IMG/VR virus record: IMGVR_UViG_3300028388_001285
Coordinates: 1 to 64,000 of that record
From: a virus
Length of the DNA: 64,000 nucleotides
Strand: one strand, 5' to 3'
Under the pieces are notes generated by a model. That model was not told where the DNA came from and did not search any database. It saw only the letters and a program-made list of their open reading frames with translations. This document shows, in pieces, positions 1-64,000 of the stretch. A program made the translations under genes and the position numbers. The number at the start of each line of letters is the position of its first letter. Positions within the stretch are counted from its first letter, which is position 1.

Positions 1-2
1 TG

Positions 3-89
3 GAGGCTAAGATATTAGGCTGGTACTCGAAACATAAAGATCAGGATTTCGCGGATTACTTCGGCATAGTTACATCAAAAGGAGGATAA
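3..89 (+). CDS. Hypothetical protein, C-terminal fragment
   Basis: The first 28 codons form an open frame that runs in from outside the window and stops at TAA. The last residues read GIVTSKGG. Its stop overlaps the ATG of the next gene in a TAATG junction, the coupling style seen throughout this region. The piece is too short to assign a function. Confidence 0.55.
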   Translation, partial: EAKILGWYSKHKDQDFADYFGIVTSKGG

Positions 90-376
90 TGAGAGAATAT
101 GAAATATGGGTAGGGTACTACCAACTGGGACAAGGGCATCATGGTTCAACCGAACCTAAATTGTGCGGTAAAGAAAAAGCAATTAATTTTAAGATGGCGT
201 GCTTTAAGCATGAATTGAAGTCTACTTTGGCTAGTGTTGAGAGACAGGAATTAAATAAACGGGTGGATTCACAATCCCCACAGTGGTGGTATGACCCGCA
301 CTCTAATAGTAATAGTTGGTTAGGGAAGTACTACGAGACTAAAGAAGAGGCTCAGGAATCATTCAAAAGAGGATAA
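89..376 (+). CDS. Hypothetical small phage protein
   Basis: A 95-residue acidic/basic mixed soluble protein starting at an ATG coupled to the upstream stop (TAATG) and ending in TAA. The start motif MREYEIWVGYYQLGQGHH, and the central WWYDPHSNSNSW, suggest a compact modifier-like fold similar to small phage proteins that share a 'YExWxGYY.LGQGxH' opening, but I cannot name a family with certainty. No membrane segment or signal peptide. It belongs to the dense operon of small genes. Confidence 0.7.
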   Translation: MREYEIWVGYYQLGQGHHGSTEPKLCGKEKAINFKMACFKHELKSTLASVERQELNKRVDSQSPQWWYDPHSNSNSWLGKYYETKEEAQESFKRG

Positions 377-388
377 TAACACAACAAC

Positions 389-580
389 ATGGGAAAAGAT
401 AAGATAACATCAGAAGAATTTGGAGGTAGTTTTTTTAAATCGTGTACTGATCCATTCGATGACATGTTAAAATGTTTGCAGAAGATGTTTGAGAAAGGTG
501 AGATTACTAAAGAAGACTTATTGAAAAAGGTAGACGAACTGGCCGCAGGGTTGGAGAAAAAAATAAAAAAAGAAGAATAA
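389..580 (+). CDS. Hypothetical small helical protein
   Basis: A 63-residue, strongly charged protein with a predicted helical C-terminus rich in Lys and Glu (KKIKKEE end). It has a single Cys pair-like spacing (Cys near residues 19 and 29) but no clear zinc motif. ATG start 12 bases after the previous stop; TAA stop. Function unknown. Confidence 0.6.
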   Translation: MGKDKITSEEFGGSFFKSCTDPFDDMLKCLQKMFEKGEITKEDLLKKVDELAAGLEKKIKKEE

Positions 581-581
581 T

Positions 582-668
582 ATGACCTATTTATTTTTAG
601 CCGCTATCGCGGCATTTGTATTTACGATACTAGCTGCATTAGCTAGAAATTATAACGATAAGAAATAA
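582..668 (+). CDS. Tiny single-pass membrane peptide
   Basis: A 28-residue open frame, MTYLFLAAIAAFVFTILAAL followed by a short polar tail ARNYNDKK. The hydrophobic stretch of about 20 residues is a convincing transmembrane helix. It begins one base after the previous stop and its TAA overlaps the next ATG, so it sits snugly in the operon. Role unknown; small membrane peptides in phages often act on the envelope. Confidence 0.6.
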   Translation: MTYLFLAAIAAFVFTILAALARNYNDKK

Positions 669-979
669 TGAGTAATTATATAGAGTTTTTAAAGAAGTAT
701 GAGAAGAAGCTGAAGAATGATAAGGAAATAGCAGGTAGGACACGAGAGAAAGATTGGATGTGCGATTTCACTGAAAGGATCACATTCTATGTGTCCGTTG
801 ATTCTCACATACCTAGTGCAACTTTAGACTATCGTAGGTCTGATAAGAAGCTATTTGCATTAGATGCTGAAGATCTAGAGTACTTTAGTAGGAAGTATGG
901 ATATAAGGCATGTGAAGAGAAGAAAAGGAAGATTGAAGAAATAAACAAGGAGTATGAAAAATACTGTGGCGCAGATTAA
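668..979 (+). CDS. Hypothetical protein
   Basis: A 103-residue soluble protein with amphipathic charged helices at both ends (a Lys-rich N-terminal segment and KKRKIEEINKEYEKY near the C-terminus) around a central part with two Cys residues. Coupled to the upstream gene by TAATG; ends in TAA. No family recognised. Confidence 0.65.
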   Translation: MSNYIEFLKKYEKKLKNDKEIAGRTREKDWMCDFTERITFYVSVDSHIPSATLDYRRSDKKLFALDAEDLEYFSRKYGYKACEEKKRKIEEINKEYEKYCGAD

Positions 980-1062
980 CAGAAACAGACTCCGTTTTAA
1001 ATAGAAATTTTATTATTTGATATAATAGGACGTTTGAGAAACGTTCCGTATAATTGTGAATT
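980..1062 (+). promoter_or_regulatory. AT-rich leader with TATAAT and hairpin
   Basis: Between two small genes lies an AT-rich segment with a TATAAT box at 1021-1026, followed at once by an 8-bp hairpin (arms 1028-1035 and 1039-1047, one bulge). No good -35 element is visible at 17-bp spacing. It could be a promoter for the structured region downstream, or a processing site. Weak evidence. Confidence 0.25.
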
Positions 1063-1149
1063 ATGAATGCTAGAATTAGAAGAAAACCTTATATTATAAG
1101 AAAGGTTGCCGGATTATGGAGAAGATTTTTACGTAGAAAATCAAATTAA
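1063..1149 (+). CDS. Tiny arginine-rich peptide
   Basis: An ATG-initiated frame of 28 codons ending in TAA. The peptide is very basic (nine Arg or Lys) with two aromatic/hydrophobic patches, MNARIRRKPYIIRKVAGLW and the end RRFLRRKSN. It could bind nucleic acid. Its small size makes chance possible, so confidence is low. Confidence 0.35.
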   Translation: MNARIRRKPYIIRKVAGLWRRFLRRKSN

Positions 1150-1204
1150 TTCTGATATATTAGGAATTTGGAGTTATTTGTATTATAATATATATGTCTA
1201 AATG

Positions 1205-1436
1205 AAGTTAGACTCTGTGGCCAAGTGGCTTAGTACCCGAAAGGGGAGGTTCCCTGCAAGATTCCCACAGATGCACTTTTAGATACGAGAAACATAGAGT
1301 ACGTCCGGGGGCACACAAGCCTGAGATGAATACCCGGCAAGAGCACCTTAAGGTCCGCCGTACGAAGATCTCGACAATTAGACCAGACTGGTAAACGGAT
1401 AAAGCGACATTGAATCGTTAGGGGGAACCCTTTTCT
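1205..1436 (+). ncRNA. Candidate structured noncoding RNA
   Basis: About 230 bases without a convincing reading frame but with several helices. A 7-bp stem joins 1214-1220 to 1265-1271 and encloses a CCC-GAAA-GGG hairpin (GNRA tetraloop, about 1236-1246). A second domain is closed by GTACG/CGTAC (about 1299-1303 with 1359-1363) and contains CCGGG/CCCGG (1305-1309 with 1333-1337) and the palindrome ACCTTAAGGT. A GGG-GGAA-CCC hairpin followed by four T (about 1421-1434) could terminate it. The first domain has a tRNA-like 5' opening but I cannot fold a complete tRNA. I do not recognise the class; the start and end are estimates. Confidence 0.4.
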
Positions 1437-1498
1437 AATACAGACTAAATAATTAACTTAATTAATTAGAATATTTAAATATCGCCGGGGCGAACTAT

Positions 1499-1969
1499 AT
1501 GACAATAGAAGTGAGTAAAATTTGGGACATGTTCCCAGAGGATATCGAGTATCCGTCAGATGAAGTTCTGAGGAAGGGACTACAAAAGGGAATACTTTAC
1601 TCTTATGTTAGTGACTCATATATACAGGGGTTGATGAACTATCTAGGTAAGTGCATATATGCTGTACACATAGAGAGATACAACAAGGAGAAGCCTTCTA
1701 AAATAGAAGGTAATCCAGTACACTTCTCTACCAGAAGTTTGGATGACGATTCTTTGTACGTATTCCAAGATGGGGAAGAACAGTTCCTGGTGTATTATGA
1801 TTGGGACGTATCTGACTGTATGATTGGGCAATTTGTCGGAACTATACCTAAGAAGTTGGTAAAGACTTTAGTGCGGAATTGGCTGGACGAAAAACCTTTT
1901 AAAGGTTATGGTGGCAAAGGTAGGTACACGGAATTAGATGTAAGTAAAATAAAAGGATGATTATCATAA
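1499..1969 (+). CDS. Hypothetical protein
   Basis: A 156-residue soluble protein with many aromatic residues, starting at an ATG after the structured noncoding stretch. The frame meets TGA at 1958-1960 and, reading it as Trp, ends three codons later at TAA. The sequence looks like a globular alpha/beta protein (for example the segment VYYDWDVSDCMIGQFVG). No family recognised. It is the first gene of the window containing the recoded codon. Confidence 0.7.
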
Positions 1970-1981
1970 AAACAGTAAATT

Positions 1982-2056
1982 ATGGATTGTAGTATTATAT
2001 GTGCCTATTGTGATGTAAGAAGAAACTTCAAAAAGTATAATGGATATAATAAGTAA
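1982..2056 (+). CDS. Tiny Cys-containing peptide
   Basis: A 24-codon frame, starting MDCSIICAYCDVRR and ending in TAA, overlaps the start of the next gene by 17 bases. The CxxC pair resembles half of a zinc ribbon. Several short Cys-rich peptides in this region support it being real, but it is small enough to be chance. Confidence 0.3.
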   Translation: MDCSIICAYCDVRRNFKKYNGYNK

Positions 2057-2432
2057 ATTGCCTAAGGTTACTGAGAGTTTCGAGGCTTTCCTCAAGGATG
2101 TCAAGTTGATTGGACCTAATGGGTTACCTATAGAAAGGCGAGGATTCTTCAGTGTCGGCAATGGTTGGTTACCACTGATGGTGGAGCTTATCATGAAGAT
2201 GATTGACGCTGGATGGAATAAACGAACCTTACAGGTCAAGGAGAAATTCGGAGGACTGCGATTCTATATTGGATTAGGTAATGATCGCATATGGGAACTA
2301 CTAGAGGAATACGAGGATAAAAGCTTTGAGACTTGTGAAAGTTGCGGAGCTCCTGGAAAAGTAGTGCAGAGATATGGGTGGTTAGCTACTATGTGTAATG
2401 AATGTAGCGATCATCTTGGATACAAAGAATAG
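2040..2432 (+). CDS. Phage zinc-ribbon protein
   Basis: A 130-residue protein with a conserved-looking core (LQVKEKFGGLRFYIGLGND, around residues 61-80) followed by a C-terminal zinc ribbon: CESCGAPG and then MCNECSDH, giving Cys4. The KEKFGGLRFY signature occurs in many phage-encoded hypothetical proteins. It ends in TAG. Binding of zinc is inferred from the motif; the biological role is unknown. Confidence 0.75.
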   Translation: MDIISKLPKVTESFEAFLKDVKLIGPNGLPIERRGFFSVGNGWLPLMVELIMKMIDAGWNKRTLQVKEKFGGLRFYIGLGNDRIWELLEEYEDKSFETCESCGAPGKVVQRYGWLATMCNECSDHLGYKE

Positions 2433-2566
2433 AGTGTCCGACATGTGAAAGTACGATAAGGGTTGGAGTCCCACCCACGATATTTAGATTATGTGGTAAT
2501 TGCAAAAAGAAGCATGAAGATAACTTTGATGAATCCGCGACAAATGGTTGTCTGCGGGAGTTGTAA
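2429..2566 (+). CDS. Small Cys4 zinc-ribbon protein, start uncertain
   Basis: An open frame reading IECPTCESTIRVGVPP and later FRLCGNCKKKHED has two CxxC knuckles 17 residues apart, a typical zinc ribbon. It stops at TAA (2564-2566). There is no ATG, GTG or TTG in a good place after the in-frame TAG at 2405-2407, so it may start at the ATA at 2429 or depend on coupling from the gene it overlaps. The double CxxC pattern is the main support. Confidence 0.45.
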   Translation: MECPTCESTIRVGVPPTIFRLCGNCKKKHEDNFDESATNGCLREL

Positions 2567-2645
2567 TAAGATAATGGTACAGGGCAACGATCAACCAGCA
2601 CCGCTAGTTGGTAAGTGCCTATCATGCCAATTAAAGGATAAATAA
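2529..2645 (+). CDS. Small Cys4 zinc-ribbon protein
   Basis: A 38-residue protein with two CxxC knuckles: VVCGSCNKIMVQG and GKCLSCQLKDK. It starts at ATG 2529, inside the 3' end of the preceding zinc-ribbon frame, and its TAA overlaps the next ATG (TAATG). An upstream TTG at 2463 would add 22 residues without similarity to the ribbon, so I prefer the ATG. Confidence 0.55.
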   Translation: MNPRQMVVCGSCNKIMVQGNDQPAPLVGKCLSCQLKDK

Positions 2646-2998
2646 TGGCAGAATTGGGTGAAAAGATAGCGAGTTTGGAGAATTTCGTACTAAGTACTGA
2701 TACTTTCTTTGATGAGACGCTACAGAAACAAACTACTATGGCTTTGATCACACACGTAGATTTTGGTACGGTGATCGAGCGTCAAGTTTTACATAGTCCG
2801 GATAACTTCTCTCCGGTGTATCAGCTTATTCTAATGGCTGTACAAGATCTAATAAATACTACTCTGGAAGGTAAACCCAAGACTCACAGGAAGGAAGATG
2901 GTAAGGTAGAGGTATCACCTGCATGGGGTAAGAAGTTCGGTAGGTGGTATATATTAGGAGAAGATGGTAAGACGAAAATCTGGGAAAGACGAGACTAA
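2645..2998 (+). CDS. Hypothetical protein
   Basis: A 117-residue soluble protein coupled to the previous gene (TAATG) and ending in TAA two bases before the next ATG. The C-terminal third is basic and aromatic (AWGKKFGRWYILGEDGKTK). No motif recognised. Confidence 0.7.
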   Translation: MAELGEKIASLENFVLSTDTFFDETLQKQTTMALITHVDFGTVIERQVLHSPDNFSPVYQLILMAVQDLINTTLEGKPKTHRKEDGKVEVSPAWGKKFGRWYILGEDGKTKIWERRD

Positions 2999-2999
2999 T

Positions 3000-3305
3000 A
3001 TGGATATTGGAATAGGAATTTACGCGTACTTCCAGCCTGTAGCGGTTGAGGACATTGACGAGAAAGATGCAGTCTATTATTACCATGAGGAAAGTGATCA
3101 GGCTTATGAGGTAACTGAGGATGAGATTACTCCTGGGATATCTTATTATAGATTAGTGGTAGGAAATGTTATTCCGGAGGATGCTGAGAAATGGGCTGCT
3201 ACAACTAAGTATATTTGGAGACGACTTACGACGACTGAAAAAGAACAACTAGATGAGCAAAAAAACAGTGTTTACACAGACGTGTTACTGCGAGAGATGC
3301 GATAA
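3000..3305 (+). CDS. Hypothetical acidic protein
   Basis: A 101-residue acidic protein starting MDIGIGIYAYFQPVAVEDID. I chose ATG 3000, just after the upstream stop, over an in-frame ATG at 2964 that would overlap the previous gene. Ends in TAA. Its 3' end overlaps the following zinc-ribbon gene by about 50 bases. No family recognised. Confidence 0.65.
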   Translation: MDIGIGIYAYFQPVAVEDIDEKDAVYYYHEESDQAYEVTEDEITPGISYYRLVVGNVIPEDAEKWAATTKYIWRRLTTTEKEQLDEQKNSVYTDVLLREMR

Positions 3306-3402
3306 ATTTATGTGGTCTGCGGCATCTACATATGATGAGATTGTATATAGTGTTTGCAATGACTGCGATAAGAAATCGACTGGAATAATGATTGCAACGT
3401 AA
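3253..3402 (+). CDS. Small Cys4 zinc-ribbon protein
   Basis: A 49-residue protein with knuckles CYCERCDKFMWS and VCNDCDKKS, a classic Cys4 ribbon. It starts at ATG 3253 inside the 3' end of the preceding gene and its TAA overlaps the next ATG. It is one of at least four such mini-proteins in the first 10 kb. Confidence 0.6.
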   Translation: MSKKTVFTQTCYCERCDKFMWSAASTYDEIVYSVCNDCDKKSTGIMIAT

Positions 3403-3680
3403 TGAGAATATTATTCACTGATAATCATAACGGACATTGTTATAAGAATCCTGAAGCCACTCTAGTGAGGGTGATAGCTCCAATGAGTAAGAAGCAGCTG
3501 AAGGAAAGTTTTAAGGAGATTGAAAACAAGCAACCTGGAGTAAGCCATATTGGAGGTTCATGACTATATATACTAAGGCACAGTGGTGTTAAGTACAATG
3601 TACTTAGGAGAGCTTGGGAAGAGGACTTCAAAAAGAAGGACTGAGATATGAAATATGAACTAATAACCGGCAATTATTAG
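3402..3680 (+). CDS. Hypothetical protein with two recoded TGA codons
   Basis: A 92-residue basic protein that is only seen when TGA is read through: the two TGA codons fall in GGSWLYILRHSG and FKKKDWDMKYEL. It starts at an ATG coupled to the upstream stop (TAATG) and ends in TAG. Good reading-frame continuity across both TGAs, and the absence of any alternative gene, support translation. Function unknown. Confidence 0.65.
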
Positions 3681-3715
3681 GAACTTTGAGATAAATGTTG
3701 TATATTTGTAATAAC

Positions 3716-3820
3716 ATGGAGCGAGAAGTATACCAGAGATTAGCTGGGTTAATAATATTAGGCGGCAGCACAATTATAGCATTGTGAATAACCGCACTAG
3801 AACTAGCCGTAAGATTTTAG
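3716..3820 (+). CDS. Small membrane protein with a recoded TGA
   Basis: A 34-residue protein, MEREVYQRLAGLIILGG followed by a hydrophobic run containing ALWITALELAV, where W is a TGA codon. One transmembrane helix is likely. It ends in TAG. Just upstream, at 3701-3708, is TATATTTG, which matches the Bacteroidota -7 consensus TAnnTTTG, though the TTTG at 3685-3688 is too close to be its -33 partner. Confidence 0.5.
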
Positions 3821-3919
3821 TTGGGGCTCCCAGCACACAGCCGCAGAAGGTCATCTTTGAGAGTGGTGAATGTTAGGAGAGAGGAAAAAGAAGAAAACTC
3901 AACTTGGTGAATATTGGCA

Positions 3920-4363
3920 ATGGTAATAATGGGACTTGTGTTGGCAGCACGAGGCTGGACTTCTAACCCCGAATATGATAGCTCAATAGCCATAAATTCA
4001 AAGAGACTTGCGAAGATTGAAAAGAAGGAGGAGGAGACGAAGAACTCAGAACAGTATGTACTCTTGGCCGTACGCGACGGAAGCTATCCTTGCTACAATT
4101 GTCCCACCGGTACAATTAATCTCATCGAAGGAGATGTCTTTAAGTATGGGTGAACAACTAAAGGTAAGGCTAGGTACTCTTGATCAACCCTCGCGCAAGC
4201 GGGACTGGTTTATCTCCCGCAGCACAGAGGTACGGCTCAGGAATGTATGGTCCTAGAAATGAAGCGGATAATATTTTATCCTGCGGAGATTAGGTCTAAA
4301 GCAGTATTCGAACGGAATAATATAGTGCTACTGAGACCGCCAGGAAATAAACGAGACATATAA
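3920..4363 (+). CDS. Membrane-anchored GIY-YIG-like protein
   Basis: A 147-residue protein with an N-terminal transmembrane helix (MVIMGLVLAARGW) and a cytoplasmic or lumenal domain containing SYPCYNCPTG, then GDVFKYGWTTKGKARYS and a C-terminal LLRPPGNKRDI. The KYG-T-G-RY pattern resembles the start of GIY-YIG-type folds seen in Bacteroidota phage and mobile-element proteins; catalytic residues cannot be assigned securely. Two TGA codons (KYGW and RYSW) are read as Trp. The start is uncertain: in-frame GTG at 3863/3866 and TTG at 3914 are alternatives. TAA overlaps the next ATG. Confidence 0.6.
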
Positions 4364-4632
4364 TGAGGAAGCTGAAGATGGTAACCCACTATGAGCTGAA
4401 TGAAATTATGGATAAGCTCATAGGAACTACAGTAGAATTCCACATAACCGGCACAGATTTTTTTACGTCAGGTATGGTAGATGTATCTACAAATGGAAAT
4501 GTGGTATGAGTACATAATACTGACAGGTTTAGATACTACTATGATTTAGAGAGTTTATTAACACATGATACTTGGTATCAAGTAAAAGAAGAAGAGGATG
4601 ATTTTAGCGATAACAGAAATAGCGCTGCGTAA
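4363..4632 (+). CDS. Hypothetical protein with a recoded TGA
   Basis: An 89-residue protein coupled by TAATG to the previous gene. A TGA at about codon 48 is read as Trp in GNVVWVHNTDRFRYYYDL. The C-terminus is acidic. It overlaps the next gene by 35 bases. The beta-rich core with a YYYDLESLL segment resembles small phage proteins that govern a 'threshold' or modification role, but no family can be named. Confidence 0.6.
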
Positions 4633-4792
4633 TTATATGCTCTGGGGAAGTGCAGGTTTGATTACGCTTATAACTGGAGGATTAATGTACATTGGGTACA
4701 AGCAGGCTGATGACAACAGGGATATAGCGGACAAGATTTCAGACAGCGATTACGACAAAATGGAAGACGAGTATGGTAAATACGGTATGTAG
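4598..4792 (+). CDS. Single-pass membrane protein
   Basis: A 64-residue protein with a strong transmembrane helix (LWGSAGLITLITGGLMYIGY, about residues 15-34) and a hydrophilic acidic tail (DKISDSDYDKMEDEYGKYG). ATG 4598 overlaps the upstream gene by 35 bases; ATG 4637 directly before the helix is an alternative start. Ends in TAG. Function unknown. Confidence 0.6.
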   Translation: MILAITEIALRNYMLWGSAGLITLITGGLMYIGYKQADDNRDIADKISDSDYDKMEDEYGKYGM

Positions 4793-4928
4793 TCACACAA
4801 TTGAAGTTACTAATTGCACTGTGAAGTGCGGTAGTTGTAACAAGGTAATCAGAGCAGGTGATCTCAATTGTACTGATTGGACCACGTGCTTCTGTTGTAA
4901 GAGTAGGATAAAAAGAGGTATGCGATAA
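4773..4928 (+). CDS. Small Cys-rich zinc-ribbon protein
   Basis: A 51-residue protein with KCGSCNKVIRAGD and CFCCKSRIKRG, a Cys4 zinc ribbon, plus two more Cys residues upstream. Overlaps the end of the membrane protein gene by 20 bases and its TAA overlaps the next ATG (TAATG). Similar in plan to the zinc-ribbon peptide at 2529. Confidence 0.55.
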   Translation: MVNTVCSHTIEVTNCTVKCGSCNKVIRAGDLNCTDWTTCFCCKSRIKRGMR

Positions 4929-5128
4929 TGGCGGACGTAATAATAGATAAGCAGGACGGTTATTTAACTGTAACGGTCAACGGCAAGGAAGTTGATTGGG
5001 AAGACAAAGCGAACGCATATATGCTTGTATGCGGGGAATGGCCGAATGAATTAGAGGATGCGGACGAAAGCAAGTTTCCAATAAAGCATACGATAGAAGT
5101 GGATGCAGAAGATGAGGATGATAGTTAG
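4928..5128 (+). CDS. Small acidic protein
   Basis: A 66-residue, strongly acidic protein with a predicted beta-hairpin start (DGYLTVTVNGKEVDWEDKA) and an Asp/Glu tail. Acidic small phage proteins are often inhibitors or DNA mimics, but nothing specific is visible here. Ends in TAG. Confidence 0.65.
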   Translation: MADVIIDKQDGYLTVTVNGKEVDWEDKANAYMLVCGEWPNELEDADESKFPIKHTIEVDAEDEDDS

Positions 5129-5438
5129 TACGTTGATGCCATCGGGACTAATGGATCAGTTCCCTTATCATGAGGTATTCGACAAGATGAACAAGTGGTT
5201 AAGATTAATTCCAGAGGCTAGGAAAATAAAGAGCCTCGATAAGTTGATGGTTACCTTTGTAGGACCAATGCAGGAGTCCTCTGTTAGAGTAGATGAAGAG
5301 AACAAGAGGGCTAGTATTTCGGTTGTATGGGAACCTGGAGACGATGTGTTTAGGTCGTTAATATACGGTTTAGCACAGCTTGGAAAAGAATTTCAACCAC
5401 TCATTAGGAGAATTGAGAAAAGATTCTTAACTTTGTAA
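5103..5438 (+). CDS. Hypothetical protein
   Basis: A 111-residue protein overlapping the upstream gene by 26 bases if ATG 5103 is used; ATG 5112 and 5118 shorten the overlap and are plausible. It mixes hydrophobic and basic residues with a central strand segment (SVRVDEENKRASISVVWEPG) and a basic C-terminal helix. Ends in TAA. Function unknown. Confidence 0.65.
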   Translation: MQKMRMIVSTLMPSGLMDQFPYHEVFDKMNKWLRLIPEARKIKSLDKLMVTFVGPMQESSVRVDEENKRASISVVWEPGDDVFRSLIYGLAQLGKEFQPLIRRIEKRFLTL

Positions 5439-5439
5439 T

Positions 5440-5814
5440 ATGAAAGAAGCGAGGATAGTAATAGCAGGTTCAAGAACATTTAAAAACTATGATCTCTTAA
5501 AGCAGGAAGCTTTTGATTTTATCATCTATAACTCAGATGTGAAACCAGAAGAGATAGAAATAGTTTCTGGATGTGCTAGGGGTGCCGATTCTCTCGGAGA
5601 GAAATTTGCTGAAGAGATGGGCTACACTGTTAAACAATTTCCTGCTGACTGAGAAGAACACGGTAAGAAGGCTGGATTTATTAGGAATCAGCAAATGGCC
5701 GATTATGCTACACATGTAATTGCCTTCTACCAACCCGGCTCTAAAGGAACAAAGGACATGATCCGCAGAGCGTTGAAACAAGATTTAATATTAAAAGTAA
5801 TAACTTGGAATTAA
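5440..5814 (+). CDS. SLOG-family (DUF2493/YspA-like) protein
   Basis: A 124-residue Rossmann-like protein. It opens with RIVIAGSRTFKNYD, continues to IEIVSGCARGADSLGEKFAEEMG and then FPADWEEHGKKAGFIRN followed by QMADYATHVIAFY. These are the hallmark blocks of the YspA/cpYpsA-related SLOG family, which is thought to bind or process nucleotide-derived ligands. The Trp of FPADW is a TGA codon (5650-5652) and this position is normally Trp in the family, which makes the gene one of the best proofs of recoding. Ends in TAA overlapping the next ATG. Confidence 0.88.
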
Positions 5815-6002
5815 TGGAACAAGTAGTATTCAAACTTAACAAGAATGAGGCCAGCGCTGTAGTGCAGGTGGTGGGACAATTACCAACTAGCTCTAATGCA
5901 TGGGTACTCTACAATAAATTACTTGCTCAGTTTAACGAGCAGACGCAAGAACAGCAAGACGAATCTGAACCTGAGACAGAGGTTCAAGAAGAAAATAAAT
6001 AA
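5814..6002 (+). CDS. Small acidic helical protein
   Basis: A 62-residue protein with a helical N-terminal half (QVVFKLNKNEASAVVQVVGQ) and a Gln/Glu-rich tail. I chose ATG 5814, which overlaps the SLOG stop, over an in-frame TTG at 5805. Resembles short phage proteins near structural-gene operons that carry a repeated 'NALVEVLGQLPTxxN' pattern; no function known. Confidence 0.65.
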   Translation: MEQVVFKLNKNEASAVVQVVGQLPTSSNAWVLYNKLLAQFNEQTQEQQDESEPETEVQEENK

Positions 6003-6075
6003 ACGTGAAAAATAAAGTTCCAGTTTTCAGATTGGTAGGAAGTGATGATCGGGGCTAAACACGATTAACCCTAAC

Positions 6076-6453
6076 ATGGGGGAGATACTATCCGAGGCTG
6101 AAATTAGACTACTAGCGGAATTTATTCTTTTACCAGAGAAGTTCTCTTACCAACGGTTTTCGAAACATGCGAAAGATAAAGTGCTGACACAGTGTAGAGA
6201 GCATGGTTGGGACATCACGAGAGTGAATCTCAACAACAAATTGTACTCTATGATTGGTAAGGGTATTCTTAGGAGAGATGACGATTCCGTGATCTATATT
6301 CAGACTTCCGTATTAGAAGGGGCTTTAGCAGTAGTTAGAGGTTGTACTGAAAGCGGGAGTCACGATTTAGTAATAAGATTTTCAATAGATGATACGAAAG
6401 AAGATAGACGGCCTGATACAGCTGACAGCGGAAGCTCTGGAGATGGAGCCTAA
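6076..6453 (+). CDS. Winged-helix-like conserved phage protein
   Basis: A 125-residue protein whose first 85 residues look helical and DNA-binding-like: an N-terminal LLPEKFSYQRFSKHAKDKV, then NLNNKLYSMIGKGILRRDDD and a strand VIYI, followed by an acidic, Ser/Gly-rich tail. It resembles the first member of a short conserved gene set found near the structural module of Bacteroidota phages; the winged-helix call is inferred from the pattern only. It overlaps the next gene by 11 bases. Confidence 0.65.
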   Translation: MGEILSEAEIRLLAEFILLPEKFSYQRFSKHAKDKVLTQCREHGWDITRVNLNNKLYSMIGKGILRRDDDSVIYIQTSVLEGALAVVRGCTESGSHDLVIRFSIDDTKEDRRPDTADSGSSGDGA

Positions 6454-6730
6454 GGTTGTCAAACACGCCGTTAAATCACAATTTAAATTTATAAGGGACT
6501 GAACGAATGACCCCAAAAAAGCTTCAATATTACTTCATGAGTTGGGTACCTTCTATCTTAACAAAGATGCTATCTACAATAGGATTGTTCGGAAAGCTAT
6601 ACCACAGATTAGACGCTATGGTAAGGAAGATTGGGCAGTCGACTATTTATGTCACTTACGCAAATTGCGTAGATTATCTCTGGACTATCATCGGAGCAAG
6701 AAGAAAAAGAACAAGACAAAAAATGGATAA
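6443..6730 (+). CDS. Conserved basic phage protein with a recoded TGA
   Basis: A 95-residue basic protein starting at ATG 6443. The TGA at 6500-6502 is read as Trp in KFIRDWTNDPKKAS. The rest (FYLNKDAIYNRIVRKAIPQ and EDWAVDYLCHLRKLRRLS) is a compact, well-formed helical protein ending in a Lys-rich tail. Without recoding the N-terminal third would be lost. The same gene pair (this and the GroES-like gene behind it) suggests a conserved block. Function unknown. Confidence 0.7.
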
Positions 6731-7118
6731 GGAGTTTTCGTTTATAATCCAAGGACAGAAAGGAATCCTTTTGCAGTTGGATGAACTCAAAGGGAACTAT
6801 GACCCAGACTCACCCATCTATGTACCTAACTTTAAGGACGGGCATACTGATGGAGGCAAGATCGCAGCTAAAATCGACAACATGGAGAAATATGCGACGA
6901 TTGCTACTGTACTACAGATTTCTGATAAAGCCGCAGAGCTTATGAAGGAAGATGGCATGGACATTCAAATAGGTGATCGGGTCTATGTTGATCCCGTCGC
7001 AAAACATGCGCGGAATTGGTTTATTCCAGACAGGCATTACACAGTCAAAAATTATACTGGTATGCTACTGGTACACCCTAATAATATACAAGCTAGAGAA
7101 AAAAGAGAAAATGGCTAA
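6723..7118 (+). CDS. GroES-like co-chaperonin candidate
   Basis: A 131-residue protein whose C-terminal 90 residues follow the GroES plan: ATVLQISDKAAELMKEDG (the strand after the mobile loop), QIGDRVYVDP (equivalent of the GroES GDKVLF block), then TVKNYTGMLLVHPNNIQA (final strand pair). GroES proteins act as heptameric lids on GroEL. A phage GroEL lies 5.6 kb downstream, which supports the call. The mobile loop is poorly conserved. Start at ATG 6723, eight bases before the upstream stop ends; an in-frame ATG at 6507 would run through the neighbouring gene in the wrong frame. Stop TAA. Confidence 0.55.
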   Translation: MDKEFSFIIQGQKGILLQLDELKGNYDPDSPIYVPNFKDGHTDGGKIAAKIDNMEKYATIATVLQISDKAAELMKEDGMDIQIGDRVYVDPVAKHARNWFIPDRHYTVKNYTGMLLVHPNNIQAREKRENG

Positions 7119-7437
7119 CAAAATTAATTTTAACAAAATTTCTAAAGCAGATCTCACCAAGGAGTACAAAGCATTAGCATCCAGTAGTATGGAAATCCAA
7201 GCTAAGTATGGAGCACTTATGAGTGAGAACAAAGATTTGAAAGACAAAATCCAAGGCGTACTTGCATGTATCCTGGAACTTATTGGATCTTTTGAAACAC
7301 CAGTGAAAGTAAAATGGTGGTGGTTTATTACTAACCTTGGAAAGATTCAGCGTACAATCGAATGTATTGGTGCCGCTGTAAAGTCCAATCCTAGTCTTAG
7401 AGCTACAGCGCTGGGCGTCGAATTAAAAAAGAAGTAA
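7111..7437 (+). CDS. Coiled-coil protein
   Basis: A 108-residue protein with a central predicted coiled coil (LMSENKDLKDKIQGVLACIL) and a WWWF cluster, ending in a Lys-rich tail. Start at ATG 7111, eight bases before the upstream stop is complete. Ends in TAA two bases before the next start. Function unknown. Confidence 0.65.
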   Translation: MANKINFNKISKADLTKEYKALASSSMEIQAKYGALMSENKDLKDKIQGVLACILELIGSFETPVKVKWWWFITNLGKIQRTIECIGAAVKSNPSLRATALGVELKKK

Positions 7438-7438
7438 A

Positions 7439-7957
7439 GTGAAACTGAAGGATATTACCGTAAAGAACGTAAGAAATTTTTTAGAAGGTAATTACAAGAT
7501 GCGCGTACAAGGATACAAACATCTTCCTAAGCATCATCAAGAGCAAGTGGAGTATCGTGCCTTACTTTGCGCTGACTGTTTAAAAGCAGGAAAGTGTAAG
7601 GTATGTGGGTGCGGCACTCCCGGACTCTTCTTCGCACCTAATAAGGTGGACTCCAAAAAAAGATGGGGTAAGATGATGGATGCAACTGCTTGGGAAGTCT
7701 TCAAGAAATCTAACGAGTACCGACAAAAAGTATTAGATGCAATTAATAGAGACACTCCAAACATGGTTACCGATAATACTCCCAAGCCTGACATTCCTAG
7801 CGGGGATGTGGATAGCATGGTTATTGTGCAACCAAAGAGTGAAGAAGGTCCACTCCAAATACGACAAGTGGTGGTACACAGCTCTCAAGGAAGCGGAAAA
7901 AGCGGAGGTTCCGAAAGTGGAACTGAACATGGAGAAGAAGTCAGTAGTAATGCATAA
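7439..7957 (+). CDS. Cys-rich phage protein, GTG start
   Basis: A 172-residue protein starting at GTG. The conserved part is LCADCLKAGKCKVCGCGTPG followed by FFAPNKVDSKKRWGKMM, a metal-binding Cys cluster (CxxC...CxxCxC) typical of a phage family of unknown function. The last 65 residues are low-complexity Ser/Gly/Glu-rich and overlap a second, better-looking membrane-protein gene in another frame. Both may be expressed. Ends in TAA. Confidence 0.65.
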   Translation: MKLKDITVKNVRNFLEGNYKMRVQGYKHLPKHHQEQVEYRALLCADCLKAGKCKVCGCGTPGLFFAPNKVDSKKRWGKMMDATAWEVFKKSNEYRQKVLDAINRDTPNMVTDNTPKPDIPSGDVDSMVIVQPKSEEGPLQIRQVVVHSSQGSGKSGGSESGTEHGEEVSSNA

Positions 7958-7970
7958 AACGTACGATTAA
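7737..7970 (+). CDS. Small membrane protein, overlapping frame
   Basis: A 77-residue protein with one transmembrane helix (IILPSLTFLAGMWIAWLLC) followed by a basic, then charged helical tail (NQRVKKVHSKYDKWWY). It lies inside the 3' part of the preceding gene in a different frame for about 220 bases, and its TAA overlaps the next ATG. The helix with positive-inside residues looks genuine; topology N-out/C-in is inferred. Possible roles include lysis or envelope functions. Confidence 0.6.
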   Translation: MQLIETLQTWLPIILPSLTFLAGMWIAWLLCNQRVKKVHSKYDKWWYTALKEAEKAEVPKVELNMEKKSVVMHKTYD

Positions 7971-8470
7971 TGAATGTACTAACAACATTTGATTTAGATG
8001 TAGACTTCTTTGAGGCTAACGCGCAATTGAAGATTGCTTTTAATGATGTAATTAAAACCAAAGGTGAGGAAGCTTCACAGTTCATGTGGTCAATCGCACT
8101 GATGGTCCACCCAGATTCCAAGTACCATAACACTAGTACAAGCTTTAGACAAAAGTTAATTAGAGATGAGTACTTCGCTATAGACTGGGAAGATGAATTC
8201 ACTATTGAAACAATTGATAAATTTAAACATCTTTGCCTAACTAAACAACAGCAGTTTCTCATAGCTTGAGAAAACAAGTTGGAAGAGCGAGATCGTTTTA
8301 TCGAATCGGAACCATACTCAGAAGACAACTATGAAATGCTAGAAAAGCTCATGGGTAATTCTGATAAAATGTGGGAAAGGTACAAGAAATGTTTAAAAGA
8401 TGTTGAGGATGAAAAAGCACACATTAGTGGTGGAGCGATGGAATCACTCGGCGAACAAAATATTATATAA
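7970..8470 (+). CDS. Conserved crAss-like hypothetical protein
   Basis: A 166-residue acidic protein containing FMWSIALMVHPDSKY near residue 38 and, after the recoded TGA at 8267-8269, WENKLEERDRFIESEPYSED. The TGA falls at the W of a W-x-x-K-L-E-E-R block that is well formed only with Trp. Similar proteins sit upstream of the structural genes of Bacteroidota crAss-like phages. Ends in TAA two bases before the next ATG (8472). Function unknown. Confidence 0.75.
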
Positions 8471-8471
8471 T

Positions 8472-9221
8472 ATGTTTAAGAACTTATCGTTGATATTTGG
8501 AGGATTGTTAATCCTTTTGATAGCAACCACAATATTCCATAAGTGTCAGTCAGACCGTCACATTGACGATGTCTCAACGGCTTTGGAATTCGCGGAACAG
8601 AAAGCTCATGTGAATGACTCTTTGTTACAAGTAAACAATGAACAGTGGGATATAGAAGAAGCTAAGTTGCTCGATTCTATTATGACACTGAACGATGAAT
8701 TAGAAGCTCGGCCCCAGATCATTAGATGGGCATACGGGAAATCTTATAAAGACGAATACAGAATTGCACAAGATTCATTAGAGCACTACAAGGCAATTGC
8801 GGATTTGTATGATACAATAGTACCAAAATTACAGAACGAACTTATAGCGACAGCAGATGCTTTGTTTGCAGCTGAGTGTGCTAGAGATTCGGCAGTACAA
8901 GCATTGTGGGAATATACCCCAGATGACTATGTATTTAAAAATGATTCAGTATCATTCCATTTAACTTACGAAGCTGATACAACTAGTTTGTATGATCCAG
9001 AAGTAGGGCATATGGTAGAGACCCGGCAAGTTACACCGGTACTCACATATGAGATCACAGTAAAACCAAAATTTTATATTAAGGAATTACGTAAACGCAA
9101 GTTATTCAAACGAGGCATTTACGAGATAGGTGTGATATCAAATAATCCAGGAGTATTATTTGAAGACAATACAGCACCAGTAAGGTTTAAAAAAGGCACT
9201 CTAGTATGGAATCGAAAATAA
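8472..9221 (+). CDS. Membrane-anchored coiled-coil protein
   Basis: A 249-residue protein with an N-terminal transmembrane helix (LSLIFGGLLILLIATTIF), then a periplasmic or cytoplasmic coiled coil rich in Asp/Glu/Ala (about residues 35-150) and a C-terminal beta-rich domain. The layout resembles inner-membrane spanin-like proteins, but no catalytic motif exists. Start at ATG 8472; an in-frame ATG 8400 lies within the previous gene. Ends in TAA overlapping the mini-gene after it. Confidence 0.65.
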   Translation: MFKNLSLIFGGLLILLIATTIFHKCQSDRHIDDVSTALEFAEQKAHVNDSLLQVNNEQWDIEEAKLLDSIMTLNDELEARPQIIRWAYGKSYKDEYRIAQDSLEHYKAIADLYDTIVPKLQNELIATADALFAAECARDSAVQALWEYTPDDYVFKNDSVSFHLTYEADTTSLYDPEVGHMVETRQVTPVLTYEITVKPKFYIKELRKRKLFKRGIYEIGVISNNPGVLFEDNTAPVRFKKGTLVWNRK

Positions 9222-9280
9222 GAAAAGACGGAGACTGTGACAGTTGTATACTTAGTGAATATTGCAACGGCAGTTGTTAG
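9206..9280 (+). CDS. Tiny Cys4 peptide
   Basis: A 24-residue peptide whose second half is GDCDSCILSEYCNGSC. The two Cys pairs could bind one metal. It overlaps the previous gene by 16 bases and stops at TAG. Small size makes it uncertain, but it matches the pattern of Cys-rich peptides in this region. Confidence 0.4.
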   Translation: MESKIRKDGDCDSCILSEYCNGSC

Positions 9281-9286
9281 GAAATC

Positions 9287-9337
9287 GCCTTAGGATCGGT
9301 AGTGGTCCAGTGTTTCTGGGCTGCTATCGGCTAAGGT
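9287..9337 (+). other. Long imperfect RNA hairpin
   Basis: A noncoding segment folds as a hairpin of about 20 pairs: arm 9287-9310 with arm 9316-9337 around a TGTTT loop, with several G-T wobbles as expected for a functional RNA rather than a DNA palindrome. No T-run follows, so it is not a typical terminator. It may be an RNA processing site or a regulatory leader for the basic peptide that starts at 9352. Confidence 0.5.
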
Positions 9338-9351
9338 AAAACACTACAACT

Positions 9352-9444
9352 ATGGGCAAACAAATTTCAGTGAAACCGAAGAAGATAGCTAAGAGAGAAG
9401 GCAAGAAAAAGGAAGTTAAGAAAGTAACACCTAGAAGGAATTAG
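9352..9444 (+). CDS. Tiny Lys-rich peptide
   Basis: A 30-residue peptide starting MGKQISVKPKKIAKREGKK, with roughly half its residues Lys or Arg. It starts 15 bases after the hairpin and ends in TAG. It could bind nucleic acid or ribosomes; function unknown. Confidence 0.5.
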   Translation: MGKQISVKPKKIAKREGKKKEVKKVTPRRN

Positions 9445-9446
9445 AT

Positions 9447-9665
9447 ATGGCTAAGATGACAATAGTGAGAGAAAGAAAACCCCTCACAAAGCCTCTTATA
9501 CGAGAGGCTCTGGGGGAGGTTGGCATACGGTTAACCGAGGGTAATCCATACACGTACATGGCCGATTGGGTGTCCCTAGTTGACAGGATGTATAACCTAT
9601 TTGAAGGCGCTCAAATAAACACATTTAGAGTAGAAGAGGATGAGAAAAAAGATAAAAGCAAATAA
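9447..9665 (+). CDS. Hypothetical protein
   Basis: A 72-residue protein beginning MAKMTIVRERKPLTKPLIRE, with a helical middle and a charged tail. It overlaps the next gene by 26 bases and stops at TAA. No family recognised. Confidence 0.65.
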   Translation: MAKMTIVRERKPLTKPLIREALGEVGIRLTEGNPYTYMADWVSLVDRMYNLFEGAQINTFRVEEDEKKDKSK

Positions 9666-9912
9666 TTTTAAACTTGAAAGGGTAGAGCAATTATACGATG
9701 ATGAGGCAACGTTAGATTATATGGGAGAGAGTTGGGCTAAAGATGCACCTCACGAAGAAGAAAAACCGAAGCCACAAACCGCATATGTTACGGAGGTAAA
9801 TGTATCGGGAGAAACTGCTGCTATCATAGTGAACTTGTTGAAAAACGCTGGCGTAAACTTTGGTTGGAACCCAGCACAGAATTTACATATTTCCTCCCTA
9901 ACTGAAGTATAG
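9640..9912 (+). CDS. Hypothetical protein
   Basis: A 90-residue protein whose second half (AYVTEVNVSGETAAIIVNLL) looks like a small alpha/beta unit. It overlaps the preceding gene and ends in TAG four bases before the next ATG. Function unknown. Confidence 0.65.
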   Translation: MRKKIKANNFKLERVEQLYDDEATLDYMGESWAKDAPHEEEKPKPQTAYVTEVNVSGETAAIIVNLLKNAGVNFGWNPAQNLHISSLTEV

Positions 9913-9915
9913 ATT

Positions 9916-10320
9916 ATGAGGTATTTAATCAGTTTATTCATACTAACATTTGCAGTGAGCCTTAGTGCTCAGAAGGACGATATAGTCGCAGCATTTAATA
10001 TAAGCGATGCCGTCCATATCCATAAAGGAGAACATATCAACATTGACCCGAAACCGGAGTCTATAGTATTTCACTGGTACTCAGTACGTTTCAACTATAG
10101 AGTTGAGAACTCTCCCAAAAGAGTGGAGAAAGTTATTGAAGGTTGTTGGGTACGTAACCCACAGTACAAAGGTACTAAGAGGTGGAAGTGCAAGCAGGTC
10201 AAATACAAGGTAAAGAATGGGAATATTATTGAAAAGATACGTGGAACTAAAGGTAAGTTTTTATACAAAATAAAACCGGCCCGTACGATAACCCCCTATA
10301 AACTAAACTACTATAACTAA
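9916..10320 (+). CDS. Secreted protein with signal peptide
   Basis: A 134-residue protein with a clean Sec signal peptide (MRYLISLFILTFAVSLSAQ, cleavage after SAQ or LSA) followed by a basic mature part rich in Lys and aromatic residues. Ser-Ala-Gln before cleavage is typical of Bacteroidota exported proteins. The mature protein probably acts in the periplasm or outside. It lacks a lipobox Cys. Ends in TAA. Confidence 0.7.
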   Translation: MRYLISLFILTFAVSLSAQKDDIVAAFNISDAVHIHKGEHINIDPKPESIVFHWYSVRFNYRVENSPKRVEKVIEGCWVRNPQYKGTKRWKCKQVKYKVKNGNIIEKIRGTKGKFLYKIKPARTITPYKLNYYN

Positions 10321-10330
10321 AAAGCACCCC

Positions 10331-10504
10331 ATGTTTATAAGTATGGAAGAGGCGAAGGCTAAAGAGAAGTGGGAATACGAAACGGAGAAAAAACTCATGG
10401 AAGATCCAGAGTATCGTAAGATGTACTACAGAATAATGAGTGGATATTATGCAGGAAAAGCAAAAGAACTCAGAGAAAAAGAAGGGATTAGGCAAGAGAA
10501 CTAA
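10331..10504 (+). CDS. Small charged helical protein
   Basis: A 57-residue Lys/Glu-rich protein, MFISMEEAKAKEKWEYETEK onwards, entirely helical by composition. Its end overlaps the next small gene by 56 bases in another frame. Ends in TAA. Function unknown. Confidence 0.55.
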   Translation: MFISMEEAKAKEKWEYETEKKLMEDPEYRKMYYRIMSGYYAGKAKELREKEGIRQEN

Positions 10505-10607
10505 CTCTGGTAAATGGAAGAGACCCTCTGCAACCTTAACTGAAGAGCAGAGTAAAGATTTAAAGAAACAAGTAGATAAGATACCACTCTTCGAAGATGG
10601 TAACTAA
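10449..10607 (+). CDS. Small basic protein
   Basis: A 52-residue Lys-rich protein starting MQEKQKNSEKKKGLGKRTNS and containing GKWKRPSATLTEEQ. Starts at ATG 10449 within the previous gene and stops at TAA. The basic N-terminus and acidic C-terminus suggest a nucleic-acid- or protein-binding adaptor, but no family is recognised. Confidence 0.5.
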   Translation: MQEKQKNSEKKKGLGKRTNSGKWKRPSATLTEEQSKDLKKQVDKIPLFEDGN

Positions 10608-10730
10608 AGAAATGTATATCTAGCTGTAGAGCGCAGCTGTTCACGGCACTTACCCTGGTATAAAGGTAAGTATAAATGTGAAAGTTCCAGATGGAGAGAG
10701 CTCAGGTGATGCAGTTAGATAAACAAAGAA
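10608..10730 (+). other. Leader before the UCA tRNA
   Basis: About 120 bases without a convincing gene. They contain the short hairpin AGCTG/CAGCT (about 10622-10638) and the 6-bp hairpin CTTACC/GGTAAG (about 10649-10672). This may be part of the tRNA transcript leader. I could not fold a second complete tRNA here. Confidence 0.35.
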
Positions 10731-10823
10731 GTGCGGTTAGACCGGGAAGGGCTCCGGGGCTGTCTTCAAAACAGTGTGGTCGGTCCAAACGACTTCAGAA
10801 GGGTTCGAATCCTTTGCCGCATG
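10731..10823 (+). tRNA. tRNA with UCA anticodon (UGA decoder), long variable arm
   Basis: The segment folds as a tRNA: acceptor 10731-10737 with 10816-10822 (two G-T wobbles), discriminator G 10823, anticodon stem 10759-10763 with 10771-10775, loop CTTCAAA with anticodon TCA (10766-10768), T arm AAGGG-TTCGAAT-CCTTT (10799-10815). The D stem is extended (10742-10746 with 10753-10757) and the loop is small, and the variable region (10776-10798) contains a GTCG/CGAC stem, so it is a class II tRNA with selenocysteine-tRNA features. It would read UGA. No CCA is encoded. Given in-frame UGA at conserved Trp positions, its charging identity is unclear. Confidence 0.85.
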
Positions 10824-10825
10824 CT

Positions 10826-10903
10826 ATGAATTACAAAGAAGTAGGCACAATAGCAGAGCATGAAACAATGAAGATAGTTTTGAAGAATACATGGACGAGA
10901 TAA
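10826..10903 (+). CDS. Tiny hypothetical peptide
   Basis: A 25-residue frame, MNYKEVGTIAEHETMKIVLK with tail NTWTR, begins three bases after the tRNA and ends in TAA. It could be genuine or chance; composition is like that of neighbouring proteins. Confidence 0.35.
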   Translation: MNYKEVGTIAEHETMKIVLKNTWTR

Positions 10904-10913
10904 TAAATTAATT

Positions 10914-11237
10914 ATGGGAAGCGGAAGGGTGGAAGGTATTAAGTTCGATGAGTGTGGAAACGATCCTAGAATGGTCGAAGAGTTTATGAAGAACCGACAT
11001 TTAACGGAGGTACGAAGCAAATTATTCAAAGACCAAGTTATTCTAGGCACTAGTTGTTTTCATATATCAAATGGTGGAGAGGTAACGTACGTACCACCAA
11101 ATGAATGGCCCGACTCCACTGTTACGACAGAGAGGGTATCCATAGAAGACATGATAGAAATATTTGGAGACATACTTACTGATAGTCAAAAAAAGTCGTT
11201 AAGCAAATGGAACACAGAAAAGAAAAATGGACGATAG
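10914..11237 (+). CDS. Hypothetical protein
   Basis: A 107-residue protein with a mixed alpha/beta pattern (VILGTSCFHISNGGEVTYVP) and a charged C-terminus. Starts at ATG 10914 and ends in TAG, overlapping the next gene by 31 bases. No family recognised. Confidence 0.65.
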   Translation: MGSGRVEGIKFDECGNDPRMVEEFMKNRHLTEVRSKLFKDQVILGTSCFHISNGGEVTYVPPNEWPDSTVTTERVSIEDMIEIFGDILTDSQKKSLSKWNTEKKNGR

Positions 11238-11503
11238 ATAGAAATTGGGTGCAGGTAGGAGATAGATTGAAAGACTCTAATGGAGCAGAATACTATGTTT
11301 TAGAAGTTGAGCAAGACAGGAGCGACTTAAACAAACACGAAATTACTACTGGACTAGTAGGCAATGTTGCAGTAACTGCGAAAGAAATAGAAGAAAACTT
11401 GGTCCCACAACCTTTTAATTTTGAGAAGCATTGGGCCCAACAATTTTATCAAATGGGTTTTAGCGACGCTAAGGCTCAAATATATGAATTAACAGGATTA
11501 TAA
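11207..11503 (+). CDS. Hypothetical protein
   Basis: A 98-residue soluble protein, beginning MEHRKEKWTIDRNWVQVGDR, with a beta-strand-rich N-terminal half that could form a small barrel (WVQVGDRLKDSNGAEYYVL) and a helical C-terminus. Overlaps the preceding gene; ends in TAA. Function unknown. Confidence 0.65.
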   Translation: MEHRKEKWTIDRNWVQVGDRLKDSNGAEYYVLEVEQDRSDLNKHEITTGLVGNVAVTAKEIEENLVPQPFNFEKHWAQQFYQMGFSDAKAQIYELTGL

Positions 11504-11505
11504 TT

Positions 11506-11667
11506 ATGCTCTGGAGTTACAACGAAACAGGATTAAACAGTTATAGTACAGCTTTGTTCGACACTGTAAATCCGTACAACACAAAATTATTTAACGATAC
11601 TGAGACCGATGGAAACCTTGGTCAATCAATTACAAAATACTCAACTAGTTTATATAATTTAAGCTAA
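11506..11667 (+). CDS. Small Asn/Thr-rich protein
   Basis: A 53-residue protein rich in Asn, Ser, Thr and Tyr (MLWSYNETGLNSYSTALFDT). ATG start three bases after the upstream TAA; its TAA overlaps the next ATG. Function unknown. Confidence 0.55.
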   Translation: MLWSYNETGLNSYSTALFDTVNPYNTKLFNDTETDGNLGQSITKYSTSLYNLS

Positions 11668-11885
11668 TGAAACGACTAGATCACATAGATGTAGGATTTT
11701 ACGTAAACAGTCAGCCTGGAGATCCATTCTACGAATTTACTATCAGTAGGAAACTTGTAGAAGAAATACACAAAGACATGATTGGCGACACCTCAGGTAT
11801 CATTATGCGTGAAGTTTGTAATATGATAGACAAACTAATACGTGAAGGATACATGGTCGGAGTCGATGAAGAGACGGTTATATAA
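11667..11885 (+). CDS. Hypothetical protein
   Basis: A 72-residue protein, MKRLDHIDVGFYVNSQPGDP onwards, with a helix-turn-helix-like helical second half (REVCNMIDKLIREGYMVGVD). Coupled by TAATG, stops at TAA. Function unknown. Confidence 0.65.
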   Translation: MKRLDHIDVGFYVNSQPGDPFYEFTISRKLVEEIHKDMIGDTSGIIMREVCNMIDKLIREGYMVGVDEETVI

Positions 11886-11900
11886 TAACCAAAGAAGGGC

Positions 11901-12071
11901 GTGACGTGGCATCGACATGTGCGAGGAAGGATAAGCGAGAGATACACAACAACAAAAGGCAATTATTACATTGACCAGTTGAAAGAAGCTGTAGCAGCTT
12001 TGGAACAACTCTGGAATGAGCGCACCAGACCAAGAAAAGTGCTCACTGTGGTACAACATTACTACGCATAG
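11901..12071 (+). CDS. Small protein, GTG start
   Basis: A 57-residue protein starting at GTG 11901 (VTWHRHVRGRISERYTTTKG), with a helical middle (IDQLKEAVAALEQLWNERT) and a basic/aromatic C-terminus. The frame is preceded by an in-frame TAA at 11886, so GTG is the most likely start. The composition is clearly protein-like. Ends in TAG. Function unknown. Confidence 0.5.
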   Translation: MTWHRHVRGRISERYTTTKGNYYIDQLKEAVAALEQLWNERTRPRKVLTVVQHYYA

Positions 12072-12234
12072 AAGGTTTGTAGTTTCCTAATGAGGACTTC
12101 ACGTCCACAATAAAAGAACTACTGGTGGAGTTTGGCTGACGAAGGTTGGCCCCAATTTTCATCTCGTTTGAGTTTATTTGGAACGTATATGGACCTGGGT
12201 TCGACACCCAGCACGTCCACTAAATTAGATTAAT
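12072..12234 (+). other. Noncoding stretch with a tRNA-like 3' end
   Basis: No convincing gene. The 3' part has a tRNA-like T arm (CTGGG-TTCGACA-CCCAG, 12195-12211) followed by seven bases and an A, as in a tRNA 3' end. I could find no matching 5' acceptor half, D arm or anticodon arm in the preceding 150 bases. A ten-base motif, CACGTCCACA/T, occurs twice (about 12100 and 12212). It may be a relic or an intron-split tRNA. Confidence 0.3.
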
Positions 12235-12300
12235 ATGTATTTGATAGGATGGCTCATCGTCGGATTGTATATCGGCAATTGTTTGGTGAGTAAAAATTAG
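12235..12300 (+). CDS. Tiny membrane peptide
   Basis: A 21-residue frame, MYLIGWLIVGLYIGNCLVS plus KN, almost entirely hydrophobic. Starts at ATG and ends in TAG, six bases before the next gene. It would make one membrane helix. Chance is possible at this length. Confidence 0.4.
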   Translation: MYLIGWLIVGLYIGNCLVSKN

Positions 12301-12305
12301 AGAAG

Positions 12306-12755
12306 ATGACAATAGACAATAGGATTGAACTGCTGAATAAAGTTCGTACAGGGTTAAATATGATGTTAGACGACCTGAGCGAGTTAGGGTACCAACCGCA
12401 CACAAGTTTCGGCACCATTAGTACTAAGCTTAAGGAAGCTAAGTTCTGGTTGAATGACACGTATGTCGAACTCCAGAAAGAGAGGTTGAATGTTGAGTCG
12501 GCTCCAGTAGAAGATTCAGGTGAAGTCTTAGAACTCGGTGGAACTCCTAACGACTCCGAAAAGACTATCAATAACCACTTTGTTGACATGGTGAATGCAA
12601 CGGCCAAGGAAGAGGGAACTCAGTTGGAGCTACCACATGGAACCATAGATGTTATAGGTGATAGGGAGGAAGAGAAAGAGGATAAGTTCGACGTTCAAAA
12701 GTTTGAAGCGGATTTAAACAAGTATTTAAAAGAATTACTAAATTTTAAAATGTAA
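12306..12755 (+). CDS. Hypothetical acidic protein, Acb2-like N-terminus possible
   Basis: A 149-residue protein. The N-terminal 60 residues are helical, with [20 protein letters not shown] followed by [13 protein letters not shown], a pattern that loosely resembles the helical hairpin of Acb2/Tad1-type phage cyclic-nucleotide sponges. The rest is acidic and low complexity (REEEKEDKF). The similarity is only a pattern match by eye. Located directly before GroEL; ends in TAA. Confidence 0.5.
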
Positions 12756-12761
12756 TAGACA

Positions 12762-14438
12762 ATGAAGAAAGATATAACTTTCCATAACAAAGCCCGCACT
12801 GGGCTGATCAACGGAATCAAAGTTATTGCCAATGCTGTAGGCGCAACGTTAGGCCCGAAAGGGAGGAATGTAGTTATCGAGAAATCATACGGTGCTCCAC
12901 ATGTTACTAAAGACGGAGTTACAGTTGCTGGGAGTGTTGTACTTGAAGATGCTGTAGAAAATTTAGGAGCTCAAATCCTTAAGCAAGCGGCAGCTAAAAC
13001 TGTCAAAGAGGCAGGAGATGGTACTACTACTTCTATAGTGTTGGCGCAGAAATTGGTAGAAGAGGCACATAGACAGATATCTAATGGTGCAAACCCAATT
13101 GATATCAAGCGTGGTATGGAGCAAGCCAGCAAAGAGGTAGTAAAGAAACTGCAAGAATACTCTGTACCAGTGAACGACGATTTCGATAAAATTGAACAGA
13201 TAGCAACTATATCTGCTAATAATGATGTAGAGATAGGACAATTAATCAGACAAGCTTTTGAAGCTGTAGGCAAAGACGGCATCGTAGCGGTAGAAGAATC
13301 CAAGTCAGTTGACACCTTCGTGAATAAATCAGAGGGTATGCAGTTTGATCGTGGATTTATCTCCCCATATTTTGCTAATAATGCTAAAGGTACCTGCGAA
13401 TTTGAAGACCCGTATGTACTCATATACGACAAGAAGATTCGTGGTACTGGTGATATTGTACCTATACTGGAAAAGGTGGCGCAGAAACAGAAGCCCATTC
13501 TTATCATAGCCGAGGAAGTAGAAGCACAAGCTTTAACTTTGTTGGTTCTGAATAAGATGCAAAGGGGCGCACAATTTTGTGCTGTCAAAGCTCCAGCATT
13601 TGGAGACCGGAGACGTAAGGTTTTACAGGATATCGCGACCGTTACTGGTGGCACACTGATAAGTGAAACTGTTGGAAGGACTCTGGAAGATGTAACATTA
13701 GCAGATCTTGGTAGAGCTGAAAAGATTCAAATTACTAAAGATGACACGACGATTATTAGAGGCGCGGGCTCGCCAGAAGAAATTGCTCACAGAATTGAGC
13801 AAGTCAAAAACGAGATTAATACTACAGAGTCCGAGTATGAACTCAGTAAAACTAAAGAACGTCTCGCCAAGTTGGTGGGAGGTGTTGCCGTATTACACAT
13901 TGGAGCAGCCACTGAGGTCGAGTTAACTGAGAAAAAAGACCGTGTCGAAGACGCATTAAAGGCTACTCAAGCCGCACTTGAAGAAGGTATCCTTCCCGGA
14001 GCCGGTTCATCTTATATAGCGGCTGCACAAGATTATCAACCACCTAGCATTCTGAATAACAGAGATCAGTTAGCTGGAGTACGATGTTTGGAAGCAGCGT
14101 TAGAGCAACCACTACGCATCATATCCGAGAATGCAGGAAGACCTGCTGACTTGGTCCTTTCGAGAGTTAAAGAAGCTATGAGCTTAATTACTCACGATGA
14201 ATTGGAGAGTGGTGACGGTTCATATGCGGTTAAATTCAATCAAGGGTTTGACGCAAATAACGGCAGTATTGTAGATTTACGGGAACATGGGATTATAGAT
14301 CCAACTAAGGTAGTTAGAGTAGCATTGGAAAACGCAGTTAGTGTAGCCGGTATGTTGTTAATGACAGAGGTTACGGTGACTGAAAAAGAAGAACTTAATT
14401 TAGACATCCCTGGAGGAATGCCTCCACCAATGCAATAA
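12762..14438 (+). CDS. groL: GroEL-type group I chaperonin
   Basis: A 558-residue protein that is full-length for GroEL (548 in E. coli). It has the N-terminal [20 protein letters not shown] block, TKDGVTVAG, the ATPase motif GDGTTTS (residues 85-91), the apical-domain segments VAVEESKS and [12 protein letters not shown], and the end block [20 protein letters not shown]. The C-terminus is GGMPPPMQ rather than a GGM repeat. It folds proteins in an ATP-driven double ring, usually with GroES; a GroES-like gene lies at 6723-7118. It has no TGA codon. Phage-encoded chaperonins are known from jumbo phages but are rare here. Stop TAA. Confidence 0.97.
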
Positions 14439-14440
14439 AA

Positions 14441-15217
14441 ATGAGATTTGCTAATTTTACACAAAAAGTTTTAACTGCCCTATGTATCATGGGATTCTTT
14501 TTGCACTTTGCAGCTCACGCACAGACTAACAATGATACGGTATATGTATACCCATTCTTGTTCCAAACTGAGAACGCTGCTGAGATTCAAATATTCCTAG
14601 ATGGACCACAGGCGTATCAAGATTCGATCACGTCAATTCAGTTTCCCGTAACATTCTTCGGGGGAGTACCATCAGGTGTTGAGTACCATAATGGACTGGC
14701 TACGAAGCTGATGAATACTAATATAAAGGATAATCAGGTATTATTTTCCTGGTTAACACCTACACTTGAGATGTTTAAGACATCCCCACTTGCACCAATT
14801 TTAACTATAAAGTTTGATAAGCCAGGAGTGGATTCTATACATTTCGGTGACTCAGATTGGATGCGAGTAGAGTTTAGTACCATCACTGCTAGAGATACTG
14901 TACCACCGATTGTCACAATCGAAGCATTACCTTGGAAACTTGGTTACGTACAAGAAGGTGCTGGATTAGAAGATTATGCACCTGCGATAGTAAATACTAT
15001 CAGTGCCGGAGATAGTAAGATGATTAAGGTATATCCAAACCCGACTACCGGGACTGTGAGATTTGAAGCCATTACACCACCTAACCGTATGAGGATCTAT
15101 GATTTAGCGGGTAAGGTTATGTACGATGGAGAGTTTAAACATGAGGTGTATTTCAGCCAGACTGGCATATTCTTTGTACAACTGGATGATATCATTATAA
15201 AAGTAATTAGACAATAA
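14441..15217 (+). CDS. Secreted protein with T9SS type A sorting domain
   Basis: A 258-residue protein starting two bases after GroEL. Residues 1-27 are a signal peptide (KVLTALCIMGFFLHFAAHAQ, cleavage near AHA-QT). Residues 28-150 form a beta-sandwich region, possibly cohesin-like. The C-terminal 65 residues carry the T9SS type A sorting signature: MIKVYPNPTTGTVRFE, MRIYDLAGKVMYDGEF and SQTGIFFVQL followed by a Lys-rich end. In Bacteroidota this domain directs proteins through the PorSS/T9SS to the cell surface. A phage gene carrying it implies use of the host secretion system. No TGA codons. Stop TAA. Confidence 0.88.
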   Translation: MRFANFTQKVLTALCIMGFFLHFAAHAQTNNDTVYVYPFLFQTENAAEIQIFLDGPQAYQDSITSIQFPVTFFGGVPSGVEYHNGLATKLMNTNIKDNQVLFSWLTPTLEMFKTSPLAPILTIKFDKPGVDSIHFGDSDWMRVEFSTITARDTVPPIVTIEALPWKLGYVQEGAGLEDYAPAIVNTISAGDSKMIKVYPNPTTGTVRFEAITPPNRMRIYDLAGKVMYDGEFKHEVYFSQTGIFFVQLDDIIIKVIRQ

Positions 15218-15223
15218 ATAACT

Positions 15224-15775
15224 ATGGGACATTTTATGAAAGATAGGGGATTATTTATGGGTCTGGAAGGAACGATTATCCGGACACTAGATAAAAAACA
15301 CCCCTTACAAAAAGACAATTGGGAATTCTTACCAGCAGTTTTAGAAGTGATAGCTTCTTACTACCGTAAAGGTTACAAGCTTTTTATAGTAAGTAACGAG
15401 AACGGATTAAGTCAAGGACTTGTCAAACCTAAGGAACTTGCAGAGAAGATTTCCGAAATTGTAGAAAACATTACTCTGTATATCTTAGCAGATAAGGCAG
15501 TCGAAAGACTCAGGACGGATGCAGTAGTTAGTAAGGTATTTGTATCTCCAAACGAGAATCATAAGTACCAGCTGCCACTGCCAACCGCAGCTTTTGAAGC
15601 TAAAGCTGAAGGAGATTTGGATTTAGAAGACTCCATCATGCTAGGAAGTACTCCACTGGATAAGCAGTTTGCAGAAGCCGCTGGAATGAAATTCAAGGAT
15701 ATTGGAAGTACTGATGCCATCAGAACGTTGAATAGCGAAATAATGGAAGTCATTTCCACTAAGGATGAAGCATAG
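15224..15775 (+). CDS. Degenerate HAD-superfamily protein
   Basis: A 183-residue protein with the HAD architecture of histidinol-phosphatase/PNKP-type phosphatases: motif I position GLEGTIIRT, an FLPAVLEVIASYYRKGYKLF region, motif II KLFIVSNENGL and a late MLGSTPLDKQFAEAAG block. However, the nucleophile and general acid/base Asp pair (normally DxDGT) is replaced by Gly and Glu, and the GDxxxD block has lost its first Asp. It is therefore probably not a catalytically normal phosphatase, and may bind a ligand or partner. It follows the T9SS protein gene; stop TAG, then a terminator. Confidence 0.6.
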   Translation: MGHFMKDRGLFMGLEGTIIRTLDKKHPLQKDNWEFLPAVLEVIASYYRKGYKLFIVSNENGLSQGLVKPKELAEKISEIVENITLYILADKAVERLRTDAVVSKVFVSPNENHKYQLPLPTAAFEAKAEGDLDLEDSIMLGSTPLDKQFAEAAGMKFKDIGSTDAIRTLNSEIMEVISTKDEA

Positions 15776-15806
15776 TAATTGATTCACATATAAAGCAAAG
15801 ACGAAT

Positions 15807-15838
15807 AGCTCTACCTCTTAACGAGGCTAGGGCTTTTT
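15807..15838 (+). terminator. Rho-independent terminator
   Basis: A hairpin with arms 15807-15817 and 15822-15833 (one bulged C, one G-T pair, TTAAC loop) is followed by TTTTT at 15834-15838. It closes the GroEL, T9SS cargo, HAD gene set. Confidence 0.8.
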
Positions 15839-15857
15839 GTCGTTATAATTAACTGAT
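15839..15857 (+). promoter_or_regulatory. Putative AT-rich promoter, TATAAT
   Basis: Directly behind the terminator, TATAAT (15844-15849) precedes the next start codon by only a few bases. A similar TTATAAT-TAACT arrangement occurs after the terminator at 43816, which suggests a shared phage promoter element or leader. No clear -35 element is seen. Confidence 0.3.
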
Positions 15858-16604
15858 ATGATAACAGTTTTAAACAGATTTCCGGAAAGTGGAATAACGG
15901 AAATTAACTCCATCACAGAAGGTAGAGTCCTGGAGATTAGATTTAACGATTTAGACTATGACGGCACTGCGGATGATCTAGCCAATAACACGGTTGTAAC
16001 CTCTGTTACGGATAGTAATGGATACAGTTGGTCTATACAGGGAACCCCATTAGTGAAGACTAATATTCTCAATGGGCATAGCGTAGTACAGTTTGACGGT
16101 ACTGAATGTTTCTACCGATCCGGTACTAGGAGTACTTACCTATCTGACGGTAATGGAGACGCACATTTCGTATTTTTACGTAAGAATTATGAGACTGGTA
16201 TTACAGTATGATTTGCATTCCACGCAAATGACGCTACTTCAAACATACGTCTGACGCAACTAAATGGCTCAACTACTAGATTTGAGTGGGGTGATGACGG
16301 CAGTGGCGGTACTAATAGTCACTCTACTACTAGTAGAGCTTTCGATTTAATACAAGTCGGAATGACTGATGCTAGTCCGCCAATACAGTATGATAAAGTG
16401 AATGACGGTTCATACCTCACGGAAAGCCATAGTGGGTATGACGTACCTAACTTTACTGATAGGTGGTGTGTAAATGGTGAGGATACCAATGCCCACCATG
16501 ACAGCGGAGGACAATGGGCTTATCTCGCTATATATGACACTGCCCTAAGCTCCACTGATATGGCCACTATTTATAGCGACTTACACGATTATTTTAACTG
16601 GTAA
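15858..16604 (+). CDS. LamG/concanavalin A-like domain protein
   Basis: A 248-residue protein with a jelly-roll lectin-like pattern. It has NGHSVVQFDGTECFYRSG followed by GNGDAHFVFLRKNYETG, then WFAFHANDATSNIRL, where the W is the recoded TGA at 16209-16211, and the end WAYLAIYDTALSSTDM followed by YSDLHDYFNW. The C-terminal block is the typical strand-helix end of LamG-like domains. It may bind glycans at the virion or host surface. Ends in TAA, 19 bases before TerL. Confidence 0.75.
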
Positions 16605-16622
16605 ACTACTAATAAAGTTATA

Positions 16623-18911
16623 GTGCTAATAAACTACGAACAATATTTAATCAAAGAAGTACCGGCGTTCCACCCACTCTCCGAGAAGTATGTGCATTTC
16701 TGGAAACATGAGAAGCGCAAGTGTATTGAAGGCTGCTGAGTATCTGGTAAGTGGATGCCCGGTAAGCTGTACTTCTATGTGAATTACGGTACTATTAAGT
16801 TAAACAAGGATGGAGCTAAAGTTAAGTCTTACGGGCGGCCTTGATTGCGTAACTTAGAATGAGAATTTTTCTATAATTGAGCTGAAGCTAGGGGCTTTTC
16901 CGGCTTCACAAAAGACACACAATATACCTGTTTGAGGGACGTCCTGGAACTCAGAGAAGAGGGTATATTAAACGCACCACACTACATAAAGGCGCAACAT
17001 CCAGAAGCCGTTAGAGAAGACGGTACACTGAAGCAGTATATACCAGCCCGCGAATACCTTCGCAAGATACACCCACACAACTTAGGATCACCTATATACA
17101 AGAACGAAGCTAAGAATCTGTTTATGATCGGAGCTCGTGGTTACGGTAAATCGTTCTGTGTAGGAGTAGGCATAGTAGCACATGAGTTCTTATTCGATGG
17201 TAAGACCAGCTACAACTTGAATGACCCTATCACTGCTGCGGAAATCGTAGTGGGGGCAGGAGATGCTAAGTACTCCAGTGAGACTTTGGGTAAAACTAAA
17301 GTAGCATTAGATAACTTACCTGGAGGTATGGAGATCAATGGAGTTTATTATCCATGCCCATTTTACAAGCAATACAAAGGTAGCTGGACCCCGGCTAGGC
17401 AAATCGAACACCTCTATAAGAAGAAGATTGGAGGAAGCTGGACATATGGAGGTACTGGTTCAAACATCAAGCACAGAACGTTCAAGGATAATCCTTTCGC
17501 CGCTAACGGCACACGTCCCGGTGTAATGATATTTGAGGAAGTAGGTATGTTCGAGAATTTGCGTGAATCCTATAACGCTAGTGTAGAATGTCAGAGATAC
17601 GGTTCTGTAAAGTTCGGTTCTATGATGTTCTTAGGTACTGGTGGTGATATGGAGGGAGGTGGTACTCTTGATGCACAGGAATTGTTCTACAATCCTGATA
17701 ACTTCGACTGTATAACCTTTCCGGATATCTGGGAGAACAGGGGTAAAATCGGCTATTTTGTACCTGCGTATAAAGGTTTGGATAAGTTCAAGCCCATGAA
17801 GAAGTATAGTGACGGCAAGTTCTGGACAATGTATCAGGATGGAGAGACCGACTATGATGCTGCTAAAACATTCCTCAACAAGCATAGAGATAAACTCAGA
17901 CAATCTAAGGGTTCTATGTCAGCTTTGGAGGGGGAGATTATTAACCGCCCACAGGTACCGTCTGAAGTATTCCTTCAGAAACACGGTAACATATTCCCAG
18001 TAACTGAGCTTAGAGATAGATTAGTGAAGTTGGAAGAAAGCGGTAGGTGGAAGATGTTAGAGAAGAACGTATCATTATACTTAGACCCGAAATCGAAAGA
18101 ATACAATGGTGTCAATTACAAGATTGATGTCAAGAATAGGTTAAACCCTATCAACAAATACCCTTGGAAAGAATCCGAAAGAGAGGGCTGCGTGACTATT
18201 TATGAGTTTCCAAAGCTTATAGATGACAGAGTTCCGGAAGGAGCCTATATAATTGGACATGACCCTTACGCAAATGATGACCCAAGTGGCGAATCGTTAG
18301 CAGCTGTTTATGTGCTTAAGACCAAGAAGCATTTCAGCAAGCTCGGACATGACGAAATAGTAGCTACTTATGTGGCACGTCCATATGCTGGACGACATGT
18401 CGTAAACGAAACTATACTCAAGCTATCTCTGATGTATGGTAATGCGAAGATTTACTTCGAGAACGTTCGAGGAAATGTGAAAGAGTACTTCGAAAAGATT
18501 AAGAAATTACACCTTTTAGCCAAACAGCCCACAACAGTACTGTCTAAGAAGGCTTCATATATGCATGGTTCTGCGGTAGTATATGGGTATCCCATGTCAA
18601 GTAGAGCGATGAAGATGGAGGCTATACAATATGTTAGGGACTGGTTATTGGAAGAAAGAGAGGTTGACGGCGATAGAATAGTATACAATCTAGATAGAAT
18701 CTGGGATAGAGCCTTGCTACAGGAACTCATAGCCTTTAATATGGACGGTAACTTTGACCGTGTTATGGCGCTAGCAGGCTGCATAGTTGGGTTGAATGAG
18801 ACCCATAACCAATACGAGAAAGAATTAGTCTCAGAATCTAAAGTAGACCAAGTAGTAAGCTTTCTAGTCGACAACTCATATATATTTAACAACACGACTA
18901 GACCATGATAG
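16623..18911 (+). CDS. terL: Terminase large subunit
   Basis: A 762-residue packaging ATPase/nuclease. N-terminal segment GCWVSGKWMPGKLYFYVNYG and GRPWLRNLEWEFFYNWAEAR (residues about 38-95) match crAss-like TerL; four of the Trp in it are TGA codons (16737, 16842, 16860, 16878). Walker A is GARGYGKS (residue about 170), Walker B VMIFEE (residue about 301-306), and the nuclease domain begins at GHDPYANDD (residue about 547). It is the motor that packages DNA into proheads through the portal. Starts at GTG 16623, because the conserved N-terminus begins before any ATG. The last codon before TAG is also TGA. Under the standard code the protein would start at about residue 104. Confidence 0.95.
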
Positions 18912-21295
18912 AAACATTATCATTTCCAAAACAAAGGCTGTCCTATAAGAAAAAGGTGAGGGATAACAATAAGTGGGCGAAGAATATGATTGACCACTTG
19001 TTAATGAATTATACTGTAGACACTGGCGACGGCACATTTAGCGGTTCCAATACACACAGGAAAAGGATGTTAACCAACTACAAGTTATTCAACAACCAAA
19101 TAGATCAAAAGGACTTTGAGCGCGAACTCAATCCTCTTGGAATTGAGGTAGGACAGTTTAAAGATAACATTGAGCCTTACAACAAGGCTTACAACAAAAT
19201 CCAAGTATTACTTGGTGAAGAATTAAAACGCCCATTGAACTTTAGAACTGTTCTAGTGAACAGTGACGGTATTAAATCCAAGCAGATGCATAAGGATATG
19301 ATGCTCAGGCAGTTCATAGAGGCGGATATACAGGCGACGATTCAACAGCTACAGACTGGGGAAGAGGTCGACCAAAGCCTATTTGAGGGAATAGTACCCC
19401 CTGAGGAGTTGCAGAAATACATGTCAACTACGTACTTAGAAGCCAGAGAGCATAAAGCCAACCAGATATTGAAGTATATGATCAAGTCACTCTCTGTAAA
19501 GGAGTTGATGAATGATGCATTTAAACATGCGTTGATATCAGGTATAGAATGTATGTGGGTAGGAGTGGAGAATGGTGAACCAACAGTTCAAGTACTGAAT
19601 CCACTAGGAGTATTTTGGCACAAATCCCCTGAAGTAAAGTATATACAGGATGGTTTGTATGCTGGGTATAGGACATTTATGACTGCTGGCGACATCTTAG
19701 ATAAGTTCGGACAGTACCTTGATGACAAAGACTTGAAGAAATTCGAGAATAGTGTACAAGGTATACACGGAATGCGGGACGACTTGGTAGGTAAACAGAT
19801 GAAATATCCCAATACTACTGTGTATGATACGTACATGAATACGTACTATAACGCTAATCATGACGAAGGATCGTATGGCAGAAGTAAAGGAGAGGACTGG
19901 TTAGTAGCTCACGTGGAATGGATGAGCCAGAAGCGAGTAGGTTTCGTTACCTATAAGGATGAAGACGGTCTTCCTAAGGATACTATAGTCGGAGAGGACT
20001 TTGTAGTACCACCACATGCTAAGAGAACAACCAAAAAAGGAGAGTTCGGCAAGAAAGAGACTGTGTGGGAGTTCGATGGCATCACCCTGAAGTGGGGTTG
20101 GATACCAGAACCTTGGACAGGCATACGTATAGGAGAGGATATATACTGTTGTATGGGCCCGAAGAAGTACGTGAAGCGAAGTATGGATAACCCATTTGAT
20201 GTGCAATTAGGTTATTACGGACTCACTTTAAACAATATGAATGCAGACAGTGTATCTCTGATGGATCGTATGAGACCCTTCCAGTACCTGTACTTCATCA
20301 TAATGCACAAACTAAAGAAACTTATTGCTAGGGATAGAGGCAAGTTATTCCATTTCGATACTAGTATGGTTGATCCAAAGATTGGATTAGAAAAAACTAT
20401 GTACTACCTAGAGGAGATGGATATAGACTTCTTTAACCCATTGCATAACGCAGAACAAGCTGGCTCGGCACAACGAGCTAAGGTAACTACCGCCACAGAC
20501 AGGTCTAATATGCAGCATATACTTAATTATATCAACCTGTTAGTAGCATTAGATGAGCAGATATCAGATGTAGCTGGAGTAACCAGGCAGCGTGAGGGGC
20601 AGATTCAACCCTCTGAAGCAGTCACTAACTCTCAGCAGACTATCATGCAATCATCTACTATCACTGAAGCAGCGTATTTCTTCCCGCATTTCAAAGTATG
20701 GGAACGTGTATTGAATGCATTAGTGAATGTAACACAGAGTTGCTGGAAGAATAAGTCAATATTAAAACAGTTTGTATTAGATGATCTATCTATACAGGCT
20801 CTGAAGCTGTCACCAGACGAGCTGAAGAACGCTGATTTTGGAGTATTCATCTCTAACTCTTCCAGAGACAACGAAGTATTTGAAAATTTACGTGGATTAG
20901 CCCAGCCGTTATTACAGAATGACAAAGCGAAGTTTACTGATATCATACGATTATTGAAATCGGAGTCTATCGGAGAACTGGAAAGTCAGATTGAACAGTC
21001 TGAGAAGAGTTCCATACAGCAGCAGATGCAGGAAATTCAAGCTCAGCAGGAGGCACAGAGAGAAGCTACACAAGCTCAAGTACAGTTACAACAGGCTGAA
21101 TGGGAGCACGAGAAAGACTTGCAAGCACAGAAAGATAATGCTGCAATGGAACGTGAGATCATCAAGGCTACTTCTTGAGGCGGAGACGTCAATGAAAACG
21201 AGGTTCCGGATGTATTGGAAATTGCTAAATTCCAGAACCAAAGCCGATGAAAGGGCAGCAGAAGCCATCTAATGGCGAAAAATAATCCGCTATAG
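18905..21295 (+). CDS. Portal protein
   Basis: A 796-residue protein in the portal slot directly after TerL (7-base overlap). It has a portal-like N-terminal helical region, a long central domain with WLVAHVEWMSQKRVGFV and WGWIPEPWTGIRIGEDIY, a clip/stem-like part, and a C-terminal Gln/Glu-rich coiled coil. TGA codons at 21176 and 21248 extend the C-terminus (TSWGGDVNENEVPDVLEI and QSRWKGSRS) by about 40 residues. The portal dodecamer is the DNA channel of the capsid. Stop TAG. Confidence 0.9.
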
Positions 21296-21363
21296 AAAAC
21301 AGCCGTACTTTCGTTTAGCATATCATTTTATTTTGATTATAGAATTTAAAATTCGACATTTGT

Positions 21364-22548
21364 ATGAGTGAGAATGTACAACACAACGTTTCACTAGAAG
21401 ATCTTGTAGGCTTTCTGGATGGGGAACCAACCGAAACTACATACAGGTCTGCTAACTTAGGTGTTGACCCTACAGAGGGAGACCCCGCACCAGCGGCTGA
21501 TCCCACACCTGTGGAACCAAAGGAGGACAAAGATCCTATTGAGCCGGTAGAACCTAAACCGGCTGAACCAACTCCTGAGAAAGATCCTGAACCAGTTGAA
21601 CCCACCCCTACCGAACCCACTACCAAAGAACCTAAACCGGATGGTGATGCAGGCGATCCTGCCCCAACCGATGGCATTAACTACGAGGCATTGTTCTCGC
21701 TGCTAGATGACATGGGGGCTTTAAGTGTGGGAGAAGATTTCGAGTTTGACGGTACCCCTGAAGGTATACAGGAAGCTTTAAAAGCTACTGATACCAGTAA
21801 ACAGGAGGTAATCGCCAAGCAAATATGGGAAGGTATCCCCGAAGATTTCAGGGATGCTGTATTATATGGTGTAAATCAAGGTGGAAGTTTTGAGGATTAC
21901 GTTAAAGCCACAATCCCAAAGACTCTGGATCAACTAGATTTAGATACCAAGGTGGATCAGCGTAAAGCGATAACACTATGGTACAAGGAAACCACACAAC
22001 ATAGCGATGAAAAGATCGAACGACTTCTAGATAGATTGGAGGCTTCCGATGCATTAGCAGAGGCAGCCGCAGAATCAGTAGAAGAGTTAGAAGATATCTA
22101 CGCTAAGAGGAAAAAGGACGTAGCAGCTACTGCTGCAAAAGCCAGAGAAGCTCAGATCGAGGAACAGACGCGCTGGCAAAACGAAATAAAAGACAAGATT
22201 CAGTCTGCTGACTTCTTACGAGGTCGGCGAAAGAATAAGATCGCAGGGTTTATGTTCAACCCTGTAACTGTCGGTGATTCAACCCTCACCGGATGAGCGC
22301 GAACTCTTACCCAGATTGACAAAAATCCCGAACATACTTTACAATTAGCTAACTTGCTATTTGACTATGATCCTAAAAAAGGTGTCAACTACGATAGGAT
22401 TACAGAAGAATTGCATTCACAAGCAACTAAGAGCTTCAGAGAAAAACTGGACTCTGTAATTGATGCTAAGTCTAAGGTAACAGGAAAGGGTAGCGCAACG
22501 TCCCAACCAGAATGGAACTGGGACATATTTATTAAACAAAATGATTAA
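21364..22548 (+). CDS. Scaffold-like protein
   Basis: A 394-residue protein between portal and major capsid genes, the usual place for a capsid scaffold. The N-terminal half is Pro/Glu/Thr-rich and disordered (PTPTEPTTKEPKPDGDAGD), followed by a helical coiled-coil region (residues about 190-290) and, after the TGA at 22294-22296, a C-terminal part ending in WNWDIFIKQND. Acidic, low-complexity and helical composition fits internal scaffold proteins. Ends in TAA. Confidence 0.7.
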
Positions 22549-22579
22549 TACCAATTTTTAGAAACAATCGTATTTAAAC

Positions 22580-24052
22580 ATGGCAACGACTAGAAGTCAG
22601 TTTATTATTAAACATTACGAAGGTTTCGGTGGTAACTTTATTGATTCTCAATACTTAGGCGCTTCTTACGAGACTGGCAAACCTCACGTATTTGAAAACA
22701 CTCTTATGAAGATCTACTCTTCTAAGAATCGCTTCTTTACGGGTAAGTTGCTTCTTGGCATGACCGGAGCGAAATCATACGGTACTGAAGAAATCGACAC
22801 CGAAATTTATCGCTGGCGTCTGCAAGGAGCAGAGGAAAGGTATGCGCGTTCATTGGAACACATTGACGCTTCTAACACTACCCCTGGTCTTAACGGAACA
22901 ACTTTCAAGATCAAATTGGATCTTGATTACTATGCCAACCCAGATGTATTGATGCCAGAAGATAATGATTTCCCATTGGAGATCGTTGATGGCCCAGTAC
23001 AAGATGGCGAAGGTTATATCTACACTGTTAGACTCCAAGGAGATGACCCAACAACCTTCCTGCCTACCTACTTGTTAGATGAAGGAAGAGAGTTCAACAA
23101 GGTTTGGACAAGCGTACCCAGTGAATACAACGAACGGTTTGGTACCCAACAGTACCCTGCAAGCTTTATGCTTGAGAACCAAGTTGGAGCATTCGCTCAG
23201 AAATTCACTGTTACAGATAAAGCAATGAGAGACGACGGACGTCTCGGTATCAATTTCTTATACACTGATCCTCGTACTAACAAGGAAATGAGTGTAGAGA
23301 AATTCCTGCCTATGGCTGAAGCTAAGATGCACGACGAACTGTATATGGGCATGGAAGCTCAATTATGGTACGGACGTAAGCAGACTAAGCCAGGTCACAA
23401 GGATTACTGGATCAAGACTGGTTCAGGATTAAGAGAACAATTAGCCGATTCATGGATCGAGTACTACAACTCAGTACTTACCGTTAATCGTCTGAAAGAC
23501 TACCTGATGGATATCTTCTTCACACGGGAAGATGAGCCGAATAGAAAGGTAGTAGCTATGACTGGTACACTTGGATCTATCATGTTCCATGACATGTTAG
23601 CAGTTGAAGCTTCCTCTTTCCTGACTGTGGATACAAACTTTACACAACAGTTAAGTTCTAACCCACGTCACCTGTCTTTCGGTGCGCAATTTACGCACTA
23701 TCAAGGACCAGAAGGTATCGAGGTAACCTTGGTCAAGAACCCACTCTATGATTCACGGAAGTACTGCAAGCGTATGCACCCGCAGTATCCTGAATTCCCA
23801 ATTGATTCCATGCGGATGACATTTTTGGACTTCGGATCACAAGAGAAAGCTGGTAACATTATGATGCTTAAGGTCAAAGACACTTACCGTTACGGTTACG
23901 TAATGGGAACTGTTGGACCGAATGGCCCCGTTAAAGGTGGACAAGCTGGTGCTCTGATTGCAGGGTACGACATGTTTACTGAAGGCACCGCAGGTGTCTG
24001 CGTGAAAGATGTTACTCGTTGTGGTGAATTGATCTATGACGACCAATACTAG
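22580..24052 (+). CDS. Major capsid protein (crAss-like)
   Basis: A 490-residue protein in the capsid slot, with a compositionally even HK97-like profile. Recognisable blocks are FIIKHYEGFGGNFIDSQY at the start, ENQVGAFAQKFTVTDKAMRD in the middle, and GQAGALIAGYDMFTEGTAGV near the C-terminus, which resemble crAss-like capsid proteins. It forms the icosahedral shell. No TGA codon occurs, unlike most of its neighbours. It starts at ATG 22580 after a short AT-rich leader and ends in TAG. Confidence 0.85.
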   Translation: MATTRSQFIIKHYEGFGGNFIDSQYLGASYETGKPHVFENTLMKIYSSKNRFFTGKLLLGMTGAKSYGTEEIDTEIYRWRLQGAEERYARSLEHIDASNTTPGLNGTTFKIKLDLDYYANPDVLMPEDNDFPLEIVDGPVQDGEGYIYTVRLQGDDPTTFLPTYLLDEGREFNKVWTSVPSEYNERFGTQQYPASFMLENQVGAFAQKFTVTDKAMRDDGRLGINFLYTDPRTNKEMSVEKFLPMAEAKMHDELYMGMEAQLWYGRKQTKPGHKDYWIKTGSGLREQLADSWIEYYNSVLTVNRLKDYLMDIFFTREDEPNRKVVAMTGTLGSIMFHDMLAVEASSFLTVDTNFTQQLSSNPRHLSFGAQFTHYQGPEGIEVTLVKNPLYDSRKYCKRMHPQYPEFPIDSMRMTFLDFGSQEKAGNIMMLKVKDTYRYGYVMGTVGPNGPVKGGQAGALIAGYDMFTEGTAGVCVKDVTRCGELIYDDQY

Positions 24053-24065
24053 AAAATAAGGAGTG

Positions 24066-24146
24066 CTAGGTCTAGCGACCGATTAGTGCTACCAGTGATC
24101 GTATAGCTTGCGTTCGTTGTTAGTAGTAGTTATGGGGCTAGCCTAG
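24066..24146 (+). other. Inverted repeat between capsid and PAS genes
   Basis: CTAGG-T-CTAGC (24066-24076) pairs with GCTAGCCTAG (24137-24146), enclosing about 60 bases in the 113-base gap after the capsid gene. It may form the base of an RNA structure or be a regulatory operator. No promoter consensus is clear. Confidence 0.4.
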
Positions 24147-24165
24147 TTCTTACCAACCGAAAAAT

Positions 24166-24747
24166 ATGACCGGAATTGTTGAATTAGGATTAGCGATTAT
24201 ATCCGGGGGTGTAATAACCGCCGTATTTAACTATTTCATCAGTAGGCAAAAAGTCAAATCTGATGTTTTCGCACAAGTAGTAGAGACCTGGAGACAAGAT
24301 AATGAACGTCTTAGAGCCAAAGAAGCTATGCTAGTGCAGAAAATAGATGAGTTGAAGTCAGCCTTGGATGAGTTAAAGTTTAAGTTCCAGCTATTCCAAA
24401 CGGCTCAAATGTCATTACCAGTACCTATGTGGATTAAGGATTTATCCGGAAGGATGTTAGCTTTGAACGATGCGTACGTGGAAATGATATTAGACTCAAT
24501 GAACCTTGAGGTGTCCGACTATATAGGCAAGTTCGATAGGGATATATGGCCTAAAGAGGTTGCTGTTCACTTTAAGGAACACGACAATACTGTTAAGTTA
24601 ACCGGTAAAGCTCAGATGTTCTCTGAGACCTTCAATCTTAATGGACAAGAAACTACTTGGAGGGTTATCAAATACCCAAGATTCTTCGACGGAAAGATCG
24701 TCGGGATAGCTGGTATTGCGATACCGCCTCCCGATTTTTTATTTTAA
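24166..24747 (+). CDS. Membrane-anchored PAS-domain protein
   Basis: A 193-residue protein with an N-terminal membrane helix (LGLAIISGGVITAVFNYFI), a coiled coil (about residues 40-75) and a C-terminal PAS-like domain: PVPMWIKDLSGRMLALNDAY, then FDRDIWPKEVAVHFKEHDN and WRVIKYPRFFDGKIVGIAGI. PAS domains sense small molecules or redox state, usually in signal-transduction proteins. Position between the capsid gene and neck genes is odd for a sensor; there is no output domain. Its ligand cannot be told from the sequence. Ends in TAA. Confidence 0.8.
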   Translation: MTGIVELGLAIISGGVITAVFNYFISRQKVKSDVFAQVVETWRQDNERLRAKEAMLVQKIDELKSALDELKFKFQLFQTAQMSLPVPMWIKDLSGRMLALNDAYVEMILDSMNLEVSDYIGKFDRDIWPKEVAVHFKEHDNTVKLTGKAQMFSETFNLNGQETTWRVIKYPRFFDGKIVGIAGIAIPPPDFLF

Positions 24748-24749
24748 TA

Positions 24750-24769
24750 CCTTATTTATAACAATAAGG
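24750..24769 (+). other. Hairpin between genes
   Basis: CCTTATT pairs with AATAAGG (24750-24756 with 24763-24769), right after the PAS gene stop. It lacks a T-run, so it may be an RNA processing or mRNA-end hairpin. Weak. Confidence 0.3.
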
Positions 24770-24806
24770 GACTTCTAAACTAACAAGAAGTAAAAATTTA
24801 GGAATT

Positions 24807-24920
24807 ATGGCAAGTGTAAGTAAAAAAGTATTTATCTATTCGATCCCTAGGGAAACCGCTACTAAGGTTTCTGAGTGGGTCAACTCTTCTTCTGGAAAGA
24901 AAATGCAGAAGACAAGATAA
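24807..24920 (+). CDS. Short N-terminal part of a neck-region protein, possible frameshift
   Basis: A 37-residue frame, MASVSKKVFIYSIPRETATK with tail ending KKMQKTR, ends in TAA just before the next reading frame. Its sequence reads naturally into the next gene's DKLELKWNLEKGYL if one base were skipped, so it may be the missing N-terminus of that protein through a +1 frameshift at AGA-TAA or an indel. Confidence 0.5.
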   Translation: MASVSKKVFIYSIPRETATKVSEWVNSSSGKKMQKTR

Positions 24921-24921
24921 A

Positions 24922-25653
24922 TTGGAATTAAAGTGGAACTTGGAGAAAGGTTACCTTACTAACAGACCCTGGAAGAAGGGCGACTCTATCCGTGAAGAAG
25001 ATATGACCTACTTTCAACGTAAGTCATGGAAACTGAATGATGGTTCTACTATGTTAGACTTAGGAAACTTTGATGATGAAATGTTTTATTACATGGCATT
25101 GGATTCTAAGTTTATCGCTAACTCTGAGAAGGAATGGAGAGGGCATAAATGGCCCAAAGCCACCCACTATATAGCAATTGAAAATGAAGCTGATGAGATT
25201 AAGTACAGAAAGAGCCGAGTGAAGACGAAAGCTTTTGCTATGCTTGAGTCTGATGACTTAACTCCCAGCATGAAAGAAAAGTTCTGCGCTATACTTGGAC
25301 TTATATCTTCGAATTCGAAGGTAACAGAGGAGCAGACCCACAATTTATTGTTTGATTGGATTGAACAATCTGACTATAGACCTGGTTCGAACATAGATAA
25401 ACTCACCGAATTAACTACTCTATTAGAAACTGCTACTGGCAGAGAGGATATCGAGGCTAGATATACGTTGAAACGTGCGATAGATAATCGTGTTGTATTT
25501 GAAAAACAAGGTGGTTACACCTGGAACAAGGCGACAGGAGCTATTGTACTTGGAGATACGTATGCGGAAGCCATTGAGTTCTTCTTGAATCCGAAGAAGC
25601 AAGCTCTGGTAGAAGAGTTAGAAGAAGAAATAAAAGCTAAAACTATAGTATAA
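24922..25653 (+). CDS. Conserved crAss-like virion or neck protein
   Basis: A 243-residue soluble protein beginning at TTG 24922, ELKWNLEKGYLTNRPWKKGD, with an acidic/basic helical middle and a Lys-rich C-terminus. It sits between capsid and neck/ring proteins. The start has no good ribosome site and probably depends on the preceding 37-residue frame. No enzymatic motif. Its overlap with the next gene is one base (TAATG). Confidence 0.6.
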   Translation: MELKWNLEKGYLTNRPWKKGDSIREEDMTYFQRKSWKLNDGSTMLDLGNFDDEMFYYMALDSKFIANSEKEWRGHKWPKATHYIAIENEADEIKYRKSRVKTKAFAMLESDDLTPSMKEKFCAILGLISSNSKVTEEQTHNLLFDWIEQSDYRPGSNIDKLTELTTLLETATGREDIEARYTLKRAIDNRVVFEKQGGYTWNKATGAIVLGDTYAEAIEFFLNPKKQALVEELEEEIKAKTIV

Positions 25654-26372
25654 TGACTATACGTGAAATGGGTTATGATTTTGATCTGAAGATTGACAAG
25701 GTAGCGTCCTTCTCAAAAGAAGATTTTAACGTAGCTGAGAAAGATTGGTTACTTAATGAGGCGCAGAATGTCTTTATCAAGACTCGATATGGAATGCATA
25801 ACTCGTATGGGTTTGGGTTCGAAGTAACTCAAAAACGTATAGATGATTTATCTAAGTTGGTTGTGAAGTTTCCTTTGCAGCCGGCGCTCGTACCTACTCT
25901 GAACGAGGGCATCTATGAGGTATCCTTGTCTCAGCTAGCGTACGATTATATGTTTTTTATTAGGGGGCAAGCTCTGGTGGATAAAGAATGCTCAAAATGG
26001 GCATCACTCAACCTGGTGCAACATGATGATCTGAATCATCTACTATGCGATCCCTTTAATGATCCGGATGAAAAGGAAGTCCCATTTAATTTCGGGCGTT
26101 CCACGTCTGTTGAAAATGCGGCTTCTATCTATATTTATCCTGGGCAGCTAACAATCTATGAGGTTAAGTTGGAGTACATTCAACACCCGCCCAGATTGAA
26201 CTCTGGAGGCTATGTGTACATCGACAACATAACCTATCCTGAACAGGATTGCATGTTGGCTGAACATACTCATCCCGAAATTGTGGATATAGCTGTAGCT
26301 ATAGCATCCGGTATAATAGAGCATCCTGATTATGTGAGTATAAAGAACATGAAATTAAAGGCTCACGAATAA
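25653..26372 (+). CDS. Neck/ring-type structural protein
   Basis: A 239-residue protein resembling ring or tail-completion proteins of crAss-like phages: RYGMHNSYGFGFEVTQKRID early, then YEVSLSQLAYDYMFFIRGQA, and a C-terminal AEHTHPEIVDIAVAIASGI. These proteins usually link the portal to the tail. Coupled to the previous gene by one base. Ends in TAA. No TGA. Confidence 0.65.
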   Translation: MTIREMGYDFDLKIDKVASFSKEDFNVAEKDWLLNEAQNVFIKTRYGMHNSYGFGFEVTQKRIDDLSKLVVKFPLQPALVPTLNEGIYEVSLSQLAYDYMFFIRGQALVDKECSKWASLNLVQHDDLNHLLCDPFNDPDEKEVPFNFGRSTSVENAASIYIYPGQLTIYEVKLEYIQHPPRLNSGGYVYIDNITYPEQDCMLAEHTHPEIVDIAVAIASGIIEHPDYVSIKNMKLKAHE

Positions 26373-26397
26373 TTAGAATAAATTAAATTAATTAATA

Positions 26398-27759
26398 ATG
26401 TATAATAGACAAAACAACAAACGCGCTGTAGAGACGTATTTGGTAGGTGCCGCAAATGGTACTTTCTACAATACTGCTGGAAATGGCAACCATATCAATA
26501 ACTCCACTACTGGAGCTTGTGTGTTAGCTGATGGAGCTATTGGCGTATTTGATGGAAGTGGTTGGGGTTCAGCTGGCCTTAATGTGGCTACTGTTGCTAC
26601 TCCTACTGTAACAACTTCCCCTGTGATATATATTGCGCAAGGTACTGCCTATTCATCCAACCCTGCTCAGCATCCTGGTGCTAAATTCCCACTCTGGAAC
26701 GAACCTTATGTACGTTCAGCGGATATCAATGGAAACAATTGGATTGTTGCTACTAAGCAAGACTACGTTGCTCCATTACACGAAGTATGGCTGGTTGGAG
26801 ATGATTCCGGTACGGGAGTTATCACGGCTAGTGATGAGACTGAATATACAATTTCAGTAGCATATCGTGGACGTATCGCGGATGAGTTGTACTCAAGTGA
26901 AGCTGCTGCTCACTCTAAGTTCAGTGTAACCACCCCGAACTTTACTGCTCTGTCAACTGCTGAACCAGTGGATTGGCTGATCCAGAATTTAGTTTGGAAC
27001 ATCAACCGTAACTCACGGGCAATCGCTATGAATCGTACCCGTTTCCGGGGCAACGATCCTATCGTAGCTTTTGCAGTAAATACTTCTGGTACAGACGGTA
27101 CCGACATTAGTGGATTGAATGCTGCTGGTGGAGAATTCCTGCCTGTAGTTAATACTACCTTTGGCACTCGTGGAATCAACACCACTATCGCTAACGTAGC
27201 TTCATTGAAAGCTGCTGCTGATGCAACCCCAATCCCAGCTGATTCTCATATTCTTACTGCTGATATTACTACTGCTGGTACTGCTACTGGCGGCGTAGCT
27301 GATGCTATCCTGATCATGGCACTTGACCGTGCTGAAGCTTGGGAAGATCGGATTCAACAGAAGAAGTACTACCTTGACGTAGCGCTGAGAACTGGGTTTG
27401 ACTACAACTTAGTCAACCTGTCACGGGAAGTTGCTGGACGCGAAGGTGAAGGTCAAGGCGCTAAGCTTGATCGTATGTACAGAAATACTCACGGACAACG
27501 TAAGTATAATCTGGATCACACCGAAGATCCTGTAACTGAATTTCCGTCACCATTTGTTACTACAACAAATTATGACCAATATATTCTCGAACATGTAGAT
27601 GTCAATCAGATTGACACTTCTAACATTAGCGAATCACCGAAGAAAACAATCGTGTGTTTCCCAGCCGGCGATTCTCAGGGTACTGCATTTGAAAACTGCA
27701 TTGCTAACTGGCTCGCAACTGCTCCTGCGGGAGCAAACGCTTGGAAAACGCATAGCTAG
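26398..27759 (+). CDS. Virion structural protein
   Basis: A 453-residue protein in the structural module. It starts YNRQNNKRAVETYLVGAANG and has a beta-rich middle, a helical segment with AEAWEDRIQQKKYYLDVALR and the end WLATAPAGANAWKTHS. Similar genes in marine and gut Bacteroidota phages are auxiliary capsid or tail proteins. Ends in TAG. No TGA codons. Exact virion role unknown. Confidence 0.55.
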   Translation: MYNRQNNKRAVETYLVGAANGTFYNTAGNGNHINNSTTGACVLADGAIGVFDGSGWGSAGLNVATVATPTVTTSPVIYIAQGTAYSSNPAQHPGAKFPLWNEPYVRSADINGNNWIVATKQDYVAPLHEVWLVGDDSGTGVITASDETEYTISVAYRGRIADELYSSEAAAHSKFSVTTPNFTALSTAEPVDWLIQNLVWNINRNSRAIAMNRTRFRGNDPIVAFAVNTSGTDGTDISGLNAAGGEFLPVVNTTFGTRGINTTIANVASLKAAADATPIPADSHILTADITTAGTATGGVADAILIMALDRAEAWEDRIQQKKYYLDVALRTGFDYNLVNLSREVAGREGEGQGAKLDRMYRNTHGQRKYNLDHTEDPVTEFPSPFVTTTNYDQYILEHVDVNQIDTSNISESPKKTIVCFPAGDSQGTAFENCIANWLATAPAGANAWKTHS

Positions 27760-27771
27760 AAATTAGTAGTT

Positions 27772-28224
27772 ATGTCTTGTGAAATCAACGAATACTCTTC
27801 TCACGATTTCAATATTGTCAGCAAAGGCGACTGTGATCCTTGTCCAAGAGACACTGTTCTTGAGGTCAAGGATTCCGCCTTTGTAACTGACTTACAGGCA
27901 TTCTATGCCCCTACTAGACTGTACTTTCCAGCTTCTAGTGTGCAAAGTCCTAAGGACGGAGCAATACTAATAGAACTGTACAAAGACGCGACAGTTTACT
28001 GGAAATACCGATACGGGGACGATACTTGAATCCTCGTAGGTATAAAACGCGACGATGCGTATGAGTCTTTGGATGTCTCAGATCTAGACCACTGTTTTAC
28101 AAAAGATGATGAGGGGGGTGACCCAGACGGAGATTTAGCTTGCTATATGTTGGAGATGATTACATGTGATTGTCACGTGTACTTGGAATACTCTTCAGAT
28201 CTAGACTGCACCCTATTAACCTAA
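27772..28224 (+). CDS. Cys-rich structural or accessory protein
   Basis: A 150-residue acidic, Cys-rich protein (CDPCPRDT near residue 22, CDCHVYL near 132). One TGA (28027-28029) is read as Trp in GDDTWILVGIKRD. It precedes the giant fibre by five bases and shares its tone (KYRYGDDTW is like the fibre's RYWEYNCGTGTW), so it may be a fibre-base or chaperone-like partner. Ends in TAA. Confidence 0.55.
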
Positions 28225-28228
28225 CCAA

Positions 28229-31200
28229 ATGGCCGGAATTAGAAAATACTTGTATATAACGGATATATCAGCTTGCGACTGAAAGTCGTGTAGTGCTGGA
28301 GCTCTGCGTATTAAACAGTTTACGTTTATAAACGATGAGACTGGAAGTAACGCACCTGCTGTAAGTGCGCCGAATACACTGCCTACATCTCCTGCTGATG
28401 AGGCTGTCCTAATTGAAACTTGGGATGACATTACCCGTTACTGGGAATACAATTGCGGTACTGGTACATGGTCACATGTATTAGATATTGCGCTGGGTGC
28501 TACTACAACGTTTGTGGCGCTGACAGATACCCCTAGCTCCTTTACTGGAGAAGGGGATAAGTACGTTAAGGTGAATACTGGGGCAACTGCCTTAGAATTC
28601 TCGAACATAACTGCATCTGAAGTTGTGTCAGTACCATATGGTGTATTAACTTCCACTAATGTGCAGGATGCTCTCAATGAGATACAGACAAACGTAGATA
28701 GTTTAAGCACTAACTTTACTTTCATAGATCTAGACGATACTCCTGCAACCTATAATGGTTCTGCGGCTGATATAGTCAGAACTAATGTAACTAATACCGG
28801 GTTGGAATTCCACACACTAACCAAGTCAGATCTTGGTTTGGGCAATGTAGAGAATACAGCATTGTCAACTTGGGCTGGAAGTACGAACATAACTACAGTA
28901 GGAACTATAGGAGCTGGTACATGGCAAGGTACAGCAATAGCTGATGCCTATGTATCTGGGGCTGCGTACTGGGATAGCAAGCAAGATGGATTAACCTTCG
29001 GCATTGCAGATACTAACACAGTAGTTATAAATGCTACAGATGTAGCTGCTTTAGACTATGCACAGTTCACTGTACAAGGTCTGAGAGGTAGGGATACATC
29101 TGAAGTCAAACAAGATCTCAGCCTAGAGAATGTAGCTAACGTAGATATAACTACGGTAACTGACGTATCTAGTTATGGCTGGGTACTAGATGAAGACGCA
29201 ATGTCTTCAGACGACGACACAAAAGTTCCAACACAACAATCAGTTAAGGCGTATGTGGACGCAGCTGTAGTTGGAATATATACACACAAGGGAAGCTACG
29301 ATGCTGCAACTAACACACCTGACTTAGATACTAGCCCAAGCGGAATCTCTAAAGGCGATGCTTATACAGTATCTGTTGCAGGTACATTTTTCACAGAAGC
29401 TGTAGAAATAGGTGATGTATTAATAGCAGATCAAGACTCCCCCACACTTCTTAGTCACTGGACTAGGATAAACAAGAACATTGACGTAGCCACTACAACC
29501 TCAGCAGGTATTGTAGAGTTAGCTACTGATGGAGAAGTCGCTGCCAACGTAGCTGTACAGGGTAATGACTCACGATTAAGTGATGCTAGAACTCCAGTAG
29601 CGCATACACATAGCACGAGCGATATCACTAGTGGTACGTTCGACAATGCTAGAATTGCGGAAAGTAATGTAACGCAACACGTAGCGGCTATAGATCACGG
29701 CTCCCTAGCTGGAGTCAGTGACGATGACCATACTATGTACACTAGAGCTGATGGTACTAGGGACTTTAGTGCAACAGTGAGCTACGCCTCACACCCTACC
29801 TTCACCTCTGATACCGAACTGGTAGATAAGAAATATGTAGACGACGAGGTAATAGCTTCTGGAGGCTACAATGACGAAAGCGCGCAGGATGCCATAGGCA
29901 CTATACTGTTAGATAGTTCCGAAATTGACTTTACGTATGATGACGGTACTCCAAGTATAACTGCAACATTAGTGAACAGTAGTATCGACGAAACCAAGTT
30001 AGATGTAAGTGTGAATGCTAGTTTAGATTTAGCCGACACTTCACTACAATCTGGTGACAATATTTCTGTACTAACTAATGATTCAGGGTACTTAACCGGT
30101 AACGAGAGTATTACTCTGACCGGAGACCTCAGCGGGACTGGCACCACCTCAATTAATGCGAGCCTTGCTGCTGACACAGTAGGTGTTAGTGAATTGAATA
30201 CCACTGGTACCCCAGACGGAACGAAGTTCCTTAGGGACGATATGACCTGGGTTACAGTAAGTACTTCCGAGAGTAATGACTTGGCAACTGACGGTGTGAC
30301 CGGAATAGCTGACGATCAACTAGTGGTAGGTACTGCGAGTGGTACAGCCGCTTATAAAACATTAACTTCAGGAATACTAACTTATGACACTACGACAAAT
30401 AATTTTACGTCTATTACTGATAGCAGTTCTAATTGGGACGCTGCCTATACTCATGTTAGTAATAATGGTACTGACCATGCTTACATTGACCAAGACGTCA
30501 CTAGTACTGGTACTCCTACTTTTGCTTCTGTTGACGTAGGAAACACGGGACTCACAGTAGGTACTTCTGTACCATTCTCTGATTCAAGTGGAACGTTGAC
30601 GTTACAGAATGTGGATGCAATCGACGCAACCACCGAGAGTACATTAGAAGCGGCCCTAGATCATAATAGTCTGCAAGGTTTAACTACAGGAGATCCACAC
30701 ACGCAGTATTCATTAGTAGATGGTTCAAGAGATTATACTGCTAAGGTAGCTTATTCCGCACACCCCACATTCACAGCTGACACTGAAATAGTGGACAAGA
30801 AGTATGTGGACGACGCTATAACAGCCGGTGGAGGATACACCGATGAAGATGCACAAGATGCAGTTGCTACTGCACTTACTGATACTAGTGAGATAGCTTG
30901 GACATATGCCGACATAGCTGGTGAGATCACAGCCGACATTGTAGCTGGCAGTATAGATGAGACTAAACTCGACACTAGTGTGAACGCTAGTTTAGATTTA
31001 GCGGACTCAGCCCTACAGTCGGGAGATAGTGTATCTGATCTAACCAATGATGCTGGGTATTTACTATCTACGGACATAGACACATTAGCGGAATTGAACG
31101 CTATTGTAGGTGACGCTACACTAATTGACACTACTGATAGTAGGTTGTCAGATGCTAGAACACCTACGGCACACAACCACACAGCGTCAGAGATTACTGA

Positions 31201-34200
31201 TTTTGATACTGAGGTATCGAATAATACTAGTGTGGCTGCCAACACTGCTAAAGAGACTAACGTTACCACAAACTTAGGCTACACACCCAGTCCTACCGAT
31301 GGTACTGTTACATCAAGTGACGGTACTGATGCGACGCTTACATTAGCAACGGGTGTGAATGCTGGGCTTTTAGCCCCCGCAGACTTTACTGTATTATCTA
31401 ATACATCTGGTACCAACACTGGAGACCAAGTTGTACCAAGTGACCTTACTGACTTTACTGAGCAGACTGCCTGGAGTGTATTTTACTCCGACGGTGCTGG
31501 AGATGTAACGGAGTTAGCTTTGGGAGCATCTGGCACTGTGTTGCAATCAAACGGCGCAGCTGCCGCACCTACATTTGAAACAACTTCTTCTGTAGAAGCA
31601 CTCTCTGATTTAACTGACATAGACGGTCTGAATTACACTGCTGGTAACCTACTGGTAGCTGATGGTACTGACAGCTATGATTCTGGTAAATTGGAAACAA
31701 CAAGCTTAGGTACAGATATATCAGACATGTTTGGCATTGTAGATGGAATGGCATTCGATAAACCATCCCTCAGCATTGCTGATGTAGCTGGCGATCTAGT
31801 ATTAAGTGTCACCAACATTGCTGGAGGTGATATGGAATTCTGGATTGGTGGAGAGAAGTCGGTTTTGGATTGCGATCCTACCGCAGCTACAGTTACCCTC
31901 ACTGAGGGCACTGACGCTAACACACCTGCTACTAACTACATATATGTAACTAACTCTGGAGGGACTGCGACACTTCAAGCAAGTACAACGTTACCTACAG
32001 GGGCATTTGCATGGATAGGAAAAGTTGTAGTACCAGACTCAGTCACATGGGGAACTACTGGAGCCTATGCGTTCCAGAGATACACGGAAGCCTTTATAAA
32101 TAGTTCTAGGGGTGCTCTCTCACACGAGCGTGAGAAACTACGGGCCTTAGGTGCTGTATACATTAATGGTGTAAATCAGACACTGACTATAGATACTGTA
32201 GCTTCACCAGATAGTGTACATCTAGAAACTACTACGGGCACAATTTACCAACTACACCGACAAACTTTTCCAGCGTTTACTACTGGACCGTATTACTATG
32301 GTAATGGTACCAATATATACGAACAGATCAGTGACCTCAATGGGGTTTTGGAATTGGTAGATGGTACAGCCATTGCCGATAACGATAGATATAACTTAGT
32401 CGTATGAGGAGCAGTTAACATAACCACTGGAGAAAGTAAGTTGTTTGTAAACACACCAACTGGTGTCTATTCTTCGGATGCCAATGCAATAGCTGACGCA
32501 AACAATACAGCAGATTACAGTGTACCAGACGATATGCGATCCGTAGCATTCTTGGTAGCTAGACTAGTGTTGCGGTACGATGCGCAGGGAGGCGGAGAGT
32601 TTAGCGCACTAGGTGACGGAACCTATTCATTGCTGGGCGTACCTGTAGGAGTCAGATCGGGAGGATCTGGAGCTGTAGCTTCTAGTGAATTTTCTGACTC
32701 ACAGTTTAGATTATTCTCTGATACGGATAGTACTGCTCAGATAGCTTTAGATGCAGGTAATGTTACTACTGGAAATGTTCGTACCATAACAATGGCGGAC
32801 ACCGATGTAGACTTAGCCAATTTGCCTACAGCTGCTGAGAAGACTATACTGGGTAACACTTCAGGAAGTAATACCGGAGACCAAACTACTATAGTAGGGA
32901 TCACTGGAACCAAGGCAGAATTTGATGCTGCTGTTACAGACGGCAATTTCTTGTATGTAGGCGATGCTCCAACGGCGCACACTCATACAGCATCAGAGGT
33001 AACAGACTTCGACACTGAAGTAAGTAACAATACAGATGTAGCGGCTAACACATCTGCAAGACACACACAACATACAGATACTGGAACTACCAGCCAAACG
33101 TTCACACTACACAGCGGAGATGCTTCTCCCGTGAAAGTGAAGAACTCTAGCGGTGAGTTACAGGTAAGAAATAATGCCGATAGTGCTTACGCTGATCTGC
33201 GAGTAGCTAACCTCACTGTAGAGGGCACTACTACCACGATTAACTCAGAGACGCTTACTATCGACGACAATATAATTGTACTCAACAATAATGAAGCTGG
33301 CACTCCTTCGGAGAATGCTGGCGTAGAAGTCGAACGTGGTACTTCAACAAACGCTTCCTTAATATGGGACGAAAGCTCCGATGTATGGAAAGCTGGAGAG
33401 TCCGGCTCTGAAACTGAGATCTCATTGCTTGGACACTCACACTCAATCACTGATGTCACTGGGACTAAGGCACAATTTGATTCAGCCTTATCTGACGGTT
33501 CGTTCGCCTATTCTGGGGACGCTCCGACAGCGCACGTACATGCTGCTTCAGATGTAACATCTGGAACATTCCATAACGATAGGATATCGCAGAGCAGTGT
33601 ACTGCAACATGAAGGAGGAATCAACCATGATAATTTGTTTGGATTTTCTAACGATGAACACGTTGCACACAGTACTGTCAGTATTGCCACACAGCATTCA
33701 TTGACAGGCGGCGGCACTATAGCTGCCACTAGAACATTAAATCTAGTCAATGATGCAGCCTCACCAGGCAACAGTAAGTTGTACGGTACAGATGGTAGTG
33801 GCACGAAAGGGTGGTATGATCAACCTATTGCTGGAACAGTTGATGGCAGTGGAGCTGCTGGACAAGTAGCATACTGGTCAGACACTGACACTTTAACTAG
33901 TAATGCTATACTAAGCTTAAACCCAGGTGGTAATCAAGTAACAATAAATGACGGGGTGTTAAGCCTTGAGGAGCGAGCTGCTGCTATAACTAGCTCTGCT
34001 GGTTACGGGCAGATATGGGTAAAGAATGACAGCCCAAATAACTTGTACTTCACTGGCGATGACGGTGTGGATATAAAGTTGAATTTAGTAGTTGGTACTG
34101 ATGTTCAGGCATACAGCTCTAACCTAGATTCATGGGCAGCAGTAAACGAATCATCTTATTACAACTCTACGGAGACAGACAGTGCGATAAGTACTGCTGT

Positions 34201-36181
34201 AGGAGATTACACTCTGACTACTGACTTGGCATCCACAGCTAACGCTAAAGGGGCTAGTCTAATAGGAATAGAAGATAGTGGGACATTGTTTGCTGCCACT
34301 AATGTAGAAGCAGCTTTAGCCGAGCTTGCTGGAGCAAGTTATGTAGACGCTACTAATGGTGCGGCCAATCGCATAGCTGTATTCACTGATGTGGATACAG
34401 TAAATGGTGATGCTGACTTTACCTGGAATGGTACTACGCTAGTAGTTAACGGACAGAGTACGATACAGCAATATAACAATGGAGCTAATAGTGTGTTTAC
34501 ATATAAAGCTGGAGGACAAGATCTCAACAGCTTTAGAATGGTTACTGATTTAGATAGTTCGGCTAATCTTGAATCCGTCAAATTTACCACATATACGACC
34601 TCTGCGGCTGCTGATGCAGGACAGTTTATTTTTGAGGTGGATGAAACACAGAAGCTTGTTATTGACAGTGGAGGAATAGAAGTTACAGGAACTATTACTG
34701 GAGATTTAACCGGTAACGTAACTGGGAATGTCTCAGGAACAGCTGCTACTGTAACAGCGGCAGCCCAACCTAACATTACAACACTTGGGACATTGACCTC
34801 ATTGACGGTAGACACTATAAACATAGACAGTAATAACATAACTGGCTTAAGTGGAAATCTCAACATTACTCCAGCAGCGGGAGGAAGCATCACTTTAGAT
34901 AATACAATAGACATTGATGCCGGTGTAGTTACCGGAGCCACGTCAATTACTTCTACCAGTTTTGTTGGAGACTTGACTGGAAATGCTGATACCGTAACAA
35001 CTAATGCGAATCTTACTGGCGAAGTTACCTCTACAGGTAACGCAGCAGTAATAGATTCTACTGCTATATCTAATAAGACTCTAGTGACTGCCGCTACTGG
35101 CGACATGTTTTTAATTACCGATGCATCTGATTCTGGAAACTTAAAGCGAGTTAATGCCATTGATTTTCTAGGTACAGGTACTGTTACCGCTACTGACGGA
35201 GCAGATAATCGGATTGCAGTGTTCACTAACTCTTCAAATATTGAAGGTGACGCAGGACTTACTTGGGATGGAGTAGGTAATAAGTTCATTGTTGAAGGTG
35301 ATATCCTTATAAATTCTGACGGAGGAAGTCCAAGTTTATCTCTCAAAGAAGACACAACTAATAATGTCGGTCTATATACCACATTCAATTCAGGCAATCT
35401 AGAGAGAGCTTATATCAACACTAAAAGTGATGGCGGAGCTGACTACGGTAGATTTGAAATCTATGTAAAAGACACTCTAACACTCACACTAGATGACGAT
35501 GGCGCAGATTTAGAAGGAAGTTTGTTCCTTAAAGAGCAGGCAGCCGCTGCCACTGATGTCACAGGTTACGGACAACTCTGAGCTAAGACTGATGGATCAT
35601 TATGGTTCACTGATGATGTGGGAACCTCTACAGATCTACTTGCTGCCGCATCTGGAATGGCAAGCTTTACTGTTACCGCTGACAGCGGGACAAACCAGAC
35701 AATAACTAACGCACAAACATTAGACATAGCTGGAGGTACTAATATCACAACTACTGTTGCGGATACCGACACTGTGACCATCAATTTAGATAGTCACAAT
35801 CATACTATGTCAGAACTTAGTGATCGCACTGAGTACATAATGATAAATGAATTCCTCGCAAGTACTACTATCGAGGATGGAGACGGTGAGGTAGCTTCAA
35901 TGATACCCGTCGACTTAAACAATTACTATATTATCTCTATGGAAGCTAAAGCTGTTTCAGCTACCGGCTCGGACGCTACTACTGTAACGGTCGAGAAGAA
36001 TGGTACGGCAATAACTGGGTTAACTGTGACACTTAATACAGGCAACTCTTGGTACGCTTCCGATACGCCTACTAGCTCGACGCAAGTGGCAACTGGAGAT
36101 ATACTTAGACTTTCAATTTCCTCTACCACTGGGACCGCCACAGGTTTAGTTGGAGTAATTAAACTGAGGAAAACATCTTAA
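28229..36181 (+). CDS. Giant tail fibre protein
   Basis: A 2,650-residue protein that spans nearly 8 kb when TGA is read as Trp at codons 18 (28280), 32405 and 35579. The N-terminal 90 residues form an attachment-like region (YWEYNCGTGTWSHVLDI); the rest is repeats of fibre modules: LSLENVANVDITTV, DSRLSDARTPVAHTHS, VDKKYVDDEV, GYGQIWVKNDSPNNLYFTGD. These occur in tail fibres of many phages. A later repeat reads GYGQLWAKTDGSLWFTDD with the W as TGA, where the earlier one has TGG. Without recoding it would be cut in four. Likely host-contact fibre. Ends in TAA. Confidence 0.9.
29693..31063 (+). repeat. Tandem-like duplicated fibre module
   Basis: Two copies of a module of about 134 residues lie inside the fibre gene: 29693-30094 and 30659-31063. 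Each opens with an HxSLxG...HTxY pattern, then runs through ELVDKKYVDDEV / EIVDKKYVDDAI, SIDETKLDVSVNASLDLAD / SIDETKLDTSVNASLDLAD, and ends at LTNDSGYL / LTNDAGYL. They are diverged copies and show module duplication within the fibre. Confidence 0.75.
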
Positions 36182-36203
36182 AATTAAATAAAATAATATA
36201 ATC

Positions 36204-37904
36204 ATGCCTCAATTTTTTGTAGACGCAAATAGAACTGCTTTTGACGCGAAGAAAAGAACTTTGCCAACGGAGATTTATTTGCCAGTAAATTTAGGACGTG
36301 CGACGGCAAAAGATACTACCGATTCTGTCGGTTCGTTTTTGGGTGCAACTCCCTCTGACTCAGTTAACTTGTGGGAATGGATTGAATACAAAAGTGCAGC
36401 TGACCCTGTAACTGATGTAGCAGATCTTAGAACCCTATCTGGAACTTCTGACGGAGATTCAACACTTGGTACCTTCACCGGATCAACTGTTGCTGATGGA
36501 GAAACGATTAAGGGAGCTATCCAAGATTTGGAAACTGCTTTCGAAGCGCTTACTGCGCCATCGTATTACGCAGATGTAGTATCTACTACTAATGTAACTT
36601 TGTCTGGGGAACAGACTATTGACGGAGTATTAACTTCTGCCAGTAGAGTTCTCTTAACAGGGCAAACAGATACCTCTGAGAATGGAGTGTACACAACTGC
36701 TGCTGGAGCATGGACTAGAATTCCAGAATTAAACAGTGCTGGCGAGTTTACTAAAGGTAAACTTATCTCAGTACTTAGTGGAACAACTTACTCTGACACT
36801 GTTTGGATGAACCAAGCGGCTGTCGAAACCCTTGAAACAAGTGGTATTACCATATCCCCACTTAGCGCTACTGCTATAGTACTTGATACTACACCACAGC
36901 TTGGTGGAATGCTTGACGTAAACGGACAAGCTATTGGAGATGGAACTAACGAACTTATAGTATTTTCTGAAACTGGCTCAGCCGTGAATGAAATTACTAT
37001 TACTAACGCAGCTACTGCTGGTGCTCCTAGCATTACAGCTAGTGGTGATGATACCAATATTGCTCTTAACCTTGACGGTAAAGGTACTGGAGATGTTACC
37101 ATCTCTGATTCTAACCTTGCTGTTACTGGCAACATTACTGTTACTGGTACTGTAGATACCAGAGATATCGCAGATGATGGTGACGCTATAGACAACTTAG
37201 TCACCTTGAGTGGTGTAGCTAAAGATGCAACTAGTGTTGGAACAATTGACGAAGGTGCTATTATCTCTGACACTACTATAGTAGGAGCTCTTGGAGAACT
37301 TTCCGTAGACCTCGACGCTATGCGTATTCTCAGTGGGGTTGCTGCTGAAGCTGTTGATTTAGGAGCTATCGCTGGCGGCAATGTCGTCACTGATAACAGT
37401 ACTATACTCACGGCAATCACTGAGCTCGACGTAGATCTTACGGCATTACAAACTGCTGTTGGAATTAATGCAGAAGCTACTCACTTGGGAGTATTCTCAG
37501 GTACAACTATTAGCGATAATCAGACTGCTAAGGCTGCGATTCAAGCTTTAGAGACTGCTCTCGAAGTAGAAGAAAATACTGGCTACATCAGCCTTACTAA
37601 GGTAGGAGCTGTTGCTGATGGTAATCACGACTTGTTCGTAATCCCAGCCGCACTGAATGGTTTAGACATCAAACGTGTCGATGTAGCTGCTGCTTCTGGT
37701 GCAGGTACTTGTGATGTACAACTCACCTCTGGTGGTGATAATGTACTCACATCTGCTCTAAGTATTAGCGGAACAACTGCTGCTTCATCTACTGGTATAG
37801 CAGATGGAGGACTCGCAACTGGTGAACTCTTGATTGCAGTTATAAGTAGTTATTCAGCTACCCTGACCGACATGGCAATAACTGTAACATACGGACCTGC
37901 GTAA
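36204..37904 (+). CDS. Second tail fibre protein
   Basis: A 566-residue protein starting MPQFFVDANRTAFDAKKR with fibre-type repeats: LGAFxG... such as LGTFTGSTVADGETIKGAIQ and LGVFSGTTISDNQTAKAAIQ, each followed by a LETA helix. It lies directly after the giant fibre and has no TGA codon. Probably a trimeric fibre segment or distal adaptor. Ends in TAA. Confidence 0.8.
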   Translation: MPQFFVDANRTAFDAKKRTLPTEIYLPVNLGRATAKDTTDSVGSFLGATPSDSVNLWEWIEYKSAADPVTDVADLRTLSGTSDGDSTLGTFTGSTVADGETIKGAIQDLETAFEALTAPSYYADVVSTTNVTLSGEQTIDGVLTSASRVLLTGQTDTSENGVYTTAAGAWTRIPELNSAGEFTKGKLISVLSGTTYSDTVWMNQAAVETLETSGITISPLSATAIVLDTTPQLGGMLDVNGQAIGDGTNELIVFSETGSAVNEITITNAATAGAPSITASGDDTNIALNLDGKGTGDVTISDSNLAVTGNITVTGTVDTRDIADDGDAIDNLVTLSGVAKDATSVGTIDEGAIISDTTIVGALGELSVDLDAMRILSGVAAEAVDLGAIAGGNVVTDNSTILTAITELDVDLTALQTAVGINAEATHLGVFSGTTISDNQTAKAAIQALETALEVEENTGYISLTKVGAVADGNHDLFVIPAALNGLDIKRVDVAAASGAGTCDVQLTSGGDNVLTSALSISGTTAASSTGIADGGLATGELLIAVISSYSATLTDMAITVTYGPA

Positions 37905-37914
37905 AAAACTAACA

Positions 37915-38433
37915 ATGAAATATCTACTGTCTTTACTACTGATGTTAACTATGATCATGAGCTTAAATGCTCAACGCAATGATTATAGACTATGATTTAC
38001 ACAACTAAGTGTACAAGCACCGATATGTATTGACGGAAGAACTGAAGCATACAAAGAGTTTGGGCACAGTCCTAACTTTGAGTGGGAGGCTGGATACGAA
38101 TGGCACTTGGATGCCGGATGAATCGCTCCAGTCACCCAACTCACGTATGCAGTTGACCGAGATATATTCAAGCATAAGTCTAGAAGTTACCTCCGATTAA
38201 AGCAGGGGTTTGACTTCTTACCTGATGAAGATAGTGATCTCATAGTATTCTTACCTATTCGGAATATCAGGTTAACTGGATGGAAGTTCTGGAAAGGAGA
38301 ATACAATTCCCCATTTCTTACCGAGATGCGCTGGAGGTACAACGACGATTGAAAATTTAGACTGGCTTGGGAATTCTATAAGGATACCTTTCTTGTAAGA
38401 GCCGGAGTCACAATAAACATATACAAATGGTAA
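37915..38433 (+). CDS. Secreted, possible outer-membrane beta-barrel protein
   Basis: A 172-residue protein with a signal peptide (KYLLSLLLMLTMIMSLNAQ) and a mature part rich in aromatic and alternating residues ending in RAGVTINIYKW, a terminal strand like that of outer-membrane barrels. Three TGA codons (37993, 38119, 38350) are read as Trp: RLWFTQ, DAGWIAP and NDDWKF. Without recoding there is no gene here. It could modify the host surface or act in superinfection exclusion. Ends in TAA, which overlaps the next start. Confidence 0.6.
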
Positions 38434-38906
38434 TTACAACTGCAAGTGATTGTGGCAGTCTAACTGTTACGTCACCATTGTTTGTAGATTCACAAGAGCC
38501 CACATATACACTTGAATACAAGTCTTGTGGTGACACAGAGTTTACTACGATGGATATAACGTTCGGTACTGGGATACCGCAATATACCATTACCCCAACT
38601 ATGCTTGGACAAACGGATGAGATTTGTGACGGTATCTACTGTTTCAAACTCACTGCTACTTATACTGACGAATCCATAGCTGTGGAGTATGCTCAGGAGT
38701 TTGTAGATTGTGTTGCCAAGTGTAATATAGTAGACATTATGATGGAGACTTTGAGCTCGGATGTTCGTCAATGGTACGAAGCCGTGCATGACTCCACTGA
38801 ATGTTTCTACTGTGATTGCGAAAAGACTTGTGACCTATACCAAATCTATTTAGATATAGTGGCCAATTCAGAGGCCAACCTAAGTAATCCCTGCACGAAA
38901 TGCTAA
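38427..38906 (+). CDS. Cys-rich fibre-region protein
   Basis: A 159-residue acidic protein with many Cys (CFYCDCEKTCDLYQ near the end) and a beta-sandwich-like N-terminal region. Overlaps the preceding gene by 7 bases and the next by 7 bases. Found in the fibre module; perhaps a disulfide- or metal-stabilised fibre component. Ends in TAA. Confidence 0.6.
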   Translation: MVITTASDCGSLTVTSPLFVDSQEPTYTLEYKSCGDTEFTTMDITFGTGIPQYTITPTMLGQTDEICDGIYCFKLTATYTDESIAVEYAQEFVDCVAKCNIVDIMMETLSSDVRQWYEAVHDSTECFYCDCEKTCDLYQIYLDIVANSEANLSNPCTKC

Positions 38907-39208
38907 CCTATAAATGCGTTGCAACGCACCTGCGACATAAAGGCGTTCTAGAAAAGAAGTACGGCTTGCACTGCAAGACTGGGGACTGCTATGCGTCTAT
39001 CGCAACAGAGTATAGAAATATATACTTTATTAGAAATAACTCTAGCTGTTTAGATACGGATTCATGCATTCCTACCAAACCTTTAAGTTGTACAGGAACT
39101 CCCATCTGTCCAAGTATACTCAGTAATTGTGAACTCACATTAACTGATATTACACCGATAGATACAAACTGCACCGTATTTGGGATAGTACAAAACCCTA
39201 CAGTATAA
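38900..39208 (+). CDS. Cys-rich small protein
   Basis: A 102-residue protein with ten Cys (for example CKTGDCYASIATEYRN and CTGTPICPSILSNC). It lies in the same overlapping block as its neighbours and its TAA overlaps the next ATG (TAATG). It may be a structural accessory. Function unknown. Confidence 0.55.
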   Translation: MLTYKCVATHLRHKGVLEKKYGLHCKTGDCYASIATEYRNIYFIRNNSSCLDTDSCIPTKPLSCTGTPICPSILSNCELTLTDITPIDTNCTVFGIVQNPTV

Positions 39209-40698
39209 TGATAACAGTAACTATAAATTTAAGTATAACTGGAGGGACAGCCCCTTTTAAGTACTGGGTAACACACACTTGTCCAGACGCTGTTGTGATA
39301 ACGAATCCTACTGGCACATCTACTACTGATACTATAGATGTGACCGTACAGTTTCCGAACACGACAGTTCTAACTAATTGTGCTAACCTGTTTACTCTTA
39401 GAGTGGAAGACGCTTTAGGATGTATTGGAGAGTGGAGTATCGGATTTCATAATCCATGTGTAGATTTTTCTTTAGGCACTGTACAAAATTCTGCTCCATA
39501 TACCTACTGGGTTAGCCCTACAGGTAACAATGGACCAGTGACGTACTCATGGTCAATACCTTCATTCATGGAGTTCTTGAACAGTACCAGTACAGATGAC
39601 GTAATACATCTTAAGATTAAGGATAATTACTCACCTCCTGCTGGGGGTATATCTGGAACTATCACTGTCTTTGGTACCGATGAGGTAGGGTGTACAGCAA
39701 CTGCTACTACTGTAGTCAGTGTATGTAAACCTACAGCATTTGAACAAGAGTACTCAGCTTACTGTACTGGTAACGGGGAAGACCCATTCTACATAGTAGA
39801 GTGGTTGCCGATCTGAGATCCAGCAATCTCTCCTTGTGAGGAGGGTCAGTGGGCTACAGTAAATGGCGTAAGCGATTCCATCAAGGATTGGTATAGAGTG
39901 GATACAGGGGTACAAGAAACCTCTATTAGCACTGAGTTAATATTTGACGGGAAGATACAAGCTAGACCATTCTTCAGTCAAGATTTAAGCTTAACAGATC
40001 CAGTGACGTACAAGGCAGTTTACACAGTAACTACTTTGAACGGTGTTGTGACTGACCCTACTACTCTACTACTCACAGTATATCCATGTGAAGAGGGAGG
40101 AAGACCTATGGGCATTACTTTAAATGCACAGGCTAACTGCCTTGGAGATGATATAGAACTTGACTTAGAGGACATAGTACACTCTAGCAGTAGTACTATT
40201 GACTGGACCACATTCAACATAATCACTGACGCAGCTGTTGCAGGAGCTACAACCTCTTGGGATGGTGTAACCAGAACGCTGACTTACAGCCCTGGTGTAC
40301 TAGCTGGAGTAGATAAAGTTGAATGGGAAGTAGCTGATGCAAACGGTATATTCTCAGGAAAGATAAACATTTACTTTGATTTGGACTGTCCGGCTGTGAT
40401 TACAGCCACTGACGACACGGCATGTGTAGTCTGCGGAACTACTACAAGTATAGACGTACTTGCAAATGACGTAGGAGACTTTGACCCACTGTCGTTACAG
40501 ATAGCTCAGTTCCCACAATATGGAGCTGCTACCGTAATCAATAACGAAATAGTTTACACCATCCCAGCCAATGTAGCTGGAACGGATGTAATCAAATACC
40601 AAGTTAAGAATAGAAATCATACCGGGGTATCTAACCTCGGAACCTTAGACATAGAAATAGTATGCGCTGGTTCAGATAACTCTACTTTAGCTTGCTAA
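39208..40698 (+). CDS. Ig/SprB-like adhesin-type protein
   Basis: A 496-residue protein built of Ig/PKD-like beta-sandwich domains with SprB-type ends: LRVEDALGCIGEWS, VFGTDEVGCTATATTVVSVC, and a later STSIDVLANDVGDFDP block of the cadherin-like family. One TGA (39814-39816) is read as Trp in VEWLPIWDPAISPCEE. SprB is a Flavobacteria gliding adhesin; similarity suggests a surface- or fibre-located protein. Ends in TAA. Confidence 0.75.
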
Positions 40699-40726
40699 TT
40701 TAAATAAACCTATAATATAATATAAA

Positions 40727-41302
40727 ATGGCTTGTACATTTAATTTATTTGATAGACTTACTGGTACACCGCAGACTGGGGGAACTTGGTCAAAAGATGG
40801 TGGTAACCCACAAGACGTTGTGTTGACTGGAGCTCACTTAGGAACTTTCGATCCTTCAGGGCTAGTCCTGGGAACTTACACGTTTACCTATTCTGTAGGT
40901 GCCGTGCCTTGCGACGATACAGCTGATGTTGTAGTAACCGTTAACGCGACCGCAGTGGCTGGTGATGACGTATCCAAGACTTATTGTACCACTGATACCA
41001 CACAATACAACCTGTATAATTTGATTACAGGTAGTCCGGATTCGGACGGTGATTGGCAAGCTGGCACATCTGGTGTAACTTCAGCTGGTTATGACGATAA
41101 CAGTACTTCAACTGTTACTGACGATACGTTCCAACCTAGCTTAGTGGCAGAAGGTACCTACGTGTTCATCTATAACGTGAATCATGGTGATGGTAATACA
41201 CCTCCTGGTTGCGATAGTTGTACCGACAGCTCTACTTTAACTATTAACGTAGTTGCAACTGGTGACGCAGGTGGAAACGGCGTAGCTACTGCTTGTAACT
41301 AA
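40727..41302 (+). CDS. Ig-like domain protein (paralogue 1)
   Basis: A 191-residue protein with two Ig-like units: LFDRLTGTPQTGGTWSKDGG and then TYCTTDTTQYNLYNLITGSP, each ending in a GTY/V-FxYxV pattern followed by CDDTADVVVTV or DSSTLTINVV. It is the first of four paralogues in a row (40727, 41319, 41734, 42451). No TGA. Ends in TAA. Confidence 0.7.
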   Translation: MACTFNLFDRLTGTPQTGGTWSKDGGNPQDVVLTGAHLGTFDPSGLVLGTYTFTYSVGAVPCDDTADVVVTVNATAVAGDDVSKTYCTTDTTQYNLYNLITGSPDSDGDWQAGTSGVTSAGYDDNSTSTVTDDTFQPSLVAEGTYVFIYNVNHGDGNTPPGCDSCTDSSTLTINVVATGDAGGNGVATACN

Positions 41303-41318
41303 TAACTAACTACAACAC

Positions 41319-41723
41319 ATGGCTTCTACTAGATTTTTATTTGATCATTTAACTGGAAGCCCTGACAGCACTGGATCATGGACTCTGGTCTCAGGGCCGG
41401 GTAGTGATGCAGACCTAAAAGTAAATGGTACCCCGCAGACTATCACTTATGGTAACTCTGTGGGTACTAACTACTTTGTTAACATAGGGTTTGACTCTAC
41501 TATAGGAACTGCAACTGGTGTGTACGTATTTAGATATACTACTGGTGTATCTCCTTGTGAGGATACTGCTGATGTGACGATTACTGTATCTGCACCACCG
41601 ACTTTTGATGTATCTGAGGATATATGCCTATGCCATTCAGGTACAGATGTAACGGAAGATATATGTAATTGTCAGGTAGTGGATGTTGGTACAAATACAG
41701 CAGATACGATATGTTTCACATAA
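41319..41723 (+). CDS. Ig-like domain protein (paralogue 2)
   Basis: A 134-residue protein with one Ig-like unit: RFLFDHLTGSPDSTGSW at the start and VFRYTTGVSPCEDTADVTIT at the end, then a short Cys-rich tail with two ICxC pairs (DICLCHSGT, DICNCQVVD). Shares its layout with paralogue 1. Ends in TAA. Confidence 0.7.
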   Translation: MASTRFLFDHLTGSPDSTGSWTLVSGPGSDADLKVNGTPQTITYGNSVGTNYFVNIGFDSTIGTATGVYVFRYTTGVSPCEDTADVTITVSAPPTFDVSEDICLCHSGTDVTEDICNCQVVDVGTNTADTICFT

Positions 41724-41733
41724 ATAAACAATT

Positions 41734-42447
41734 ATGGCTGACTTTCTTTTAAAAGATTTTGACATACTTAATGGTGGAGACGGTACTCCATCTGTAGTAG
41801 ATCCAGGAGGAGCTTGGAGATTAACCGCAGCCCCCGAAGATTACAATGGATACATTCGTTTCGATACTCCACCTAATGGAGATCAGGCGGTAGCCGTTGG
41901 GCAATTACTACCCGGAGACGATGATCCCAAGATCTTGTTCACAACTGGCAGAGGTAAATTCGTTCTGACGTATGAACTTTCTGGAGAATGTGATCAGACC
42001 GACGACTACACGATGTGATACATGGAAAATGATTACTTTGTCCATGCCAAGGATATAGGCGTTATAGCAAATGGCGACACTTTTGATAGCAAGGTTTTGT
42101 CTTGTTACCACCGATCCGATAATCCTGGATTACCGTCTACTAGCAGCGTCAATGATGAGGACTGCTGGTTCACATTCACGACACCCTCTTCTGGGGGATT
42201 CATTGGACAAAGTTTGAGTATTGACAGTATAAATACTGACGAGCTGGAGAACCCACAAATTCGTATTTACTCTGATTACGATACCGAGATTAATGAAACC
42301 TCTGTTATTACAACCTCTTCGCAGCAACGTAGAGAATACACAGGAGTAAACAAATGGACTACAAATACTCAGTATTGGGTATGGGTGTCTAATCTAAACA
42401 CTAGTAGTCCTGGAGGGGAATTTAGATTTACATTTCAATGGTACTAG
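41734..42447 (+). CDS. Ig-like plus beta-sandwich domain protein (paralogue 3)
   Basis: A 237-residue protein. Residues 1-94 form the Ig-like unit (LNGGDGTPSVVDPGGAW to FVLTYELSGECDQTDDY). The TGA at 42016-42018 is read as Trp in DYTMWYMENDYF, joining a second domain that ends in the beta-sandwich-like KWTTNTQYWVWVSNLN and FRFTFQWY. That second domain resembles carbohydrate-binding PPC-type folds. Ends in TAG. Confidence 0.65.
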
Positions 42448-42450
42448 AAC

Positions 42451-43785
42451 ATGGCAACAATTAATTTAAAAACAAAACACGAAGAACTTGTAGGAGGTTC
42501 TGTGGACCCAGGAGGTACTTGGACAATCACCGATCACGATGGTGGGTTCCCAGTCTCCATAACTGTAGATGGATCATCAAGCTCTTATGCGGACAATGAT
42601 ACAATAGGATCAGATGACAACCCCGAAGTTGCTTTTGCTTCTAGAGGAGTCTATGAGTTTACGTACTCAGTATCAGCTGGGTGTGTAGCGGCTTCGGCCA
42701 CAATGACTATTACAGTGCAGGGTCCAGCAGCGAGTATCACTGACGATACATCTAGCTGTACATACGAGATCTCTTTAACTAATCCTACCAGTGGAACTAA
42801 TCTCACAGCAGATTTGTCTGTGGCGAACAACTCCTCTGATATAACATTAGAGATGCGTAAAACTATCGACCGAACTTGCTCACCAGTAGCAGGTTGGACT
42901 GAAGTAAACATCTTAGATGAGACGCTAACAGCCACAGGACAGCTGTGGTCGGGCGTTCGACAGGCAGATGGAGCCTTCCTATACGACGGAGATTATATAA
43001 CGACTCTGCGCATTTATAGGAGTTATCCAAACAACTTCATGCTAGTCAATCTTAATCCTACTACCTCTCCATACCTTACAGGTGTGTGCGGTACAGTGGA
43101 TGCCAATGATTTACTGTATGATGGTAGCTCCCCAAATACATTCGCTACCGCAGTTAAATGCGTGATAAAGAATGCTATACACGGTTACTGGGGCTTAACC
43201 GAAAATACGAACTATAACATAGAGGTACTAGCATCTGGAGCTTCAGGCTCTGGCAGCATCAGTATACGATTCAAAGCTAAGAACAACCCTACTACAAGCC
43301 CAGCTTGGGTAGGTATTGACAGTTTGAATATACTCATGAAGTACTACTCTAATGGTACACTTACAGATAGTTATTATACAAATGGATTTACAGCAGCAGC
43401 TGTAGTGAATTCCTATGTCATCTCTGACAGTACTCCTTGTGGAGTGTTAGGAGGCACTTGGACTCCAGCTGCAATTCCTTTCTTGGATGAAAACCATTTG
43501 ACCTATAACTCAATTGTGCCGACAGTTACGACACTAACGTACTCCCCGTACGGAAGCCCTACTACATCCGTGAACTGCTCAGTGACTCACTTAGACGCTG
43601 ACGATACACAAAGTTGTAGTCAAGGCAGGACATATCAGTGGGAAATAGATACTGGAGGCGGCTATGTCTCGCAAGGTAGCACCACTGAGGTTATAGATGT
43701 TACGACTGCGGGTGACTATCGCGTCACGATCAGTTGCTTAGATCAAGGGTGCAGCAATGTTTCTGCGCCTGTGACAGTGACGTAA
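42451..43785 (+). CDS. Ig-like fibre-tip protein (paralogue 4)
   Basis: A 444-residue protein. The N-terminal Ig-like unit (KHEELVGGSVDPGGTWTITD to YEFTYSVSAGCVAASATMTI) is related to the three preceding genes. The C-terminal part is an unrelated beta-rich region with two CxxxQG-like Cys and a final Ig-like strand set (GDYRVTISCLDQGCSNVSAP). No TGA. Ends in TAA, followed by a terminator. Confidence 0.7.
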   Translation: MATINLKTKHEELVGGSVDPGGTWTITDHDGGFPVSITVDGSSSSYADNDTIGSDDNPEVAFASRGVYEFTYSVSAGCVAASATMTITVQGPAASITDDTSSCTYEISLTNPTSGTNLTADLSVANNSSDITLEMRKTIDRTCSPVAGWTEVNILDETLTATGQLWSGVRQADGAFLYDGDYITTLRIYRSYPNNFMLVNLNPTTSPYLTGVCGTVDANDLLYDGSSPNTFATAVKCVIKNAIHGYWGLTENTNYNIEVLASGASGSGSISIRFKAKNNPTTSPAWVGIDSLNILMKYYSNGTLTDSYYTNGFTAAAVVNSYVISDSTPCGVLGGTWTPAAIPFLDENHLTYNSIVPTVTTLTYSPYGSPTTSVNCSVTHLDADDTQSCSQGRTYQWEIDTGGGYVSQGSTTEVIDVTTAGDYRVTISCLDQGCSNVSAPVTVT

Positions 43786-43815
43786 TATAACACCACACAT
43801 ATAAAAGTTAAAGAG

Positions 43816-43847
43816 GGGAGTAGGCGTAAAGCCACACTCCCTTTTTT
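43816..43847 (+). terminator. Strong rho-independent terminator
   Basis: GGGAGT pairs with ACTCCC (43816-43821 with 43836-43841), enclosing a GGC/GCC pair, followed by six T (43842-43847). It ends the fibre operon. Confidence 0.9.
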
Positions 43848-43890
43848 GTTATTAGCGTACTGGAAAATATTTAATTATAATAACTATATT
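43848..43890 (+). promoter_or_regulatory. Putative AT-rich promoter
   Basis: After the terminator, TATAAT (43876-43881) sits about nine bases before the next start codon in an AT-rich leader, as at 15844. No good -35 element is visible. The pair of terminator and TATAAT box suggests a transcription unit boundary. Confidence 0.35.
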
Positions 43891-44649
43891 ATGGCTACAA
43901 GATTAGAACACATTTACGCGATACAAAATCAGTATCACAGAGGGTCTAAGCCTGACGATGCTAAGTACCCTTCCAACCGATTAGTGGAACATTTTCTAAA
44001 CACTATGAGGGCGTTGCTGGTTAAACGTAAACAAGACAAGCACTACACTATATCGCCAATGACATATCAGACTGTGTGCATACCTCTAGAGGTTTCTTCC
44101 TATGAGGAGTGCAGCTGTTTGGATGAGGAGATTCTACCGCTGTTGGAGGATTGTACTTTACTGAAGTCTAAATGTCCACTACCGTCCGAGATAACATCTA
44201 GGTGGGGTACATCAATAGACGTCAAGTATTTGAATGGTAATCCAGTCCCACGCACTAGTATGACCTCTAACAAATATGCTCCCTACTCGTTAGCAGGAGC
44301 TGGACAAGTCGAAGGTTGGTTTATAGGAGACAACTCATACTTATATGTAATCAACTCAAGCATGTTACAAGTGGTACTCGCCAGAGCTTTATGGGAGAAC
44401 CCAGCAGACCTAGATGGCTACTGCGACTGTAATGAAATCACCATAGGAGGTGGTAGTAACGGTAGCGGAAGCACTACATGCCATGACTCACTTACAGAGG
44501 AATACCCGATTGACGCTGAGTTAGTCGAACCTCTATACAGTATGGTTATGGATAAGTTGTATAGGTCACAAGCACTTCCCATCGACAACATGAACGATGG
44601 AAGAGAAGTTGAACACCTAAATGCATTAGATCCTAATGAAAGACAATAA
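43891..44649 (+). CDS. Conserved crAss-like structural protein
   Basis: A 252-residue protein beginning MATRLEHIYAIQNQYHRGSK, with an acidic Cys-rich middle (CSCLDEEILPLLEDC) and a DLDGYCDCNEITIG block. It starts the second structural operon, in which neck and tail genes follow. I used ATG 43891; an upstream TTG lies inside the terminator. Ends in TAA. Confidence 0.7.
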   Translation: MATRLEHIYAIQNQYHRGSKPDDAKYPSNRLVEHFLNTMRALLVKRKQDKHYTISPMTYQTVCIPLEVSSYEECSCLDEEILPLLEDCTLLKSKCPLPSEITSRWGTSIDVKYLNGNPVPRTSMTSNKYAPYSLAGAGQVEGWFIGDNSYLYVINSSMLQVVLARALWENPADLDGYCDCNEITIGGGSNGSGSTTCHDSLTEEYPIDAELVEPLYSMVMDKLYRSQALPIDNMNDGREVEHLNALDPNERQ

Positions 44650-45088
44650 GAGATCTTATACTCTACAAGACATCTACGAACAGTACGACAACCCCCACGA
44701 CCTAGACAAAGCAGACTATATAAAAATATGCAGGGCATTTAATTACTACCTAGTCCGATCACTTATCGAGACTGGGTATGCTTATAAATTACCCCACACA
44801 CTAGGCACAATTTCCATACGTAAACGTAAGGGAGGTGGAGGACTACTGAACTTTAAACATTATAATGAGACTGGTGAGAAGGTTTATTTAAAGAACAAAC
44901 ACTCTGAGGGATACTACTGTAAGTGGATTTGAAATAAGTCCAGACCCCAGTGTGTACTCAGAGATCCACAGTTGTATTCTTTCAAAGCTACTAGAACTAA
45001 TAATAGGGCTTTAGCTAAGGCTGTAAAAGGCAAGAACACAATGAAAAAATATTTTACTTATGACAAGAATCCGGTATACATCAATTAA
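44636..45088 (+). CDS. Conserved crAss-like structural protein
   Basis: A 150-residue basic protein. Blocks include YAYKLPHTLGTISIRKR and CKWIWNKSRPQCVLRD, where the second W is TGA (44930-44932). These match small conserved proteins near the tail genes of crAss-like phages. Overlaps the previous gene by 14 bases and the next by 29. Ends in TAA. Confidence 0.7.
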
Positions 45089-45977
45089 ATCGGTTCTATA
45101 CGATTTGTCTACGCTTGTTCCAGAGAACGAATGGAATGACTTAAAGTTTACGGAGTGAGCTATTAAAGCCCTACGTAAGTTGAAGTCTGAAGTTAAATTA
45201 GAAGAGGCCGTAGCTATTAGGAATCTAGTAGAACACAAAGCGCAGCTGCCTAACGATCTAACGTATCTTACGCAAGTTGCCTACCGACCAGAGTTACCAT
45301 CTGATGAGATAGAGGAACTCACACGAATCATGAATCTCCAAGGGGAAGAGTGGAACACAGCGGTAACAGACCATATGTTTAATCCTAGCGGACTTCCAGA
45401 GAAAGCCGTACGATCATTATATGCGTCTGGTTTGAACAAGTGGTACCCAATGCGAGCTTCTAGTTCTCCATTTATGTCTGGAATACTTATTACTGGCACT
45501 CCTTACAACAGCGTAGATTGGACAACTCCTAACTTGCAGGGGGATCACGAATACATAGTCGATTCAAGCATGTGCTTAACGTCGACGCTCTCTGATGCGG
45601 TGTTAGCTATATCGTATATGAGATACCCCGTAAAAGCTAATGGGGACACACTTATACCCGACGATGAGGATTTGAAAGAAGCAATAGTACACTACTGTCT
45701 GTATAGATACTGGTTGACTAGAAGTTTCTTACGTGAACCAAACGCCGACAAAGAAAGAGACTATCATCTGTCACGGTACGAGGTGTTAATGGCCAAGGCT
45801 GGCGGAGAATTAAACTTACCTACTTTAGATGAATTAGAAAACCTCAAGAACCTGACTAACCGATTAGTTCCTAGATCTAATCAGTACGACAACTTCTTTA
45901 GTAAGTTGAACAACAGGGAATCTGCTGACACCATGTCACACTGAGGTAATCATGATACTAACAATTATGCCAACTAA
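45060..45977 (+). CDS. Neck/tail structural protein
   Basis: A 305-residue protein beginning MTRIRYTSIKSVLYDLST. The first TGA (45156) gives KFTEWAIKALRKLK and a second TGA (45942) gives TMSHWGNHDT close to the C-terminus. It has ring- or stopper-like features (LAISYMRYPVKANGDTLIP and HYCLYRYWLTRSFLREPN). Its ATG 45060 is inside the previous gene. Ends in TAA. Assignment to a ring or collar protein is inferred from position and general pattern. Confidence 0.65.
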
Positions 45978-48900
45978 ATTTAACAGTTCGAATACATTTC
46001 AGGCTGGTATGAACAAGGATGTTAATCCTAAGTTTCAACCTAAGGGAACCTATCGGTTCGCTCTGAACGCTGTGTTAGAGGTTAAGGAAGGTTTGCAAGG
46101 TAGTATACTTAATGAGATTGGTAACACATTCTGCCAAGTGATTCACGATGAATCAGGCGCTACTATAGTAGGACATGTACTGACTGATACTAGAGACATA
46201 GTATTGTTCCTAGCATTCCATTCTGGTAACTCTGCGATAGCAACTTGGAACCCTGATACATGTGAGTACACGGAGTTGCTGAAAGGTAACTGCTTAAACT
46301 TTAGTACTAAGCATCCAGTGTTCGCACAGTTTAGAATACGAGGTGGTTGTGACAGGGTAATATACTTCACGGATAAACACAATCCATATAGAGTATTTAA
46401 CTTAGACCAACTCAACAGATATAAAGATTCTGACGGGGATGTAGATTGTGATAGATTACTTTACTCTAGGAACGTAGAACGCCCTTGCATTAATGTTGAT
46501 AGAATCAACGAAGGTGGCGGACTCCTACCCATAGGGGCTTATCAGGTAGCTGTTCAATACTTGGACGAAGAACTTAACCCGACTAATTATTTTTATATTA
46601 CTGATGCACTTTACCTTGCAGATGAATCACTGAACTCTCTCAATGAAGAGATAGATGGTGGATTCAATATCGTAGACCCAGACGCAAATATACTCGGCGG
46701 AGTACCTTTAGCTAACAAATCAATTACGTGGTCGCTGTCTGATCTAGACACCAACTTCTCGTATTACAAGTTAGCTATATTGGTTTCTGAATCTGCTACA
46801 GGAAGTCTCAGTTCTGCCTATGAAACAGACGAGCAGACTATATCTGGTACAGAGGATTTCTACACGCTAAGTAACTTAGAGGATATCAACTTTACTTCTA
46901 TAGACAACGTCATTGTGGATCGTCCTGCGATAAACAAAGTAACTGACCATGCACAGTTGGATAACAGATTGTGGTTGGCAGGTACAATGAATGACGGATA
47001 CGATTGGGCAAAGGTGCAGCAAGCAGCTAACACTATCACTTCTAAGTGGACTACGGATACAGTTCCAACGAGGGAGACCAAACGGTTTCCAGAGTACCAA
47101 GTTAAGTTGCGTAACTACATGCGTGATGAAGTTTATGCATTCTCTATATGGGGAGTGTTTGCTAATGGTACAAGAACTCCAGCTTTCCATATCCCTGGAA
47201 GGGAGACGATGGTTAACCCAGGAATAGGTGATGAGACTGATAATTACAGAACATCGGTACCAGCAGGAGCGAATTGGGATACTTATCCAGTAACTATTGG
47301 AGGCTTGAATGCTTACAATAAAAGTAACAGCATAGCTTCACTAGAGGATGTGAAACACTTAGGTTACGAGGCTTCTGACATAGGAGAGACTATTGATCGT
47401 TGGAGAATATACAACACTGCTACGTACGATGACTTTGAGAGGACTGAAGGGGAGATGGCATACTACGAGTGTAACACTAGGTACCCTGACCTGAAAGACT
47501 GTAGCGGGGATTTCATATTCCCAACTACGACAATAGACGGTGAAATCGTACCGGCAAATGTACGTCATCACAAGTTTCCTGATACTAAGACTAGTCCATT
47601 ATTTAGAGCTGGTGACTTAGATGCGCTAGCTTGTTTAGGTATCAAATTTGATCTGTCACAGTTCTTGGCGGACGTAGGAGATATTGAGGTTGAAGGTTGA
47701 GTTATCGGTGTAGCAAGACGTAACGCTACAAACAGAACTATATTTGACAAAGGATTACTGTTTGCTGGACAAACTTCAGACAAAGACCTTGGAGGCGACA
47801 CTCCACGTATAGGCAAAGATGATGTGATCTTCACAGGTTGGTTAGCTGACAGGGCTGTTGGACATAACCTAACACATACACCTAAAAGTGCTTGGTACTT
47901 CTCACCTAAAGAAACACACGCACGACCAGCAATTGCAGGTTCGTACGTAAAACTGGAACGTTTACACCCATCAAATATCGGTTACATACAAAGTGACATA
48001 CGATACTGGTTCGGTACTCTTGGTACCTCATTAACCCCAGTGTTTGATTTTGGTGGTCGTGGACAATTCTTACCACTAGACACGTACACCTACATGGATC
48101 GAGTGGAATTTTACACGGTGGAAATTATCGACGGACCACCGCTTGGTAGTAGTAACCCATGAGGGGTAACACAAACTAGCGCCTCAGGTACTAAAATACG
48201 TACCCATATTTACTCTAGACATATGCTGAACCTAGAGTTTGAAGAAGACTATAGGTATCACCAGTTTAGTACCGACATACAGGCAACTAGTGGAGTACGT
48301 AATGACGCTTGTTATGTAAGTATTAAGACTAACAACGAAGTGTACCCCGATCTAGAATCTGTTATATATCATCCAGTATCTAATTGTTATTACACCAATG
48401 GCACTACTGTCTACGGTGGTGACACATTTATAGGTAGATATCATACGACCACAAAAAGCACGTTAGATAAAGGCCCTGATGAAAAAGACTTGGGGGATAG
48501 AAGTTTGATTGCTGCGTATGTTGAATCAGAACTTAACCATGAGTACAGGCATGACGGTATCTTAGAGGATTGGCAGTCCACTTGGAAAGGTGAACTGGTT
48601 TACAATAATCAGAATAACAATGAAACTATCCGGGAGTACTTAAGCCCGGAGATTGACTTTTCTGATATCGAAGCAGACAGAAACCCAGCTGATTACTTTG
48701 GATACAATAAAGATTTCCAGAAGTTGAACAACGAGAAGCCTAACTTCCCATTGTCAGACTCGTATGATTACTGTGATGCTTGTCCAAACAAATATCCATA
48801 TAGAATCATGTACTCTGAGAAATCATTCCAAGAAGAATTGGTAGATAATTATTTAATTGTAAAGGCTAACAACTACAGAGATTTAGATGGAGACTCCGGA

Positions 48901-50259
48901 CCAATTACCAGACTCTTCACCGACAAGGATAACCTATTCGCACTATCCACTAAAGCTTTATGGACTGTACCTACTAGGCCACAGACGTTGCAAACATCTG
49001 AGGGTACTATATATGTAGGTACAGGAGATGCGTTGGCACTACCGCCAAAGCGTGTAGTTTATCCTGGGTTTGCTTACGGAGGCACTAAGGATATATTGTC
49101 ACTAGTCAGTACAGAGTATGGGAGTGTATGGGCAGATAGTCTAACAGGTAAGGTATTTCATTGGCGAGGACAATTGGAAGAGATCTCTTCTAATGGTATG
49201 CGTAACTGGTTTGAAGAGAATACTAAGTCTAAGATAAAGGAACAGATGTTTGCTTTCTCTTTGGAGAACAACATACCAAGCGTACCAACTGATTTATATG
49301 GTGTAGGTCTAGTGGGCACGTATGATCCTAGATATCGAAGATACATATTAAGTTTCCGTGACTACGAGATACTTGACATGGAGAACTTCGAAGGTGGTGT
49401 GGAAGGATTTGAATCATTAACCTCTTACAATCCTAGTAAGCTATACTTTGACCTAACTGCGGGAGACTTCTTTAGGGTTAAGTACATTGCTGCTACTGGT
49501 TGGTACAAATTACCTATACCGTATTTGGATAGAAACACATTCCGTAACAGATCTTGGACGGTGTCATATTCATTTCCACACAAGGCTTGGGTGAGCTTTC
49601 ACTCATACTTACCAGCATACATGTTCAATGATGAAGATACATTCTATACTGGATTACATAATAGTCTGTGGATGTTCACACATAACTACGGGGAACATCA
49701 GAAATACTATGGAAAGAAGTACGACCATATACTAGACTTTATCGTGAATGAGCAACCAATACTGGATAAGACTTATAGTAGCCTTAAAGTAATAAGTGAT
49801 ATCAGTCGGTATGATGAGGAACACGAGAACTATATAGAGTCTCTGCTAGAGTTCTTCACATATGGTATGTTCTACAACTCCAACCAAACTAGTGGTAAGC
49901 AACAGATATTTAGGAAGGACGGTTCAAGTCCATTCTTGTCTACATATGATAACCAGAATCAAATGGTACTGGCAGAGAAAGTAGATGAGCACTGGAATAT
50001 ATCTGGGTTTAGGGATCTAGGTATAGGACATAACTCCTACCCAATATGGACAAACGCTTGGGATGAAGTACAGTCTGACTATTATATAGATAAGGTACCT
50101 AACCCGGAAGCCATTGAGACAGACAAGAGTCTGTTTAATCACGGCAGGTTTAGGGATGCTTGGCTAGGCGTACGACTATACCATGATGGTGAAGTACAAG
50201 GTAACTACAGAATAAACACTGACCTAATTAATACACTACAAAGAATATCTTATAGGTAA
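45967..50259 (+). CDS. Tail stabilisation (muzzle-type) protein
   Basis: A 1,430-residue protein. Its start (TFQAGMNKDVNPKFQPKGTY followed by RFALNAVLEVKEG) matches the stabilisation/muzzle protein of crAss-like phages, which closes the tail end. It has long beta-rich regions with Trp and Tyr, such as WRIYNTATYDDFERTEG and YSFPHKAWVSFHSYLPAY. TGA at 47698 and 48160 are read as Trp; without recoding it would be three fragments. Start at ATG 45967 overlaps the previous stop; ATG 45952 is an alternative. TAA overlaps the next ATG. Confidence 0.85.
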
Positions 50260-53200
50260 TGGCAAAGCAAAAAGAAGAATTAGAATATAACTTGGGTGGA
50301 GATATAGGTACTGGACTGAGCGCTGCTGCACCTATGATGAGCGCGATTCCTGGGTGGGGAGCTATAGCTGGTATGGGCATGAGTGCCCTAGGTGGATTCC
50401 TACAGAGTCGGCAGAACGATGCTCCAGCCACGTATCAACAAACCCAGTCCAACACTAATCCATATGGGTATGTAAAGGGCGGAACTATTAAGGAAGTAAT
50501 TCCAGGCATAGCTCAGGTAAAGGCTGACACCTCAGCCGAGAACAGAGATGGAGCGCCCGATTCCGTGCAGGTGAATATGGGTGGTACTACGATTGAACTT
50601 GCTGGAGACGAAGTAGTATTACTAAATGAAAAAAATAAAGGAGGCAGCCTAGGCGATAAGTTACAAGGAGGGTTCGTACTCTCCAACGCATTAACTATCC
50701 CAGGTACCGACAAGACATTTGCATCAGCAGCTGAAGCCCCTCTGAATATGCTGAAGAATGACGAGAACCCAGCTCTCGCAAGGCAGATGCTACAGAACCT
50801 GGCCGATCTAAACCAGAAGGAATTAATCAAATCTAATAATAGTTCTGAATATAAATCTGGCGGCAAGCTAACTAACCCTCCTAACAATGACCCAGAGTAC
50901 ACGATACATGCGTTAGCTCCGGGACAGTCTACTAAAGAGTTTGCTAGGGACGCCTTAGAACGCTATGGGGTAACTGACGCAGAGGCTGTTAAAGCCTTGG
51001 AAGATGATTTACAGGAAAGTAATCAGTTCGAGCCTTGGCAAATGGCAAATAGGTTGAGTCGTAATTATAGGAAGTCACAACAGAGAATCAAGGTGCCTAA
51101 AGACATGACTAAGTATGTCACGATGTTTGATTATCTGAAGGATGAAAAATATGTGGGTGGGAAAGATCTACCTTTCTGGAATCTAGATGATACACGAAAG
51201 TTCTACACTAAAAATAAACCACTGCGCAAGCCTAAAGGAGCTAGAGCTATTATGCCCGGAATGTCTACTAGTAAGTACCATGTACCAGCTAACCCTGCTA
51301 AGGGTATACCAGCATACGGTAATATGGACGAGTTTCCTGAAGAGGCGCTGCGCGGACACATTGACAAAGTACTGGGCAACTACAAAAAGAAATTCAAAAG
51401 ACACGGCAAGTCGGATAAATTGTGGAACACAGACCAGGTGATAGCGGGATTGAAGGCGTTACATGATGATACCGGCTACGTGGCTCCAGTGGATCTTCTC
51501 TTCGCACAGATGCGTAAGGAAGGTGCGTTTAATCCTAGTGACGGAGGACGTAGTAAGTATACTAATCCAATGAATGTAGGAGAGACAGACAGTAAGACTA
51601 TCTACAAATTTAAAACTCCCGAAGCTGGTTTTTATGCCTGGGGAAGGTTACTGTATTCAGACTATCTGTCACACAGAACACGGGAAGACTTATATAGCAA
51701 AAAAGAAGCCTTCAAGAATCATGGAGACAATAGGTACGCTACTAGCCCCTACTACGAAGTAGGTGGATATGATGAGAAGAATAGATACCACATAGGGGTT
51801 AAACAGGCTGTGGACCAATATCGTAAGATGATGGTAGAAGATCCTGAGGCAGCGAAAGCTGGGAAAGCACAGAAGAAAATTAATACATACAGTTTAAAGG
51901 AAGGTGATACTCCGTACGAGATAGCAGATAAACTTGGGTTAGACCGAGACGCTTTTCTAGAGTTGAATCGGTTAGCCAGTAATAAGGAAGAGGCAAAGAG
52001 TACTGGACTAATAGATCCTAGCACTTTACCTGTAGGCTACGAGTTGATTTATGAAGATGACTTACCTAAAGCACAAGTAAAAATCTCACCTAAAGCACAA
52101 GTAAGAATGACGAAAGCAAAACCAGAAAGAGAGGGGTCTGTACCTTCTAACCTTAAGTACTTCATGCCAGCAGGTATGGTACTGGGTAGAAAAGAAGGTG
52201 GTTACATTGGATATAACAATGGCGGACCAATTGAGCACGATGACCCGCGCATGGGCGATATAATGCAGCACGTTGTCACAGCGTTAGATATTGAAGATCC
52301 AGCTAGTCAAGAAGATTTCCTGAATGACATGGCTAGCCGATACGCTAATATGTGGAATGAAGGGCAGTTTAACAATTGGGACACTTTTTTGGACTATGTC
52401 AGTAAACCTAAGGATATGGCTACTGCGCAAGGATTCTTGAATGGAGTACCTGGACCACCCCCAAGTAGAGCCGGATTAGCTCAGGCTCTTGCAGGACTAT
52501 ACGGTAATACATCTGCTGCCCCTGTGGCTCAGACATCCGCTGCTCCAGCACCAGTTACAACACCGGCGGCTACAGCTAGAACTACACCTGCTGCCACAAC
52601 TACTCCTGCACCAACATCATTTAATCCTAGTACACCATTTAACCCGCTGGTACGAACAGCACCGCAAATAACATCCCCAGCCTTGGCAGCCTCCAGAACA
52701 GCTGCTGGCACAGCGGCAGTGAACAATGTAGGTAACATGAATATCACGCCTAGTCCAGTAGCCACACCGAACAAATTCGGAAGGTTCATGGAGAACTTAG
52801 GTGGAGCATTCAAAGGTGGAGGCGCTGGTACAGCACTACAGATTGCTGGAGCCCTTGGACAAGGTGCTATGGCATTGTTCAGTAATCAGGGAGAGCAAGC
52901 TGCACATACTGTACCTAATAGGTATAGAGAACAGCAGTACAATCCGGCGTCACAACTGCTAGCCAACCAACGAAGCTTTAGTGGTGCCTTGGATATGGCA
53001 CGCAATAGTGCATCTGGGTTTGGACAGTTGATGAGTAGAGGTCAGCAAAGCTACGCTAACAAAATGGCGGCTGATAGAACTACACTGGACAGAGCACAGC
53101 TGATGAACAATAGGTACCAACAACAATACGACCGATCAACACACGCTTTAGCAAATCAAAATGCTAATAGAATGTGGAAAACTGATCAGGTTAATAAGAT

Positions 53201-53372
53201 GGCAAAAGGACAGCGCATGGGCAACTTAGCCACAGCGTTTGGTCAGACACCGATAAATTTGGGACAAGCTATGAACCGACAGGCTGCTAATCAAGAGGCT
53301 GTTAGATGGTACATGCAAGCTATTGACCCAGCATTGGCCGCGTCGATTAAGAAACAAATGAACGTAAGATAA
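50259..53372 (+). CDS. Virion muramidase-LysM protein
   Basis: A 1,037-residue protein with a membrane-like Gly/Ala/Met-rich N-terminus, a muramidase-type domain near residues 411-470 (VDLLFAQMRKEGAFNPSDGG then TNPMNVGETDSK, like the glucosaminidase family with a catalytic Glu), a LysM peptidoglycan-binding domain (about 543-590, TYSLKEGDTPYEIADKLGL), and a Pro/Ala/Thr-rich linker (about 750-790). It probably opens the cell wall during injection. No TGA codon. Coupled by one base to its neighbours. Ends in TAA. Confidence 0.75.
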   Translation: MAKQKEELEYNLGGDIGTGLSAAAPMMSAIPGWGAIAGMGMSALGGFLQSRQNDAPATYQQTQSNTNPYGYVKGGTIKEVIPGIAQVKADTSAENRDGAPDSVQVNMGGTTIELAGDEVVLLNEKNKGGSLGDKLQGGFVLSNALTIPGTDKTFASAAEAPLNMLKNDENPALARQMLQNLADLNQKELIKSNNSSEYKSGGKLTNPPNNDPEYTIHALAPGQSTKEFARDALERYGVTDAEAVKALEDDLQESNQFEPWQMANRLSRNYRKSQQRIKVPKDMTKYVTMFDYLKDEKYVGGKDLPFWNLDDTRKFYTKNKPLRKPKGARAIMPGMSTSKYHVPANPAKGIPAYGNMDEFPEEALRGHIDKVLGNYKKKFKRHGKSDKLWNTDQVIAGLKALHDDTGYVAPVDLLFAQMRKEGAFNPSDGGRSKYTNPMNVGETDSKTIYKFKTPEAGFYAWGRLLYSDYLSHRTREDLYSKKEAFKNHGDNRYATSPYYEVGGYDEKNRYHIGVKQAVDQYRKMMVEDPEAAKAGKAQKKINTYSLKEGDTPYEIADKLGLDRDAFLELNRLASNKEEAKSTGLIDPSTLPVGYELIYEDDLPKAQVKISPKAQVRMTKAKPEREGSVPSNLKYFMPAGMVLGRKEGGYIGYNNGGPIEHDDPRMGDIMQHVVTALDIEDPASQEDFLNDMASRYANMWNEGQFNNWDTFLDYVSKPKDMATAQGFLNGVPGPPPSRAGLAQALAGLYGNTSAAPVAQTSAAPAPVTTPAATARTTPAATTTPAPTSFNPSTPFNPLVRTAPQITSPALAASRTAAGTAAVNNVGNMNITPSPVATPNKFGRFMENLGGAFKGGGAGTALQIAGALGQGAMALFSNQGEQAAHTVPNRYREQQYNPASQLLANQRSFSGALDMARNSASGFGQLMSRGQQSYANKMAADRTTLDRAQLMNNRYQQQYDRSTHALANQNANRMWKTDQVNKMAKGQRMGNLATAFGQTPINLGQAMNRQAANQEAVRWYMQAIDPALAASIKKQMNVR

Positions 53373-55180
53373 TGGCAAAGTATCAATATTTTAAACTACA
53401 GGCTCCACAATTTCAGCTAGAAGAGACTCCGATACAACCAATGCTACAAGCACTTGGGTACAGACAAAAGAGATTCGATGCCGCTTATGAACTAGCTGGA
53501 GACTTAGAGGACCAATACATTGACGCCCTCCCTAAAGATAGGGCTAGGGCTGACGCAATACAAGGTGGCTGGCGTAAAGAGATTGACGACATGGTCAAAA
53601 AGTATGATGGTGATTACTCTCAGATGTATAAAGATTTGGGGGGATTGAAGCGTCGTATGACTAGAGAACTCACGCCGGGAGGTGAGGGTTACGAGATAGG
53701 ACAATCTAAGGCACGCATGAAGGCAGCCTATGAAGCTGGTAAGAAGCAATTAGCTGGCGAGAAGATCACAGGTGACATGCTTAATAACTGGTACAGGTAC
53801 ACTATGGATAGCTACGGAGGCGTACAGAAAGATCCTACTACTGGAGCTTGGACTGGCATACAGCCAGAAGACATAGGAAACTATGTAGATCCGTATGAAC
53901 TTGGACTAGAAGCTGTTAAAGAACTTGTCCCAGATACATGGGAATACTCACGCACAGACGCTAGCGGCATGTACTTCTACGATAAGAGTGGTAAGGAGAA
54001 ATATTTATCACAGGATAGAATCCGAGAAGCTGTTTCCAATAGATTGTCCAGCGATGAACGCTACTGGAATATGTTACAGCAGGAAGCTAAGTGGACTGGA
54101 CGTCCAATGTCATCTGTAATGAATAGATTCCAAACCGATGTTACAGCATTCGATCCATTCGCCTACTCACAGACAGAGAGTGGTAGTGGTATGAGAGCAG
54201 ACAGCGCAGCTATATATGCTGACAAGAAAGCTATGTTAGAGAATTGGAGACCAGATAGTAGGCCAATACAACCAGCAACTCCAGCTTTCAACAACGCTAT
54301 GAATATGCCTGACTTTGGTTACACTACAGAGACTGAGGGATACGATCCCGAATTAACGGCTGAGTACTTCGGACACGGCATTAAGCAGAAAGGCACAGCT
54401 GATGACCAACTAAAAGCTTATTATGAAAAGCTAGAGGGACCATTCAAATCAGCATTCTACAAGACTATGCGGGGCGCTAAGGCAACTGAGCAAAGAGCTG
54501 CTTACGAAAGAGGAGACATGAGTCAAGAAGATTACTATGGATTCGTACAAACTAAATGGAAACAAATTGCTGATAGGGTTGGAAATTACAATAATACATT
54601 GTATAAGTATCCTAACGAGTACAAGAACGATGACCTAGATAATTGGGCAGCTATGGCTCAGAATGCTCAGTGAAGAGACATGACTGGTAAGAAGGTTAAG
54701 GTACCGAAAGAAGTTGGGGCATTAAAGAATACTGGAACTTCTAGAGCCACTAAGCTAGGGTGGTATCCACAAGGACCGATAGCAACTGGACAAGTGTTTG
54801 GTGAAATGGTCATTGATCCTAACAATCCAAAGAAACAATACATCGTAAGTAGAAGTGACAAGGTATCTGGTAACATGAAAGGTATAAATGAGTTGAGATC
54901 TCCTTACTATACGGGCAAACCTAGTGGGAAAGTACCAGCTCGTATCAAATACCAAGGTATAGATGTAGGTGTGCTAGCTAGCACTAGATTAGACAATAAC
55001 CTTAATTTTGTTGTAGACTTATATGATCCAGCTAATCCTGGCGAGGTCATAGACACCATAGAGGATGAAATGTCAGTAGGAGACTTCATGGACAACATGA
55101 ATGTAGAGGCTGTAAAGAACGTTGTAGGAAATTCAGGTTTAGGTAGTAAAGCACTATTATTCGGAGAAGAGTTAGATTAA
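53372..55180 (+). CDS. Conserved virion/cargo-type protein
   Basis: A 602-residue protein, mainly helical, starting MAKYQYFKLQAPQFQLEETP. The TGA at 54671-54673 is read as Trp in MAQNAQWRDMTGKKV, joining the second part that starts with KVKVPKEVGALKNTG. Its place between the lysin-like protein and the giant protein matches ejected 'cargo' proteins of crAss-like phages. No enzymatic motif. Ends in TAA. Confidence 0.65.
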
Positions 55181-55190
55181 ATAAATAATT

Positions 55191-58100
55191 ATGCCAGAAA
55201 TAAAAGATGTCGTAAGGGCCATTCTGCACCAAAAGGCGCAGCAGGGTTTTCTTGCTGGAAATCCTTCTGTAAGCAGAGAGGGTTTTGTAAATCTAGATAA
55301 ATTTGGGAAATATGACAAGACGCTCACACCTGGAACATGGGAGAACGTCAGAAACTTGTCCCCAAGAATGGCTCAGGAGTACCACAGAGGTACAGAGCAG
55401 CCATGAAACCACAAATATGCAAGGGGGATTGCCAACTTTGTCACAGGTACTGCTTCTAAGGTTGGAGCCACTGTAGGTTTTGCAGCCGGAGCTCTCGGAG
55501 CGCTAGCAACCGGAGAGTTAAGTACGGTCTACGATAATGCTGTAGTGGACGCCTTTACGAAGGCTGAAGCGGCTATGGAGATACCTATTTACGTAAAAAG
55601 ACAGTATGCTGAAGGCAACCTTATACATAAGATGGGTACCACTGAGTTCTGAGCTAAGGACTTAGGAGAAGGTCTTGAATTCTTGGCCAGTATGTTTATA
55701 CCAACTTACGGTATAGGACTTGCAGGTAAGGGTTTACAGGCTGTAGCTAAATCTGCTAAAGTGGCTAAGGGATTGGCTCGCGGAGAGCGCGTGCTTACTA
55801 CTGTACTGAACAGTACAGTTGAGGCAGGGTTTGAAGCCAAACATGCTAACGATGAGATTAGAGACCAGCTAGCTAGGCAGAGGGGGTACATATCATATGA
55901 TTTATTACCACCTGATATACAACAGGAGATCTCGGTTTTAGCGGGACAAGCTGCTGCTAGAACTTTCTGGGGCAATATGATTGGTCTGATGTTACCCAAC
56001 TATCTGGAGTCTGGTTGGGCTAGGAGTATTATGGGGTTTGACAAAGCAGGTTCCAATGTACGACAAGCCATACGTAAGAAAGCACTATCCCCTGACGATA
56101 TAGTTAAGGCTAAGTCCAAGTGGAAAGCAGCTACTAAGGGTCTGGTGTCCGAGGGTCTTTGGGAGGAGAACTTTCAAGAAGCTGTAGGACAGTTTGAAGC
56201 TAGATTAGCGGAAGGTAAGATCGAAAGAGAAGACTACGCTAAAGAATTAGTACGTAACCTCAGCAACAATGCATGGGGTTTTGCTCGTGCAGTACCTAAC
56301 TTACCGTTCGCACCGTTTGGTGTAGACTTCGGTATAGCTGCTAAGGCTGGCACTGAGCAAGATGCTGGTGCCACTGCTATCGCACTCGGAGCTATCATAG
56401 GTTCTGGAATGAGTACTGTGTCGCAAGCGATGGACAACGCTAGACTGCGAGAATCAGCTGAGCGTGAGAACTCACTTTGAGGTGACCTAGTGAAGTTCAA
56501 GGAAACATTAGACAAGATACTGGTTGACGATCAGAAATCTATATATAAAACTTTCGGAACTGAGACCGACGAAGAAGGTAACGAGACTCCTATCTATGTT
56601 AATCCTAAGACTGGAGCTACCGAGATTGACCCAGATAAATTACGTAATCTAGCTCTGGCTAACACTGTAGACTTAAACTTCTTTGATGAAGCTGTGTTTG
56701 CAGATGTTAACAACGATGAGTTGTGGGCCACATTCAACGATAAGATGGCGGCAGCCTCATATGGGTGGTACTTAGGATCATCCGGGATATCTAAAGAAGA
56801 TGCACAAGACTTACTTGAAGGTAGAGAAGATGCCAATGAGATACTGTCACTCATGGACTCGTTTGAAGAAGCGGAGAGGGACTCCCAGACTTCCGACGAT
56901 ATTCGTGGTGAGCAGGTCGACAAGAAATTTAAACGGTTCTTGCATAGGATCAATTACTTCCTTAATGCTCGTGGCAAGATGCTGGACGAGATGTATAGTA
57001 AGAACCCTGAGGTTATCGGTCCTATGGTGGAAGATAATCAGGCAGCTTTACAGAAGGTAACTAACGCTAGCTCTAGGAAAGCTTTGAAGAGTGAGTTTGT
57101 AGAAGCTGTAGGTGGTATAGATACTCTCAATAGAGAGGTTAAAGAACTAGAGACTGAGTTTGAAGCTGTTAAGAAGACTGACCCAGCTAAGGCTGATGAG
57201 ATAGCTAGGAAGATAAGTACTAAGAACTATCTAATGTCAGAGAGAATGCACGTAGACGGCTACGATGCAAACTTACAAGGTATAGATGCGGAGAACAACA
57301 AGGCGCTTGTAGATGAGTACTTTAGGTCTAAGCATAACAACCCTACTACCTTAGGTATGAACCCATCAATGGCGGTAAGCTACCAGTCATTACGGGATCG
57401 TAAGTACTATAGGTTAGGTAAAGCTTACATGGCCGCTAAGGATATCAACGACATAGCTGATGAATTTTTAGAGGAAAGAGATATTGATGACTTGAGTGTA
57501 GGTATTGAAGCGCTCAGAGGATCTGCTAAATATTTTAATGGTGAGAACTCTGATGTAACTGCTGCTACCGAAAAGATAAATACAGCGTTAGATGAAGAAA
57601 TAGACAAGATAAACATAGGACTTCAGGAAGTAAACGAAGCCATGTATAATTTGGCCGGTGAAAACCTGGGTGCTGAAGAGACGAAGTTAGTAGCTACGCA
57701 TCTGAAGGATACACAGAGTCAGTTACAAACACAGATGGGTCGTATTAAGTTGTTACGCGAGGAGATGTCCTCAGCGCATGAAGCTATTAATGCTACTGAC
57801 GATGAGTACGCTGCATGGAATACTGAGGATGGTCTGAAGATGGAACACTTCCGTAACCTGACTAAGAAGATATGGGCATTAGATAGCTTAGCTCTGGAAT
57901 CATTCGATAACCTTGCTAAGACTATGCAGTTCATGCAACTGTTGTTAGGAATAGAAGCTGCCTTCGAGGATAGAACTGACATCAGCGATGACCTAAAGGC
58001 AGATGTAGCTGCTGAAATACTACAGCTTAAGGAGATACTTAAAGCTTACAGAGAAGCGGCTGAAAAGAATATGCAATCCAGAGCCTCGAAACAGGTGAGA

Positions 58101-61100
58101 GCTTTGCGGGAGTTAGGACAAGTAATGAATGAGGCTACTCTGAAACTTGAAGCTCCAAGACAATTATTGCTAGATGTATTTGGTAATGATGCTATCAGGG
58201 AGTTCGAGAAGCAATTTGGAGACGAACCTTCTTTCGAACAGTTCGAGGTATTGATGTCCCTGTTCTCAGAGAGAGCTAGTGATGGGCAAAAGCAGAAGAT
58301 GCGTGAAGCATTGCTGCGCACAGGACAGTCGACGGTTTCAGCATTGTCTACTCTCAGTAAGGGATTAGCTGATCCCATGAATCCTACGGATAGGGGGAGT
58401 AAGATACTAACAAATTACCTTGCGAATCCCATTAAATATGCGTCCGCAATTGTGATGCCACTACTTGGAGGAGGACTGTTCACACCAGAGAATACTATAT
58501 TCTGGGAGTATAGGGAGAACAAAGACATAGCAGAATTTAAACACCAACTTGAAAGTATATCTTACGCAGGTTTATCAGTAGACAAAGCTAGTAAGCTGAA
58601 AGCATTCTTCGATGCACATACATTAATGCGTGGATTACAGTTGGCTGGGGAGTTTCTCAGCGCTGAGAAAGCTAACACTGCTAGGATACTTGAGGAAGAG
58701 GTGAAACTGCATAAGGTATTGTCTAAGGACAAGGCTCCTGAAGACGTTATAGCACCTACTCCACAGCAGTATGTAGCTTACCAAGAGGCCATACGATTCT
58801 TATTCAAACCATTAGCGTCCAAGTGGGCGAGTAATACATTCTATCTTGAAGGTTTCCCTGGGTCTGGCAAGACTAAGGTAGCTGCTAGAAGGATAGTTGA
58901 CTTGTGGAAAAGTTTGGAACATATCACAGACAGTCAGATTTATACGGCTGGTAACACTGTGGCGTCATCAAAGATTATCCACGAGGCTGTTAAGGGTACC
59001 GAAGGAGGTGCCACTACTATTGAGGATCTGTTAGCTGCCGACTTAACTAACACCAAGTTAGTCATAATTGATGAGGCTCCAGCTTTAGAGAGAAGTGTAG
59101 CGTTAGCTTTAACGAAGAAGTTAAATGCTGCTAAGGTGAAGACTATAATCCTGGGCGACCCTGCACAGGTTACAGTAGATGCACACCCGTTTTTATTAAA
59201 CGAAAAGTACATCAGAATAACTATGTCAGATCCACTGACTGCCAGTTATCGTACTAACATACCAGCCATCTATGATTTCTTCATCAACTTTAAAAACACT
59301 TCAGCGGTACACAGACAGTTAGCTGCTACTAGTAACATGTCGCTAGGGGATGTGATTAAACCGCACTCAAATGCTCTCGGTGTTGTAGGAGATACTGAGA
59401 GAAGTACGATGCTTAGGGCAATTGCTAGACCTAGCAGCAGATCGAAGTTACTTATAGTAGCCAATAAAGATCAGAAGCAGCGATACCTCAATGAGTACTT
59501 CAAAGATCCTGAGTACAATATATCTGATGTAGAAGTATTAACTTACGATCAGGCTAATGGTATACAGGCTGATGAGGTGTACATAGATATGCCCACAACT
59601 GCATTGGACATCAAAGGCAATAACTTCAAACCTATTGGATACAACAAGGCTATGTATACTGCTGCAAGTAGGCCGGTTAAGTTCTTGTTCGTGTTAGGCT
59701 CATTAGTACAGACACAGGTAGACAGTATGTTAGACTCTACCGTGCAAACTGCTGCTAGTGAACTGCTTCAAAATGTGGAGCAGTATGAGGGTATATTAAC
59801 TGCTAAGGGTAATGCACATGCAGCCCTAACAAATGAGGCTGTAGATGGTACGTTGTTCGATGACATTGATGAAGTGTTTGATGCAGCGAAGACTACCGAC
59901 AAGGAAACTACAGACGATGATATAGAGATTGCTAGACAAGAGCGAGGTAGCCCGGATCAGGAACTGCCTGAGGAACCAGAAGATGTTGGTGCTATAGAGA
60001 AAGAAGATCTAACTGAAGAACCAGTTGAACCTACTAAGTTGCCTAGAGTGACTTCAGAGGTAATCGAATATGACTTCAAGTTCCCACAGAACTCTAACAT
60101 TAAAGTTGACAATTTAGTAGCCACAGGCTCACAGTTTAAAATAGTAGCTGCTGTTTCCAGATCACCTAAGAAATTTCCGGTAGCACACTACGTAGTGGCT
60201 CCAACTATAGGTGACCCTAATAGATATGTGGTAGTAGCTATGTTAGGTAACGATGATTACCAATCCGGTGAGATGGGAATGTGGCTGAAACGTGAGGAAA
60301 ATAAATTCAAGGCTGATCCGAATAGAGGGCCAGTTGAAAGTTCCACACGTATCAGAATGGATGAAGATGGATTTGATTGGGGGCCAGACCTCGACAGAGC
60401 TGTTATAGGAGAAGGTACGTTAAGTAATGTACAAAAGTTACAGTATGTATATGACCGTAGTGCTGAGACAAGCATGGAGTCTGACATACACAAGTACTTG
60501 GATACGTTCTTCCCAAATGATGACACTTATCGTACTGGTAAGAAATTAAACTGGGCAGCGTTGAACCCATACATTAAGTACAAGATATTTACATCTGACT
60601 TTGGACCTGATGCTGCATCTAAAGTGCCTAAGGGACAATTTGTGCCTAGACCTGGTGTACCATATGCGGTGCTTCAGTTACCGATGCCTAACAGCGAGAA
60701 GAAACATTCTCCACAATACATAAGACAGCAGCGCCGTAAGGTTAGGATGGATCATCCGTATATAAAGACTCTTCGTGAGTTGTACGATAACATCATCATA
60801 CTTGAGGCTGGACTAGGACTTGAGTACGGTACGGAGGAGTTCAATAAACTCATCAAGGCGAACGCAACTAGATTTGAGCTTGGACCCAAAGAGAATGGGT
60901 TCCCAGTGAAGTTGCAAGATAACCCTGCGATGCCTAAGGAACTTGAGGATCTAACTGCGGAGCAGATTAATGCTCTGGACAGCTTAGTCAAGTTACTATA
61001 TGGGGCTGAATATTCTAGAGTTGTTGTAGAGACTAAAGCTGAAGCAAACGCTTTCACAAAGTCTGGGGATGGTAGATTCTATATAGACAAGGAATATACT

Positions 61101-64000
61101 GGTAATGGTTATGCGTTCATGGAACGTGTGGCGGAAGATTCCTCTATCGCTCAACCTGAGCCATACAGACAATGGCAGATGAGGGGTGGTGTAGGCGAAG
61201 CTTCAACAGCATTCAACGCCATAGCTGTAGCTAATGGTAAGATTGAAGGACTTAATATTAAGGTTAAGAAGCGTAAGAAGACTAGTATAGGAACTGTTGA
61301 GTTCTACGTTGGTAAGTCATTACTAGCGTTCACAGAGAACACTCGTAGATTCATGGCTGCCATGCGTGGTAGGTACGAGGATACGCGGAAAGAGGCTAGT
61401 GACTTCCTAGGCGAAGCTTTACCTGAGAAGTTTCCCAGAGATTGGGAGACAGCTATGAAGGTATTAGCTAAAGTATATGATGATAGTAATGGTTTGTACG
61501 GTGTTGATCGTGCAGATATTATGAGGGCACAGAAGGAACTAATTGCTAAACCAGTCACTACAGACTTGTTGGCACAGATCGTCACGCCTACTAGTGAAAG
61601 ACACCCAAGCTTAGAATTACCTATCTATCGAAAAAGTTTCGGACACGACAAGACAAATACAGGGTTTAATGACCTTGGAAGTAACTTAAATAACAAAGAC
61701 AATAGAGCTAGGATCGCTGAACAGGTGCACGGTAACCTTTCTAGAGTGATACCTACAGTAGTTACGGGCAGAATAAAGAATACAGTTACCGTGACTGAGC
61801 AACAGGTACCAGTTAAAGCACCTAAGAAAGTCAAGACACAATCTCAATTCAATAAGCTAACTGTGGACCAACAGTACAGTAAGATAGTCGGACTGCATAA
61901 GCAAGGACGGGTAGATGATGAAGTGCTGCAATGGGCTGCCGAAGCTAAAGAAGATAATGATAAAACCTCGCTTGAAAAGATATGGGAGCTTGGTAACATG
62001 ACAGATACTATGCGGTCTATCAGTACAGATACTACACATGTATCTAAAGAAGAGGCAACCAAAATATTAGGTCGATTAGACTTAGAGCATAGGACATACG
62101 AACTATCTGAATTAGTGGATAAGTTGACGCAATTCATGTCACCATTTCATAGGAAGTTGATGTGGGCACTGACACACGCAATAGATAGTTTAAGTAAATC
62201 TGGTATCACTGTAGATTTAGCACACGTAGCTAAGGGAGACTACGCACATGCACTTGGACTTAGATTCCCTGACGGAAGGATTGGACTATATACTGGTAGG
62301 ATATTCCAGACAACTAAGAAATACACTGGGTTCAAGTTGGGCAGGGTACTGGCTCATGAGTTAATACATGCTATTACATCCGATAAATTATATCGGTTTG
62401 AGACTGCGGAAGAAGAGTTCACTGGACGCGAGCGCGAGATACTACAACAGTTATTCGATATATTCACGTACGTTAAATCCCTTAAAGGTGTACGTGGAGA
62501 TATGGATAATTTGCGAGAGTTTGTTGCGGAGGTATTTGCCAGCGAGAGGCTTGCAAGAGATCTATCTAGAATAGAATTACCACCCGAACTGAGGTACAAA
62601 ACTAACTCTAGGGGCATCCTAGATACTGTTAAGAACCTCATCACTAACTTGCTAAGAATAGTGATGAAACCATTCTTACGTACTAGGTCAGCAACGGAAG
62701 CTGTAATCAATTTAGCCGGAGAACTTATAGACATGCAGCATAGAGCTGGTGTATACGATGACCCTAAGAAGGGGCATCATGCACTGTCACTGGATGACCC
62801 AGACGGGTTCCAGTATATCAAGACTAACTTTGGTGGAGTCGAAGGTTATAGGATAGCCAAGAACTTTATCCTAGAGAGGTTGGCATACTATAAGATGACT
62901 GATGATGACTCCGGTAGAGAGAAGAGTGTTGGGTACTTTATACCAGTTGATGATGCTGGATTCGTAGCCTCTAAAGAGGAGATCTACTATCAGATACATT
63001 CTGATATCAATTCACATATAGCATTCAATAGAATGTTAGCTAAGAACTTGGTACGAGATATTGCTATGGATGAAGCTGCGATAGAGTCAGCCACCAACGT
63101 ACGTCAAGAGAGGCTAGCCAAGATTGCTAAGGAGATATCTGAAGCTAAGTTAAAAAGGGTGCAGGACGCAATACCTGCTTTCGAGACCCTGATGCGTAAC
63201 AATAGAGTGACACATCGTCCAGTCTACTTTGAAGTTATGAAGACTATCTTCCCTAACTGGTCGATAGGAAAAGAGACTCAGTTGGACAAGTACAGGTACG
63301 ACACTAATGAAAACTTAATACGTGAGATGATGTCTGTGGAGGGTGTAAACCTTAAGGAGCAGATCATCGACAACGAGTACCAGAATAATGTACATAAGTT
63401 AAGCGATTCAGTAAAGGACTTCTTGTCAATAGTACAGTACACTACTAGTGATAATAAGATTGTAACAGTTAATCCAAGCTACGCTTATGTACGGGCATTG
63501 CAACTATTCCGCAAGTTAGACTTCAATACTATTGTAGATTTACAAGACTTTGAAGATAGGAGAAAAGAAATAGAGAAGACTGAAATCATAAATGATGCTA
63601 CTACCTCTATACTGGATAAGTTAGCTGACTTATTACAAGATGCTACGTACACTTATAACATGCCTAAGTATGTCAATGTGATTATACATAGACCTATAGG
63701 GGCTTTAACAGACGAGTATTACCTAATACTGTCTAATACGGAGGAAGTAACTAACGTAGTACTTCTTGAAGAAGCTAAGGAGATAGCAAAGAATGACCCT
63801 GATTTCAGAATTGTAAAGAGCAGTTCTTATATACTCAGAGATTTATATGAGGAGGCAAACATGCCTATCACTCCTAAGCAGTTCAACAAACTATATGACA
63901 GAGCACTAGCTAGGAATACATTAGCTGAGCTACACACATTGTTCTCATCTCAGAAGGAGACCGAGTTAATGATTGCTTCTAAAGGTCTCGACAAGAATGG
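55191..64000 (+). CDS. Giant polyvalent protein with SF1 helicase and HExxH protease, incomplete
   Basis: An open frame of at least 2,936 codons that runs off the window. TGA codons at 55404, 55650 and 56478 are read as Trp. Early Gly/Ala-rich hydrophobic segments precede a long helical region. An SF1 helicase spans about residues 1200-1510: GFPGSGKT (1221), VIIDEAPAL (1291), ILGDPAQ (about 1320), SYRTNIPAIYDFF, LTYDQANGIQADEVY, and YTAASRPVKFLFV. An HExxH zincin follows: LAHELIHA (2388-2395) with a downstream REFVAEVFASERL (E about 2447). Such polyvalent proteins are often packaged and injected with DNA. Confidence 0.85.

Follow-up and report, generated by a model that had tools for sequence, protein, structure and literature searches.

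The DNA analysed here, hereafter the window, comprises bases 1-64000 of the 81,997-bp IMG/VR record IMGVR_UViG_3300028388_001285 and derives from a phage affiliated with the Crassvirales. Its terminase large subunit (TerL), portal and major capsid protein were assigned to PHROG families of those functions (Table 1) and are related to those of crAss-like phages. The best annotated TerL match, that of Cellulophaga phage phi14:2 (Steigviridae, Crassvirales), is 34% identical and thus marks a distant relative. The window also encodes a phage GroEL-like chaperonin (12762-14438) whose gene contains neither TGA nor TGG codons, and a phage-encoded tmRNA (11897-12222; 45.7 bits in Rfam, slightly below the cut-off), the predicted tag of which is unusual.

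Table 1 Features of the window that bear on the reading of UGA
Feature	Position	Strand	Remarks
SLOG-family protein	5440..5814	+	Pfam PF10686; in-frame TGA at 5650 (FPADW)
Conserved gene	7970..8470	+	In-frame TGA at 8267; Trp in 65/74 relatives
Dual-anticodon opal-suppressor tRNA	10731..10823	+	93 nt to G73; CCA end not encoded; ARAGORN and MFE fold
Acceptor stem, 5' strand GTGCGGT	10731..10737	+	Pairs with 10816-10822 GCCGCAT; 7 bp, G1-U72, G5-C68
First anticodon arm	10759..10775	+	5 bp and 7 nt, loop CUUCAAA; anticodon UCA at 10766-10768, complementary to UGA
Second anticodon arm, in variable region	10778..10794	+	5 bp and 7 nt, loop GUCCAAA; CCA (Trp anticodon) at 10785-10787
T arm	10799..10815	+	5 bp and 7-nt loop UUCGAAU
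Discriminator G73	10823	+	Trp/Ser-type identity in bacteria
Terminase large subunit (TerL)	16623..18911	+	phrog_6681, E 6e-105; five in-frame TGA: 16737, 16842, 16860, 16878, 18906
Portal protein	18905..21295	+	phrog_6547; two in-frame TGA close to C-terminus: 21176, 21248
Gene between portal and capsid protein	21364..22548	+	One in-frame TGA (22294), column not conserved
Major capsid protein	22580..24052	+	phrog_11589; no TGA; relatives 67-78% identical
2650-codon frame	28229..36181	+	Three in-frame TGA; single ORF only with TGA as sense
Gene with three in-frame TGA	37915..38433	+	TGA at 37993, 38119, 38350
6033-codon ORF, start	55191..64000 (continues to record position 73292)	+	In-frame TGA at codons 72, 154, 430 and 5904 only

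The first-pass annotation of this sequence had proposed that UGA is read as Trp throughout the phage and that TAA and TAG are its only stop codons. About 20 credible genes of the window indeed cross in-frame TGA codons and finish at TAA or TAG, and some six further genes of this kind lie in the remaining 18 kb of the record. When translation tables 11 and 4 were compared, many genes that break at TGA under the former were found to join in frame under the latter. The exclusive use of TAA and TAG as stops holds partly by construction, and no TGA end fixed by homologues was seen among the gene ends that could be tested. The recoded codon is sparse, with 40 in-frame TGA against 265 TGG codons in the window, and several large genes, such as those for the capsid protein and GroEL, lack it altogether.

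All genes of the window were aligned to 80 terminase and five capsid relatives with the residue at each TGA masked as X. Column 39 of TerL (16737) was TGG in 76 and TGA in two of 82 relatives, while columns 80 (16860) and 86 (16878) were each TGG in 82 of 83, the one remaining cell being TGA in another recoded phage. Residue 100 of the gene at 7970-8470 was TGG in 65 of 74 relatives, and the FPADW motif of the SLOG protein was present in two Cellulophaga phage homologues. Not every site named in the annotation is a Trp position, as the first W of GRPWLRNLEW (16842, TerL column 74) is Phe in 67 of 83 relatives. Pooled over the alignments, the cells opposite TGA comprised 306 W, 77 F and 12 Y, and the control cells opposite TGG 1070 W, 169 Y and 105 F, which excludes chance. 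The TGA codons near gene ends (1958; portal 21176, which 38 relatives reach, and 21248) fall in poorly conserved or untestable columns and prove nothing alone. Because the conserved columns of TerL, of the gene at 7970-8470 and of the SLOG protein are Trp in relatives, the reassignment is confirmed at the level of sequence comparison: UGA codes for Trp in this phage.

Recoding was found to be scattered among the relatives. L003 (65% identical in TerL and 78% in the capsid protein) places TGA in 14 of 38 Trp cells and L087 in 10 of 30, and L083 also uses TGA at Trp columns, whereas two phages of the same group, L085 (capsid protein 76%) and L084, do so in 0 of 37 and 0 of 16 Trp cells, respectively. 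This split between close relatives indicates that recoding is a property of individual phages.

ARAGORN reported a tRNA-SeC(TCA) at 10731-10824, and the tRNA-Sec model of Rfam (RF01852) scored this gene at 36.2 bits, below its cut-off of 47. The minimum free energy fold is a cloverleaf of five arms, namely acceptor, D arm, first anticodon arm, second arm and T arm. The orthologous tRNA of the recoded relative G002 (L088) folds in the same way, with two 5-bp/7-nt arms, the stems of which differ from those of the window tRNA. The second loop of the window tRNA reads U33, C34-C35-A36, like the anticodon loop of tRNA-Trp, and the acceptor/T branch has the canonical 7 + 5 bp. The molecule thus joins a stop-reading arm to a 5-bp/7-nt arm bearing the anticodon of the inserted amino acid, the combination by which we define a dual-anticodon suppressor tRNA. 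Measured against tRNA-Trp, it shares the discriminator G73, which passages in PMC12135181 and PMC7609411 give as an identity element of Trp/Ser type in bacteria. Its canonical anticodon arm, however, holds UCA, with CCA in the second arm, and 23 nt separate the first anticodon arm from the T arm in place of a short class I variable loop. Of the minor tRNA-Trp elements A1-U72 and G5-C68, it carries G5-C68 and has G1-U72 where the G002 orthologue and many other members of the family have A1-U72; this difference counts against its identity being read by tryptophanyl-tRNA synthetase (TrpRS). A BLAST search of annotated phages with the window tRNA returned no match.

With this tRNA(UCA), the phage carries its own source of a UGA-reading tRNA, as expected of a phage using code 4, and its anatomy and co-occurrence with recoding make it the probable decoder of UGA. 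No tRNA-Sec-like match was present in G004, the 106-kb record to which L085, a relative with the standard code, belongs. The dual-arm tRNA, divergent forms included, was likewise not found on the 35-kb fragment of the recoded relative L003, which counts against this tRNA as the decoder.

A selective pattern demanding TCCAAA in the variable arm retrieved 54 viral stretches. We also carried out an unbiased rescan that placed no demand on the variable arm, which yielded 30 distinct UCA tRNAs with a long variable arm (type II) and G73. UCCA occurred in the variable region of 29 of these, the tRNA of L231 being the sole one without a UCCA loop. In 26 of the 30 it formed part of a 7-nt hairpin loop on a stem of 3 bp or longer, against 0.1 expected from shuffled variable regions, and any other four-base core was seen in the same position once or not at all. 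The tRNA-Sec-like genes of the same scan had no UCCA arm. Type-I UCA tRNAs with G73, which lack a long variable arm, are common in phages. Comparison of 42 distinct arms, a set partly selected for TCCAAA, showed U33, C34, C35 and A36 to be invariant, in part through that selection. The stem geometry was not selected: five base pairs form and a sixth does not, and 93% of cells are paired in register as opposed to 28-46% when the strands are slid. Covariation over 39 arms was evident as a change of both pairing partners in 77 cells, compared with 24 in shuffled arms (0/500). The geometry of the second arm is that of an anticodon arm. A scan of genome contigs returned mostly tRNA-Sec genes with TCCAA in a loop, which we take to be chance pattern matches, together with three dual-arm tRNAs, one of them adjoining a phage terminase gene. 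The isolate genome of Bacteroides neonati MS4 (NZ_HG726020.1, L263), where an opal dual-arm tRNA adjoins a phage terminase gene, may offer a laboratory system. The corresponding scan for ochre (UUA) tRNAs gave five with long variable regions, none of them dual-arm.

The 3' half of one family member, from the second arm through the variable loop and T arm to the acceptor, is 80-89% identical to ordinary tRNA-Trp genes across 47-51 bases; its 5' half separately matches tRNA-Trp, and no record of an annotated phage matched the tRNA as a whole. Three records (L584, L575 and L544) encode an ordinary tRNA-Trp(CCA) near the dual-arm one, and in the record G051 both halves of the dual-arm tRNA align to the adjacent tRNA-Trp. 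Both halves are thus homologous to tRNA-Trp(CCA), whose own anticodon arm corresponds to the second arm; unlike the dual-arm molecule, tRNA-Trp(CCA) has a single anticodon arm and a class I variable loop and reads UGG only. The simplest origin would be a tandem duplication of the anticodon arm of a tRNA-Trp.

Amber (CUA) tRNAs scanned in the same way included 44 with a variable region of at least 18 nt. In 36 of these the variable region folds into a hairpin whose stem has 2 bp or more and whose loop, N-U-C/U-U-G, holds the Gln anticodon CUG or UUG, and at a stem of at least 3 bp this hairpin was seen in 24 amber tRNAs against 0.26 expected. The exceptions were L431, with a CCA arm; L328 and L405, with C instead of U33; L395, L399 and L414, which resemble derivatives of tRNA-Ser, tRNA-Leu or tRNA-Tyr; and L356 and L373, of no clear type. 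Contigs carrying an opal tRNA with a CCA arm gained 0.164 in coding density under code 4 versus 0.057 under code 15, and those carrying an amber tRNA with a CUG or UUG arm gained 0.207 under code 15 versus 0.089 under code 4; control terminase relatives gained 0.010 under code 4. Gains under code 6, in which two stops are recoded, were left aside as the controls gain too. At the TGA sites of the opal contigs the commonest residue was W (80 of 292 sites), followed by F and Y, and at the TAG sites of the amber contigs with a Gln arm it was Q (60 of 274 sites), the pooled per-site majorities being noisy in both cases.

One record allowed a prediction to be set in advance. The only amber tRNA found with a CCA second arm (L431) is carried by G051, the 146-kb record IMGVR_UViG_3300028805_000058 (L431, L451-L458); were the second arm to dictate the residue, UAG should be Trp and not Gln there. 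A first alignment at limited loci had TAG columns pointing to W or TGA. In the main test, an alignment to 80 terminase relatives, the TAG columns of G051 held 786 TGG and 112 TGA cells, and Gln was found at one of 41 TAG sites. Conserved sites were unambiguous (for example, 58 TGG and one TGA of 59 cells; 65 and two of 67; 57 and 18 of 75). The composition agrees: TGG falls to 4.65 per 1000 codons in TAG-rich genes versus 13.3, with Gln codons not depleted, whereas in the amber contigs with a Gln arm TGG is not reduced and CAG is halved. Judged by its alignment columns, UAG is a Trp codon in G051. The amino acid at the recoded codon thus follows the second anticodon and not the first, by correlation across the two classes and by this one confirmed prediction. 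An amber suppressor made from tRNA-Trp with CUA as its sole anticodon has been reported to receive Gln (PMC9976931), and yet UAG reads as Trp in G051; the CCA arm therefore appears to matter there.

Some phages among the relatives of G051 carry UCA + CCA tRNAs. Twelve relatives (L498, L496, L488, L501, L507, L492, L513, L509, L481, L491, L505 and L486; TerL 73-75%) place in-frame TAG at Glu columns, with E as the majority residue at 462 of 754 sites and 18,454 E versus 2,040 Q cells. By the same kind of alignment, UAG is Glu in these phages, and we know of no report of UAG as Glu in phages. A type-I CUA tRNA was found in four records of this group (G074, G078, G079 and G080).

Any suppressor derived from tRNA-Trp or tRNA-Gln meets a conflict, since its anticodon must change in order to read a stop codon and yet the Trp and Gln synthetases recognise the anticodon; a second arm would resolve it. 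The window tRNA resembles a tRNA-Trp that contains two tandem copies of its anticodon arm. The first copy occupies the canonical position after the D arm and would read UGA on the ribosome. The second occupies the canonical position ahead of the T arm; it retains the 5-bp stem and 7-nt loop, the uridine of the U-turn and the anticodon CCA, and would, together with G73, serve as the identity element for charging by the host TrpRS. In the amber version the CUA arm would read the stop codon, and the CUG or UUG (Gln) arm, or in one case the CCA (Trp) arm, would be read by the host synthetase. We searched 35 records, 33 of them carriers and several only fragments, for TrpRS/TyrRS-family and release-factor genes and found none, nor was a GlnRS-family gene found in 22 amber carriers; charging must therefore come from a host enzyme. 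With UGA shown by homology to be Trp in the window phage, we consider it likely that the phage brings its own decoder, a tRNA whose UCA arm reads UGA and whose CCA arm and G73 identify it to the host TrpRS. It also seems rather probable that such tRNAs form a class, present in many phages, in which codon reading and amino acid identity are divided between two anticodons, the pairs UCA + CCA, CUA + CUG, CUA + UUG and CUA + CCA setting both codon and residue.

How far the second arm is needed differs between the opal and amber cases. Bacterial TrpRS recognises C35 and A36 by a network of hydrogen bonds, G73 by Glu155 and C34 mainly by its size (PMC12135181); the lax check of C34 makes a second arm less necessary in opal suppressors. 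The presence of ordinary type-I UCA tRNAs in many phages likewise indicates that the second arm is not always required. The UCA arm might then suffice by itself, with the host TrpRS accepting U34 (the E. coli enzyme is described as having no need to tell U34 and C34 apart; PMC12135181) and the second arm persisting as a relic or structural spacer of the duplication. We regard this as unlikely: a relic would drift, and yet U33-C34-C35-A36 is fixed in 29 of 30 tRNAs of the unbiased set while its stem is compensatorily replaced; amber suppressors have the same kind of arm, there with Gln anticodons; and UAG as Trp in G051 would be hard to obtain from a CUA anticodon alone. In the amber tRNA with the CCA arm, where U35 replaces C35, the need for a second arm is clear. 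Passages in PMC7609411 suggest that G73 and a long variable arm also invite SerRS, and some serine misincorporation is possible.

As each arm is canonically positioned relative to one of the two tRNA halves, the arms might instead swap places in a five-way junction so that one molecule reads both UGA and UGG. We give this reading little credence, considering that an ordinary tRNA-Trp(CCA) lies beside the dual-arm tRNA in several carriers (the three records named above), that the CUG and UUG versions would read Gln codons already covered by the host, and that a UCA anticodon could read UGG by wobble. Bacteria with TGA as Trp exist, and the phage might simply follow a host that itself uses code 4. 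Such a host is very improbable given that the close relatives L084 and L085 keep the standard code, that UGA as Trp and UAG as Trp, Glu or Gln coexist within the terminase group of G051, and that an opal dual-arm tRNA adjoins a phage terminase gene on a Bacteroides neonati contig. Finally, tRNA-Sec is the nearest class by both ARAGORN and Rfam and shares the UCA anticodon, long variable arm and G73, but a genuine selenocysteine tRNA was rejected on the sub-threshold Rfam score, the 7 + 5 acceptor/T branch in place of the 8 + 5 (13-bp) one, the Trp columns at TGA and the lack of a UCCA loop in tRNA-Sec.

The dual-arm tRNA as decoder of UGA can be set against several known systems. Crassvirales phages with TGA as Trp are already published, and passages of Yutin et al. 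2021 (PMC7886860) and of the 2025 Lera phage paper (PMC12386605) describe, as in the window phage, TGA where TerL and further late genes have Trp, a phage UCA tRNA and standard-code relatives close by; unlike here, their suppressor-tRNA passages describe no second anticodon arm. The ordinary type-I suppressor tRNA-Trp(UCA) shares UCA, G73, a Trp-like acceptor and the 12-bp acceptor/T branch with the window tRNA, but lacks the long variable arm and the CCA hairpin. Class II tRNAs (Ser, Leu and Tyr) share the principle of a variable arm that serves the synthetase as an identity element; for Ser, passages of PMC7609411 hold the orientation of the arm to be weightier than its sequence, whereas the loop of the dual-arm tRNA repeats the cognate anticodon. 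Within the open-access literature searched, no earlier account of a suppressor tRNA bearing two anticodon arms was found, and excerpts of a review of non-canonical tRNAs (PMC7609411) make no mention of one. A decoder tRNA with two anticodon arms looks new, although its priority is uncertain.

ARAGORN labels the opal dual-arm tRNAs as tRNA-SeC and the CUA suppressors as tRNA-Pyl, so that dual-arm suppressors may lie behind some of the tRNA-Sec and tRNA-Pyl annotations of phage genomes. From the tRNA one could predict which residue a recoded stop codon specifies, and the two-arm layout would provide a design rule for engineered suppressor tRNAs. If the proposed role of the second arm is true, it explains how phages recode stop codons to Trp or Gln in unmodified hosts, and a phage could change its genetic code without altering any host enzyme.
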